Assembly (NCBI GenBank): GCA_024663395.1
Contig: JANFAH010000006.1
Coordinates: forward strand, 620,001 to 684,000
From: Pisolithus tinctorius
Taxonomy: Eukaryota; Basidiomycota; Agaricomycetes; Boletales; Pisolithaceae
Direction of reading: 5' to 3'
DNA length: 64,000 nucleotides
The first letter of the stretch is position 1. Each line of letters starts with the position of its first letter. A program made the translations under genes and the position numbers. Below, in pieces: positions 1 to 64,000 of the stretch. The notes under the pieces were generated by a model that saw only the letters and a program-made list of their open reading frames with translations, did not search any database and was not told where the DNA came from.

Positions 1-403
1 GCTGTCCAGGCTACCCATATAATGTGTGTGGCCCTTTCCTCTGCTGTCACTTCCCAAACTGTTTGCAGTGTGCTCAATTCTGCATCCCTGAAGGCTATAG
101 TCAAGCAGGAGAATTATCCTGCAAACACTTCCCTACCATTTTCCACACAATTTTCCTTCCATCCGGTCCAATACTATTGATCTTGGGCTCAACTGACCAC
201 ATGGCCCAAGTGCAGTCATCCACAGTCCAGTTTTGGTGCCTAAGAGCAAAGGTAAGTCACTGTTGTGTATGCCTGCAAGACAAGAGGGGCATCACCTGCT
301 TGACAGTCACCTTCAGGGATGCAGAATTGAGCACACTGCAAACAGTTTGGGAAGTGACAGCAGAGGAAAGGGCCACACACATTATATGGGTAGCCTGGAC
401 AGC
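1..403. repeat. Inverted repeat (fold-back) inside the Tc1 remnant
   Basis: Bases 1-94 are the exact reverse complement of 310-403, with a 215-bp spacer; similarity fades over the next few bases inward. The left arm may continue beyond the window. The duplicated piece is transposase coding sequence, so a stretch of the gene was copied in inverted orientation next to itself. Confidence 0.9.
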
Positions 404-465
404 ATTTTCAGCTCTTCCAGAGGTCATACTAGAGACTATTCTCCTCTGCCAGGAGAAGAAGGCTG

Positions 466-470
466 GTAAG
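466..470. repeat. Target-site duplication GTAAG (left)
   Basis: GTAAG directly precedes the LTR at 471 and recurs at 8570-8574 directly after the second LTR. A 5-bp direct duplication is normal for a gypsy integrase. Confidence 0.95.
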
Positions 471-1183
471 TGTCAAGTCCGGGCCTACTCCGACCAACTC
501 CGACACTATACAAGGTCTAGAGAGTGGTTTGGAAGCAAGTCTGACAGGGGAGAACGAAACTCCAACTAGCGGAGTGTTGGCAGGAACGAAGTCCGCCAAG
601 ACAGAGGCGGAGCAGAGTGAGGGCGTCGGGTTTAGCTCGTGCGCTACCCCCTTGCACGATCTCAGCCCTCGTATTTCAGAGGGAGAGTACAGACGGAGAG
701 TCGGAGGTAACTCCGACTGGCAGAAGACGGAATCAGAGGGAGTAGGAACTAAGTTGATATTCGTACTGAAGAACAGCGGAGTACAGTACATGCTTTTATA
801 CTGTTACGGAGGTACAGTAATCGGAACTGGAACTGACATACGGAGACTGATAAATTTTCAAGTAAAATTTCCTGGACGACGAATGAAGGGTGGACGGAGG
901 ACATACGAACGGGTAACACAGAACATCCAGAAAAGGAAATAGTCCAGGTGCTGGACCATGCGGTGAGCGCGCTGCGGAGTACCTGACTGCGAAGGTAGTC
1001 ACATGCCCCTCAGAGAACGGACTGCTCGGTCCGGTAGGAGAGTAACACAAGTCTGACAGCAGTTGGAGCGGAGATTGTTCGTAAACAGCAGATGTTGGGC
1101 GGAGTTGGTGCGGAGTGAGTGAACAACCAGCGGAGTAGGGTGCGGAGCATATAGGGACTTATAATGAACGCACGGTCGTGACA
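471..1183 (-). repeat. 3' LTR of the gypsy element (family L1)
   Basis: 713 bp, TG...CA ends in element orientation. It differs from the other LTR (7857-8569) at 12 positions, all CpG transitions. Open frames seen on either strand here recur identically in the second LTR and are not genes. Confidence 0.96.
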
Positions 1184-1186
1184 GTG

Positions 1187-1197
1187 CCCCCCCCTTA
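1187..1197 (-). promoter_or_regulatory. Polypurine tract
   Basis: On the minus strand TAAGGGGGGGG lies three bases before the 3' LTR, the place where plus-strand DNA synthesis of LTR elements is primed. Confidence 0.8.
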
Positions 1198-1377
1198 GGG
1201 CCTGAACCCCTGAAGGCCGCGTGTACGGGACGAGATCAACACGAGTTGATCATTTGAAATTATTTTGATGCCTCGAGGATAATGGCTTTAGCCGCGGCGG
1301 AGCTCCGTCGGAGTTTGAAGTACCGCTTAAAAACACGTGTTAGGGTACTGAACCTTTGTATCCCATCCCCCATCATC

Positions 1378-2602
1378 ATGTCTTCCCAGCGCCAGAGCAG
1401 AACCCCCCAGCCAACCCCTGGCCATGTCCGCGACTACTCCCAAGTCATGGATGAAGAACTGGCCGTTCTCACAGATGACTCCACCGACACCGAGCGGGAG
1501 AAGTCCACGGAGAAGGCGCGCCATTGAGAGGAGACCGAGCAGAGAGAGAGAGAACGTGAGGCAGAGCGCAAGGCCAAACGCGAGGAGGCCAAGAGGCGGA
1601 AGGCAGAGGAGGAGAGGTTGGAGGTGGAGCGGAGGAAGAGAGCGGAGGAGGAAGAGGAGGCTCGAAGGAAGAAGGTGGCAGAGGAGGAGGCAGAGAGGCA
1701 GAGGCAGAGGCAGAGGGCCTCTGAGGAGAGGGCTCAGGCCAAGCGGAATGAGGCCGCACAAAGGTGAGTGGCGGAGTACTGTGAGTCAGGCAGAGCTGAC
1801 TCGCAGTTTTTATTTTCTTAGATTATGCGGCGCGGTGTACAATGTCAACACCGCCCAGAAGGTCCCTGGGACCTCCGTGGTGGTCACTGCGACCAGAAGA
1901 GCCCCCTGCACTCGCTGTATAGCGAGTCTGATGGCGGGGCAGTGCGAGCCAGGACAGGGCAAGACCAGGGCCTGCGTGCCCTGCCACAACAAGAAGAAGA
2001 CGTGCAGCTGGACGCGGGAAGAGGCGGTGGCGGGGCCTTCGCGGAAGAGAGCAGGGACGGGGAGCTCCCGAGGGGAGAAGAAGAAGAGGATGTGAGGGAA
2101 GGGAAAGGAGAAAGCGACAGAGACGGAGGAAGCGGACGACGAGCGGGAGGCAGGCGGAGAGGACGAGGAGGAACCAGAGACGCCGCTCGAGGGACCCTCG
2201 GGGGTCTCCTCCTGGTGGACGGAGTGGGAGTGGGAGCGGCAGCTGCAGGCTGCAGAGAGGTATGCGGCGGCGCATGAAAAGGCTGCGACAGCCTTCGAGA
2301 GGATGGCAGAGGCAGCGGAGCGGATGGCGGAGGCAGCAGAGCAGACTGCCGACGAGTGGGGGATGTACCGCACATGGGCGGAGTGGGCGGAGATGAGGAG
2401 AAGGGAAGACGCGTGTGAAGCCAGACTGGCTGAACTTGAGCGTGCAGGAGGAGGTTGGAAAAGGCCTCAGTCAGAGGCGGCGGAGGACCAGCGAGAGGAA
2501 GCGGACGAAGGTGCGGAGGGGGATAACGAGGAAGAAGTCGAAGGAGAGCAGGAAGGCGGTGAAGAACAGGAGGGTGGTGGAGAACAAGCGATGGAAGAGT
2601 AA
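1378..2602 (+). pseudogene. Antisense accessory gene of the gypsy element (coiled coil + Cys cluster + acidic tail)
   Basis: Runs opposite to gag-pol, between the end of pol and the 3' LTR, tail-to-tail with pol. The start is the ATG at 1378 (MSSQRQSRTPQPTP). Exon 1 is 1378-1763 and the intron 1764-1821 (GTGAGT...TTCTTAG, 58 nt). Exon 2 is 1822-2602, ending in TAA; together they give 388 codons plus the stop. In order: an N-terminal QSRTP segment; a long E/R/K/A-rich helical stretch; a cysteine cluster (CTRC, C, CVPCHNKKKTCSW) resembling fungal Zn-binding DNA-contact domains but unlike the canonical Zn2Cys6 spacing; a KR-rich patch; a WWTEWEWE/ERMAEAAE helical region; and a Glu/Gly-rich acidic tail. 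Two in-frame TGA codons (1525-1527, 2093-2095) each look like CGA changed at a CpG; otherwise the frame is open. A relative sits at the same place in the element at 43105-48430. Function unknown; DNA binding is an inference. Confidence 0.8.
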
Positions 2603-2617
2603 AGTAGTTTTGTTTTC

Positions 2618-2645
2618 TTTTTTTTTTTTTTTTTTTTTTTTTTTT
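2618..2645. repeat. Poly-T run
   Basis: 28 T in a row just past the stop codon of the antisense gene, between it and the end of pol. It might aid 3' end formation of either convergent transcript; no proof. Confidence 0.7.
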
Positions 2646-2794
2646 GTATATTTTGTATTACTACGAGATAGACTTGTGATTTTGTTTGTGACTCTGAGAA
2701 GTGAAATGGATAAGCGGAGAAAATTCTAAAGTACTTAAGATAGTTCGGTAAGAGGCGGAGTTGGCCCGCGGAGGAAGTTTATGTGGGCGGAGTA

Positions 2795-5700
2795 CTATGG
2801 CGGAGTTTGGTACGGGCCAGGTTTGTGTGGATAGCATTCATGGAAAGCGGATACTATGTCAGAAGCGTGATCCAGCTCAGTTGCAAGCAACCAAGAGGTT
2901 TCTTCGTCGGTGTTCTCGTAACCAGCCCAGCGGACTAGATACAAGAGTTGACAGTGGCGGCGACGGCGGTCCACCTTAGAGTCGAGTATCTCTGATACTT
3001 CGTACTCAAGGTCACCATCGACATCTACTGGCGGAGGCGGAGGTTGTTGTCGGTTTGGGAAAGGGTTGGCCGCTGCGGCTTCCAGTTGCGAGACGTGGAA
3101 GACCAGATGTACCGAGCACATAGAGTCAGGGAGTTTAAGGGTGACAGAATGCATACCTGGCCTGGCCAAGATGGTGAATGGGCCTAAGTACTTTTCGGAG
3201 AGTTTTTCCGAAGGACGAGTGGAGCGGAAGTACTTGGCTTTGACGTAGGCCTGTTCTCCGACCTTGAACTCAGGCGGAGGTATGCGTTTAGCATCTGCTG
3301 GACCCTGGTAGCGCTGTTGAGCAGCGGACATTTCGGAGCGGAGGAAATCATGAAGGGCGGAGAGCTCAACGACATAGTCGTGAGCCCTTGGAGAGGTGAA
3401 GTCTTGGTCAGGGACCACAGACAGGTTTGGATGGTATCCCTTGTTAGCGAAGAAGGGAGAAACTCCAGTTGTCGCACTTGGTGCGTTGTTGAAAGCGAAC
3501 TCCGCTAGCAGTAACAGCTCAGCCCAGTTATCTTGTTGGTAGTTACAGTAGACACGAAGGTACTGCTCGAGGGTCTGGTTCGTTCGCTCGGTCTGGCCAT
3601 TGCCTTCTGGGTGGTAGCCCGAAGTGAAGTGAAGACGCATATCAAGTGCCTTTCCTAGAGAGCAGAAGAAGTGTGAGACGAACTCAGGACCTCTGTTGGA
3701 GGTGACATTAGCTGGTACTCCGTGCTTGGAGAAGACATGGGTTAGGAAGAGCTTAGCGAGTTCGGCGGAGGTGACGGAGTCGTGGGTGGGGATGAACACC
3801 GCTTGCTTCGAGAGGCGGTCCACTACCACGAGTATGGCGGAGTAGCCATCGGAGTTGGGGAGGTGTTCAATGAAGTCCATGGAGATGGAGTTCCAAGGTC
3901 TCTCTGGGACGGGGAGTTGCTTCAGTAGACCATAAGGGCGGTGATGCGGAGTTTTGCTCTGTCCACAGGCGGTGCAAGACCTGACATATTCTTTCACGTC
4001 GGAGCGGAGGTTGGGCCACACGTAGTCCCTGCGGACGAGTTCTAGGGTGCGGTTTTGCCCGAAATGGCCTGCTAGAGGATGGTCATGCTTGAACCGAAGC
4101 ACTCGAAGGCGGAGGTCATCAATGTCAGGGACAAAGATACGACCGTCAAGGCAGAGTAGACCGTCGGAGTCCAGGGACCACCGAGGCTTAGTCGGAGTTG
4201 GAAGATGGCTGGCGGAGACAGGGTCGGATGGTAGGGCGGAGATGATGTCGGAGTGCAAGCACTCAACATCGAAGACCATGGCGGCGCAGAGCACAGGTGC
4301 CATGAGGGTAGTGGTACGGAGGGACAATGCGAGTTGCTCCTGTGTAAACATAGGGCGGAGATTGTGAGGATTTACCTGCGCGTAGTCCCTATCCCCCCCT
4401 TTTGGGTAGACGTCCCAACGTCGCGTAAGTGCGTCGGGTTTGGCTCCTAAGCGGCCAGGTCGGAAGCGGATGGAAAGATTAAATTGAGAAAGGTACTCTG
4501 ACCAGCGGGCCTGTCGACAAGTGAGAACCTTAGAGGTAGAAAAGTACTCAAGGTTTTTGTGGTCCGTCACCACGTCAACAGGTAAGGCGGAGCCTTCTAA
4601 GTAATGCCGCCAATGGCGGAAGGCCTCGAAGATAGCCAACAGCTCCTTGTCATGGGTATCATAGTTGAGTTCTGGCACGGTCATGGTGCGAGAGTAGAAA
4701 GCGACTGGGCGGAGTTCACCGTTGGAGCAGGTGATCGACAAAATGCCAGCAATGGCATAGTCGGAGGCGTCGGTTTCCACTGTAAGCGGAGCGTCAGGGA
4801 CCCAATGAGTGAGAATGGGAGCAGAGCTGAAGGCATCCTTCAGGCGGAGGAAAGTGGAGCGACACTCCTTGGAAAAGTTCCAGGGAGCACCCTTTCGCGT
4901 GAGGCGAGTGAGTGGAACGACGATGTCGGAGTAGTTATTAATGAATCGTCTGTAGAAATTTGCGAAGCCGAGGAAAGACTGGATGTCTTGCACCTTCCGC
5001 GGCTCAGGCCAGTTGCGGACTGCCTGAACCTTCTCAGCGGACATGGTGAGACCGGAGGGAGAAAGAACATAACTGAGGTACTCGACGGAATCGGAGTGAA
5101 ACTCGCACTTCTCTGGCTTGGCATAAAGACCATGCTTTTGAAGGCGGCGGAGTACCTCTTTTACATGTTCGCGATGTGACTCCACGTCCTGCGAATAGAT
5201 TAGGATGTCATCGAGGTATACCACGACGCAGACATCGAGCATGTCCGCAAAGATGCTATTAACAAACCGCTGGAAGGCCGCAGGCACATTAGTCAGACCG
5301 AATGGCATTACCCGCCACTCGTAAGAACCATAACGAGTGCGGAAAGCCGTTTTCCATTCATCTCCATCTGCAATGCGGACCAGATGATAGGCATGGCGGA
5401 GGTCGATCTTGGTATAGACTTTAGCGCGGCTTGGAGAGTCGAGTAGGTCGGAGATGAGCGGCAGCGGATAGCGATCTTTTTTCGTGATTTTGTTGAGTCC
5501 TCGGTAGTCTACGCAGAGGCGGAGTGAACCGTCCTTTTTCTTTACAAAGAGGACAGGGGCACCGTGAGCGGAGGTGGACTGTTTGATGAAACCGTAGCCA
5601 AGATGCTCGTCAATGAAGGTGCGGAGAGCGTCAAGCTCTGGCGGAGAAAGAGAGTAGATTGTACCAATGGGCAGAGAAGCTCCTTCCTCGAGGTCGATCT

Positions 5701-6514
5701 TGAGATCGAACGAGCGGTGTGGCGGAAGTTCAGTGGCCTTGTCTTTACTAAAGACGTCGGCAAACTCGTGATACTCAGAAGGAACCGAGGAGAGGTCAGG
5801 AGGCGGAGATGAAGCGGAGGACGCACGAAGCTTCACATCATCAGCGGAGAGCTGTAAGCGGAACTGTCTAGAGCCAGGGAGAGCACAGGCTCTGACATAC
5901 ACAGCAGCATTGATGAGTGAGACGAGCGGAGTGGAGCGCAGCGAGTCTGTCGGAGGTGCAGTCAGAGCTGCAAACGGAGCAGAGGGTGTCGGATCCGGAG
6001 CGGAGGTCGCAGCGGAAGACGACGAAGGTGCCTGGGGTGTCGGCATTCCCTGTAACGATGGTTTGAACAATATACTGCCCAGAACCCAGTCAATCGACGG
6101 ATTGAAGCAGGTGAGCCAGTTGTGTCCTAATACCAGCGAACATGAAGAATCCAACGGAGTAACATAAAATGAAGCGGAAATGACATCGCCGGAAGGAAAG
6201 CGGAGGGAAAGATCTACCTCTTGGGAAATGACAGCATTTGTACTACCATCGAACAAACGGAGCGGAATTGGCGGAGAAACAGAGGAAACAGGAATGGCAT
6301 ATTTCTTGATTATAGACAGGTCTACGAAACAGTGAGAGGAGCCGGAATCAATCAACGCAGAAACAGTATCAACAGAATAATCCAGAAGAGTTACAGACGG
6401 AAGTAAAGAATTAGGACTAGAAAGAGCGGACGCGTTGAGTCGAATGTCCGGTTGCGCACAGTTGGGTTCAACGCTTCCTCCAGGCTGTGCGAGCTCCCTG
6501 GAGGAGCGAACTAA
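2795..6514 (-). CDS. pol: Pol polyprotein: protease, RT, RNase H, integrase, chromodomain
   Basis: Open without a stop for about 1,239 codons from the -1 frameshift site at 6514-6520. Counting from the LIDSGSS protease motif at 6355: aspartic protease about 1-100 (DSGSSHCFVD); RT about 240-400 (YPLPLISDLL, FGLTNVPAAF, YLDD near 380); RNase H about 515-640 (ETDASDY, DHKNLEYF); integrase HHCC about 760-815 (H..H, CTACGQ) and core (MDFIEHLP, later E in HPEGNGQTER); C-terminal chromodomain about 1110-1175 (YEVSEILDSK, YLVRWAGY). The second catalytic Asp of integrase is replaced: TSNRGPEF where the family has SDRG, a GAC to AAC change at a CpG. The RT motif FGLTNAP is FGLTNVP, also a CpG change. 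So the frame is intact but integration by this copy is probably dead. There is no start codon of its own; translation needs the Gag frameshift. Confidence 0.96.
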   Translation of the reverse strand, partial: LVRSSRELAQPGGSVEPNCAQPDIRLNASALSSPNSLLPSVTLLDYSVDTVSALIDSGSSHCFVDLSIIKKYAIPVSSVSPPIPLRLFDGSTNAVISQEVDLSLRFPSGDVISASFYVTPLDSSCSLVLGHNWLTCFNPSIDWVLGSILFKPSLQGMPTPQAPSSSSAATSAPDPTPSAPFAALTAPPTDSLRSTPLVSLINAAVYVRACALPGSRQFRLQLSADDVKLRASSASSPPPDLSSVPSEYHEFADVFSKDKATELPPHRSFDLKIDLEEGASLPIGTIYSLSPPELDALRTFIDEHLGYGFIKQSTSAHGAPVLFVKKKDGSLRLCVDYRGLNKITKKDRYPLPLISDLLDSPSRAKVYTKIDLRHAYHLVRIADGDEWKTAFRTRYGSYEWRVMPFGLTNVPAAFQRFVNSIFADMLDVCVVVYLDDILIYSQDVESHREHVKEVLRRLQKHGLYAKPEKCEFHSDSVEYLSYVLSPSGLTMSAEKVQAVRNWPEPRKVQDIQSFLGFANFYRRFINNYSDIVVPLTRLTRKGAPWNFSKECRSTFLRLKDAFSSAPILTHWVPDAPLTVETDASDYAIAGILSITCSNGELRPVAFYSRTMTVPELNYDTHDKELLAIFEAFRHWRHYLEGSALPVDVVTDHKNLEYFSTSKVLTCRQARWSEYLSQFNLSIRFRPGRLGAKPDALTRRWDVYPKGGDRDYAQVNPHNLRPMFTQEQLALSLRTTTLMAPVLCAAMVFDVECLHSDIISALPSDPVSASHLPTPTKPRWSLDSDGLLCLDGRIFVPDIDDLRLRVLRFKHDHPLAGHFGQNRTLELVRRDYVWPNLRSDVKEYVRSCTACGQSKTPHHRPYGLLKQLPVPERPWNSISMDFIEHLPNSDGYSAILVVVDRLSKQAVFIPTHDSVTSAELAKLFLTHVFSKHGVPANVTSNRGPEFVSHFFCSLGKALDMRLHFTSGYHPEGNGQTERTNQTLEQYLRVYCNYQQDNWAELLLLAEFAFNNAPSATTGVSPFFANKGYHPNLSVVPDQDFTSPRAHDYVVELSALHDFLRSEMSAAQQRYQGPADAKRIPPPEFKVGEQAYVKAKYFRSTRPSEKLSEKYLGPFTILARPGMHSVTLKLPDSMCSVHLVFHVSQLEAAAANPFPNRQQPPPPPVDVDGDLEYEVSEILDSKVDRRRRHCQLLYLVRWAGYENTDEETSWLLATELDHASDIVSAFHECYPHKPGPYQTPP

Positions 6515-7794
6515 TTTTTTGACTCTGCCTTCTCCGCAGGTGGAGTAGGCGGAGTTTCAGCCGTAGCTGCACGGGCTTTGGCTGCGCGAGAGGTGGACTT
6601 GGGACAGTCCTTGGTGGAATGGCCAGCCTCGCCACAGAAGAGGCAGAGGTTGTTCTTCATCCTGCGCTGTCGTTCAGCGGAGGTGAGTTTGCCATCTTTA
6701 CCCAGAAGGTGGGCAATATCGGACTTGGACACGTCGGACTTGGGCGGATCTTTCTGTTTGCCCTTGCCCTTGGCATCGGACTTCGGAGTGGAGGCAGAGG
6801 ACGACGATTTACTTTTGTTGTCGGAGTTTGAGGACTGCGACTTGTCGGAGGCGTACTTGGTGGTGCGCGAGATCTCTGCTTTGCGCTCCCAGTAGCATGC
6901 ATCGATGGTCTGAGCGAGTTCGCGGAGTTGTGCGAGGGTAGAAGGCTTGCCGACGCGAGCGATCTCGTCTTTGATGCGGTCTGGAAGTCCACTATAGAAG
7001 CGGTGGCGGAGTGCACCGACACCGTAGTCCTTGACCTGTGAAGCCCAGCGATTGAACTCCACGATGTATTTAGTAATTCGAGACCCATCCTTCATGGTTA
7101 GGTTCTCGAGTTGTTGGACGGCATCCGCAATGGCATCATGCGGACCGAAGTTAGTTGTGAGCTCTTGTAAGAACTCGTGATAGTCGTCCATCCAGAGCGG
7201 ACGGTCATAGTTGTCGGGGTTTAGCAGATCTGGCTCGAACCAAGCCAGGGCCATACCCTTAAGATAGGATTGAGCGAAGGTAACCTTAGCTCTGTCGGAG
7301 CGGAATGCGCGAGGGCGGTCTTGGAAGTTCAACTCACATTGAACGAGGAACTCGCAGAGTTTTTTGGGGTCGGAGCCGTCAAAGGTGTCAGGCTCGCGGA
7401 CTTTGGTTTTCGGAGCGGAGTCCCCAGTGCGCGAACTAGACCGTGCAAGCGCATGAACGGCTCTAGCAAGAGCTACGAGGGGATCCTCTGGTGGCTCAGC
7501 CGGGTCTTCGGGGATATCCCCGTCACCACTGCCCCCGCTGTCGGGATCACCGTCAGGATAGTCGGGGTCGGGATCAGGTCCATCATCTCGGTTACAAGGA
7601 GACGGAGTATGGAAGGCTGATGGGTGGAGGTCAGAGCGACCAGCTTGTGAAGCGCTTTCGCCTTCAGTGCGAGAGCGGCATCGAGCGGAGAAGGATTGGA
7701 ATTGTTCAACGACAGAAGGGAGTTGACGCGGATTAGCTAGCGCTACAGCGAGGTTCTCAGTGACCTCTCTCTGGGATTGAGCTCGAGTTCTCAT
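6511..7794 (-). CDS. gag: Gag polyprotein with CCHC zinc knuckle
   Basis: 427 aa from the ATG at 7794 (MRTRAQSQREVTENLA). Longer readings would start inside the 5' LTR and primer site, so this start is preferred. N-terminal part is acidic and Pro/Asp-rich; the capsid-like retrotransposon Gag domain lies about 130-290 (DTFDGSDPKKLCEFLVQCE, LKGMALAWFEPDLL, FNRWASQVKD); a basic Ser/Lys linker precedes the zinc knuckle CLFCGEAGHSTKDC (C-x2-C-x4-H-x4-C) near 384-397, which packages RNA. The stop TAG at 6511-6513 directly follows the heptamer used for -1 frameshifting into pol. No disabling change seen. Confidence 0.95.
   Translation of the reverse strand: MRTRAQSQREVTENLAVALANPRQLPSVVEQFQSFSARCRSRTEGESASQAGRSDLHPSAFHTPSPCNRDDGPDPDPDYPDGDPDSGGSGDGDIPEDPAEPPEDPLVALARAVHALARSSSRTGDSAPKTKVREPDTFDGSDPKKLCEFLVQCELNFQDRPRAFRSDRAKVTFAQSYLKGMALAWFEPDLLNPDNYDRPLWMDDYHEFLQELTTNFGPHDAIADAVQQLENLTMKDGSRITKYIVEFNRWASQVKDYGVGALRHRFYSGLPDRIKDEIARVGKPSTLAQLRELAQTIDACYWERKAEISRTTKYASDKSQSSNSDNKSKSSSSASTPKSDAKGKGKQKDPPKSDVSKSDIAHLLGKDGKLTSAERQRRMKNNLCLFCGEAGHSTKDCPKSTSRAAKARAATAETPPTPPAEKAESKN
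6514..6520 (-). promoter_or_regulatory. Programmed -1 frameshift heptamer A AAA AAT
   Basis: On the minus strand the last Gag codons read TCA AAA AAT TAG. The heptamer A AAA AAT has the X XXY YYZ form of simultaneous-slippage sites, and the pol frame is open in exactly the -1 frame from here. GC-rich inverted segments (GCTCCTCCAGGGAGC at about 6490-6504) lie just downstream and could form the stimulatory hairpin. Confidence 0.75.
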
Positions 7795-7843
7795 AATGGC
7801 GTAAGTTTTTTCAGAGGACAGAAAACGAGATCGTACAAGTGCG

Positions 7844-7854
7844 AGTACGAATAT
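7844..7854 (-). promoter_or_regulatory. Primer-binding site, self-priming type
   Basis: Two bases inside the 5' LTR the element strand reads ATATTCGTACT. It is the exact 11-nt complement of AGTACGAATAT in the 5' LTR (8143-8153), which is the predicted first 11 nt of the element RNA, 33 nt past a TATA box. This is the arrangement known from S. pombe Tf1. I see no obvious tRNA 3' end match. Confidence 0.75.
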
Positions 7855-7856
7855 AC

Positions 7857-8569
7857 TGTCAAGTCCGGGCCTACTCCGACCAACTCCGACGCTATACAAG
7901 GTCTAGAGAGTGGTTTGGAAGCAAGTCCGACAGGGGAGAACGAAACTCCGACTAGCGGAGTGTTGGCAGGAACGAAGTCCGCCGAGACAGAGGCAGAGCG
8001 GAGTGAGGGCGTCGGGTTTAGCTCGTGCGCTACCCCCTTGCACGATCTCAGCCCTCGTATTTCAGAGGGAGAGTACAGACGGAGAGTCGGAGGTAACTCC
8101 GACTGGCAGAAGACGGAATCAGAGGGAGTAGGAACTAAGTTGATATTCGTACTGAAGAACAGCGGAGTACAGTACATGCTTTTATACTGTTACGGAGGTA
8201 CAGTAATCGGAACTGGAACTGACATACGGAGACTGATAAATTTTCAAGTAAAATTTCCTGGACGACGAATGAAGGGTGGACGGAGGACATACGAACGGGT
8301 AACACAGAACATCCAGAAAAGGAAATAGTCCAGGCGCTGGACCATGCGGTGAGCGCGCTGCAGAGTACCTGACTGCGAAGGTAGTCACATGCCCCTCAGA
8401 GAACGGACTGCTCGGTCCGGTAGGAGAGTAACACAAGTCTGACAGCAGTTGGAGCGGAGATTGTTCGTAAACAGCAGATGTTGGGCAGAGTTGGTGCGGA
8501 GTGAGTGAACAACCGGCGGAGTAGGGTGCGGAGCGTATAGGGACTTATAATGAATGCACGGTCGTGACA
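7857..8569 (-). repeat. 5' LTR of the gypsy element (family L1)
   Basis: 713 bp, the partner of 471-1183. In element orientation U3 is 8569-8154, predicted transcription start 8153, R-U5 8153-7857. Confidence 0.96.
8179..8186 (-). promoter_or_regulatory. LTR TATA box (TATAAAAG)
   Basis: TATAAAAG on the minus strand, 33 nt before the predicted RNA start at 8153. The same motif is at 793-800 in the 3' LTR and is kept in the decayed L1 LTRs elsewhere in the window. Confidence 0.75.
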
Positions 8570-8738
8570 GTAAGGATGTTCTAGTTTGAGGTTTTCCTTA
8601 ATCTAGCTGGAACTCTTTGATGACCCTGGCCACAGTAGAGCTCCCCTGACCAGTTGTAGAGGAGATTTGATGAGCAGAAAGGCCAGATTCAGAAAGAAGA
8701 TGGATATTTGCTCTAGCAGAGGCAAAAATGAATTTCAT
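8570..8738 (-). pseudogene. Tc1/mariner-like transposase, N-terminal part
   Basis: The minus-strand ATG at 8736-8738 opens MKFIFASARANIHLLSESGL, followed by a helix-turn-helix reading SAHQISSTTG...STVARVIKEF. This matches the DNA-binding paired-type domain at the start of Tc1 transposases (pattern GLS..QI...TG.S.STVSRI). One in-frame TAA follows LD. The frame continues at 470 on the far side of the gypsy element. The first five bases, GTAAG, are the right-hand target duplication. Confidence 0.75.
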
Positions 8739-9100
8739 GGTGAAGTAGGGTTAGCTGAGTGGGACCCAAGCCATTTTTATGGCTCAGGATTATGTACATT
8801 ACATAATAACTCAGGGTTGCAGCACAAAATCCCTCAGAAGTTGTCAAATCTTTACGTTATTTACTAAATAATGACTGACAACATCATGCTCAAAAAAGTG
8901 TCCTAATGACATGTCATTTTAAAATGGGTATATCTTGGTTCCATGTCAACCAAATTACATAATCAAGCCCTTGTTGTCAAGGCAACGGTTAGTACTACTT
9001 TTGGTCCTGCAGGAGTTTGAACTAATTCCTATTGGCTCCCTCATAAATCTCAACTCTTTCCAAAATCACCCAATATTGGGACACTTTTTTGAGCCACTGT
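8739..9100 (-). mobile_element. 5' non-coding end and terminal repeat of the Tc1-like element
   Basis: The outer end reads CAGTGGCTCAAAAAAGTGTC on the minus strand from 9100, next to a TA at 9100-9102 on the plus strand, as expected for a Tc1 end. A 16-base core of this end (9079-9094) recurs in the opposite orientation at 8888-8903. No gene in between. Confidence 0.65.
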
Positions 9101-9314
9101 ATCTACCCTATGTTGCACTATTCTACCTTAGTTAACAACCTAGCAGAGGCCCCCTGTGGCCTACCACACCTTACCAGCAAGTGAATGCCCTAATGGCAGA
9201 ACCTTTGGTTCTCCATTAGTCCTCCATTCCCACTGGCCATTTTAGACACTCCACCTTTGCTGTAAGGGTGGTTTAATACTTTGGCTAGTTGAGTAGCTCT
9301 AACTACACAGTCAT
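9101..9314 (-). repeat. SINE-like repeat, copy 1 (CpG-decayed)
   Basis: About 212 bp shared with 23490-23698. Nearly all differences between the two are CG in copy 2 against TG or CA here. It begins exactly where the Tc1 end stops. Confidence 0.75.
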
Positions 9315-9404
9315 CCAACTTATTAACCAGCCCATTGATCTGATCCAGTGGCTGTCATGAGTTATATGAAAATCTTGGCAGTATGACCAGAAATCTCCTG
9401 TGCA

Positions 9405-9775
9405 TCAGTGTGCATCAAAGTGTGGAAAGGTGGTGAAAACCAACCAAATCCAACACCAAAGACAAAATATGAGGCAAGTGGTGGTGTACCTCCATGGAAC
9501 CTGGAGGGTAGAAAAATCTAATGTGGGGAAATTTCAATGGCAGGTGCTCCTAGTGCAAGTCATTGACGAGTTATGCAGGAGCAGACAAGTGAGTGCTGAC
9601 TGGACAGGGGATGCTGGATAGAGCAAGGGTATTCAGCCAAAAGGGCTCCTAGCACAAGTCAGCAACAAGTTATGCAGGAGGGGACAGATGGATGATGACC
9701 ATTGTCACACACCAAAGATGTTGTGGACATGGTTACAGCTGACTCTGCATAACTCATTGACAAGTTGTGCTGTAG
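9405..9775. mobile_element. Two family-M fragments in opposite orientation
   Basis: 9405-9710 matches the 3' end of family M (minus orientation, ...TCAAAGTGTGGAAAGG...). 9713-9775 matches its 5' end in plus orientation (TGTCACACACCAAAG). A rearranged remnant without coding capacity. Confidence 0.75.
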
Positions 9776-10102
9776 GTTAGGTATTTAGTGAAATCTAGGA
9801 GTGCAGGGGACTCCTAATGATAGACAGAAAAGGGTCTAGTTTGACCTAGAGGGGCTCTGTGCTTGGGATGGTGAAAGGAGACAAAGGAATGGAGTGGTGA
9901 AAGGAGTGAGTAATAGTGTCTGGAGGTTGTCTGAGAGTGCCTCAATGAGGGCTTTTCACTGTCTTTCATTTGCAGTCTTTGATTGTCACTGTCTCACTGT
10001 CTGGTTTTCTTTTTATTATTATTGTGTACTGTAGACCTACACTAGTGCACAAAAATTGCTGACTAAGCTACCAACAATGCACCACACAGGTAGGCTAAGT
10101 AC
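9776..10102. other. Unassigned AT-rich sequence
   Basis: No gene or repeat recognised. The last five bases, AGTAC, are the left target duplication of the L2 LTR that follows. Confidence 0.5.
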
Positions 10103-10444
10103 TGTCATATCCATGACTCTCGGACTCAGTCCCAGTCCAGTCCAACCCCTAGCCCCTATCTCTGGTCAAGTCTGGTCCTAGTCCAGCCTAGAAAACCTAA
10201 CTCCAGCCCTAGGAAACCCAATTCCAGCCTAAATAACTCAAGTCCAGTATTTTACCCCTATCTCTGGTCCACTCTGGCCTTCTGGCATTGTGCTGCTTTA
10301 CCCTGGTCCTTCCAGGCCTATGTCTGGGTCACCTGGACATAACTCTGGTCTGTTGTCCATTGTTTGTACTATATTTAGCTTGGTCCTCTCATCTAACTTT
10401 GCTTACTGTACAAATCCTGTGTCTGACTCCTCCAGTTATGCCAG

Positions 10445-12279
10445 TGTGAGTCAAAGTGTGGAAAGCTGGTGAAAACCAACCAAATCCAACACCAAAGACA
10501 AGTGTGAGCAAGTGGTGGTTTGCCTCCATGGAACCTGGAGTGCAGAAAAATCTAAAGTGGGGGAAATTTTGATGGCAGGTGTTCCTAGTGCAAGTCATCA
10601 ATGAATTACACAGGAGTAGATGAATGGATGATGGCTGGATGGGGGATGCTGAATAGAGTGAAGGTATTCAGCTGAAAGTACTTCTGAAATGATGAACTTC
10701 GATAAAACATGCTCCTGGCACAAGTTGATGACAAGTTATGCAGGAGTGGGAGGATGACTAAGCAAGACTTGCTGACTAAGTGTGGATGAAGCTTCAGATA
10801 AAGGATGGAGGCAGATAGACCCCTTCATGGAGCCTCAACTACCAAGTATGAATGAAGACAGATAGACTCTTCTGAATGAGCCTCAACTGTTGACAATGAG
10901 TTATGCTGAGCTGAGCTGAACTGACTGCTGAGTGACTTCTGATTCACTTGGGGTGTAGCTAAGTACATGGGGGTTTATATACTGTGGGGGGAGCACAGCT
11001 TGTGACAAACAAGGCACAAATGCTTGGTAAGTAATGAGTAAGGACTGAGTAATCATGATGAGTAAGCAAGAAATGAAAAGTAAGCAAGCAAAGAAGATTG
11101 GTAAGTATTGGCAATGAATGAGTCAAGGACAGTCAAAATATCACAGAATGAGTCAAATGGAGTCAGAAACTGAGTAAGCACACTGATATCACATTAGGGG
11201 GTGGCGATGTAAGTCAGATCTTGGCAGAGACATCTCTAGATCCAAAGATGGCATGACAGATGGACAGTGTTTCCAGATAGGGAAGTATTAATTCCAGAAT
11301 TGAAGGGCATGAGTCAGGTGTCATAGGGGCTAGGGCATTGGGGGTCTGTGGGGCAATGGGAGCATAAGCAATCATGTCTCCCACCCTTTCATCCTCTCAG
11401 CAAAGTTAACAAAAACTTCATGAATGGGGCTCTGATGGAGGAGGAGGAGAAGGGGGGATGTCCTCTGCTGGATCTTGCAGTAAGAAGGCAAGGTGCACAT
11501 CATACTCATCATAAATGCAATCAGGGAGGCTGGAGAACAGTAGATTATGCTGCAGCTGTTGCAATGTGGGAAGAATGATGGACAAGATTGGAATAAAGAC
11601 AGTGCAGGGAGCAGGGAGGAATGATCCATATGCTTCATCAACTGGGGAGACCAAAATGACCACATAAGACCTTTCTAACCAAGTGACAGACCTGAGGTGA
11701 CCAAAGAATGTCCTTCTGGAAGTCATACTGACAAGGAGAACACACTGGCCAAGCTGCATGGGATGGGATGGGGCTGACAATGATGGGATGAACCAGGGGG
11801 CTTCAGGACAGAAGCTGGTGGGAATGCCTGGCAGACATATGTAGCCACTGTCTCTGGCAAATGAGACAAGTGAGATGATTGATGAAGAGGTGGCCATTTC
11901 TGATGGACTTAGTGAAATGAGCATCTGATGGTTGGAGTGCTGTAGAAATGCATAGGGTGTGAGGATCCTCTCCAAATTTGGAAGGCAGGATGGCATGGCT
12001 GAGCACTTTAAGTGAGTGTGAGAACAGAGTCAATATCTTTGGAAATGGTGGAGATACAATGAAAACCAGAATGCCATACATGGGCACCAAAAGCCTTTAA
12101 TGTGCACTTAACTTGCTTCCTCTTTTCTCTTTAGCACTGATGACTCATTCTTGTGCAAAGGATGACTATTCATGAGGCCTTTAGTCTTCATCTGCATGGC
12201 ATGGGCATTGCACACAACTCGTCAACAAGTTAGGCAGAGTCAGCTGTAACCATGTCCACAACACCTTTGGTGTGTGACA
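10445..12279 (-). mobile_element. Family M, copy A (long TG...CA repeat)
   Basis: 1,835 bp, in minus orientation TGTCACACACCAAAGGTG...CTTTGACTCACA. Flanks CCAG (10441-10444) and CTGG (12280-12283) both derive from CCGG by CpG decay, giving a 4-bp target duplication. A TATA-containing stretch (GTATATAAACC on the minus strand, near 10971-10983) lies about three quarters along, after the ORF, as in an LTR whose U3 carries a gene. Two more full copies at 56107-57978 and 62099-63932. Confidence 0.85.
11418..12090 (-). pseudogene. Family-M ORF, copy A (unknown protein)
   Basis: A protein of about 280 aa conserved among all M copies, here split by a one-base shift near 11900 (first part MYGILVF..SPP.PKIL, second part SFCPEAPWFIPSLSAPSHP, SMTSRRTFFGHLRSV, ending in a Pro-rich SPPPPSEP). 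In the copy at 13250/40261 the same junction is in frame. The segment seems to follow a 3' splice site (TTTTAG-like) in each copy, so it may be an internal exon. I recognise no domain; the mix of short hydrophobic strands and Pro-rich tail gives no function. Confidence 0.6.
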
Positions 12280-12849
12280 CTGGTCACCTGGACTTTGGCT
12301 GTTAGTCTCAGCACAGCCTCTGTGGCTGTCCTACCTTGCTAATCCTCTTGCTAATAGCTTACCAACAAGTCTGGCTCTATGTTTGTTACTCTGGGCTGGC
12401 CTCATGTATTTAACCCCTGTACATACCTTGTAGCACCTCAGTCAGAATATCAACTTAGTATTACCCTCAACTCTGTACCACACTCCAAGGCTACTCTATA
12501 GCTAAGGCTGAGCCTTAAGCTATCCCCAGCCCCTGTCCTGGACCTCTCCCTGGCTTGCATAGGGGTACAGCACATAAGCTGAGACCAAGGGAGGTAGATC
12601 CAACCCCAGACCAGCTTCCCCCTGTGTGCTCTCCAAGGCTGGTCTTATTCCCACACTACCAATCTTATTCCCATGCTCCTGGTCTTAAGTCTGGTCTTCT
12701 GGACTTAACCCCTGACCCCTGGCCCCAACTCCAGTCCAACCAGACTTGGTCCCTGTCTCCTGGCCTTGACTTTGGTCACCTGGACTTAGCCCCTGTCACC
12801 TGGTGTTGAAGCCTGTTCACCTGAGGGTAAACCCATACTTAACAAGTAC

Positions 12850-13075
12850 CATTAATGTAAATCAAAGCAAAAATACAGTAGAAAAGATAAAATAATTAAA
12901 TCTCCATAGTAGGGAGTACTTATTCCCTCCAGTGTGCCATACCATGAATGGAGATGAAGACTAAAGCCCTCATGCATAGAAAGACTGCTGGACATGAGCA
13001 GTCACCCTTTGCACAAGAACAAGTCATCAGTGCCAGATAGAAAAGAGGAAGCAAGTTAAGCATGCTGTCACACAC
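12850..13075 (+). mobile_element. Unassigned stretch, then family-M copy F, left fragment
   Basis: 12950-13075 matches M sequence (GATGAAGACTAAAGCCC, ...GAAGCAAGTTAAGCATGC) and stops exactly at the start of the M copy at 13076. It resumes at 42350. 12850-12949 is AT-rich and unassigned. Confidence 0.75.
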
Positions 13076-13520
13076 CAAAGGTGTTTGGTGACTTGGACAT
13101 GGATAATGCTGATGAATGGAGATGAGGACTATAGCCCTCATGTGTAGAATGACAGCCAGGAACATTGGCAGTCATCCTTTGCACAAGAATGAGTCATTAA
13201 TACCAAAGAAAAAGAAGGAAGTGAGTTAAGCACCAATAAAAATTCTTAAGTGCCTGTGTATGGCATTCTGGTTTTTGACATATCTCCACCAATTCTGCAG
13301 ATACTGACACCAATCCCACACTCACTTATAGTGCTCAGCCACACAATCCTACCTTCCAAAATTGGGAAGGATCTGCACACTCTGCATGTTTCTACAGCAC
13401 TCCCTCCAAAAGATGCTCATTTCACTAATTCTTCTGATATGGCTGCCTCCACATCAATCATTTCACTTGTCCCCTTTGCTAGGGACCATGGCTATGTATA
13501 TTTACCAGGAGTTCCTACTA
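13076..13520 (+). mobile_element. Family M, copy E, first part
   Basis: Starts TGTCACACACCAAAGGTG and runs until the TA at 13519-13520, where the 26.7-kb unit begins. It resumes at 40261 and ends at 42349. The ORF segment at 13250-13520 (VYGILVFDISPP, GYVYLPGVPTT) joins in frame to SFCPEASWYIPS at 40261. Flanks ATGC (13072-13075) and GTGC (42350-42353) fit a 4-bp duplication with one change. Confidence 0.88.
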
Positions 13521-13817
13521 CAGTGAGGGACAAAAGTGTTGCAATGTTTGTGAGGTGTGAATTGTTGCTGATGTAGCTTGGGCTATTCTGCACAGATAAT
13601 CATGATACCTATACCATTGGCAAGGGGTGACTCTAAGCTTTCCAGAGCACTAAGGTTCAGTCCAAACAAAGCAATACATGCTGAGATACACCCTATTCTT
13701 TCCAAAAAGTGCATTGCAATGCTTTTGTCCCTGACTGGTGAAATCATGAAAGGTGACCTTTTGATGGGATTGAGGGCATGGAGGATGGGAAAAAAAGATT
13801 ACATAATAAACCACATG
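13521..13817 (+). repeat. Left terminal inverted repeat
   Basis: 297 bp, identical to the reverse complement of 39962-40258. It contains a second, inward-facing version of the tip at 13708-13733 (CATTGCAATG...CCCTGACTG). Confidence 0.95.
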
Positions 13818-14790
13818 GTCTTCCAGATGATTTGTCAGCATGTAAACAATGACAAACATTGGACTTGTACCATTAATCCTCCCTCTTCTACCACAACTCA
13901 TGAAATCATCTCTCTAGCTCACATGGTCATTTTTTCAAGGAATTCTTATCAACTACTGGTGGCCACCACAGTGCCATCAGTATAACATGCTCTCAGAACC
14001 ATCAGTCCCTTAAAAAACCTGCTGTCAGTCATTTCCTGGACTGTTTCCCCCCCCATGCCTGATGTGTTCTGGGACTAATCAGTACTTGGAAGGCTGAAAA
14101 TGTTATGGAGGTCAATCTGGCACTTCAGAACATGATGTAAAAACCAGTCCCCTCTCAACCAATGCATTTCTGGCACAGGGACAGTGGTATGGAAGTTAGG
14201 GCAAGACAAAATCCTCTTTACCCCTGGGTGTCATCAGAAGGATATGCTACTGAACTGCCATGGAGCAGAATCCTGTGCTTCCATCTGGCCCTGAATATTG
14301 CCTTTGGTCACATATGACCAAATAATCCTTCCCCAGTCATCTACAGTTCAGATCAGAGCAAGATCTAGTGAACCCTCTTATGGTGCTCAGAGCATAAGGA
14401 GGTTTTGTCTCACCCCAACTTCCATATCAGTGTTCCTGTGCCAGAAATGCATTGGATGAGAGGGGACTGGTTTGTAAATCATGTTCTGAAGTGCCAGATT
14501 GACCTCCATAACATTTTCAGCCTTCCAAGTACTGATTAGTCCCAGAACACATCAGGCATGGGGGGGGAAACAGTCCAGGAAATAACTGACAGCAGGTTTT
14601 TTAAGGGACTGATGGTTCTGAGAGCATGTTATACTGATGGCACTGTGGTGGCCACCAGTATTTGATAAGAATTCCTTGAGAAAATGACCATGTGAGCTAG
14701 AGAGATGATTTCATGAGTTGTGGTAAAAGAGGGAGGATTAATGGTACAAGTTCAATGTTTGCCATTGTTTACATGCTGACAAATCATCTG
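13818..14790. repeat. Large palindrome inserted in the left terminal repeat
   Basis: Arms of about 390 bp (roughly 13822-14217 and 14396-14788), a few percent different, face each other around a 180-bp centre. The right terminal repeat lacks this block. Confidence 0.85.
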
Positions 14791-15145
14791 GCACTGCAGG
14801 CAAAGGCCTGATGATTGTGTCACTAAGCTGAGCTTCAAATTTACTGTCAATGAAAAATTCAGAGAGTGCTGAACAGATATTTTGAAGTGTACAGAAATTT
14901 GTCAATAGCCTTGAACTTTCTGACTGTCTGTTTACTGAGACTGCAACAAGTTTGAACAGGTGTAAATGCCCTCTAATGGAAGACATGAATTTGAAGACTG
15001 ATATGCAAAGTGCAGTGATCCAGGTCATGGAGTTTCTTTGAATTTGTGGGGCTGTGTCATAGGGTTCCAAATCAGGAATGAAACTCAACATTCTGATCAC
15101 AAAAAATGACCTCTCCAATAACCTTTGTACTTCAAGTTTAGCCAA
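14738..15145 (-). CDS. Hypothetical ORF in the left terminal repeat, pointing outward
   Basis: MAKLEVQRLLERSFFVIRML..., with a middle part SSIRGHLHLFKLVAVSVN, LLTNFCTLQN, SEFFIDSKFEAQLSDTIIRP that is also read from the right repeat (39717-39980, plus strand). Each copy points toward its own end of the unit. In the left copy the frame continues into the palindrome. Likely an exon of a protein I do not recognise; conserved reading frame in both copies is the only support. Confidence 0.4.
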   Translation of the reverse strand: MAKLEVQRLLERSFFVIRMLSFIPDLEPYDTAPQIQRNSMTWITALCISVFKFMSSIRGHLHLFKLVAVSVNRQSESSRLLTNFCTLQNICSALSEFFIDSKFEAQLSDTIIRPLPAVPDDLSACKQWQTLNLYH

Positions 15146-15192
15146 GCATCATCAATGTCCTTATAGTTGTATTACATTTGAACCAGCAGTGA

Positions 15193-15834
15193 TTGTAAAA
15201 AAGCGCCACTCTGAAGACTGATTATGAAGTATATCATGAGATCCTTGCTACATACATCCAGTTTCATATGTGATATCCAGGCAATGCTCCGAGTTGCATG
15301 TCTTGCACAGATAATGACAAACTGTTTTTCACTGTACTATAGCTGACAATGTTCAGAGGACTTGAAGTTGGGGCAGCATTTCAACACTCTCCAAATATCA
15401 TCATCATTTCTCATTGTGCATGCGTCGTGACCATCCGCCTTACATGCTTTTTTTGCAGCACACCGCTGATAGCTGATCTGGGGCCACTGCAACTCTCCAC
15501 TGCAGCTCCACTGCTGGCGCTGCCCATGTATAATGCATATCTGTAAATGTACATTCGGTAATTACATGAAGAAAAAGGAATTTTCTGTACTAGAGGTGTG
15601 ATTGTGGGGGAGAAGTGCTCAGTCAAAGGTAAATTATATCATGATTTGGCTCTTCCTGGTCCTGCAATTTCTTCTCCAAGTATTCAATCATGCTGAGAGC
15701 AATTCAATGAACTACCATGGTGAGGGTGAGGCACAAGTCTCTAGGGCGCAATTGCAAGAGGGACACAATCAATACTTCTGCCTCATGGGAGACAGAGATT
15801 AGGACAGGCTGCCAACCATTGACAAGCCTATCAG
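15193..15834. other. Unassigned sequence after the left terminal repeat
   Basis: No open frame or repeat that I can support. More CpG here than in surrounding LTR remnants. Confidence 0.4.
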
Positions 15835-17880
15835 CTACCAGATCCAAATGATATGATGACCACCCACCTCAAGCATGCTCTGTACACAGTAGATGATGAA
15901 TAGGGCACCGCTAATGATCCCAAGTACAAGAACCACCCAAACCCTCATCTCTACCAGTGAGTGCACAGTGCCCTTCAGTGTGAGATTCCATGTCCAAAGA
16001 TTCAGTTTGACAACCCTCCAAGAAGTCATGAACACTATTCAAAGATCATTAATGTGTTTGTGGGCCTTGAGATCCCTTACCATTATTCTTACATTTCCAC
16101 ACCTTGATGCAAGTGTTTTCCACAGCTTCAGTGGTTGCCATAGCAATTACACTATTACTGGAGTATTCAAAAGTCTAACACATGCTAATCAATGACCTGA
16201 GAACATAAATAGGTTGTGTGATGCACTGCGACAGCCTGCATGATGCATCCTGGAGTAAAAGTCAAAAATAACTTCCGTAGATGAGAAATGCGGACATACC
16301 TTTGTGTTCTAACAACTGGAGGAGCTTCCCTGATGGTATTTCCCAGATACAAACACCTCCATCAGATGAACCACTGACGATGGCAGCACCATCCTGGAGC
16401 CAGGACACTTGCACTGGAATGTTTTTTTCTTTGGAAAGAGGTTGATTCTTGAGACATATATCAGGGTAAGACTGTCCTGGAGAATACATGTCAACACCGT
16501 CACCCAAATTCATCAAGGCAATGCGTTTTGTGTCAAGTGAAAGCACTGCATGACCACTAGCATAGTCATCAAAAACAGATCAGTATGAAAGACAACTTCA
16601 ATGCTTACACAATTTGATGACTATGGATGGGGTTGATCTGCCAGCATTGCTCGAAAGTGTTACGCTTGACCAAAGTCAAGACATAGGGAGAGCTCAAACA
16701 CAGTCAATGGGTTTCTACTGAGCAACAGCTGCAGTAACCTCTGTAAATGACAGAGGATTTGGTCAACACCAGTAAGAGTGGTCCGGGTTAGGGACACTGA
16801 GGGCGAAGTTCTGAGGAACGCTGTGTATGATTGAGCAGCTCAAGTCTGGGTTTCCAGGACTTGAGCTGGCAAGCTAAATACTACAAGGAAACGGACCATG
16901 AGGTGTCCACATGTAACGAGGTAACTACACCATTGGTTGAACAATGACAACACATGTCCTAAGCATGTTGTGAGAATGTAATGCTAGTGGTGGAAACAGA
17001 GAGCCATTGGATCAAGGTGGAGATGGCTCTAAAAGGAAAAGATGTCCAACAGATCAAACACAAGGTAAATGTGCAATGAAAAGGGAAAAGATAGGAGTGA
17101 AACGTAACAGAAAGAGCAAATGTCCCAACAACTAGCATGAGAATTGAACATTTCAATGCCTGAACATCAGCTCAGAAACACTTACACCACACCATGGTTG
17201 AGGTAGGCGACAACCAACTCACTCCCCCTCTTTCCAAAAGCAAGCGCTCAACCACGTATCCTCTTGTTGAGTTGCTTGGCCACAAGTGGTAGTTCCCTTG
17301 GTGGAGGGAAAATCTTGAAAGTAGCATATTTATCTAAAACATGTCAATTTTACCAGAATGGCCCTTTAATATCGATAATGGAGTGCACTAGGGAAGACCT
17401 CTTTTGCGATGTGTACCTCGGAGCCTACAGCAATGGCGACATAACCACCATATTCATTGATGGTGAGTGCAAAAACCAGTGCTTTGGTACTGGTGAGAAT
17501 AGAATTAGTTGATTCCTGGACCTATTAGTGGAGTTAGTTCATTCATAGACTGAGTTGCATCCCTTACCTCTGAGTTTTCACAGATAGCTAAGGTACCATC
17601 CAAGCAACCAATGAATAAGCGATGCGAATGTTGCGGATCCCATGTCAGGCTGAGGATAGCAGAATGAAAGGCAACGCAATACAACAGTGCACCAGCAAGT
17701 GGCTCCCATACAATGAGGCTTCCATCCTCACTTCCACTTGCTAATTGACCTCTGGCCAGGGAAAAGGCAAGAGCATTAACAGAGTCAGTCCAATCAGCAT
17801 GTGCTCAGATGTAAATGGGTGGAAGGGTTTCATTGCCAGGGAATGTAATGGAGTGAGCATACCAATGGTGGGCAATTTTA
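15835..17880 (-). pseudogene. WD40-repeat gene B with C-terminal membrane segment
   Basis: Multi-exon, minus strand. In order: LASGSEDGSLIVWEPLAG and LFIGCLDGTLAI (about 17800-17560), GGYVAIAVGSEVHIAKE (about 17470-17410), DTKRIALMNLGDGVDMYSPG and IVSGSSDGGVCIWE followed by GKLLQLLEHKG (16546-16262), and a last exon with a transmembrane-like stretch VWVVLVLGIISGALFIIY (about 15970-15890). Several GH/WD-type blades are plain, which makes a beta-propeller scaffold likely. Introns are short. Exon joins were not proved and a few stops occur between pieces, so the copy may be broken. It lies in tandem with gene A upstream; the two may once have been one or duplicated. Confidence 0.65.
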
Positions 17881-18289
17881 GCCTTTAGGACTTTGAATAT
17901 GGAAACTCCAGAACATGTAGCCTGTGAAGACCATAGTTGGCTCCATCATGCATCATGCATCATGTACAATCCTCGACCCAACTCGTATTCACTCTGTAGC
18001 ATTTCATCATACTGCCATGCTATTTATAACCTAGGATTATGCAGAAGAGGATTTTGTAGTCTAAAGCTCAATTCTGAATGATATCATAGAGGGCAGTGGT
18101 GGTTGAAAACCAACAAATACCAACTAAAATGAAAATACTTAATGCCAGGGCACAGAAAAAGTCAAGAAAACATTGGCATCCCCATGGAGGTGAACAGTCA
18201 CGACTGTCTATGAGATTTCCCTCTGTGCTTTCGTTAAATATTACGCACTGAGGGAATATTTATCATCAGCCTACACAGCAGTAATGGAC

Positions 18290-19641
18290 TAGTGCTTACT
18301 TCAGTCAACCACACTTGGAGAAGTAATGGATCACCACTACTTGAAGACCCACTAGCAATGAAGTGCTTGTTGAACTGAGACAAGTTATACTATCTAGTTG
18401 AATCAGTCGCATGTAGAGGGTAAAAATTAAACTGTACCATATGCCAATAACTTGTACTGCATGAAGTTCTGCATACAATGTGAACAATAGGTATGAATAA
18501 GAGCATTCAGAAGACATGCCTTTGCCATGGTGTAGTACCTGAGCCAGTTTCCCAGAGTTAACATCCCACAACAATACTTGTCCATTGTCAGAACCAGTAA
18601 TCACCATTTTTCCATCTGAATCAAATTGGACATGGCATATATAGTTTTGACTTATTTTCAACTGAAGATGCTGAACGTGGTTGCAGTGAGGGCATCGGTT
18701 GATCCACCAGGCAATATATATTGACACCATCGATGAGATTCCAGACGAGTAATAGTTGGGAGATTTCATGGTACGTGGTGCTCCCTCTAAATGGAAGTAA
18801 AGTCACAAAGGAGGCCAATGGTCTAAAATAAAGTAAAATACATGTGGGTCCTCATCTTGTGATGGAATATCTGGTTCCAAGGCATAATCTTCCAAGCGAT
18901 GCTGAAATCCAACTAAGTAGAATTTCAATTAATGAAGACCAAATCATACACTTCACATGAATCCAGGAATGCAAACACTAGACAATGACCTTGGTTGAAG
19001 AAGTGAGCGGATATGGGCAGCGAAGGTAGCTGTGGATGTTGAGGGGGTGGGTGGACTTGGGCCAGGTGGAGGCTCACTGTATGTACCCTGCATGAACAAC
19101 AATAGGATGTGGTTAATGATGCTCAGCTCACCACTGTTTTCTTTCATTATTTGATACAGCACAATCCTCCCTTGCATAGTTAAAACCAAGAAGTTGTGGG
19201 TTTGGTCCAGCTCCATATATTCTACTGCAGAATTGAAGACTGTCTCCATATGGACCCATTCAAAGAGTACCTGTCAATTTTAAGTGATTGATGCTGCCCA
19301 TAAATCATCAAACCCACTGATCCAACATTGAAATGCCATACAACAATGGTCCCATTGGCGCCTGCAGACAATAGATAATAAATGTTATTGTGAACATCAT
19401 CCCAAAGCCACTTAAGGGACACCACAGGGCCCTGCTTTGGTCTTAAGCATCTGTGAAGGCTTCTGTCCTCCAGTGACCAGATGATGACATGCCCATCATC
19501 ACCTGTTTTCTGTGAGCACACACCACCACCATATGCCAATGACTTACTACCACTGGCAATGTAGCTTTCGTCATCCATGAATGCAATGCAATTGATAGGG
19601 CCAGAGTGCCCTTCGAGAGACCATTTTAGCCTGTATTCCAT
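18290..19641 (-). pseudogene. WD40-repeat gene A
   Basis: Starts MEYRLKWSLEGHSGPINCIA at 19641. Blades seen: GHVIIWSLEDRSLHRCLRP, GPVVSLKW, SAGANGTIVVWH, then ELDQTHNFLVLTMQGRIVLY (near 19190), NYICHVQFDSDGKMVITGS and NGQVLLWDVNSGKLAQVLHHG (18650-18520), and a last piece HFIASGSSSSGDPLLLQVW near 18340. Between the blades are short introns (for example GTAGTAAGTC...CAG near 19550-19500). The fold is a cytosolic protein-interaction propeller by family. It sits head-to-tail with WD40 gene B and the histone-tail gene, all on the minus strand, which suggests one cargo block. Confidence 0.7.
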
Positions 19642-19849
19642 TATAGGTTGAGTATTCGCATCAACAAAATGGCATACGATTGATGACCATTGTAGGTGGT
19701 CATGTGATCTGTCTCATGAAACCCTCGCATTAATGTCTCATAGATGGTGTGCTAGTATACCCTTAAATACTGTGTGATCAACATCTATCAAAAATCGAAG
19801 AATGTATTCACCCATGCAGTATAAATGACAATGACATGTACCAGTAGAA

Positions 19850-21543
19850 TTAAAGTGTGTCTGCAGGATAAATCACATATTTAAGCCAGCCTGATGTTGA
19901 GTCACCACAGAGTACTTTGTATGAAGCCATTAAAGGCTGGGTGTGCACTTCGAAGCTGCAAGCCTTGGCCTGACACTTGGATACTCGGGCCTTCAGAGAA
20001 TCATGTTGAGGGTAAACCTTTGACTGTGCCCACAGATGAATAGCTGCACACTTCAGGCATGCCATGGGGAGGGAGGTACCCCATGGTCGCCAGTGGCTGT
20101 GGTACCAAGAATATCTGTATCCGGTGATGAGAGGACGGGCTGTAGAAAGGGCAGGGCCTGGTAAGAGGAGGCCCCTGGGCAAACTTAAACCTGAAACATG
20201 AAAAAGGATCACATCCATGTGCATCCTCAGTGCAAGTGAACCCTCAAGTAGGTCAGGCAGGACATCTGCGAAATAATGTCCCTCAATCAGGACCTTGACA
20301 CCATACGACACAATAAACAACTTGAGGGTAGTGCTGATGAAGTCTGCTGCAGTGAATGCGAGGGTGAACTCCAGCTGGAGACTTGGAGAGGCTTGGTAAA
20401 ATCATCAAAAATAATCATAAGTAAGTCATACCGTGCAATTGATTGTTTTAGCACATCAAACAATTCCTGAAACAATATGACAGGTCCACATGTCAGCATG
20501 ACAAGCATGGAAGCATGGACCAGATCAGCAAGCAGAGGAGAGAATAACCATCCCATGAACTACATAGAAATGAGTAAGATTGCGATAAAAATGTCAATTT
20601 AATGTGCACCCTGTTGACCTCCATTGCAATGTCTTTGCCATCCTCGCCCTTGCCAGCAAAGAGGTCACCACAGGTCACTTCACTGTGGACGGTCACGAAG
20701 ATGATGGTGTGGCTGAACCTCCTTGCCACCAGTGTCATGCTGAGCTTCTTGACCTTCACCTTCCATCGATTTACCTTTGTTTGGGTGCCAATGTCAAAGG
20801 TAACAGCTAGATACTGCAGGGATTCCTTCGTGTGATACTCCTTGAGAGTTGTTTTGGGCAGCTGCAGCAGAGAACCAGGAACTGCCATTCCCATGCATTG
20901 CAGATGGAGGATCAGAGTGGATTCAGCAGAGACTTAGGATTTCGAGGACCTTTTGCAAACACCAGACATGACAAGAGGTTTTTCAAGCAGGTGGATGGTC
21001 TCCCCATGCACAGTGCACATGAAGGCCTTGCATTGTTGTTAGGTTAGTTCAGAGTGTCGATGATGTGTGACTCACAAAGTAGGGCATCAATTTTTTGTGC
21101 TTTGATGCACCCTCCACAAGCTCATGGCAACTGGGACATTGGAAGTTGACATCCACAGCACACACCTTCTTTATGGCCTGTTGCAGTAAACCTAAGCAGC
21201 ACTTGCACACCACGCATGGACAGGTCTTGCAGTCAAATAAGAAGTTACCACCATCATGGCAAAGGTAGCAATACTGAATGTGATAGCATGTTGGTGGACA
21301 CTGGAGGCAGTATAAAGGAGATATCAGACATACTCTGTTAGATGTCCACTGCTCAGGTACAATATCACCTGGGATCTCCAGGCTCTGTGCATGAGATGAG
21401 GGAGTGGGTGTCAGTGAGCAAAGAGAGGAAGTCAATTCTGCAGATACCACTTGAGTGAAGGTGGTGTGAGCTGGGTGGATGAACTTGACTTGTGTAGCAG
21501 TACCACATGCACTTTTCTTAGCTGTCTGCTTTGTTTGAGCCAT
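19850..21543 (-). pseudogene. Gene with histone H3 tail-like N-terminus and PHD-like zinc cluster
   Basis: Starts MAQTKQTAKKSACGTATQ at 21543. Histone H3 starts ARTKQTARKS after Met removal; the first ten residues differ at two places, and the Gln codon CAA could come from CGA (Arg) at a CpG. After a Ser/Thr linker comes a Cys-rich module: CLQCPPTC, CYLCHDGG, DCKTC, CKCC, QCPSCH, close to a PHD finger but with Cys where the His is expected. The donor GTGAGT at 21073 ends exon 1. Exon 2 starts at 21026 with AFMCTVHGETIHLLEKPL and LQLPKTTLKEYHTKESL. Later parts include FVTVHSEVTCGDLFAGK, MLTCGPVILFQELFDVLK, QSIARYDLLMIIFDD and, near 19900-20200, RRPWGTSLP-like GHYFADVLPDLLEGSL. One TAA breaks exon 2. 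The rest of the protein I cannot assign. Confidence 0.65.
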
Positions 21544-21705
21544 GGATATTGCCAAAGAGTGAAGGAATAATCGAGAATGTGTTGCACAATGTGCTACCAT
21601 GCATGATCTTTAAAAAATTGAAACTCAGAATCAAAGCCACATTTGTTGTCATTTTTGTTGCCTTTTCACTCTGATCAAGCAGGTGCTCACTTGCCCAGCT
21701 CACAG

Positions 21706-22265
21706 AAACTGTTGGCTGTCATCGGACATGTTGCCCATTCCAGTGAGTAGGTGCTTGCCCACCCAATTTCCCTCTGTCTCGTGCTTGCCCCATTCACTGG
21801 AAATGCTGGCTGTCATCTGACATGTTGCCCATTTCAGTGAGCAGGTGCTCGCCCACCTGACTCCCTCTGTCTTGTGCTTGCCTTGTTCACTGGAAATGTT
21901 GGCTGTCATCTGACATGTTGCCCATTTCAGTGAGCAGGTGCTTGCCCACTCGATTCCCTCTGTCTTGTGCTTGCCTTGTTCACTGGAAACTGTTGGCTGT
22001 CATCAGACATGTTGCCCATTTCAGTGAGTAGGTGCTTGCCCACCCGATTCCCTCTGTCTCATGCTTGCCTTGTTCACTGGAAATGCTGGCTGTCATCTGA
22101 CATGTTGCCCATTTCAGTGAGCAGGCACTTGCCCACCGGATTCCCTCTGTCTCATGCTTGCCTAGTTCACTGGAAATGTTGGTTGTCATTGGACATGTTG
22201 CCCATTTCAGTGAGTAGGTGCTTGCCCACCCAATTTTCCTGTCTTGTGCTTCCCATGTAGTGAGG
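21706..22265. repeat. Minisatellite 1: six units of about 93 bp
   Basis: Units start at about 21706, 21801, 21894, 21987, 22081 and 22174, each with GGCTGTCATC.GACATGTTGC and CAGTGAG.AGGTGCTTGCCC. Units differ by scattered transitions. Confidence 0.92.
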
Positions 22266-22700
22266 CTGACAATGACATGCAAGGTCCCCAAGGTATGTCA
22301 TGCAAGTGTGTTCATCAAACTGGCCCCTTCCAGGTGCTGGTCTGGGCCAACTCGTCTACGATGTCGCCAATCTCAGTTTGTCTGTCCCCATCCCTCATTT
22401 GCCATGTAGTGAGGCTGACAATGACGCACAAGGTCCCTGAGGTATGTTGTGCAAGTGCATTCATCAAACTGGCCCCTTCCGGGTGCTGGTCTGGGCTGAC
22501 TTGTCTACAACATCATCAATCTTGGTTTGTCTGTCCCCATCCCTCATTTGCTGTGTAGTGAGGCTGACAACAATGCACAAGGTCCTCGAGGTATGTCACA
22601 CAAGTGCATTCATCAAACTGGCCCCTTCCAGGTGCTGGTCTGGGCCAACTTGTCTATGGTGTCGCCAATCTCAGTTTGTCTGTTCCCATCCCTTGTAACC
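22262..22700. repeat. Minisatellite 2: three units of about 149 bp
   Basis: Follows directly on the first array. Units start at about 22262, 22411 and 22560 with GAGGCTGACAA..A and share CATCAAACTGGCCCCTTCC. Confidence 0.92.
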
Positions 22701-23442
22701 CTACCTTCTCCCTCATGGTTTTCATAGGCTTTGCATGTCAAGGAAACGAGTTTTCTCATTGTATGCTACTTGCTTCCTACCTCATTCTCAACAGGTACTG
22801 TTGGATCTATCACAGCTGCTCTCACTGACCTCTAACACTCGCGTTCACTGTTCACCTCTTACCTTTCACCGTGGCAGGACCCAATTGATTGATGAACACT
22901 ATATATCCCTATATTCACTCCTTCTCCAACATACTATCCCGCAAAACCTTGCTTAGAGCTGTCACCATTCCAGATATCCTTCCCTCTGACCTCCCTCCAG
23001 GCTCCAACTTTTCTCTCATTGCTGGTATGTCTATATATACATCCCTCTGAGCATCTTTAAGCTATCAAACTCATGATTCGTAGGCAACTTCAAGGAAATA
23101 TACAGCACAGAGAAAACAGATGAGAATGAGCTACATGCAGGGAAATGGGATGCAATTCTAACCTGCTTATTCATCGATACCATTTGTCTCTTTCTTCCCT
23201 CCCATCTATGTCCTTCATACCTCCATGCTGACCAGACCTCTAGGCTGAAAGCATTGTCAACTATCTCCATGTCCTCCACCACATCCTCACACTTGGCGGA
23301 GTCTGGATCAACCCATGTATGTCCTATTTGTCCTGAATCACGCTCCATCAATACCAATGAAATGAGTATCCTTCAATTGGATTGGACCTAGCTGAGGTCA
23401 AAGAACTCGCTCATATGATTGGGTTTAAGTTATACATACATC
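22701..23442 (-). other. Mostly unassigned; one hypothetical minus-strand exon
   Basis: At 23357-23170 the minus strand reads MERDSGQIGHTWVDPDSAKC...EDMEIVDNAF...WRYEGHRWEGRKRQ, an acidic then basic segment followed by a possible intron. I recognise no family. The rest shows nothing I can support. Confidence 0.35.
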
Positions 23443-23698
23443 TTTTTTTTTTTTTTTTTTTCTGAATTAAAGTGCTTTGAGGGTGTGTCTACCCTATGTT
23501 GCACTATTCTACCTTAGTTAACAATCTAGCGGAGGCCCCCTGTGGCCTACCACACCTTACCAGCGAGTGAATGCCCTAATGGCAGAACCTTTGGTTCCCC
23601 ATTAGTCCTCCGTTCCTGCTGGCCATTTTAGACACTCCGCCTTTTTGGTAAGGGTGGTTTAGTACTTCGGCTAGTCGCGTAACTCTAACTACACTTAG
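23443..23698 (-). repeat. SINE-like repeat, copy 2 with poly(A)
   Basis: Same 212-bp body as 9101-9314 but CpG-rich. On the minus strand it starts GTGTAGTTAGAGTTACGCGA and carries AAAGGTTCTGCC further on, a loose fit to polymerase III box A and B. It ends in about 19 A after a short tail (the T run at 23443-23461). That suggests a tRNA-derived SINE; target duplications were not found. Confidence 0.55.
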
Positions 23699-24520
23699 TT
23701 GACTGCCGTGTGGGCATTGGTTTTGGGTTACGAACACATTCTTACATGTCCAGTTGGATGGGGCTGTCATGACATTATACTGTGTGGTGTGGCGAGAGAA
23801 TGGGTTGTCAGGTGACATGTGAACAGTTGGAGCGTGGGATTGGGGATCTATCGAGGTGAGGTGGGAGGGTGTGACTGATGGGTTTGTAGTGTGTGGTTTG
23901 TGTGCGGGGGGGAGGGTGGGAAGGGTGGGGGTTCGGGGAATGGACGCGGTGTGAGGGCGTTTGATGGTGTATGTGGTTTTAGCTGGTTTCATGTTTATTG
24001 TTGAATGTTTCCTGTGGTTTTGCGTTATCTTACATCGTGTTCAAGCGCATGTACCTCACCAAGTACATGATGAAAGTGTTTGGTGGTATCTATGTATTTG
24101 AGAAGGTGTGGATGGGCTTTTGGGTTGGACAGTAGGAATGATAGGGAGGTAGATGTACATCATTGTCATTCCCTTTCTTGTCTGTCTTTCATTCATGCGT
24201 CGTGTATATGCTGGCTTGCTCACTCATACAATCAACATGTCCCATTTAAGTAATGACCACTCGATGCTCAGATATGTTTAGCAGCATTTTGGAAGGCAGT
24301 CAAAGTATCACCAGTGGATTAGTATGTATGTGGCTGCTGCTGGGATCTTGGTTGGTGGTGTATATACCCTACATGGGGAACTGGTTTTGATGTAGAGAGG
24401 TTGTCGAGTAGTATCATATAGAAACTTACATGTGTGCCCCCTGCTATGGAAGCACATGTGTTTCTTTGCATGATGGCCAGCCATTTGAGGGGGGAAACAA
24501 GTTGGAAATCGAGAATGCAT
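23699..24520 (-). CDS. Hypothetical Pro/Thr/His-rich gene fragments
   Basis: Two minus-strand segments: 24520-24308 (MAGHHAKKHMCFHSRGHTCK, YDTTRQPLYIKTSSPC) and 23992-23700 (MKPAKTTYTIKRPHTASIPR, TPSHLTSIDPQSHAP, NVFVTQNQCPHGSQ). They may be exons of one gene with the stretch between as intron and spacer. Composition suggests a disordered region. No family recognised. CpG content is higher than in the LTR remnants. Confidence 0.3.
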
Positions 24521-24844
24521 AGCGGTATCAAATCCACTGAGCTAGCGACATCGAACAGTATTGGTATTTGCTAATCTAGCAGATGATTCAGCTGCCTAAG
24601 GGTATCAACATGTATAGACAATTTCCCATTAGGTCATAAACAAAATCGTCAGATAGCTGTAATATACAAGTAATAATCACCATCTGTCTGTACCAGATAT
24701 TGCACCACAAGCTTATCATAGTTTTATGATCGTGCTCAAGCCATCAACATGCAGCTGGGCTGAGAGGAAACGTTGTCATGTCTGGACTTTGCACTGTTAC
24801 CAGATCGAAAATATGAGCATGTTTTGGAATGCTGCAATGCATGA

Positions 24845-25122
24845 TTAAAAAAACTCACCACAAGCTTCAAGCATTGTAGAAAATGTCTGCCCAAACATTG
24901 GGCTCGTTGAGATGTGGATCAGTGTCAACCTGTTTTGCTGGGGTCCTAAAATGTCATTTACTGTGTTGATCATATTTCCAGCGAGGTCATTCTCGATAGG
25001 TTTGTTTTTGACATCAGTTAGACAACCAGCAATGGGATAAGTATAGTGGGCAGTGTAGATATGCTTGTTTTCAAAGAGTTCCTTGAGCTTTGCCACCATC
25101 ACTGGTTTCTGTTTCAAGTGAG
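24845..25122 (-). pseudogene. Hypothetical protein fragment cut by an L2 LTR
   Basis: Minus-strand frame LKQKPVMVAKLKELFENKH, AHYTYPIAGCLTDVKNKP, NDLAGNMINTVNDILG, LIHISTSPMFGQTFSTML. It is well organised (alternating amphipathic stretches) and stops at TAA at 24845. The frame continues on the far side of the L2 LTR: 26066 and above read LLRQLRWQDTIPAH in frame, so the LTR landed in a coding exon. No family recognised. Confidence 0.45.
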
Positions 25123-26065
25123 TGTCATATCCATGACTCCCGGACTCGGACTCAGCCCAGTCCGGACCCCTAGCCCCTATCTCCGGTCAAGTCCGGTCCT
25201 GGTCCAGCCTAGAAAACCCAATCCCGGCCCTAGATAACTCAACTCCGGCCTGCATAACTCAAGTCCGGTGTTTTACCCCTATCTCCGGTCCGTTTCGGCC
25301 TCCTGGCCTTGCACTGCTCCACCCCGGTCCTCCTAGGTCCATGTCCGGGTCACCCGGACATAACTCTGGTCTGTTTCCCTTTGTTTGTACTGTATTTAGT
25401 CTAGCCTGTTCATCTGACTTTGCTTACTGTACAAATCCTGTGTCTGACCCCGTTATGCCGGTCACCTGGACTTTAGCTATTAGTCTCTGCACAGCCTCTG
25501 TGGCTATCCACACTCTTGCTAATCTTCTTGCTAATAGCTTATTAACAAGTCCAGCTTCACATTCTTTACTCCGGACTGGCCTCATGTATTTAACCCCTGT
25601 ACATACTTCATAGTACCCTCAGTCAGAATATCAACTTAGTATTACCCTCAACTCCATACTACCCCTCAAGACTACTCTATAGCTAAGGCCGAGCCTTAAG
25701 CTATCCCTGACCCCTGTCCCAAACCTCTCCCCGGCTTGCATAAGGGTACAGCACATAAGCTGAGACCAAGGGAGGTAGATCCAACCCTGGACCAGCTTCC
25801 CCCTGTGCGCACTCCAAGACCGGTCGGTTTCCCACGCTACCGGCCTTGTTCCCGTGCTCCCGGTCTTAAGTCCAGTCCTCCGGACTTAGCCCCTGACCTC
25901 TGGCCTTGACTCTGGTCTAACCAGACTTGGCCCCTGTCTCCCAGCCTTGATTCTGTCCAACCAGACTTGGCCCCTGTCTCCCGGCCTTGATTCTGGCCAC
26001 TCGGACTTGGCCCCTGTCACCCGGTCTTGAAGCCCGGTCACCCGAGGGTAAACCTGTACTTCACA
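25123..26065 (+). mobile_element. Solo LTR, family L2 (CpG-rich copy)
   Basis: 943 bp from TGTCATATCC to ACTTCACA, flanked by GTGAG at 25118-25122 and 26066-26070. It is the least decayed L2 copy of the window (many CCGG sites kept). TATTTAA near 25587 could be its TATA box. Confidence 0.95.
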
Positions 26066-26346
26066 GTGAGCAGGAATGGTGTCTTGCCACCTTAACTGCC
26101 TCAGCAGACTGTTATGGAACCATTTTCAGAGGCAACCATAACAGAAGGAGTGGCTACAATCAACCAAGCTGGTAAGCACCAATAATGATTAGGCAGTAGT
26201 GCATAGTTACCATAGAGCACTTACATGAATGGGCGATCAATGCACCTCTGACATACACCACACTTGACAGTGTCCACATGTGCAGCTCTGAACTAATCCA
26301 AACATCAATAATCAGTGACTGTTCTCTCGTGTTGTGCAGTACTCAC

Positions 26347-26600
26347 TCATTCCATTATCTTCTGCAGATCTTCCTCTGCCCCCTTGGCATTAGCATGGGC
26401 CTTCTCCACTGTCTCTTTTTCAGTCATCAACTTCTGAACTTCCTGCATGCAATCAGAATTTGTGTTTATACAGAACAGTTTCACTTACCCTATGAGATCG
26501 CTTCACATCTTCTTCAAGCAAATCCATGATTTGTGACATCTTCTGGAGTAAGTTCTTGGGTTCAAGGTCTTTATCACCGTTGGTGGGGAGGTTCGAAGCG
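26347..26600 (-). CDS. Small coiled-coil protein, two exons seen
   Basis: Minus strand: exon with DLEPKNLLQKMSQIMDLLEE and DVKRSHR, donor GTAAGT, acceptor GCATGCAG, then EVQKLMTEKETVEKAHANAK and GAEEDLQKIME before TGA at 26347-26349. Heptad-like spacing of Leu/Met/Ile and high Glu/Lys point to a coiled coil. The upstream start was not fixed (possible lead-in ASNLPTNGDK). Function unknown; same strand as the WD40 and histone-tail genes. Confidence 0.45.
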
Positions 26601-26814
26601 CAAGACAGTGCTGATCAACCTTTGCACAGAGAGCATCTCTGTGTATCAGAGCAAATGGGGGCCATGAAGAGCAGCTGTGTTAGGTGGGGCAATGATGTAG
26701 TGGGGACTAAGGGTGGTGGTGAGTCAAATTGACCTGGATGCTGGCGCACTTATAGGTTGCAATCTCTCTCCTTTTCAGAACGACACTTTTCACAAATCAC
26801 ACATTCTTCTGCAT

Positions 26815-27110
26815 CCTTGATTCAAAAGTGTCCTCATGGTGTGGACACAAGATTATTTGCTGTCATAGCTGAGTTTTGTGATATGAGCACCATACTTGGC
26901 TTTTTTCACATTAACCACATTGCAGGGACAAGCGACCAATGACATGCATTCACCACAAAGGACATGGTGCAGACACAAGATTATTTGCTGTCATGGCTGA
27001 GTTGTGTGATATGAGCACTGTACTTCATCTTTTTCACGTTTAACATGTTGCAGGGACAAGCGGCCAATATGTGTCGTCTGTTCACCACAAAGGACATGGT
27101 TTTCACTCTT
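26815..27110. repeat. Tandem duplication, two units of about 135 bp
   Basis: Both contain GACACAAGATTATTTGCTGT, GATATGAGCAC, and TTGCAGGGACAAGCG.CCAAT. No coding role seen. Confidence 0.8.
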
Positions 27111-28344
27111 CACAAATTCACACCACAGATCATCGCTGATGCTACACATTGCAGTGGCCAATAATTCCAATCACTGCTTTATCTGACTGACATACCTTAA
27201 CTCTTTGTCTCCTAGTTATTGTTCCCCTATGCTCCAGCAGCCTGATCAAATAGGTAGTGGCTGTGCTGCCCCGTGATGGATGTCCTAGTCTTAGCTCACA
27301 GAAACTTTTGCATCCCTGTGAGCGGCTTGTGATTTTATTTACAGTCAATGAAATGACCGTCACAGATTTTAGAGATTCTGTCCAACAGCATGCATATCAG
27401 GACTGGCAGGTTATATGATAGATCTTGTCCTAAGGAAAGTGCGCTCTTGGATATTATTCTTCAGGTATTTGATTTGCTTCCGGATGTCACCAATATCTTT
27501 GTCTTTTATTCTTTCAAGGGTGCAGGGACATCTACCTCTATTTATTCGAGTATCCTGCCCCCTTCTCTCATCTATCAGCGCTGCACCACATGGATTCTGA
27601 AGGTTAGAGTAGCTTGTTTTTTTCTTGGCTTACTCATTCCTCATCATGCACAGAAGATTCTTCAGTAGACCCACAAGAAGGTCATTTGGCCCTGAAACAC
27701 CCCTTGGATGATGCATGGACACAAGGGCATCATATTCCCAAATCATTGAAAGTGGATTTGACATCACTTGCACCACAAGTAGGTAATTTGACACTGGAAG
27801 CACAAGCTGCTCGAGCATCACAACAGTGGCTGCTTGGTGCCCTTATGCAAATGATGTCAGTCCAGCAACCAGTAAGGACTCCATTGAGATGAGATAAGAT
27901 GGATAGAGGCTGATCTGACTGTTGTAACGACTGGTAGACTTTTCACTTCCACATTCCCTAGTCTCCTATATATATCCACCCTCTGGTTAGGGTTCCGCTT
28001 TAGGGATGCTTAGTCATCTTGGACTTTTCCTTTTCATTTACTCTTTCACGCTTACATGATACTTGGTAAGGCCATGCCTCATTGCTAACGCATGTTCATG
28101 TTCAACCAGTAGTGTAGTTTTCTCTTTTGTTTACTTCTTTCTAGAACATTCTCCCATGGCAGTACATACAAACAGTAGGGCAGTATATAAGTCCTGTCAT
28201 TTGTCATAGCTGGTCTCTCTAATCTAGTTTGTTTTGAGCTTGTCCCTCAATCAATGGGTTCTACTCCCATTCTCTCTGGTTTGAAGTAATAGCTGAGAAG
28301 ACATTCATCTTTGGTTGCTTCAACTTTAGCCTAGTCTTTCTGTT
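27111..28344 (+). other. Mostly unassigned; possible gene pieces
   Basis: Plus-strand frames at 27415-27600 and 27640-27892 (LKHPLDDAWTQGHHIPKSLK, ARASQQWLLGALMQMM) may be exons of the gene that follows, but no splice path was established. 28229-28330 (TTTTGAGCTTGTCCCTCAAT...) is repeated at 49603-49700. Confidence 0.35.
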
Positions 28345-30360
28345 GTGACGTCTACATCTCAATCCCCATTACCACCAGTGAACCAAGCTTCATCGAGACA
28401 GTCAAGAGAGTCAACCCCAATCTCATCGAGACAGTCAAGGGAATCAACTCCAACTGATTGGCAGATGCCCCCCATCTCCAGGGAGAATACACCTGTCCAA
28501 CATTCACATGATGTTCAACAACCTTCTATGCCATCAAGTGGTTCTACAATTAGGATGCACACAATAGCACACCCCCAAACTGCACAACATGCCACTTCCA
28601 TACAAGTGCATCTCTCTTGCAGCGAATATCCCATTCTAATAGGATACCTGGTCTATCTAGGCAATTTTGGATTCTCAGCAGGTTGTGTGAGCTGTAGGCG
28701 GAAAAGGGAAACAGATGGCCATTGAGACCAATAGTGACAGTCAGGTAAGGCTAGTTTGTCGGTTTGTTACATGTCCTCACATCAAAAGCTTCCACAGGTC
28801 GAATTTCATATGCAAGATCTGGGGCTTCCTCCATGGCCATCTGTATCTCAGCCCCCACCACCACCTGCGCAGATTTTTTCTTCGTTGGAAAATATGCAGG
28901 CTTGGCCCCAGTTCCAGGCACCGAGCACTTTGTCATCTCCATTGCTGGTTGCAATAGGCCATGACATCCCATAACCAACATCTTCTGTCCCCCCACCAGC
29001 TCAATCAAACATGTTGCCAAGCAACGCTCCATCAGTCCATGATCGACCTGATGACAATGCCCTCAGCAAGGTGGTGGCTCCATTACTATCTTACTTCTCC
29101 ACAGGAATGGACACTCTATTGGACTCCATTCGGAAATTGCAGGCAATGTCTCATGAGACTGTGATGAAGGAGATCAGTACCATCCATGAACAGTTGAGGA
29201 CATCTAACCTAGCCTTGAAGGATCAGCCTGGTCTTGGCGAAGGAGAAAGTGGCAACTCATTCCACTGACTGTGGAAAAGGGCCATTAAATGATGTCATTT
29301 TGTTGCAGCCAATCTGGATGTCCCAATCACTGGGCAAGATGAACAAGAACACTCAGCATTCATGGTAAGGTATCACCTCTATCCTGTATATTTGGTGCTT
29401 ATTTCCTTGACAGAGCTGCATTCACATTCATACCCTTACTTTATTGAAAATAAAGGGATACAAGTATTTACACAATGCAAAATGTACACTCTCACAACTG
29501 GAAGTTGATGAATATGAGCAAGGCCTTCCAGGGTGCCTCCAAGTCACTCCAAATAACTTTATGGTCGACTGTTTGTGTAATCGAGATTCGCCATTCAACC
29601 AAGACATGGCCACTGTTTTTGCTGAAGACTTTCTAGACAAGGTTACAAGACATTCTTGGTATGCTTCTGCCAACATCCCAGAATGTTACCACAATTATGA
29701 GACAATTTGCATGGCATTCATCATGCATCTTGCTTATGTCAAGGCTCATTACAGGCAGGTGGTTGCTGCTGTGGATGAAGACCTGGACAAGGTGATACAA
29801 GCAACAAATGCTCGTCTACAGAAGTCCTCCCGTGGCTCAAGGAAAGTGTGCATAAGTTTGCCTCTTCTTTTTTTTTTTGTGGTGTCAAGTTTGTTCATTT
29901 TGTTTAGCTACTTAAAATGCATCTTGATGCGATGGCCGACCACCCAACGCTTTGACAGCATCTTCCTCTTATCAATGGTTTAGGCACACAAGCCATGAGC
30001 TCAGATGAATCCGAGGACAAGGTCAGGAGAACAATATCTTATCCTCATGTATACCCTGCTTGGCATAGCAATGAGTTTGCTAGTCTTCTGTGGCAAGCAG
30101 ATGTTGTGGTGGCAGCCAATGCTATGGTCACAATCAGTAAATGCAAGAGGGCAGGGACTCAGCTCTGGCTTCGCCCCCACAGCAGAAAGGTCAACACCAA
30201 AGCTGCTGCACCCCCTGGGCTTCCTTGTAATTGCTATAATGCCTCTTGGCTTGCCAGCTCACTTCCATGCCAAGTCAAGGCACTCCAGGTGCAAGAGGAC
30301 TATGACTTTGGTAGTAGTATGCCTAGCTCATCTACATCTTCTAACATGATGTGGTACTGA
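28345..30360 (+). pseudogene. Unknown multi-exon gene (Ser/Pro-rich N-terminus, helical middle)
   Basis: Plus strand. The N-terminal part has a direct repeat SSRQSRESTP and is Ser/Pro/Gln-rich. Next are QAWPQFQAPSTLSSP, then SKVVAPLLSYFSTGMDTLLD and SIRKLQAMSHETVMKEISTI (helical), then GYKYLHNAKCTLSQLEVDEY, FNQDMATVFAEDFLDKV, MHLAYVKAHYRQVVAAVDED, and after an intron a tail AMSSDESEDKVRR, YPAWHSNEFASLLWQAD, PPGLPCNCYNASWLASSL. The last block looks like a recurring agaricomycete hypothetical that I have no name for. In-frame breaks between the blocks are introns in part and decay in part. It lies on the transposase strand, upstream of it. Confidence 0.5.
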
Positions 30361-30422
30361 TATATAACCTTGATATCTTTGAAATGTAACGTGTGTCTCG
30401 CAACAGACCATCATACATGCTT

Positions 30423-30578
30423 ATCCACCCCAAAATTGTTTGAGGTATCCATGCTACACAAAATGCATTTTGGCTGTGCCGGTGTCCTTCCCCTCAGCCT
30501 ATCCACCCCAAAGTTGTTTGAGGTATCCATGCTACATGCAATGCATTTCGACTGTGCCAGTGTCCTCGCCCTCATCTT
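30423..30578. repeat. Tandem duplication, two units of about 80 bp
   Basis: TATCCACCCCAAA.TTGTTT and GAGGTATCCATGCTACA occur twice in direct order. Confidence 0.85.
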
Positions 30579-31860
30579 TGCCCTGTCACCACCAACCTTG
30601 TTTTTGAGGTACATTGTTGCAAAATCTTGCGCAGGCCATTGATCCTGATATTGATTGAGGATTGGGAATCGAGTCCAAGCCTGTAGAATAATTTCATCAC
30701 CTTTCTGCTGTCAATGGTGGTACCAATCTTACAGCATTACGAAACATTATGACTGCCTTGGGGGTTTGCTGTGGGAATGTTAACCTCAAGTTGAGGCATT
30801 CTTCACACACTTTGTGCAGCCCTTCCTGTTATTGTGAAATGTGAAATGATTGTGGCCTACCTGCATGGACTTGTACATCTTCTCATTCCAATTTAATACA
30901 TGATGCAGCATATACCCTCCATGATTTGGTTTTGACAGGGCACCACATGGCCAAGGAATCAGACTATTTCCCTGAACAGGCAATAACTTGACCTCTTGCT
31001 CCTGTGACAGACGAATGGTATTGAAGTCATAGATTCAACAAAGAGTAACTCTAGATGCACAAGGACTTGGACTATGATCCCTGTCAAAGATCCTTCTGAG
31101 AGTTATGGGGGGGTGGTGTGGCTGATAGTCCATGGAAGTGTAAGAAATGGTGAGTGGATGGCCTTCATTGTGCTCCTTTATTACCCACAGTAACAGATCT
31201 TTTCCCAATTGTGATTGCTTTGTGCAGAGATTGGGTGCGAATGTAGGTAGACAGTGAGCAGGGATGACATCACCTGGAGCTTCCCCCTGATGCCTTTGTG
31301 TACCCTGCAGACATTTGGGGTTCCTGTCAAGGTTGAATTGGACTGATTCAATGATGAGCCTCGTGCAGTCATGACCATTTATAATGGTCGATTTCCTTCC
31401 CAATTTCCTTCCATTCAACAATCCAAATGCACACATCATGTCCTCTGCTGCATATCCCATTCCCAGTGAGCCCCATAATGTTTTACAAATGTGTGTCTTA
31501 AGCCATAGGACATGTGTAATGACTCATTGACTAATCTATACAAGGACTCACAATATGCTCGCTACTGAGAATGTCACTGTTACTCAGCTGTGGGCAACAA
31601 CTTTTGTGCCTACCTCTTCACCAGTTTCGGCCTTGGTGATGCTTGTAGCTCCACAGCACAGTGGGCATTCCCATGAGTGATATCACCCCCAACCCACTCT
31701 TCTTGATTACTGATCTACTTTACAGCATGGTTCCTCATGAAGTCACTGATTATCAACTTCACACAGTCTCTGCAGCCTACTCAGGTTGAATATGATTGAC
31801 ATATGTTTGCACTGACATGGGTTGATCGGGTATGAGCTATTCTACTATGATGTTTTCCGT
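30579..31860. other. Unassigned sequence with one open frame
   Basis: The minus-strand frame at 31460-31035 (MGYAAEDMMCAFGLLNGRKL...) is 141 aa but has no recognised motif and no partner copy, so I do not call it a gene. Nothing else supported. Confidence 0.3.
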
Positions 31861-32630
31861 GAACTGAACAACCTGTAGGCAAATGCTGCACAGTTCTCTG
31901 TCGACAGCAAAGTCTTCTTACTCTCGTTCCATGATGTGGCTATGTTCTGGTGCTTCAAGTATATGGTATACTGCCATGATCAAGTTGACTGCCACCAGCA
32001 CTGTGTTTCTGAGCCTAATGTGAAGGTGTTGTTGGACACATTTCTTGACTTTATGATTCCTGCACAGGTACTGTTGGGTGTCAGGAGTGCAGTCTCAGGG
32101 TGCACTTTCTTCCTTATCATCGGCTTTAGTCAAGCTAAATATGTCTTGGCAGTTGTGGCCTTTCAAAATACCATGATAAAGGAGTTTTGGCATCAACTGG
32201 TCAAGGGATAGTTACAGCATATGTTGTGTTCACTGCATGCCTGCCAGATGGCACTGATTTGTTTGTAGCAGTCCCAAACACTCTCCACCATGGTCCCAAA
32301 GTGAAGGTGGCACACAGTCACCTGATGGTATGGATGCCAATAGAAGGTAAGCGCATATTGTCATATCATTTTTGATTGTTTTCATCACAAAAATATCCCT
32401 CGATAGACTCCATACTCCTCAATCTCAGTCAACCACTATAGGCAACAGTGCAGGCCACACAGGTGAATGCGATCCAGGACCAACAATTACAATGGTGATT
32501 CTGCCCTTGTCAGTCAGACATCATCATTCTCAGCCATTGGACCCTGATCCAAGTTTTGATGGGGGTGAGAGTAGTTCAGATCACACTGAAACTATCTGCC
32601 AGAAGAAGAGGAAGCTCATTTGATATCTAC
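31861..32630 (+). pseudogene. Hypothetical gene pieces upstream of the transposase
   Basis: Plus-strand segments FYYDVFRELNN, QFSVDSKVFLLSFHDVAMFW, VDCHQHCVSEPNVKVLLDTF, then GIVTAYVVFTACLPDGTDLF and VAVPNTLHHGPKVKVAHSHL before a donor GTAAGC, and a charged end PDPSFDGGESSSDHTE...KKRKLI with a basic run like a nuclear signal. Conserved-looking but no family recognised. A stop and a shift separate the first two pieces. Confidence 0.4.
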
Positions 32631-33597
32631 TGTACTTCACTTTGTAACATCCAAGAAAGCAATGGGTTAGGTTATGATCAGTAACTTAGACTATAATCAC
32701 ATTAAACACTCATTTTCCACAACATGTATGATTCGAGAATGATGCACACCAAATATTACCAGCCTCGTGGTTGATTTGCAGTGAAAAGAACTCAGCAGGT
32801 ACAAAGGAAATATTATCATACTTATATCCACAGGTATGTCCTGTGCATTCCATCCTACCCCACTGTGATTGCACCATGCAAGCTGAAACAAGCATTGTTC
32901 ATATACCAGTATGGGATTGTTGATATTGCCACTGGTTCTGTTACTTAGCAGCATATCCAGGATAATCCTCGCATCGACCTCCTTGAATGGATTTGACTTG
33001 TCAGGCATGTCCATGACATGGTATGTTATACAATCAATGCAGATGGCACATGTGAGCTAATGGTGCATACGTAGTTACTAGATGAAGTGCTCATGCTCCT
33101 TGAACGAGAATGTCAAGGCAATCTGCAATTCAGTCCTGTCAATGAACCATCAATCCAAGGCCACCATGGTGTAAAACTCATGCCAGTTGATATCACAGAC
33201 AGGTCGCTCAAGCTTAAATTCCACCTGGTAACCACCACATCTATCATTCTTGTAGCCTTGATATGGATGATCATCCAAACTGTTCATTTCATTTGCAACG
33301 GAGATGACCTTCTTGCTACAATGAGTTGGATGTCAATTTCTGTCGCTTTGTCATTGATTTTTGTCCTTTTAATTACCGTTCTGTGATAGCAGCCCCATTG
33401 TTATCACATTAAATTAGTATAGAGATGTTTGTGTATATAGCATCATTTATGCTGATCATCCTCGAAGCCATGGGATGTTAATCAATTTAGGCTACTCTGA
33501 TTTATTTCCACATTGACTACAACCATAACTGACCAGTCCACAGAGGAAGAGAAGACCAGGCTGGGAGTCACCAGATCACTTTCTCAACAGAAAAGCC
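32631..33597. other. Unassigned; one frame with hydrophobic stretches
   Basis: 33087-33386 (plus) encodes two hydrophobic segments (STSIILVALIWMIIQTV-like and SISVALSLIFVLLITVL). Without a partner copy or motif I leave it unnamed. Confidence 0.3.
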
Positions 33598-36500
33598 ATG
33601 GCATCTGCGAAACATCGATGTAAATGCCAGGTGTATGGTTGCATCAGCGGATCAGACCCAGACCCTTGGATGCAGCTCCTGACCTCTGGCCACCTGTTGC
33701 CCCCATCTATGGTGTATCAACATCGTCGTGATGATAAAATCTGGTGTGCATCCAAACAATGTGAACACATGGAACTTGATCTACTTGTAGCCACCACTTT
33801 ACTGAAGACTCACAGTGATGGTGTTGTATTGTCCAGGGCACATGAGAGCGAGTTGGGAAACGAACCTGTTTTTGTTCCTAATACACCCCTCAGAGTACCT
33901 GAGCAAGGTATGGTCACATTCTTCAGAAATGATGGCTGTCACATATATTAAGTGTAGAATCTACTTTGGCTGCTGCCCTTCTGTTATTGCAGCAATATTG
34001 CAACATGTTCCAATCTACAGTCTCATCATTTACTCCACCTTGCCTCAGGTTCACATCAGACCATCCAATCACTACAGGTGCTCTGCCTCCCATTGATCCC
34101 AATGATGAAAGAGGTTCTCAGGCATTTATTATTCATCAGCAATACATCGAGAAGTTGTTTGAACTTGTTTGTGGTGTATCTGGTGATGAAGATGACGATG
34201 TCATATCAGCCAGGAAGAGGCTTATCCTCGACATCCAAGAACACCAAGGTTATCTTGAACGTATTCGTAACTATGAATGGGATCGACATAAGGCAGAAAT
34301 CATGGCGAAGGAGGTGCCTAGCATCAGGTCTTCTGTTCCAATGATTGTAATGACAGGTAGGTGTGGCAATGTTGGGTTTTGAGCATACTAAGTTTCAAAT
34401 CAGATCACTTCTGTAGTACTTTGGACACCCTCAGAAACACTGCCTTACCCCTGTTACTAGGCATCCTTGGGGCTGGTATTTTGCATGTACTTGCTGGACT
34501 CTCACAGCACCACACAAACTTCCTCCTATCAATTTTACAGTCTGTTGTCATGGCTGCAGTTGGTGAAGTCACTGTCAACCTCCTAAAATCTGGCAGTCAT
34601 CATCAGATTAGGGATGGGATTGATTCACTCACCTCAGGCTGGCCAAAGGACATATGCAGCACTCTCAACCTCCTGCATATTGACCCAGAGCTACTCCAAT
34701 ATATTTGCTGTCCAACCTGTTTCTTGTTGTATGGACCATTTCCTGAACAACAGACAGAAAGCTATCAGAATATCACCACCCACTGCACTCATCATGCAAT
34801 GCCATCAGACAAGCCTTGTGGAGTGCAACTATTTGGGAAAAGTGGATCTCCTAACCGTCATTTTTGGTACCAGCCCCTTGATTCATGGATCACTCGTTTC
34901 CTTTCACAAGCCGAGGTCATGACATCTCTGCATACAGCACCTGGTCCGGTTTCCACTCACATGTTAGATATATGGGATGGATCTGTTCTCAGACAATTCC
35001 GAGGCCCTGATAACAACTTGTACTTTGGGTCCGAAAACCCACGTTCAGAAGTTCACCTGGCCTTCAGCCTATTTGTTGACTGGTTCAATCCCTTTGGCAA
35101 CAAACAAGGCAGAAAGCACACCTCATTTGGTGCCATTTACATGGTCTGTCTCAATTTACCAATTCACCTATGCTATCAACTTGAAAATGTTTATATTGCT
35201 GGCATAATTCCCGGGCCTCAAGAGCCATCATCATACCATCTAAATCATGTACTGCAGCCACTAGTCGATGACTTAATTCATCGCTGGGCTCCAGGATTAT
35301 GCCTGACATGCACTACTGTTCATACATTTGGATGTCTGGTGCACTGTGCAGTGATACCACTTGTCTGTGACTTGTTAGCAGCATGAAAAACTGCTGGGTT
35401 CGCAGGCCTAGGGCCTATGAAAGGAAGGTTTTGCTCATTTTGCCAGCAAAGTGGTTCAGATTTCAGCAACACAGATATATTGACTTGGTGGTGGCAAATG
35501 TGGCATGAGCACTTTGCAATTGCGAAGATGTGGAGGGACACACATACAGATGGGACAAGACAGCGAATATATGACATGTTTGGAGTTAGATGGTCCAAAC
35601 TGTTGCGCCTACCCTACTGGGATCCTACCCACTTCATGGTTGTTGAAGTGATGCACAATTTCTTCCTTGGAGACCTCCAACACCACTGTCGAAAGGTACT
35701 TGGCATGAGTGCTGATGTGAAGTCTGCCACCAAAACTCATATCCGACCACACCCCCGAGGAACAACAGTGAGAACTCTATACTGGGATTGAAGCCATCAA
35801 GAAACGCTTGTTGTCAGCTCTAACCAAGTTGAGAAGGGGCTACATCATTGCACTCACCAAAGCAAACAATGTTCTACCAGAGGTCAATATCAGTAATGAC
35901 CCATTGGTTAGACTGTATAAAGCCGATCAGATGACTGGAAAGATGGCATATGCACAAGTGCTTATTGACTGGGTAAGCCTATTAGTTTGCTCTGAAACCA
36001 TTTCATTACCTTCTTTCTAGCATAGACTACATGGGGATCCTGAAATACACTGCCCATGCATCTTTCCTCACCCCATGGTGGACCTATCCACAGCATGGTC
36101 AAATGCCCCATCAATGACTATCCTTGATCAGTCAGTGTTATCAGAAGCATGGAAAGACATGGTGAGAACTACTTTACCATCATGGGTTGCTCACACACCT
36201 CACAACCTTGGCAGTCCTGGTCATGGAAAACTCAAAGCTGACCAGTGGCGGACAGCCTGTTTAATTAACCTGGTTATCACACTGTGCAGGTTATGGGGTA
36301 GCAATAATGCAAGTGAAAAAGATGCACTGCTGTTGTGCAATTACCTCTCTCTTGTGACTGCAGTCTGCTGGGCAACCACCCGCTCCACTTCTGACCAACA
36401 CACTGAAATTATCAAGAAACATCTGGCATACTATACTCGCAGCACCTTACACATTTTTGGTCCATGGGCACTGGTTTATAACAACCATGCATCCTTCCAT

Positions 36501-37401
36501 GTGCCTGAGTGCCTGTGTGCATTTGGTCCTACCCATGGATGGTGGGCATTTCCCTTCAAAAGATACAACAGCATCTTACAATCCTTCAAAACAAATACCA
36601 GGATTGGTGAGCTTTATGGTCTGTGTTTGGGTCAGTACTTATGAACCCCTTGCAGGTGAGATGGAACACACCTTGTTGAAGGCCTTCTGCTGGGGAAGTA
36701 ACTTGAGGTCCTTACTTGGCACGAACACATTAGATTCCCTTCGGGGTCTTTGTGAACTATTTTTGCAATTCTTCAGCATACCCATTCCATGCCTTGATGT
36801 GACTCGTGGAAGTGATGTCCCTAACATCACCCAGAACATTGACAGACTCCCAATGCTTTCTGACCAAACATACAAGTGCCTCCTCGATTGTCTCAACAAA
36901 GGTGTTGTTCCTGGACACCATTATGTGTCTTATCGTGAAGATTCCCAACCTAACACCTGGGTTGTCCAGCCCTATGTACAGGAAAAGGACTTGGTCAAAA
37001 TTCAGCAAATGACCTTCACTTGCTCTGCAAAGCATCTCAGGAATAGTCATGTCTTGTTCTGCTTTGTGGGTGAATCACTCCAGCATGCCAGGGAAATCCA
37101 ACGCATCTTCGTACATCAAAGGTGTGGACCATCAGGTGACCTCATTACTGAATTTTTCTATGTGGTACAACAATTTCGAGAGCTTCCTGATGAGCTAGCT
37201 GTGCATGACCCATACCAGCAATTCCCACTTCTCTTCATGTGGCTCTGTCATAACGAATTCACAGAGGAGGAACAGGTTATACAGTCTCACCATATCATCA
37301 GTCATTTTGCTGGGTGCCCTTATGAGAGTAAAGAACTCCTGGGAAATTTTCTTGTGGTATTGTCACTAAGCAGGGTCTGTCTCACAGTTCTGTTTGAGTG
37401 A
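33598..37401 (+). pseudogene. Transposase_21 (tnp2-type) transposase
   Basis: Plus strand, multi-exon. The start ATG is at 33598 (MASAKHRCKCQVYGC); likely intron 33908-34078 joins VPEQ to GALPPIDPND. Recognisable blocks: PTCFLLYGPFP with flanking Cys, LAFSLFVDWFNPFGNKQGRK, GAIYMVCLNLP, IAGIIPGPQEP, LNHVLQPLVDDLI, FCSFCQQSG, WSKLLRLPYWDPTHFMVVEV followed by MHNFFLGDLQHHCR, and later a DUF4218-like end (HGWWAFPFKRYN..LQ..KTN). This is the order of mushroom transposases of the CACTA/Plavaka kind, where Asp residues in DWFNPFGNK and WDP belong to the presumed catalytic core. It is broken by TGA at 35384-35386 (from CGA after AA) and a frameshift near 35765. Whether it moved the unit that holds it is not shown. 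Confidence 0.82.
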
Positions 37402-37766
37402 AGTGAAATGCTTATACTATGCTTTATATCTAGGACTGAGCCAGTTCAGATCCACGTGATATAACCCAGGGCTTGGAGAAGTACAAGAATATGTAGTTAT
37501 AGTCATTACAAATGTTTCGCCAGCACATGCTTATATTGAAATCAGCCCCATTGCCTAAAATACAGAGTCATGGTTATACACAATTTGCTGGACTATAAAT
37601 CGAAATCAGAAAGCTTTACTTGTTACGCCTATTAGAATGGTGCACACTGATATTTGCTAAGTTGCTTCTCAATCATCCTTTAATTGAGCAGTGTCAAAAT
37701 ATGATTGTTTCTCACATCTTTATCTGGCATGACAGTCCTTTGTGAACTGTGATGCTGGCCAGGCAA
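37402..37766. other. Unassigned spacer
   Basis: No gene or repeat recognised. The last bases, GGCAA, are the duplication beside the next LTR. Confidence 0.4.
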
Positions 37767-38671
37767 TGTGAAGTACAGGTTTACCCTCAGGTGACCAGGC
37801 TTCAAGACCGGGTGACAGGGGCTTAAGTCCGAGTGGCTAAAGTCAAGGTCAGGAGACAGGGGCCAAGTCTGGTTGGACCGGAGTTAAGGCTGGAGGTCAG
37901 GGGCTAAGTCCAGAGGACCAGACTTAAGGCCGGGAGCATGGGAACAAGACCGGTAGTGTGGGAAACCGACTGGTGTTGGAGTGCGCACAAGGGGAAGCCA
38001 GTCCAGGGTTGGATCTACCTCCCTTGGTCTCAGCTTATGTGCTGTACCCTTATGCAAGCTGGGGAGAGGTCCAGGACAGGGGCTGGGGATAGCTTAAGGC
38101 TTGGCCTTAGCTATAGAGTAGTCTCAGGGTGTAGTACAGGAGTTGAGGGTAATACTTAATTGATATTCTGACTGAGGGTGCTACAAAGTATGTACAGGGG
38201 TTAAATACATGAGGCCAGTCCAGGATAATGAACATAGAGCCGGACTTGTTAATAAGCTATTAGCAAGAAGATTAGCAAGAGAGTGGATAGCCATAGTGGC
38301 TGTGCCGAGGCTAATAGCCAAAGTCCAGGTGACCAGCATACCAGGGTCAGACACAGGATTTGTACAGTAAGCAAAGTCAGATGAACAGGCTAGACTAAAT
38401 ATAGTACAAACAAAGGGAAACAGACCGGAGTTATGTCCGGGTCACCCAGACATAGACCTGGGAGGACCGGGGTGGAGCAGCACAAGGCTGGGAGGCCGAA
38501 ACAGACCGGAGATAGGGGTAAAACACCGGACTTGAGTTATGCAGGCTGGAGTTGAGTTATCTAGGGCCAGGATTGGGTTTTCTAGGCTGGACTAGGACCA
38601 GACTTGACCGGAGATAGGGGCTAGGGGTCCGGACTGGACTGGGACTGAGTCTGAGAGTCATGGATATGACA
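37767..38671 (-). mobile_element. Solo LTR, family L2
   Basis: 905 bp in minus orientation, TGTGAAGTACAGG... to ...GGATATGACA, flanked by GGCAA at 37762-37766 and 38672-38676. Confidence 0.95.
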
Positions 38672-38676
38672 GGCAA

Positions 38677-39546
38677 TGAGTATACAATGCTTCACTATGC
38701 TTTTCATTGCTTTCTATTCACCTCTAACTGTGGACTTTTTGATGAAGGTGCCAACCTCTGAAAGTTTCATCACACATTGCCAAGAAGATGTTGCACCATA
38801 TTGACCATATAGGCAGGTAGAGACTGATGTACATGGCTTTCTACCTAGTTCATCCATTCATCCATCGCTCACTGCTGCAGGCAATCCCAATACACTGACA
38901 ATCGTTCCTGCTTTGTGAATGTATAAGAGTCAAGCCTATCATCACTGTTGAATTGATGGACAGAGATGTAAGAATTTATTTCCATTCAGTTGCATGAATG
39001 ACTGCATACTTTCTCTACAGACCATTCCCATTCATCAGCAGCGATTTCCATTGACAGTTCCACTCTCTCCTCAAAGTGAAGTGGATGCACATGTGCCCAT
39101 CTGTAGTATTGCCAATGTGAACATTGCTGTAAAGGATAGTGGGGCAGAAAGGTACATCTCAATATATAGAATTGGAGCAAGTGGCTTCAATCACGAGTAG
39201 CTATGCAACAGTTACAAGACCCAATCATCAGGAACACAAAATCCATAACCTCAATGTCACAACAGGATGATACATAATGACCCATTGCCTCCCTTTGCAG
39301 TACCCTCCATCTTGTTCTCGTGCAGTGGATGGCGATCTTTACATTCATCACTACAGCAATGAAAAGGTTCAGATATGGTTGTGAGAAGGGGATCAATGGA
39401 TAAGTGATGTTTCGGATGGTCATCATCACCCACTGTTGCAGGACTACCGTCTCTTCGTTGCTGACAGTATAGAACCTACCTGGGTAACAAAGAAAACAAG
39501 ATCAACTTACAAGGGGAGGATTCATGGCCACCAGAAGAAGGTGGAT
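38677..39546. other. Unassigned sequence before the right terminal repeat
   Basis: No frame with a recognised motif; nothing else supported. Confidence 0.35.
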
Positions 39547-40258
39547 TTATGATCACTGCTGGTTCAAATGTAATACAACTATAAGGACATTGATGATGCT
39601 TGGCTAAACTTGAAGTACAAAGGTTATTGGAGAGGTCATTTTTTGTGATCAGAATGTTGAGTTTCATTCCTGATTTGAAACCCTATGACACAGCCCCATG
39701 AATTCAAAGAAACTCCATGACCTGGATCACTGCACTTTGCAGATCAGTCTTCAAATTCACGTCTTCCATTAGAGGGCATTTACACCTGTTCAAACTTGTT
39801 GCAGTCTCAGTAAACAGACAGTCAGAAAGTTCAAGGCTATTGACGAATTTCTGTACACTTCAAAATATCCATTCAGTGCTCTCTGAATTTTTTGTTGACA
39901 GTGAATTTGAAGCTCAGCTTAGTGACACAATCATCAGGCCTTTGCCTGCAGTGTGGATGATCATGTGGTTTATTATGTAATCTTTTTTTCCCATCCTCCA
40001 TGCCCTCAATCCCATCAAAAGGTCACCTTTCATGATTTCACCAGTCAGGGACAAAAGCATTGCAATGCACTTTTTGGAAAGAATAGGGTGTATCTCAGCA
40101 TGTATTGCTTTGTTTGGACTGAACCTTAGTGCTCTGGAAAGCTTAGAGTCACCCCTTGCCAATGGTATAGGTATCATGATTATCTGTGCAGAATAGCCCA
40201 AGCTACATCAGCAACAATTCACACCTCACAAACATTGCAACACTTTTGTCCCTCACTG
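39547..40258 (-). repeat. Right terminal inverted repeat
   Basis: The outer 297 bp (39962-40258) are identical to the left end inverted. 39547-39950 matches 14791-15192 inverted with a few percent difference. It carries the outward-pointing ORF segment at 39717-39980 (MTWITALCRSVFKFTSSIRG...). Confidence 0.93.
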
Positions 40259-40260
40259 TA

Positions 40261-41450
40261 GCTTCTGTCCTGAAGCATCCTGGTACATCCCATCCTCATC
40301 TGCCCCCTCTCAGCCCATCCAGCTTGGACAGTGTGTTCTTTTTGTCAGTATGACCTCTAGGAGGATGTGCTTTGGTCACCTCAGGTCTGTCATTTGGTTG
40401 GAAAGGTCTTATGTGGTCATTTCAGTCTCTCCAGTCCAAGAAGCATATGGATCCTTCCTCCCTGCTCCTTGCAATGTCTTCATACCAATCTCATCCATCA
40501 TCCTTCCAAACTTGTGACAGCTACAGTATAATCTACTGTTCTCCACTCTCCCTGATCACATCCATGATGAGTATGATTATGATGCACATCTTGCCTCCTT
40601 GTTGCAAGATACAGCAGAAGACACTCCCCCTTTCCAACAGAGCCTCATCCATGAAGTTTTTATTTGCTTCACTGAGAGGACAGTTGGGGGGGAAAGTTGC
40701 AATCCCCTATGCTCCTGTCACCCCACAGACCCCAAAGCTTGACCCCTGTTGACACCTGACTCACCCTGTCCCCTTTTGGATGTACTATATCAGCATCAGA
40801 TCAGCACTGCCTCTCTGTCATCCCACCTTGGCCTAGAAGCAATCTCTTCAAGATCTGACATGCACAGCCTCCCCCTAATGTGATTCCAGTGTGCTTACCC
40901 AGTTTTTGACATTACTTGACTCATACTTTGACATTCTGACTGTCCTTGACTCACCTGTTGCCAATACTTCCCAATCTTTTGACTTTGCTTACTGATTCTT
41001 CACTTTTTGGCTTACTTATCCTTACCAATGCTCACCAATGCTTTCTAAGATGATTACTCACTGCTTACATTCCTTACTTATCAGTTACCAATCACTTACC
41101 AAGTGTTTGCACCTTGTTTTCCATAGGCAATGCTCTTGCACGGTATATAAATCACTGTACTTAGATAGCTGAATAAGAAGAAGATGTCAGAGAGCCCCTC
41201 TTGCTCGCATTTTATCATCCCTCAGTAATTCATTCAGCAGCTTTGATAGTTGAGACTTTATTAAGGGTCTAGCTATCATCTACTTCATCTATTATTGTCT
41301 CTCATCAATCAAGCTTCACTCCAAGTCCTCCCTGAGCTCAGTACAGCTCAGAACATTGAATTAAGGCATCATTCATCCTTCTGTAGGCTAACATCAGCCT
41401 ACCCCATTGCAATCTCTCACAATCCTGCTCCTTCTTCATCAGGAGCACCT
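40261..41450 (+). mobile_element. Family M, copy E, middle part
   Basis: Continues the M ORF with SFCPEASWYIPSSSAP and SMTSRRMCFGHLRSV. Then comes the non-coding part with TATATAAATC at about 41143-41152, probably the LTR-like promoter. It ends at the L1 LTR. Confidence 0.85.
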
Positions 41451-42181
41451 GTCACAACTGTGCATTTATCCTAAGTCCCCACTAACTCTGCACCCTCCTC
41501 CACCAGTTGTTCTCTCACTCCACACCACTCTGCCTGCCCTCTGATGTTTATGAACCTTCTCCACTCTGACTGCTGTCAGACTTGTACTGGTCTGCCATCA
41601 GACTGAGTGGGCCATTCTCTAAGGGGTCATGTGACCTCCCTTCAGACTTCTCCCTGACAGCACACAGTCAGGTACTCCACAGCACATGCACCACATGGTC
41701 CAGTGCCTGGACTGTTTCCTTTTCGGGTTGTTCTATGTTACCCATTGTATGTTCTCTGTCATCCCTTCATTCATTGTGTAGAAAGTTTTACTTGAAATTT
41801 TACAAGTCTCCATATGTCAGTTCCAATTCTGATTACTGTACCTCTGTTGTAGTATAAAAGCATGTAACATACTCCACTGTTCTTCAGTACAAATATTGAT
41901 TTAGTTCCTACTCCCTCTGTCTCTGTCTTCTGTCTGTTGGAGTTACCTCCAACTATCCATCTGTTCTCTCCCTCTAAAATACAAGGGCTGAGATCATGCA
42001 AGGGGGTAGTGCACAAGCTAAACCTGATGCCCTCACTCCACTCCACCTCTGTCTTGGTGGACTTCATCCCTGCTGACACTCCACTAGTCAGAGTTCTGTT
42101 CTCCTGTGTCAGACTTGCTTCCAAACCCTCCCCAGATGCTATCTAGTGTCAGAGTTGGTCAGAGTAGGCCTGGATTTGACA
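41451..42181 (+). mobile_element. Solo LTR, family L1 (decayed)
   Basis: 731 bp from TGTCACAACTGTGC to GGATTTGACA, in plus orientation, with TATAAAAG kept at about 41855. Related over its whole length to the LTRs at 471 and 7857, but with CpG almost gone. Flanks GCACC and GCAAC differ at one base. Confidence 0.88.
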
Positions 42182-42470
42182 GCAACCCCAACCCTCATCA
42201 CTTGTCTTTGAGTGTTGCAGCTTGCAAAAACCCACCCAGATAAAAGGTTCCACCATCTAGGTACCACATAGGCACACCACCACTTGCTCTTATTGTCTTT
42301 TGTGTTGGTTTTGGTTGGTTTTCACCACTGAACCACACTTTGACTCACAGTGCATCAAAAGTTTTTAGCACCCATGTATGGCATTCCAATTTTCATTGTA
42401 TCTCCACCATTTCCAAAGATATCAACTCCATTCTCACACTCACTGAAAGTGCTCAGCCATGCAATTTGAG
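42182..42470 (+). mobile_element. Family M: end of copy E, then copy F, right fragment
   Basis: Copy E ends at 42349 with GTTTTCACCACTG...TTTGACTCACA. From 42350 the sequence is M again (AAAAGTTTTTAGCACCCATG...), the continuation of the fragment that stopped at 13075. Confidence 0.8.
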
Positions 42471-43104
42471 CATACCTTTGATGTACTTCTCACCAACCTC
42501 TACCCATAGATGACAAACACCATAGAGATATAGACAATAGTGATGAAGTACTCTGAAAAGACCATAGAAGTTGAGCTTAGGCTGACTGTAGCAAGATTCA
42601 TGTTCATTGATGGGGAGCAATCCATAGCAAGCAGGATGTTTGTGACCTTCATCATCATACTGAGACAGAATGAATCCAATGGCAACATTACTGGTATCAA
42701 CAGAAAGAATGACTGGCAGGTCAGATGAGTAGTTGATGGGGTGAAGGGCAGGAGCAGATGAAACAGCAAGTTTCAAGGCATCAAACACATCTTGCTGGGC
42801 CTAACCACAGGTGAATGGAGCATTCTTGTGATAGAGATTGACAAGTGGGCAAGCCAACTGCAAATAGTTCACAATCCAGATGTGAACAGTACCACAGAGG
42901 CCTAGGAATGAACAAACATCCTTGGGAGTGGTGAGAATTGGCCAGTTGACAACCTTCTTCACCTTATTGTCATCAGGAGAGTGACCATGAGGGTGGCATG
43001 CTTAGCCAAGAATGACAACATGAGGCTGGCAGATCTGATATTTCATGCCAGAGAACATTCCACCAGCATGAGCAAACTGATGCATTACTCTATGCATGTC
43101 TACA
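42471..43104 (-). pseudogene. pol: Gypsy RT/RNase H fragment (separate family)
   Basis: Minus strand: FAHAGGMFSGMKYQICQPHV, VNWPILTTPKDVCSFLGLCG, then FDALKLAVSSAPALHPINYS, LSVDTSNVAIGFILSQYDDE, SYSQPKLNFYGLFRVLHH. These are the RT thumb/connection and the start of RNase H of a gypsy family different from the other three here. Stops near the ILG and CG positions. It is cut on the left by family M and on the right by the LTR at 43105. Confidence 0.8.
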
Positions 43105-43667
43105 TGTTAAGTCTGGTTTGTTGCCAGTCCAAAGCTGGTCTGGAGTCTGGTCAGGGGTCAGAGGGGAAGACAAAGGTACTAGAGGGTTTGGACTATTGAA
43201 CTTAGTGACTGAAGGGCAGCACTATTCCCTTGCATGGGCCATAGTCTGGTCAAGAGGCAGAAGACAGGAAACAGAGGAGACTGGGTTAGATGAGATGAAT
43301 TTGATTTCAGACTGAGGCTAAACAATTGTTCCTACAGCTTAAATACTGAAGGTAAGGTAAGTGTAACATAGCACCAGTACAATGATGATTGGTAAATGGA
43401 TTAAGTATGATGTTACAAAGAATATTATCAAGCAAATTATGAACAAAGGATTACTGGGAACTGGGGCAGGACTAGTGACAGGGCCAGGTATCATGTTGGT
43501 CCAGTCTCAACTGAGTGATCAACTCAATTGGGCACTGCCCTGCAGTGCCTCACGAGCTATCATGTTTTTGAGTTGAAGTGTCAACACTGGGACCAGGGTA
43601 GGGGCAGGATGAGACTGGTCAAGACTGGGGTAGAGCCAGTCTAGGGTAGTCTAGACATGTCATGACA
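43105..43667 (-). repeat. 3' LTR of the second gypsy element
   Basis: 563 bp, plus-strand reading TGTTAAGTCTGG...CATGACA. The left end resembles TGTCAAGTCCGG of family L1. It is followed by a purine tract on the minus strand (AAGAGGGGGA, about 43671-43680). Confidence 0.75.
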
Positions 43668-43780
43668 GTATCCCCCTCTTGGGGCCAAGCCCATGAGGCT
43701 CCAATGAGGACAATGCTGAGACTGAAATTTTGGTGTCTGACCTTGAAAACCAGTGAACTTATGACTGGTCCACCTCAGGT

Positions 43781-45464
43781 TTGGTTCCCCACTTCAACAT
43801 GTTCATTTGCCAGTCCAGAACCCCCTACAATCAAGACCTTCTGCCCAACCTGACCTGGGTGATGAGTATTGAGCTGCAGGTAGGCAGCAATGATGAACAG
43901 GCCATCCAGGGCAAACTGGCTGAGTGCAAGAGGGACAGAGCAAAGGCACAGGAGGAAGCCCAGTTGGAGGCTGAGAGGCAGGAACAGGCCTGGCTCAAGG
44001 AAGAGAGGGTGCATGAAGAGGCTGAGGCACAAAGGTTAGAGGCCATGTGCAAGGCTGAAGAGGTGAGGAAAGCAGAGGAGAGCCAGCAGGCAGATGCCCT
44101 GGTAGGTGGGTTGACCAGGGTCAGGTCAAACATGGAGGTAACGAGCCCTTGGTAAGTCCTTCACTCAGTTGCCAAGGATTTTCTAATAGACCTCTTTTAG
44201 GTGCCTTTACTGTGACTGGACCAACATGGTCTGTGTGCACTCTACTGACAGCAAGAAGTGATGCATGGCCTGTAACTGGTGCAACAAACTGAAGGAGCAT
44301 TGCCAGTGGCCAGTCAAGGGTGAGACCAGTCAGGGGACTGGCCCTGCTGTCAACAAGGGCAAGAGGAAGGCCAACATGACATCCCCCGGGCCAACAATGA
44401 GGAGGTTGAGGAGATCACAGGACCATCAAGGAAAACTGGTGCAGGGGAGGCAACCAGTGAAGAAGCTGGGGCCAGCTCTATCACTGGCAATCAGATGGAG
44501 TATCTGATCAAAGCAGTGGAGCGCATCACTGACAATGTGGCCAGCCTAGCAGTGGCCCAAAAGGAAGTATCAAGGAACTTCTACCAGTTTGCCCAGTCCT
44601 ATGAGACTTATGTCGAAGAGCACTTCAAATTCCTAGTGCTGGACATGCCTTTGGACCAGTGTGAGGAATCCACATTCCTTGGACATGTAAGCCCCTATCA
44701 CCAACCATTCCATGACTATCATTATAACCCCAGACCACTTGCATCCACCTCTGCTCATGCACTGTCTTCCCACCTACCTTGCTACCTTCCCATGCCCTCA
44801 CTCCCTCTCATGCAATGTTATACCTGTGGCTGCTTTGCTCTGGTTCCTTCCTTTCTTTTGGACTTCTTTCTTTTACCATGGTCTCTGTTCCCCTTGTGCT
44901 AGTAGTATACCCTTGGCCTCTGTTCTGGCCTGTCTTGTGTGTATGTGCTGTCACACACCTTTCCTTTACTTGTACCTTGTCTTACTTAGGCTCTGTGTTT
45001 GCCCAGACTATAAAGCCCTGTACTTAGGTACAGAATGAGACCTTTTGGCACTCAGAAGGTCACTGCATTTTTCCTTTTCACTTTGTCCCCATCACATGCC
45101 TTGCAACAACCATGTACAAACTACATGTACTGCTTGCACCACCAGTACTACTCCATGGACCATGCCATGCACATTACAAATTGCTACCACTACAAAGTGC
45201 TGGGTCCCACCTAGTCTTGACAGTCCAGAATCCCTTGGGATGAGCAATTTGTTCCCTTCACTTTATTGTTGTTACCCAAGCCATCTAGCTTGTATTATAC
45301 AGCTACTTGGACTTTTCCCACACCAGGATACCACTGATGAGGAGGATGAGGATGATGAGGGGCTCAACAAGGAGCTGGAAGGGCTGAGGGAGGAGGAGGA
45401 AGGCCAGTCCCAGTCTGAGTCAGGTGACCAGGCCAGTGCCAGTTCTGAGAGATCCCAGGCCTGA
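43781..45464 (+). pseudogene. Antisense accessory gene of the second gypsy element
   Basis: Same position, strand and architecture as 1378-2602. Exon 1 has QSRTPYNQDLLPN...WVMSIELQ (compare QSRTPQPTP...QVMDEEL) and a Glu/Ala/Arg/Gln-rich helical stretch. Donor GTAAGT after SPW and acceptor TTTTAG near 44200. Exon 2 holds the cysteine cluster: CDWTNMVC, CMACNWCNKLKEHCQW. A further helical part has MEYLIKAVERITDNVASLAV and AQKEVSRNFYQFAQSYETYV; donor GTAAGC after FLGH. The last exon, after CACACCAG near 45328, is acidic (DTTDEEDEDDEGLNKELEGL...) and ends in TGA at 45464. TGA at 44259-44261 interrupts the Cys cluster just before a Cys, again fitting CGA. The zinc pattern and acidic tail would suit a nuclear DNA- or chromatin-binding protein; this is inference. 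Confidence 0.72.
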
Positions 45465-45652
45465 AGTTGCATGCATGTAGAGTAGTGTCTTTTTCTTGTA
45501 CCCATGTGCCTGTGAATGCCAATGCCTGGTTCCAGTTCTAAGGTATGAAAGAAAACAAATAAAAGAAGAGTAAGGGAAACAAGACACAGTAACTATGAGA
45601 TAGGTGAAACAGATAAGGAGAAAAGAAACTTGAGACTGGTTCTTGGTTATTT

Positions 45653-48430
45653 CTTGAAAGGACCAGGTTTGTCCAGGTACTGGTCATGATACTCTTGGAC
45701 AAGTCCTGAGGCATTGTCTAACTCTGTTGCTAGTACCTGTCATATCCATGACTCTTGGACTCAATCCCAGTCCAGTCCGGACCCCTAGCCCCTATCTCCA
45801 GTCAAGTCCAGTCCTAGTCTGGCCTAGAGAACCCAACTCTGGCTCTAGATAACTCAACTCTGGCCTAAGTAACTCAAGTCCGGTCTTTTACCCCTATCTC
45901 CGGTCTGTTTCGGCCTCCTGGCCTTGCACTGCTCCACCCCAGTCCTCCCAGGTCCATGTCCAGGTCACCCAGACATAACTCCGGTCTGTTTTCCTTTGTT
46001 TGTACTGTATTTAGTCTTGCCCGTTCATCTGACTTTGCTTACTGTACAATCCTGTGTCTGACCCTGGTTGTGCTGGTCACCCAGACTTTGACTATTAGTC
46101 TCTGCACAGCCTCCATGGCTGTCCACACCTTGCTAATCATCTCACTAATAGCTTATTCACAAGTCTGGCTTCATGTTCATTACTCCAGACCAGCCCTGTG
46201 TATTTAACCCCTGTACATACTTTGTAGCAACCCAGTCAGAATATCAACCTAGTATTACCCTCAACTCCATACTACACCCCAAGACTACTCTATAGCTAAG
46301 GCCAAGCCTTAAGCTATCCCTGGCCCCTGTCCTGGACCTCTCCCCGGCTTGCATAAGGGTACAGCACATAAGCTGAGACCAAGGGAGGTAGATCCAACCC
46401 TGGACTAGCTTCCCCTTGTGCATGCCCCAAGACCAGTCAGTTTCCCATGCTACTGGTCTTGTTCCTGCACTCCTGGACTTAAGTCTGGTCCTCCAGACTT
46501 AGCCCCTGACCTCTGGCCTTAACTCTGGTCCAACCGGACTTGGCCCCTGTCTCCCAGCCTTGACTTTGGCCACTCAGACTTAGCCCCTGTCACCTGGTCT
46601 TGAATCCCAGTCACCTGAGGGTAGACCCATACTTGACAGTACCCAGGTGGCTTCTTCATCAGTTCCCTCATAACCAGTCCACCAGACCAGGTACTGCAAC
46701 CAACACTTCCTGTGCCAGTTGACCTTTGAATCAAGTATCTCTGCTACCTCAAATTCTAAGTTGCCATCAACATCTACTGGTGGGGGTGGAGGTTGAGTCT
46801 GATTGGGTATGGTGTTCAGGATGGCTGGTTTGAGTTGGGATACATGGAAGACTGGGTGTACAGCATGCATGGAGTCTGGTAGACATAGAGTGAACAAGTG
46901 AGAGCCAGCCTGGGCTATTATGGGGTAGGGCCTGAGGTTCTTCTCACTCAGCTTCTTGGAGGGCCAGGTTGACCAGAATTATTTGGCTTTCACATAGACA
47001 TTGTCACCCACTTTGAAGTCTGGGGCCAGCATGTGCTTAGCATCTGCCAGTCCTTGGTAGTGTTGCTGGGCAAGAGCCATTTCTTCATGAAGGTATTGGT
47101 GCAGTGAGTCTAGGTCAACTGCATAATCACAAGCCTGGTTGGAAGTGAGATTGTGCTCAGGGAAGACTGAGATATTAGGGTGGTAACCCTTATTAGCAAA
47201 GAAGGGTGATACCCTGGTTGTAGTGCTGGGTGCATTGTTGTAGGCAAATTCAGCTAATGGTAGTAGTTTGGCCCAGTTATCCTGTTGGTAGTTACAGTAG
47301 ACCTGGAGATACTGTTGGAGGGTCTGGTTGGTGCACTCTGTCTGACCATCCCCCTCTGGGTGATACCTGGAGGTGAAGTGCAGATGCATGTCTAGAGCCT
47401 TACCAAGAGACCAGAAGAAGTGGGATATGAATTCTGATCCCTAGCCTGAGGTTGCATGGGCCAGTACACTATGCTTGGAGAATACATGCATTAAGAAGAG
47501 CTTGGCAAGCTCAGGGGCTGTGATGGTATCATGAGTGGGTATGAAGATGGCTTGCTTCAAAAGCCAGTTGACCACAATGAGGATGGTGGTAAAGCCAGTT
47601 GAGGCTGGGAGTTGCTCTATGAAATCCATTGACATGGAATTCCATGGCTTCTCTGGCACCAGGAGTTGCTTGAGTAGGCTGTAAGGTCAGTGGTGGTGTA
47701 CCTTGGCCCAGGCACAGGTAGTACAGGACCAGACATAGTCTTTGACAAATGTCCTTAGGCCAGGCCAAGTGTATTCGTGCCAGATGAGCTCTAGGGTTCT
47801 GTTTTGGCCAAAGTGGCCAGATAAAGGATGGTCATGCTTGAACCTCAAGACACAAAGATGAAGGTCATTTGAGTCCAGTACATAGATTCTTCCATCCAGA
47901 TGGAGGAAACTGGCATCATCAACTGACCACCAGGAATCTGATGTGTCTGAGAACTGGACTTGGGCAACTGGGTCTGAGGGTAGAGGTAGAGCAGAGAGGA
48001 TATCTTTATGTAGTTTCTCCACATCCGTCAGTGCAACAGCACATAGGACTGGGTACTTGAGGTAAGTGGCATGCAGGGAGGTGGCTAGTTGTTCCTGCAT
48101 GAAGACCAGTCTGAGATTTTGTGGGTTGACCCAGGCATAGTTGCTATCCCCCTCTTTGGGGTAGACATCCCATTGTCTAGTTAGGGCATCAGGCTTAGCA
48201 CCAAGATTATTGGGTCTGAGCTGGATAACCATATTGAACTGTGACAGAAACTCAGACCAGTGTGCCTGGTGCTGGGTCAGTACCTTCAAGGTTGAGAAGT
48301 ACTCCAGGTTCTTGTGATTGGTGACAACATCAACTGGTACAGCAGAGCCCTCCAAATAATGTTGCCATGTCTGGAATGCCTCAAAGATCATGAGCAATTC
48401 CTCATCATGGGTGTCATAGTTTAACTCTGG
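45653..48430 (-). pseudogene. pol: Pol of the second gypsy element (RNase H end, integrase, chromodomain)
   Basis: Minus strand: IFEAFQTWQHYLEGSAVPVD and HKNLEYF (RNase H end), DHPLSGHFGQNRTLEL and CTTCAW (zinc part of integrase), MDFIEQLP, then a broken catalytic block (TSG, stop at 47441, GSEFISHFF), HPEGDGQTE, FANKGYHPN, FKVGDNVYVKAK followed by a stop at 46979, and the chromodomain FEVAEILDSKVNWHR...WTGYEGTDEEATWVL. After removing the L2 LTR at 45738-46638 and one GTACC, the frame runs on as LATELDNASGLVQEYHDQYL to a TAA at about 45653, matching the end of the intact pol at 2795. Close relative of the first element, long dead. Confidence 0.88.
45738..46638 (+). mobile_element. Solo LTR, family L2, inside chromodomain codons
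   Basis: 901 bp, TGTCATATCC...ACTTGACA, flanked by GTACC at 45733-45737 and 46639-46643. Confidence 0.95.
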
Positions 48431-48439
48431 GGCTGTCAG

Positions 48440-48833
48440 GGTGCAAAAACTTATGAGTCTCCATATGTCAGTCCTGATTCCATTTACTGTACCTCCATAG
48501 CAGCATCAAAGCATGTACAGTACTCCACTGTTCTTCAGTATGAATATCACCAAAGTTCCTACTCCATCTCTCTCCATCTTCTGTCTGTCAGAGTTATCTC
48601 CAAACATCTGTCTGGTCTCTTCCTCTGAAATATGAGGGCTGACATTGTGCAAGGGGGTAGTGCACAAGCTAAACCCAACACCCTCACTCTGCTCCATTTC
48701 TGCCTCAGCTGACTTTGTCCCTGCCAATCCTCCACTAGTCAGAGTTCCATTCATCTGTGTCAGACTTGCTTCCACACCTCTCTCCAGACCTGGTTAAGCA
48801 TCAGAGTTGGTCAGAGTAGGCTCAGACTTGACA
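48440..48833 (+). repeat. L1 LTR fragment (3' half)
   Basis: Matches the L1 LTR from the CCATATGTCAG region to its CA end (CTCAGACTTGACA). It lacks U3, and its orientation is opposite to the neighbouring pol, so it belongs to another insertion. The run TTCAGTATGAATATCA is the decayed RNA-start region. Confidence 0.85.
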
Positions 48834-49006
48834 GTACTCTATAGAACCATATGTGTCTTGCTTAATTCACTTGCTCTATATGTTCCTTGGCATCCATTCC
48901 ACTTATACATCTACCTTTCTGAGATAAGTTGTGATTAGAACAGTTAGAACAACCACTGTTTTCCTGATGCATGGAGAATCCCCACCAGGAAATGGCCTGG
49001 GAAAAT
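48834..49006. other. Unassigned spacer
   Basis: Short stretch between the LTR fragment and the minisatellite; nothing recognised. Confidence 0.4.
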
Positions 49007-49390
49007 GGGTCTATTTAGCCTGGGGAAAACCCAGGTTCACCCTGGAAAGGGGTCTATTTAGCCTATGGGAAGCCCATGTTCTGCCTGGAAAGCAGGTCTA
49101 TTTACCCTGAGGAAAACCTAGGTCAGCCTAGAATGTAGGTCTATTTAGCCTGGGGAAAGCCCAGGTTCACCCTGGAGAGCAGGTCTATTTAGCCTGGGGA
49201 AAGCCCAGGTGAACCTGGAAAGCAAGTCTATTTAGCCTGGGGAAAGCCCAGGTGAACCTGGAAAGCAGGTCTGTTTAGCCTGGGGAAATCCCAGGATCAA
49301 CCTGGAAAGCAGGTCTATTTAGCCTGGGGAAAGCCCAGGATCAACCTGGAAAGGGGGTCTATTTAGCCTGGAGAAAGTCCAATTTGGACC
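49007..49390. repeat. Hairpin minisatellite, about nine units of 43-44 bp
   Basis: Unit core GGTCTATTTAGCCTGGGGAA AGCCCAGG. CCTGGG-GAAAG-CCCAGG forms a short stem-loop in most units, and partner changes partly keep the stem (CCTATGGG/CCCATG in one unit). It could be a U3 array of the gypsy element that follows. Confidence 0.9.
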
Positions 49391-50456
49391 CCAGCTACCC
49401 TTTCATTTGATGTATAATATATATATATTATGGAGAAAATGTTTTCTCCAACCATATTAAATTGCTGCCCTGGAGAATCTCCAGGAATGGTGGTGGAGAA
49501 TCCCCAAAAGTTGGGAATTCCCAACAAAATGACACCTATTAGGTTAATACTTATATCAAAATCTCCAGACCTAATAGGTCTCCAAGGGGGGTTGACTGAA
49601 GTGTTTTGAGCTTGTCCCTCAATCAACAGGTTCCACTCCCACACTCTCTGGTTTGAAGTGATAGCTGAGAAGACTTGTGTCTTTAGTTGCTTCACTCAAA
49701 CTAGATTCTAACTTCTCCCCTATCCCTTCATACCTGGCACTGAGGGTCAATGGCAGTACAATACTCGTAGTGGGCAGTTCCACCTGTAGATTCTTTTTCA
49801 CCTCTGTCAGTGTGACCAAGAGTGCCCAAGTGACAGAGCCAGTTGGGCAAATGTCTTAGGGAGTTTTACTTTACATATATACACCATCCCAAGGTCAAGC
49901 TCAGTGTATGCAGGGCAACACTTGATCAAGAGGGCCCACAAGGTCCAGAGTGGCTGAGCCATAAGTAGTCATAGTTCCCACATGGCAGCGGAGGTAGACC
50001 TGTAGTTGATGTTCTCATACCCACTGTAGTTCGCATAGTGTGCCAGGCTGGTCTCTCCCTATTTCTAGGAGATTGATCAGGTGTGTGACAGTGAATGGAC
50101 TACATGTTTAGTGGTCCTGAACATCATTGGCAAGTAGTATGCCTATGTTACTTTTACTCTACCACCATTCCCACCATAAAGAAAGAAGAGGTTGAGCTTC
50201 GTCTCCCTCTCAGGTTCCTCCCTTACAAAAGGGAGCTCTCTACTCCATGCCTCTCATGCTTGCTCTCTCCACTCACCCTGCTCCCTCTTCCCCCTCTCAA
50301 GCTTTTCTGTGAGGTAACTCTGGAACTTGTTTACCGAAGGTTTGCCTTCTCCTGACATGAACAAACTTGGGTTCATCTTTAACCAACCCTACAACCTTCA
50401 GAACCATTGTTCCATTCACCACCCTCTTCATAAACCAGTCCCGCTAACCAGCAGAA
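49391..50456 (+). other. Leader region of the third gypsy element; unassigned
   Basis: TATAATATATATATATTA at about 49412-49429 and several short palindromes (GGAGAAAATGTTTTCTCC, TTGGGAATTCCCAA) precede 49603-49700, a stretch also found at 28229-28330. No gene. Probably the 5' LTR and leader of the element whose gag starts at 50457, but I could not fix LTR borders. Confidence 0.4.
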
Positions 50457-51345
50457 ATGGACCCAAACCAGCCCCAACCCCCTCAGATTGATTATGCCAT
50501 GGTACAGGCTATGGCAGCAGCAATGGCTCAGGCCATGCAGCAATACATGCCTGCACCAGCTGCAGCACAAACAAACAACTTTGACCCCATGAAGAGGGGT
50601 GTTGCTGAACCTGGAACTTTTGATGGTTCCATAGCAAAATATGAGGAGTGGGTCATCAAGATGAGGGTCTTCTGCAAAGCAGCTGTCCACTGCTATACAA
50701 GTCAGGACTGCATGGTGTTCTGGACCCAGATGACCAGTCCAATCACCAGAAACTACACATGGGCCAAGTTAGATTTCCACTTGGCAAATGCAAACTGGCC
50801 TACCATCAATGAGGTGGTGGCTGATTTGAACTCCCACTTCCAGCCCATGAACAATGGGGATTGGGCCCAGAGAAGATGCAAAAGGCAAGGCAAGGGCAGT
50901 CTCAAATGGACACCTTCTTGGCAGAATTTGGTAGTTGGAAGCTTATGGCAAGTGCTTCCAATGATTTGGCCATCCTGTGCCTTGAACAGGCTATAAACCC
51001 CAAGGTGCTTCAGCTCATGCACCACCTGGGGAAAAGGAAGGACACATATAAGGACTATGTGACAAAGCTCCAGTTGGTGGCTGGAAATTTTGAAAACCAC
51101 TGGTATATGACAGCCTCCTCTTTGAGGGTATGGCCCCAAAATCAACCCCATGGCTTCTCCGCCACAGGGACACAACCCAGGGCTGGTGCTCCCATGGATA
51201 TAGGTGCTGCCCAGCAGCAAGGAAAGGGGAAGGGACCCCCTAAGGACAAGTCCCATATAACCTGTTTTGGATGTGGCCTAAAGGGCCATTATTGATGTGA
51301 GTGCCCTAAACAGGCACAACCACAAGGATGCCCTGTCAGGGCTGT
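50457..51345 (+). pseudogene. gag: Gag of the third gypsy element
   Basis: MDPNQPQPPQIDYAMVQAMA at 50457; a Gln/Ala-rich helix; the capsid-like part EPGTFDGSIAKYEEWVIKMR; then a frameshift near 50870 into the frame of GQSQMDTFLAEFGSWKL; and a zinc knuckle CFGCGLKGHY followed by TGA at 51293-51295 and C.CPK (normally C-x2-C-x4-H-x4-C). The TGA TGT codons fit CGA CGT after two CpG changes. It is a family different from the L1-type elements: gag is plus strand, and the protease/RT motifs differ. Confidence 0.82.
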
Positions 51346-51860
51346 AAATACTGACACTGGACCTGACCCCTGCCTACAAGCAATGGAGGGGATGAGCTTC
51401 AAGCAAATCATCACTCATATCAACCAGTTAAAAGAATCAGAGCTGCAGTGAAATCAGGTCCTGCAGACTCTGGTGTACAGACATTTGTTCCTCTTCCTTC
51501 TTCTTCCTCTTCTTTTTATGGATTTCATTCTACTTATAGACTTAAAAATACAAAAGAAAGTACAAAAATCAATAAAAATAAAAATAAAATAGTGTACCAG
51601 TAGTTTCTTTCAATCATTTCTCTTTTCTTGAGGTCAAAGAACCACAGGAGTTATTTAATAGTTCAAAATCTGTTTCTTCTTCTTCTACTTTTATGTCATC
51701 TGAAGTGGAGTCCCAAAAGGGCTCAGGGCCAGATGTAAAACCATGCCTGCTTAATTCTGCTTGCAATAAAAAACAGAAAAATGTTTCTTTCAATCTCCCT
51801 GATCTGGAAGGTAGTAGTGCAAAGACCTCCATACAGTTTGAAACCTGACACACACTGAAC
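51346..51860. other. Gag-protease linker, no clear frame
   Basis: T-rich and A-rich stretches (51480-51600) with no supported coding frame; the space between the zinc knuckle and the protease of the third element. Confidence 0.45.
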
Positions 51861-51872
51861 CCAAAGGATTCT

Positions 51873-54161
51873 GTGGAGGTCCCTTTGGTTTTATGGATGA
51901 ATGCTGGTTCAGCATTCAAGGTTAATGCACTGCTTGATAGTGGCACCACTGGAGTATTTATAGATAAGGACTTTGTTGAAAGGAACCAGATTCCAAAGAT
52001 AGCACTGCCAAGGGCAGTGGACATATTTAATGTTGATGGTTCGCCTAATTCCACTGGAAGGATTACACATCAGGCTCACCTTCAAGTCTCATACCTTGAC
52101 CATCACAAGGAGCTTCTTGCTGAGATAACCAATCTAGGAGGTAGTACCATGATCCTGGGGCATATGTGGTTACATCAGCACAACCTGCTGATAGATTGGA
52201 AAACCAGTGAGGTTAAAATGGGAAGATGTCCAACTAGATGCCAACAGCTGGCCCCTAAATCCTTGTTTGTGCACAAGGTGGAGAAACTTGAAAGAGAAGC
52301 CATGGACTCTTATGTAACCTGGGTTTGAAATCTAGGAATGGACAAACTGAAAGTGGACAAAACCCCTGAGGAACTTGTTCCAAAGGCATATCACAAATAT
52401 TTATTGGTGTTTTCCAAAAAGGAATCTGAGCGCATGCCACTTAGGAAGCCTTGGGACCATGCTATAGAACTAAAGGAGTCATGTGTACCAAAGAAGGGAA
52501 GGTTGATCCCTCTCTCCCCTAATGAGCAGAAAGAAGTCAGTGACTTCATTGATGGTCAGCTCAAAAAGGGTTATATTCAGCCTAGTAAATTGCTGCAGAC
52601 TTCTCCAGTGTTCTTCATTCCTAAAAAGGATGGAAAGAAGTGTATGGTCCAGGACTATTGTTATTTAAATGAGCATACTGTCAAAAACTCCTATCCTCTC
52701 CCTTTAATATCTCAGCTTGTAGACAAGTTGAAAGGTTGCAAACTCTTTATGAAGATGGATCTTCATTGGGGTTACAACAACATTAGGATCAAAGAAGGTG
52801 ATGAATGGAAAGCTGCTTTCATATGCCATCACAGTGCTTTCGAGCCCCTGGTCATGTTCTTTGGGCTTTGTAACTTGCCTGCCACATTCCAGAACATGAT
52901 GAATGATATCTTTGGTGATATGTGTAGAAAGATCTGTAGGCTACCTCAGTAGTGAACAAACTACTGAGTGTGTTAATGTACCTGTAGGCTACTACAGGAT
53001 GTCAGTATAGTAGAATACTTGTAATATAAACAGACTTACCCTCAGTAGTGAACAAACTACTGAGGGAATACTAGTAGAAAATACTACAAGTAGGTGCGCT
53101 ATTTCAGCTTATGTAAGCAGCCAAAACATCGCACAGTGGTCAAGTACCACAGGGGCACTTTATGTTCCAACAATATGGAAGAAGTGCTTGTCATCTACAT
53201 TGATGACCTAATGATATTTACAAAAATGGACAATCAGGAGAAGCACAACAAGATCATGCTAGAGGTGCTTAGAAGGCTGAAGATAAATGACTTGTTTGTC
53301 AAACCCCAGAAGTGTATCTTTGGACAACAAGAGGTGGACTTTTTGGGAATGATCATTGGCATTAACAGAGTACATATGGACCCTGCCAAGATCTCTGCTG
53401 TGCAGGATTGGCCTGTACCTACCAACATTCGTGGAGTTTGCAGCTTTCTTGGCCTAGCAAACTTTTACTGATGTTTCATTAAGGACTTCACACAGATTGC
53501 GAAACCCCTGAACAACCTCATGAAGAAGGACCTTCCATTTGTGTGGGATGACAAGTGTCAGATGGTGTTTGACATGCTGAAAGAAGCCTTTACCACTGCA
53601 CCTATCCTTATGTTCCCCAATCAGGATCAGAAGTTTTGGTTAGAAACAGATGCTTCAGACTATGCCACCAGAGCAGTGCTCTTGGTAGAATGCAATGATG
53701 GTCTCTGGAGACCTGTTGCCTACTCTAGTCACTCTCTATCTGGGGCCAAACTTAATTATACAGTTCACAGCAAGGAAATGCTAGCCATTATCCATGCATT
53801 AGAGCAATGGCATCACTACCTTGAGGCAACCCCATACCAATTTGAAATTTGGATGGATCATCATAACCTCAAGTGGTTCATGACCACACAGAAGCTCCAA
53901 CCACACCAGGTGCATTGGGCACAGTACTTTAGTCAGTTTAACTGTGTTATAGTTCACAAACCTGGAGTCATGATGGGAAGGCCAGATGCCCTGTCGAGAC
54001 GAGAGGACTTTGTAGAAGGAAAGGAAAGGGCAAAGTCAGAGGAGTCCCTATTTATAAACCCGAGCCAGGTCTGCTTGGTAAAACTAGAGAATCCCTTCAT
54101 GGAAGATCTGTGGATCAAGTCTGCTAGAGCCAAAGGAGTTCCCACTGGATGCGAGCTCTGA
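51873..54161 (+). pseudogene. pol: Pol of the third gypsy element (protease, RT, RNase H)
   Basis: Protease at 51873-52328 (NALLDSGTTGVFIDKDFV, TMILGHMWLHQHN). RT at 52338-52922 and 53178-53471 (SPVFFIPKKDGKKCMVQDY, LFMKMDLHWGYNNIRIKEGD, MFFGLCNLPATFQ, then VIYIDDLMIF with the YxDD box as YIDD). RNase H at 53472-54161 (WLETDASDYATRAVLL, MDHHNLKWF). The RT is split by a 250-bp copia-type LTR at 52923-53172; removing it and one ATATG restores the frame. TGA at 53469-53471 falls in the FYRRF motif. Beyond 54161 the frame fades, and an L2 LTR takes over at 54301; integrase is missing. Confidence 0.88.
52923..53172 (-). mobile_element. 250-bp copia-type solo LTR
   Basis: On the minus strand TGTTGGAACATAAAG...GATCTTTCTACA, flanked by ATATG at 52918-52922 and 53173-53177. 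It holds two copies of CTCAGTAG-TGAACAAA-CTACTGAG, an 8-bp-stem hairpin, 96 bp apart. TGTTGGA...CTACA ends and small size are typical for Ty1/copia LTRs. Confidence 0.85.
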
Positions 54162-54300
54162 GGCAGTCTTCATTACAATGGAGAAAAAGTCTGGGTACCT
54201 AGTGCACTCAGGAGGAAGCTGCTTAATGCTCTTCATGACTCTCCCCTAGCAGGACATTGAGGAATAAAAGGAACTCAGGAGTTGATCCATGCTGGTTCAC

Positions 54301-55037
54301 TGTGAAGTACAGGTTTACCCTCGGGTGACTGGGCTTCAAGACTGGGTGACAGGGGCTAAATCCGAGTGGCCAAAGTCAAGGCTGGGAGACAGGGGCCAAG
54401 TCCGGTTGGACCAGAGTTAAGGCCAGAGGTCAGGGGCTAAGTCCAGAGGACCGGACTCAAGGCCAGGAGCATGGGAATAAGACTGGTAGCATGGGAAACT
54501 GACTGGTGTTGGAGTGCGCACAAGGGGAAGCCAGTCCAGGGTTGGATCTACCTCCCTTGGTCTCAGCTTATGTGCTGTACCCTTATGCAAGCCGGGGAGA
54601 GGTCCAGGACAGGGGCCAGGGATAGCTTAAGGCTTGGCCTTAGCTATAGAGTAGTTCTCAGGGTGTAGTACAGGAGTTGAGGGTAATACTTAATTGATAT
54701 TCTGACTGAGGGTGCTATGAAGTATGTACAGGGGTTAAATACATGAGGCCGGTCCAGAGTAAAGAACATAGAGCCGGACTTGTTAATAAGCTATTAGCAA
54801 GAAGATTAGCAAGAGAGTGGATAGCCATAGTGGCTGTGCCGAGGCTAATAGCCAAAGTCCAGGTGACCGGCATACTGGGGTCAGACACAGGATTTGTACA
54901 GTAAGCAAAGTCAGATGAATGGGCGAGACTAAATATAGTATAAACAAAGGGAAACAGACTGGAGATATGTCTGGGTGACCTGGACATAGACCTAGGAGGA
55001 CCGGGGTGGAGCAGCGCAAGGCCAGGAGGCCAAAAGT
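54301..55037 (-). mobile_element. L2 LTR, truncated
   Basis: Minus orientation, starts TGTGAAGTACAGG after TTCAC and matches L2 until about 55037, where the last 200 bp of the LTR are missing and other sequence abuts. Confidence 0.88.
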
Positions 55038-55960
55038 TAACAATCTTGTTCAGAAGGGTTCCTTGGCACATGATGAGAATCATCAAGTTATTTACCCTAA
55101 TGGGTAGCATATTTATCACAATGGTAAAGATACCATCCTCCAGGCCTATGAGCACACTCTGGCTGCTGCTCAGCCTTCCAATGTGGTTAGCTTTGTTGTC
55201 CATGAAGATGTTGATGAAGAATCCAGTGCTGAGATTTATGAGTTGGAAGATGAACCTCTTGTTGCTGCTGTGGATTGTTCCACCAAGATTACCAAGGAGA
55301 AGAGAAAGGCTGCCTTCAACAGTATCCTTATCCCACCTCATTCACATGGCAAGGAAAAAGATCATCAGATGCCAAAGCCTTCATCCTCTGCATCTATCCT
55401 TGCTCCACAGAAAGCACCACTTGCTCCTGTTTTCATACCAGTTGATGTTCATGCCCCTGCCTTTGATGCAACCAGAGATGATGCTATCATGGAAGATGAT
55501 TCTGTCCCAAAGCCATTGGAACAAGCCCCTGACTCTGCAGAAAAGCCTAAGAAGTCAAAACCTGTGGCTACCACATCCCTATCTTCATCACTCTTGCAAT
55601 CTGCCAGTTCCAAGGCCATTGTAGATCAGATTCTTTCAACTCCCTGTGCAGGGCATTATGGAAATGCAGTGTCACCTGAGGATGTAGTGCAGTGGGCCAG
55701 TGTTAGCATTGGCTCAGTTGTCAATTGTATGAACTGTGTGATGGTAGCTATACTGGATGAGCATGATAGATTCATCAATATTCCATCTGAAGACTTGCAG
55801 GAGATGGAGAGAGCATAGGTTTTCACTGAGTCATGCACCTGTTCAGCCTGGAGGAATGGCATGTTTGCCACTGATGGTTTGAGTATTCCCCTCTTTGAGA
55901 AACCACATATCTTTGGGGAAATGTTCTATGATAGAAAATCTAGGTACTCATTGAATGGTC
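55038..55960 (+). pseudogene. Retroelement fragment, gag-protease linker type
   Basis: Plus-strand frame with EHTLAAAQPSNVVSFVVHED, SAEIYELEDEPLVAAVDCST, KRKAAFNSILIPPHSHGKEK, then KAIVDQILSTPC and VSIGSVVNCMNCVMVAILDE. It is acidic then Lys/Pro/Ser-rich. This reminds me of the segment before the protease of mushroom gypsy polyproteins, but there is no catalytic motif to prove it. A TAG at 55095 region and TAG at 55816 break it. Confidence 0.45.
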
Positions 55961-56106
55961 AGGTGTGAACTCAAATGCTGAGTGCAAACAGCAGAAGAAA
56001 CTTACCAAGATAGCTTATTATTTTGCCACACAATCTTCTTGTCATGGACTATGGACTTGGACATCCAGGAAGTGTCCATGATGCATGGGCCTTCCAGGGG
56101 ACTCGC

Positions 56107-57978
56107 TGTGAGTCAAAGTGTGGAAAGGCAGTATAAACCAACCAAATCCAACACCAAAGACAGATATAGAGTGAGTGGTGGTGTACCTCCACAGAACCTG
56201 GAGGGCAGAAAGAATCTAATGTGGGGGGAACTTCAAGTGGAGGGTGCTCCCTGCACAAGTCAATGATGAGTTATGCAGGAACAAATGAGTGAGTGATGAC
56301 TGGACAGGGGAGGCTGAACAGAGTGAAGGTGTTCAGCTGAAAGTACTCTGGAGTGATGGTCTTCAATAGGATGTGCTCCTGGTGCAAGTCAATGATGAGT
56401 TACACAGGAGTGGATGAATGACTAAGCAGAAGGTTGCTGACTAATTGTGGGGTGGACTGCAGAGGATGAAGGATGGTAGATAGACTCTTCCAAATGAGCC
56501 TCAACTACCAAGTATACAAATGATGACAGATAGACCCCTTCATGGAGCCTCAACTGTTGACAACAAGTTATGCTGAGAAGAACTGAACTGACTGACTGAA
56601 TGCTTCTGGATTGCTTCTTCACTTGGGGGTTGTAGCTAAGTACATGGTGGTTTATATACTGTGGGGGGGAGCACAGCTTATGACAAACAAGGCACAAACA
56701 CTTGGTAAGTAATGAGTAAGGACTGAGTAATCATGATGAGTAAGCAAGAAATGAAAAGTAAGCAAGCAAAGAAGATTGGTAAGTATTGGCAATGAACAAG
56801 TCAAGGACAGTCAAAATATCACAGAATGAGTCAAATGGAGTCAGAAACTGAGTAAGCACACTGATATCACATTAGGGGGTGGCGATGTAAGTCAGATCTT
56901 GGTGCAGACATATCTAGATCCAAAGATGGCATGACAGATGGACAGTGTTTCCAGATAGGGAAGTATTAATTCCAGAATTGAAGGGCATGAGTCAGGTGTC
57001 AAAGGGGCTAGGGCATTGGGGGTCTGTGGGGCAATGGGAGCATAAGCAATCATGTCTCCTACCCTTTCATCCTCTAAGCAAAGTTAACAAAAGCTTCATG
57101 AATGGGGCTCTGATGGAGGAGGAGGAGAAGGGGGGACATCTTCTGCTGGATCTTGCAGTAAGAAGGCAAGATGCATGTCATACTTGTCATGAATGCAATC
57201 AGGGAGGCTGGAGAACAGTAGACTATGCTGCAACTGTCGCAGTGCAGGAAGAATGATGGACAAGATTGGAATAAAGACAGTGCAGGGAGCAGGGAGGAAC
57301 AATCCATATGCTTCATCAACTGGGGAGACTGAAATGACCACATAAGACCTTTCTAACTGAGTGACAGACCTGAGGCAACCAAAGAATGTCCTTCTGGAAG
57401 TCATACTGACAAGGAGAACATGCTGACCAAGCTGCATGGGATGGGACAGGGCTGATGACAATGGAATGAACCAGGGGGCTTCAGGATGGAAGCTGGTGGG
57501 AATACCTGGCAGATATATGTAGCCACTGTCTCTGGCAAATGAGACAAGTGAGATGATTGACAAAGAGGTTGCCATTTCTGATGGACTTAGTGAAATGAGT
57601 GTCTGATGGTTGGAGTGCTGTAGAAATGCATAGGGTGCAAGGATCCTCTCCAAATTTGGAAGGCAGAATTGCATGGCTGAGCACTTTAAGCAAGTGTGAG
57701 AACAGAGTCAATATCTTTGGACATGGTGGAGATATGGCAAAAACCAGAATGCTGTACACAGGCACTAACAACTTTTAATGCATACTTAACTTGCTTCCTC
57801 TTTTCTCTTTAGCACTGATGACTCATTCTTGTGTGAAGGATGACTGTTCACATCCAGCAGTCTTTCTACACATGGGGGCTTTAGTCTTCATCTGCATGCA
57901 TGGGCATTGTGCACAACTCATTGACGAGTTAGGCAGAGTCAGCTGTAACCATGTCCACAACACCTTTGGTGTGTGACA
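56107..57978 (-). mobile_element. Family M, copy B
   Basis: 1,872 bp, TGTGAGTCAAAG...GTGTGACA in plus reading. Flanks TCGC (56103-56106) and TTGC (57979-57982) fit a 4-bp duplication with one CpG change. Same internal order as copy A. Confidence 0.88.
57096..57771 (-). pseudogene. Family-M ORF, copy B
   Basis: Same protein as in copy A, also split by the one-base shift: first part YSILVFAISPPCPKILTL, second part GYIYLPGIPTSFHPEAPW, SMTSRRTFFGCLRSV, ending SPPPPSEPHS. Most differences from copies A and C are transitions, as expected for CpG decay. Function unknown. Confidence 0.6.
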
Positions 57979-57982
57979 TTGC

Positions 57983-58145
57983 ATTGCTTCAAATCCTATG
58001 CAGTTGATTGCATGCAATCATTGGACATGGGCAGACAGTGCATACCCATTGGAGACATGGTGTGTTGTCCCTTCAAAAAACCTAAAGGTGGGAGATTATC
58101 TTGAGATCAGAATGTGTATAACAAGTACCTTTCAAAGGTACACAC
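57983..58145. other. Unassigned spacer
   Basis: Nothing recognised between the M copy and the next hypothetical gene. Confidence 0.35.
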
Positions 58146-58786
58146 CTAGTTGCCATCATCAACTATTTGCAGTGATGAGAATAAGCAGCATACCTTAAAA
58201 AAATCCCAGGCCATGGAAAACAATCCCTGGCCTTGCAATCTTTGGGAATCTGCTGTGTATTCCTCAGAATGATATAGCCACCAAGTGAATGCAAAGCTGG
58301 AATTGGGATCAGCTGCATGTGGGGTCCAATGTGGGATGATGGTGCTGATATTGTTGATTATGCAAAATGTGCTAAGGGGAATTAGCTGCATTTGATTGCA
58401 GAAGCTAACCTCATCATCTTGGTGTCTGAGGTATGCATGGTAGCACACTGGGAGGGGAGGAATATAACTGGCATGCAACACCATCACCAGAATCAAGCTA
58501 TTAAGCTGATTCTGAAGGAATTATGTATCAGTCCCACATTGTGAAAAATTGATGTAAAACCTACCAAGTCCATTGCTAGGTTTGCAAACCAATGCATGGG
58601 CCATCCTGTGATATCAGCAGTCTGCTTCAGATGTACAGAGGCCACCTCAATCTGGCACACCAAGTAGAGGATACCCATCTCTACCACAGACTGGTGAGAT
58701 GGGTGTGATTGGCTGGCAATGAATGGCTCCAGACAATTTTCAAAGGCAGAATGTGGATAATGAACAACTTCCATCAAATTGAGCAT
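58146..58786 (-). pseudogene. Hypothetical gene, two exons
   Basis: Minus strand: MLNLMEVVHYPHSAFENCLE, SVVEMGILYLVCQIEVASVH, GWPMHWFANLAMDLVGFTSI, then ISLIA and, in the next frame, SFCNQMQLIPLSTFCIINNI, LQGQGLFSMAWDFFKVC. The regular mix of Trp/His/Phe motifs looks like a folded domain, but I cannot name it. A shift or intron lies near 58500. Confidence 0.4.
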
Positions 58787-60469
58787 ATTGATGAGTCAGA
58801 GGCCCTGAGAGGCTGCACCATACTGGTCCCTTGCAGCTGTGCCCAATTCTCTTGCAATGGCATTTGCAGCCTGCACAAGGTGCCTATCAAGGGTGGGATT
58901 GAATGGTGTGTCACTGGGAGTGGTGTTTCCATGGTATCGAGATACCACAGCATGTAAGGTGCTGTAAGGAGAGTGATCTCCTTACTATGGGATTGGGTAT
59001 TGATTTCTATTTTATTTGTTTTATGGTTTCTTTACTTACTGTTGTGGGTACTTTACTTGAGTACCATAGTTCGCTTTTTATGTGCTTAGTCAGCACTTAC
59101 TTACAGTTTGTTTGTACTGTAAGTTTTGACCAATAGACAAGTTACCCCCAAAGATGAGAACAAGAGAAAGACTGCCCCAGACAGCCCTAGACAGTTCCCT
59201 ATCCCTTCCTTCCCTTGATCAGGCTATAGGAGCCCCTTGGTCTTACTCTCTTCCTCTCAGATTCTGGTCCTCCTTCCTCAATCCACACTATTATATTTCC
59301 TCACAGTGCACAGGACTAAAATTATCAATGTCAATGGTGCATCAGATTAAGCTCATGCCAATATTTTGATCACAATGCAGAACAGGTGCCAATCCCCATT
59401 GTTCCATTTGAAGAGATTGCTGTGTGGATGGAAGTTCACCTACATAATCAATGGATATCACTGACCACATGAATAGAACCAAATAAATGCTCACTGTTGC
59501 ATATTTCTTTGAAAAGATCCCTCATCTCTGATCATTCAGGCATGCCAAAAGTCAAATGGTTTGTGCCATTGTCCTCATCCACTGCCAAGTCAAAAGATTC
59601 AATGGGTACATTTGAAACAAGTGGTGTGGGGAGAGGGATCTCCCTACACTAGGAGTGTATGTATAGCATCAGTTGGAGGTCTACTAAGTGGCTATAGGGT
59701 TTGTGACAAAAGTGATGCAAATGCAACCCCTCTCGATCATCTTTGACACACTCTGGGCTCCAGGACACCTAATACTCTACCCTGTCCAGTTGCACCACTT
59801 CCCCTGTTGTTGCATGACCTCTAGACACTCCCCTTGGCCAACACAATGAGTTTCTGACACTTGCAGCCACTTTCAGGGCACCTGCATGCACTCACTCACA
59901 CTCTTCAGGTCCACACTACTGGTTATGTAAGCATGTTTCTGTCGCTCTCACTGTAATCTTGTTCGCTTCCCTTCAGACTGCTTGCACCTCCTTGTGCTTT
60001 CTGTATTTTAGTCGCTCTTTTGATTGCTGATACTATACTGGCCTCATGGCCATCATTACGTCAATCTCCATTAATTTCCATTCTTTCCTGTTGCTCTTTT
60101 GGCTTTTGACATCGCTTACTTCATAGTTACATACTCCCCATGTAACTGTCCTTGTTGACAGGAAAAATAACAACTTGGAAGCCCCCAGAGTTAGAAACAG
60201 AGAGAGCAAGCAGAGTAATGATGTCAACATGACCCCTACCATTCCCCTTGCCTAGCACTGAGTCACAGGCATAGTTGTGACAGCTTTCCAGGCTAGCTCA
60301 AGGCCTGTGCACTCTTTAATCCATCGCACTTTTCATTTATAGGTTGAGCAACTTGTGCAACCCAGTCACATCCACTCCCTACCCACTCCTACAGCTAGAG
60401 CAACTCCCCTTGGGTCAAACTCACCCCTTCAGATTGCCTGTCCCTAGGCTGGAGCCCACATCCCCATTA
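58787..60469. other. Unassigned region
   Basis: Several short open frames (for example 60242-60033, minus, with a hydrophobic start LTSLLCLLSLFLTLGASKLL), none with a recognised motif or a second copy. No repeat family of this window recurs here. Confidence 0.4.
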
Positions 60470-61240
60470 TAGGTAGCAGATACCTGCTCCCCACAGCAGG
60501 GGAGGTGTTGGTTCCCTCATATCCTGCAATTGAGCAAGCAGGTTAGTTGGAGAATCAGGTCAAGGAGATCAGTCCCTCAGATTTGATGATTCATGGGTGA
60601 TGGGCAGAGGAGATGGTTCCCACACATTCTGCAAGTCTGCCAGAAAATTGACCTGCATAGTAATGTCTTGTGCAGGTGTTGAAGACCCATCCATCCTGTT
60701 TAATTTCTCATCTGTGACTGGTGGTGCCAATGGCTCCTGCACATTCAGCAATTGCTCAAGTAGATCCATGTTCATACCATCCACTGGGGGAGCAGTTGGT
60801 TCCCATTCATTCAGGAACTGATTCATCAAGTTGTTGTGTGGATCCATTACTAGAAAATTAGTTTGTTCATTAGCTTGAAGGGCAATTGTGCCAACTCACT
60901 GGCTGTGATTCTGCCCTCTGCCAGAGCAGTTGGCTCCATTTCCTGCAGGAACTGATCCAGCAAGCTTTTGCATGAATCTATAGTGAAAGAACATTTGTTG
61001 TTGAGCTTGGAGAGAAATCATGTTCACTCACCAGCCATGATATCCATGTTCAACCCTGCCATATCCACCCTTCCACTTGAGACAATTGGTGGAGGGGTTG
61101 GCTCTTGCAACTCACACAGTTGTACTAGCATCTCCTCCAGATTTTTGGACTGCTTCACATGGGAGCTAGATTGCCTTGGCTCAATTGGTCTTACATTAGC
61201 TGTGGATGGCTTAGGTCACTGGATCCAACAATGAAGACAA
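60470..61240 (-). CDS. EP.PP-repeat gene, repeats spread over exons
   Basis: Minus strand. At least six related units: LVQLCELQEPTPPPI, LLDQFLQEMEPTALA, LMNQFLNEWEPTAPPV, LLEQLLNVQEPLAPPV, FLADLQNVWEPSPLPI and LLAQLQDMREPTPPLL. Introns fall between the first three (GTGAGTGAAC...TATAG near 61030-60980, GTGAGTTGGC...TTTCTAG near 60915-60855). Each unit is an amphipathic Leu-rich helix ending in Glu-Pro and prolines. The lead-in is Ser/Gln-rich (EPRQSSSHVKQSKNLEE). A TGA at 60569 follows SSNLRD. No family name known to me; a repeat scaffold is likely. Confidence 0.5.
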
Positions 61241-61517
61241 CCTCAAGACAACCTCACCTTGACAATGGAAATGAACTTGGCAGGACTGTTTGGTGGACAT
61301 ATTTGATGACAATGGGTTCACTGATAGCTCAATGATCAATCAAGATTTAAACTTGTAGGAACAATGGTGAGAATATCATTCACACCATGGGAAGCAAGGT
61401 TGGACAATGGCAGATGGAACCAAATTTTGGGTAACAGCAATAAATGGGAGATGAGCAGCAATATCTCCTTACATAGAAGCTACCAGTCACTTCCACATGG
61501 CCAATATGTAGACCTGT
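61241..61517. other. Unassigned spacer
   Basis: Nothing recognised before the LTR. Confidence 0.35.
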
Positions 61518-62098
61518 TGTCAAGTCCAGGCCTACTCTGACCAACTCTGACATTAGACAAGGTCTGGGGAGAGGTTCAGAAGCAAGTCTGACAGAAAGAA
61601 CTGAACTCCAACTGGTGGAGGGTCAGCAGGAATGAAGTCTGCCAAGACAAAGGCAGAGTGGAGTGAGGGTGTTGGGTTTAGCCTGTGCACTACCCCCTTG
61701 TATGACCTCAGCCCTTGTATTTCAGAGGGATAGTACAGAGAGAATGTTGGAGGTAACTCCAACAGGCAGAAGACAGAGACAGAGGGAGTAGGAGCTAAGT
61801 TGATATTCATACTGAAGAACAGCAGAGTACGATACATGCTTTTATACTACTATGGAGGTACAGTAATTGGAATCAGAACTGACATATGGAGACTTGTAAA
61901 ATTTCAAGTAAAAACCTCCTAGATGACAAATGAAGGGTAGATGGAGGACATATGAACAGGTAACATAGAACATCCCAAAGAGGAAACAGGCCAGGTGCTG
62001 GACCATGTGGTGATTGTGCTGCAGAGCACCTGACTGCATGCTGTCAGGGAGAAGTCCAAAGGGTGGTCACATGACTCCCCAGGGAAAGGTCTGCATGG

Positions 62099-63932
62099 TG
62101 TGAGTCAAAGTGTGGAAAGCTGGTGAAAACCAACCAAAACCAACACCAAAGACAAATAATGTGTGAGTGGTGGTTTACCTCTGTGGAACCTGGAGGGCAG
62201 AGAAACCTAAAGTGGGGGAAATTTTGATGGCAGGTGCTCCTAGTGCAGGTCAATGATGAGTTACACAAGAGCAGATGAATGAGTGATGACTGAATGGGGG
62301 ATGCTGAACAGAGTGAAGGTGTTCAGCTGAAAGGACTTCTGGAATAAAATGTGCTCCCAGTGCAAGTCAATGACGAGTTATGCAGGAGTGGAAGAATGAC
62401 TAAGCAAAAGGTTGCTGACTAAGCACTGATGATACTGCTGATGATGAATAGAGGTAGATAGACCCTTGATGGAGCCGCATCTACCAAGGATGATGGATGG
62501 TGACAGATAGACCCTTCCAAATGAGCCTCAACTGTCAACAATGAGATATGCACTGAAAGAGCTGAACTGACTTCTGGATTGCTTGGGGGTAGCTAAGTAC
62601 ATGGGGGTTTATATACTGTGGGGGGAGCACAGCTTGTGACAAACAAGGCACAAATGCTTGGTAAGTAATGAGTAAGGACTGAGTAATCATGATGAGTAAG
62701 TGAGAAATGAAAAGTAAGCAAGCAAAGAGGATTGGTAAGTATTGGCAATAAATGACTCAAGGACAGTCAAAACATCACAGAATGAGTCAAATGGAGTCAG
62801 AAACTGAGTAAGCACACTGATATCACATTAGGGGGTGGCGATGCAAGTCAGATCTTGGCAGAGACATCTCTAGATCCAAAGATGACATGACAGATGGATG
62901 GTGTTTCCAGATACAGAAGTATTAATTCCAGAATTGAAGGGCATGAGTCAGGCATCAAAGGGGCTAGGGCATTGGGGGTCTGTGGGGCAATGGGAGCATA
63001 AGCGATCACATCTCCCACCCTTTCATCCTCTCAGTGAAGTTAACAAAAACTTCCTGAACAGGGCTCTGACAGAGGAGGAGGAGAAGGGGGGACATCTTCT
63101 GCTGGATCTTGCAGTAAGAAGGCAAGATGCATGTCATACTTGTCATGAATGCAATCAGGGAGGCTGGAGAACAGTAGACTATGCTGCAGCTGTCGCAATG
63201 TGGGGAGAATGATGGATGAGATTGGAATAAAGACAGTGCAAGGAGCAGGGAGGAATGATCCATATGCATCAACTGGGGAGACCAAAATGACCACATAAGA
63301 CCTTTCTAACTGAGTGACAGACCTGAGGCAACCAAAGAATGTCCTTCTGGAAGTCATACTGACAAGGAGAACATGCTGACCAAGCTGCATGGAATGAGAC
63401 AGGGCTGACAATGATGGAATGAACCAGGGGGCTTCAGGATGGAAGCTGGTGGGAACACCTGGCAGATATACATAGCCACTATCTCTGGCAAATGAGACAA
63501 GCGAGACAATCAACGAAGAGGCAGCCATGATTGATGGACTTAGTGAAATGAGCATCTGATGGATGGAGTGCTGTAGAAATGCATAGGGTGTGAGGATCCT
63601 CTCCAAATTTGGAAGGCAGAACCGCATGGCTGAGCACTTTAAGGGAGTGTGAGAACGGAGTTGATATCTTTGGAAATAGTGGAGATATGACAAAAACCGG
63701 AATGCTGTACACAGGCACTAAAAACTTTTAATGCATGCTTAACTCACTTCCTCTTTTCTCTTTAGCACTGACAACTTGTTCTTGTGTGAAGGATGACTGC
63801 TCATGTCCAGCAGTCTTTCTACACATGAGGCCTTTAGTCATCATCTGCATGGCATGGGCATTGTGTGCAACTTGTCAATGAGTTAGGCAGAGTCAGCTGT
63901 AGCTATGTCCACAACACCTTTGGTGTGTGACA
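62099..63932 (-). mobile_element. Family M, copy C
   Basis: 1,834 bp, same ends as copies A and B. Flanks ATGG (62095-62098) and ACAG (63933-63936) both derive from ACGG by CpG changes, a 4-bp duplication. Confidence 0.88.
63040..63718 (-). pseudogene. Family-M ORF, copy C
   Basis: Same protein as the other copies (YSIPVFVISPLFPKISTPF, then GYVYLPGVPTSFHPEAPW, SMTSRRTFFGCLRSV). Frame broken between the two parts, as in A and B. No function assigned. Confidence 0.6.
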
Positions 63933-64000
63933 ACAGTCCAGTAGGAGAGCAGAATAAGTCCAACAGCAGCCAGAGCAGAGATGGTTCATAAATGATAGAA

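Follow-up and report, generated by a model that had tools for sequence, protein, structure and literature searches.

Background

To our knowledge, few cut-and-paste DNA transposons that carry a conserved suite of genes are known. An EnSpm/CACTA element with complete ends described from Chenopodium quinoa is 9,486 bp long, with 28-bp inverted repeats and two open reading frames (ORFs) in all (PMC8978399), and the En/Spm families of the red alga Chondrus crispus are given as 16-20 kb with 4-5 ORFs (Kojima et al. 2013, cited in PMC6431247). Fungal DNA transposons, EnSpm among them, can carry a TET/JBP gene that is thought to fight silencing (Kojima 2025, PMC12730594). In the main text of that report, Kyakuja is the only TET-bearing group reported for the Boletales, Pisolithus is absent, and the termini of Plavaka elements are given as TGT..ACA or CATCA..TGATG (PMC12730594). 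Starships, which are also giant fungal elements with gene cargo, use a tyrosine-recombinase captain (PMC13066641).

The window analysed here, a stretch of 64,000 nucleotides from Pisolithus tinctorius, holds a member of a family of giant CACTA elements whose cargo is conserved. It resembles EnSpm/CACTA elements in its CAC..GTG ends, its 3-bp target duplication, its transposase family and a DDE enzyme with C(2)C and H(3)H motifs. In contrast to the element described from Chenopodium quinoa (PMC8978399), the Pisolithus families are 22-25 kb long, with inverted repeats of 0.8-1.9 kb and about nine accessory genes. The Chondrus crispus families, as portrayed in the citing paper (PMC6431247), are likewise enlarged EnSpm elements with several ORFs, but they belong to a red alga and have fewer ORFs. 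A literature search by title and abstract opening, limited to best matches and with most subscription journals outside its coverage, returned no giant CACTA element in Pisolithus and no transposon-borne protein with a histone H3 tail. The mobility and class of the element are well supported; from its genes we infer a function for the cargo, perhaps in counter-silencing.

Results and Discussion

The outer inverted ends belong to a small foldback element

The first-pass annotation had proposed a 26.7-kb mobile unit at 13521-40258, bounded by identical 297-bp inverted ends at a TA target. The ends are as described, 13521-13817 and 39962-40258 being 100% identical, and TA flanks both (13519-13520 and 40259-40260). 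They are not the borders of the mobile unit. Forty genome matches to the 297-bp end were scored (651 candidates at first look); 30 of these fall into 15 inverted pairs with a spacing of about 1.28 kb, two are the pair in the window and eight are single. Paired ends exist elsewhere, at the spacing of a small element. This element is a common, nearly palindromic foldback of about 1.58 kb with a TA target, and full copies of it are present at loci L005-L008 (two places). The window's copy comprises 13519-14791 and 39954-40260, interrupted by 14792-39953. Its left 1.27 kb (13521-14791, forward strand) follows the left TA duplication at 13519-13520, and its right 0.3 kb (39954-40258, forward strand) begins with a duplicated TGG; both match the full foldback copies. 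The only ORF of at least 100 aa wholly internal to the window part of the foldback encodes 137 aa. The flanking repeat, termed M, is unbroken at the related locus L005, where positions 2034-2446 and 2448-3185 correspond to 13105-13518 and 40260-40993 of the window at 75% identity.

Borders at 13521 and 40258 are thus ruled out by the small-element pairs together with the inner unit's own ends. A composite transposon built from two foldback elements is also ruled out, because the inner unit sits between two parts of one foldback, at a TGG (14789-14791) that is single and uninterrupted in six other loci (L003-L008, representing four places).

A giant element with its own ends and target duplications

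The inner unit, family 1, is a 25,162-bp EnSpm/CACTA-like element at 14792-39953 that begins with CACTG and ends with CAGTG. The TGG to its left is the left 3-bp target duplication, and its right counterpart lies at 39954-39956. The left terminal inverted repeat spans 408 bp (14792-15199, forward strand); in the other four full-length copies it measures 786-796 bp. The right one (39546-39953, reverse strand) is shortened, the adjoining 546 bp having been lost. These 408-bp ends occur in five inverted pairs. The same genome contains five full-length, collinear copies of 22.3-26.4 kb that are 95-99.5% identical; without later insertions the element is about 22.3 kb long and carries about nine genes besides the transposase gene. 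All five copies have the termini CACTGCAGG...CCTGCAGTG, conforming to CAC..GTG. Exact 3-bp target duplications, each different, flank four of the five, copy C11 having TTA/TTG instead; including a second family (3/3) and a relative at C18, the duplication is exact in eight of nine cases. Uninterrupted target sites were seen for two of the five family-1 copies. A single end at C13 has no partner or interior within 25.7 kb upstream.

These comparisons of mobility and of small-end pairing, made within this one genome, leave it virtually certain that 14792-39953 is a mobile unit that moved as one piece. The earlier proposal of entry as a unit therefore holds for the gene-rich block, whose tnp2-type enzyme and cargo recur in five syntenic copies, while its borders and class were wrong. 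The first-pass annotation would have read the stretch as nested insertions if the ends occurred only as a small element and the inner genes lay at unrelated sites. The first half of this holds, the 297-bp ends being a small foldback element in the matches seen, but the second does not, as the inner genes travel together. Nor is there an odd pairing of Tc1-like ends with a tnp2 enzyme: the Tc1-like ends are a separate, small and earlier insertion, and the unit brings its own CACTG termini and long inverted repeats and is flanked by its own 3-bp duplications, as expected for its own transposase. That transposase would cut at the inverted ends and insert with a 3-bp stagger. In the window, the Tc1-like foldback entered an older repeat at TA, the giant element then jumped into the foldback at TGG, and five further insertions into the giant element, with decay, came last.

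Transposase and class

The transposase gene (33604-37377, forward strand) was assigned to Transposase_21 by Pfam and by its motifs, and it is broken in the window copy. As annotated at first pass, it is a Transposase_21 gene (PF02992, E 1e-9, in copy C16). The motifs D, D, C(2)C, H(3-4)H and E follow one another in the order of EnSpm/CACTA transposases. The family-2 transposase has 275 relatives, and nearly all of the 120 matches listed carry PF02992. A second conserved ORF, 'coil', is also present. Given the CACTG ends, the inverted repeats, the 3-bp duplications and the Transposase_21 match with the superfamily motifs, the element is very probably a giant EnSpm/CACTA transposon; class and mobility taken jointly are only slightly less probable.

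Could the 26.7-kb stretch instead have grown within a Tc1-like foldback from unrelated pieces, never moving as a block? The small size of the element to which the 297-bp ends belong and the five later insertions inside the unit agree with such a history, and it is true of the outer shell and of those insertions. For 14792-39953 it is refuted by the syntenic copies, the interior being collinear at four other places, all bearing these ends and three flanked by their own exact 3-bp duplication; as an account of the whole it is extremely improbable. Membership in another giant class (Starship, KDZ, Plavaka, Polinton or a TET-bearing transposon) deserves equally little credence. Size and cargo are Starship-like, and KDZ and Plavaka elements occur in basidiomycetes, but when copy C16 was scanned with Pfam in six frames (E up to 0.1 or 0.01, at which an intron-split gene could escape), Transposase_21 was recovered and there was no match to a captain recombinase, KDZ, Plavaka, DNA polymerase, capsid or TET/JBP domain. 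The Starship captain bears the Pfam name DUF3435; here a DDE transposase and long inverted ends stand in its place. The CACTG ends also differ from both forms of Plavaka terminus. Unlike the TET/JBP-bearing transposons, the EnSpm/CACTA element of C16 has no TET/JBP domain at the Pfam cut-offs used; its cargo instead includes genes for an H3-tail protein and for WD40 and RING-like proteins, among others.

Cargo genes

The WD40 and histone-tail-like genes seen at first pass were both recovered in copy C16, the former by Pfam. WD40 gene A (16277-17833, reverse strand) contains a 457-bp insertion in the window, and the conserved part of WD40 gene B lies at 18518-19653 (reverse strand); both are conserved in family 2. 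The gene for the H3-tail protein, with its zinc finger and putative caspase-like domain, follows at 19853-21543 (reverse strand, exons inferred), as judged by sequence profile and predicted fold. A carnosine N-methyltransferase (CARME) gene fragment (22324-23184, forward strand; PF07942 in C16) has one exon expanded as a 149-bp tandem repeat; the fragment is present in all five element copies, and fuller copies of the gene are found elsewhere. The RING-like gene (24876-26182, reverse strand), which is also conserved between the families, is interrupted by 948 bp of inserted sequence. The 'coil' gene (27650-30360, forward strand), for an accessory protein of unknown nature, has a 405-bp insertion, and comparison with family 2 delimits a conserved part at 29050-30309; the predicted structure of its product is mostly helical (pLDDT 71). 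The same comparison identified two conserved genes of unknown nature, G8 (30555-31133, reverse strand) and G9 (31555-32082, forward strand). G10 (33075-33383, forward strand), recognised by sequence comparison, is an exon of a possible membrane protein and lies outside the set shared with family 2; a P. albus gene model joins a relative of it to an H3-tail protein. The small conserved gene G12 (39208-39525, forward strand) has counterparts in family 2 and the C18 relative.

A second giant family and selection on the shared genes

Family 2 is 24.5 kb long and is represented by three end pairs, one with its interior read; all three have the ends CACAG...CTGTG. The two families share eight genes under purifying selection, in partly different order: two WD40 genes, the RING-like gene, four of unknown nature ('coil', G8, G9 and G12) and the transposase gene. 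Between the families, dN is low in the seven shared accessory genes and dS is high or saturated. In C16 and C11 the conserved blocks of these genes read through with no stop or frame change. Family 1 has, in addition, the CARME fragment and the H3-tail protein, and family 2 has an F-box gene instead. Retention of eight genes by two long-diverged families indicates transposon-borne cargo under selection in a mushroom. Judged from these substitution patterns, the shared genes are in all likelihood functional, and the seven accessory ones would aid transposition or escape from control and not be dead passengers. Related inverted pairs about 24 kb apart occur at C177, C51, C7, C32 and C42, and the repeat at C177 extends more than 1.5 kb outward.

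The H3-tail protein

The H3-tail protein opens with an H3-like tail, followed by a zinc finger and a predicted domain that matches the caspase/CHAT-like fold. In caspase/CHAT (clan CD) proteases, a His-Cys dyad follows two adjacent strands of a caspase-like fold. The dN/dS of the gene is 0.17 (exons only, 467 codons). Its best PDB profile match is 3a1b, the DNMT3A ADD domain joined to an H3 tail, with 32.4 bits compared with 24-28 for H3 alone. In both proteins an H3 tail stands beside a zinc finger; however, the Pisolithus protein is a natural fungal protein that continues into the caspase/CHAT-like domain, and its finger adds only a few bits, too little to establish ADD membership. In a Pfam scan of four members of the family (P0002, P0017, P0060 and P0070), no finger reached its cut-off. 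A transposase of 38-41% identity at C14 was considered as a travelling partner of the H3-tail gene and rejected, because the 26-kb stretch there had neither inverted ends nor any other cargo. The H3 region at C14 is part of a repeat common to C7, C3, C12 and C4.

A cargo protein in which a copy of the H3 tail is combined with a zinc finger and, by prediction, a caspase-like domain offers a testable link from a mobile element to chromatin silencing. Its target would be chromatin-based silencing, whose pressure shows in the element copies as CpG decay. Because the finger contributes so few bits to the best PDB match, we propose this counter-silencing role only tentatively, on the basis of sequence and modelled fold. 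A similar case for TET/JBP genes has been made in the work of Kojima (2025, PMC12730594). By analogy, and more speculatively still, an Agaricomycete tribe of giant CACTA transposons might carry a conserved multi-gene set, some members adding an H3 tail, an H3-reader finger and a caspase-like protease that would disarm silencing as a decoy or by clipping H3 or silencing factors; like TET/JBP genes, the gene might pass from one mobile family to another, unrelated one and serve as an anti-silencing module.

The extra genes might, on the other hand, be random host sequence captured in the manner of Pack-type elements, with no function for the transposon. The CARME fragment with its expanded exon resembles such a capture, and copies C3, C6 and C17 have several broken genes. 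Seven accessory genes common to family 2, with the substitution pattern and intact blocks described above, make this unlikely for the cargo. As for the H3-tail protein, it may serve the element or the host otherwise, for example in self/non-self recognition or programmed cell death. The caspase/CHAT-like fold match would suit such roles, as would the size of the family, which is large and occurs at many loci and in several repeats. The H3 tail is conserved, however, and this points to chromatin; we rate these roles, like counter-silencing, as less likely than not.

Decay of the window copy

An Rfam scan of 13000-41000 gave nothing at the gathering cut-off. The window copy of family 1 is decayed: five nested insertions lie inside the giant element, and its CpG observed/expected ratio is 0.26, compared with 0.66-0.85.

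A giant element within a split foldback element

The first-pass annotation had taken the inverted 297-bp ends at 13521 and 40258 as the borders of one mobile unit. The window sequence bears out that these ends are identical and have TA on either side; their role as borders does not stand. Matches to the 297-bp end were scored in the 92.5-Mb genome, where the window is positions 620001-684000 of contig C6. Of 40 scored (651 first-look candidates), 30 make up 15 inverted pairs with a spacing of about 1.28 kb, two are the window's own pair and eight are single. Full near-palindromic 1.58-kb foldback copies are present in fetched loci L005-L008 (two places), and the window copy is one such element split in two (13519-14791 and 39954-40260). 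The outer ends therefore belong to a small foldback element with a TA target. The older repeat M surrounding it is uninterrupted at L005 (75% identity).

Between the foldback halves lies a giant unit, 14792-39953, which begins CACTGCAGGCAAAGGCC and ends in its reverse complement. It has 408-bp inverted repeats with 96% identity and TGG flanks on both sides. Six foldback loci from four places (L003-L008) were checked, and each has a single, uninterrupted TGG target. At 48980-49370 the window also has a tandem array that repeats every 43-44 bp.

Copies of the first family

Querying the genome with the 408-bp end gave 19 matches, among them five inverted pairs of at least 95% identity, on contigs C6 (the window), C16, C11, C17 and C3. 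The others are a single match on C13, six short ones of about 70 bp and a diverged pair (66-70%) 65 kb apart on C18. The five copies, here called family 1, measure 25,162 bp in the window (flanks TGG), 22,305 bp on C16 (TTG), 26,422 bp on C11 (TTA/TTG), 22,304 bp on C17 (TGA, opposite orientation) and 22,342 bp on C3 (TCA). Their inverted repeats are 786 bp long and 99.7-99.9% identical in C16 and C11, and 786-796 bp and 96% identical in C17 and C3; aligned interiors share 95.0-99.5% pairwise identity. The joined C17 flanks are contiguous without the element in 40 of 40 scored matches (53 candidates; 87-90%), and this target is a second empty site of family 1.

Compared with C16, the window copy has five extra insertions (457, 719, 948, 405 and 910 bp) and lacks 546 bp next to the right inverted repeat; the C11 copy carries one 4,138-bp insertion. 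The window insertions at 25117-26064 and 37760-38669 are repeats also found at window 10.1, 12.3, 45.7 and 54.3 kb. Short same-orientation matches to the family-1 end (about 70 bp, 77-81%) lie on C34 (563922, 568889, 575914) and C17 (727869, 732836, 739223), with 5-7 kb spacing and a similar pattern on both contigs.

Transposase and classification

The C16 copy matches Pfam Transposase_21 (PF02992, E 1e-9), and its conserved transposase blocks are free of stops and frame changes, which occur in these blocks in the other four of the five copies. The motifs appear in the order DWFNPFG, CDLLAARKTAG, CSFC, HASFH and FERYNG. This order, with its putative catalytic residues, agrees with the D, D, C(2)C, H(3-4)H, E pattern that PMC12730594 gives for EnSpm and its relatives. 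As known for the family, the transposase would recognise the CACTG ends, excise the element and insert it with a 3-bp stagger; the observed side of this mechanism is the CACTG ends, 3-bp duplications and empty sites.

The giant element belongs to EnSpm/CACTA. The literature mentions red-algal EnSpm elements that are 16-20 kb long and have 4-5 ORFs (PMC6431247), and a fungal EnSpm carrying a TET/JBP gene (PMC12730594). Literature searches of limited reach brought up no match for the conserved eight-gene set, the long inverted repeats or the cargo protein that starts like the histone H3 tail (the H3-tail protein).

Related giant families

A second family is represented by a 24,507-bp unit on C19 with 1,888-bp inverted repeats (99.9%) and ends CACAGCGGGC, whose transposase is 64% identical to that of family 1. 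Its 400-bp end gave 13 matches, including three full pairs (C19, C17 and C52), all three with target duplications (AGC, TCT, TGG); the interior was read at C19, and C17 and C52 are known from ends and transposase matches. Relatives of the family-2 transposase number at least 275 proteins at E ≤0.001 among the best 7,993 candidates scored, and the 120 listed include Pisolithus, Leucogyrophana, Trametes, Ganoderma and Hypsizygus.

Family 1 and the C19 unit match in 24 blocks at the protein level, spanning WD40 A, WD40 B, a RING-like gene, the accessory genes coil, G8, G9 and G12, and the transposase; one block lies opposite WD40 gene B, on the other strand. The blocks share 36-69% of their amino acids, with dN of 0.21-0.53 and dS of at least 1.45, often saturated; gene order is partly different. 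The accessory genes common to both families most likely serve the element, because they are under selection. Four members of the H3-tail protein family, used as queries, had no match in the C19 unit, which contains an F-box gene; the C16 scan showed no F-box gene.

A further relative on C18 (218075-283046, AAG/AAG duplication), known from the outer 9.6-9.9 kb at each side, retains the ends, G12 and a transposase carrying stops. Inverted repeats about 24 kb apart also surround transposases 36-53% identical on C177 (4246-28910 and beyond), C51, C7 (26-51k), C32 and C42 (L065-L076), probably a third giant family; the C177 repeat arms extend outward more than 1.5 kb.

Cargo and probable marks of silencing

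Next to the H3-tail gene, the C16 copy carries part of a gene for carnosine N-methyltransferase (PF07942, E 1.5e-13); a 149-bp tandem repeat corresponds to one of the exons of this gene, which we take to be methyltransferase motif I. The fragment is present in all five family-1 copies; fuller copies at C18 and C86 are presumably host genes.

The window copy has a CpG observed/expected ratio of 0.26, versus 0.66-0.85 in the other four. With direction set by the majority of the five copies, 572 of 766 substitutions private to the window copy are CpG changes from C to T or from G to A, as are 140/167 in C17, 38/48 in C11, 9/12 in C3 and 6/14 in C16. Cytosine methylation and subsequent deamination are known to leave such an excess, and the CpG decay of the copies fits the trace expected from these processes. 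For the H3-tail protein we favour, very tentatively, a role in interfering with chromatin silencing.

None of the four H3-tail family members scanned had a Pfam domain at the cut-off. The family also occurs outside Pisolithus (P0060-P0061, P0065-P0066 and P0070-P0071, database proteins from Suillus, Rhizopogon and Ganoderma). Otherwise different repeats have in common a 1.8-kb stretch that includes the H3-tail gene, at 1747-3567 of locus L047 (C14) and six other places. Its flanks were read at five places, and four of these have the flanks in common.
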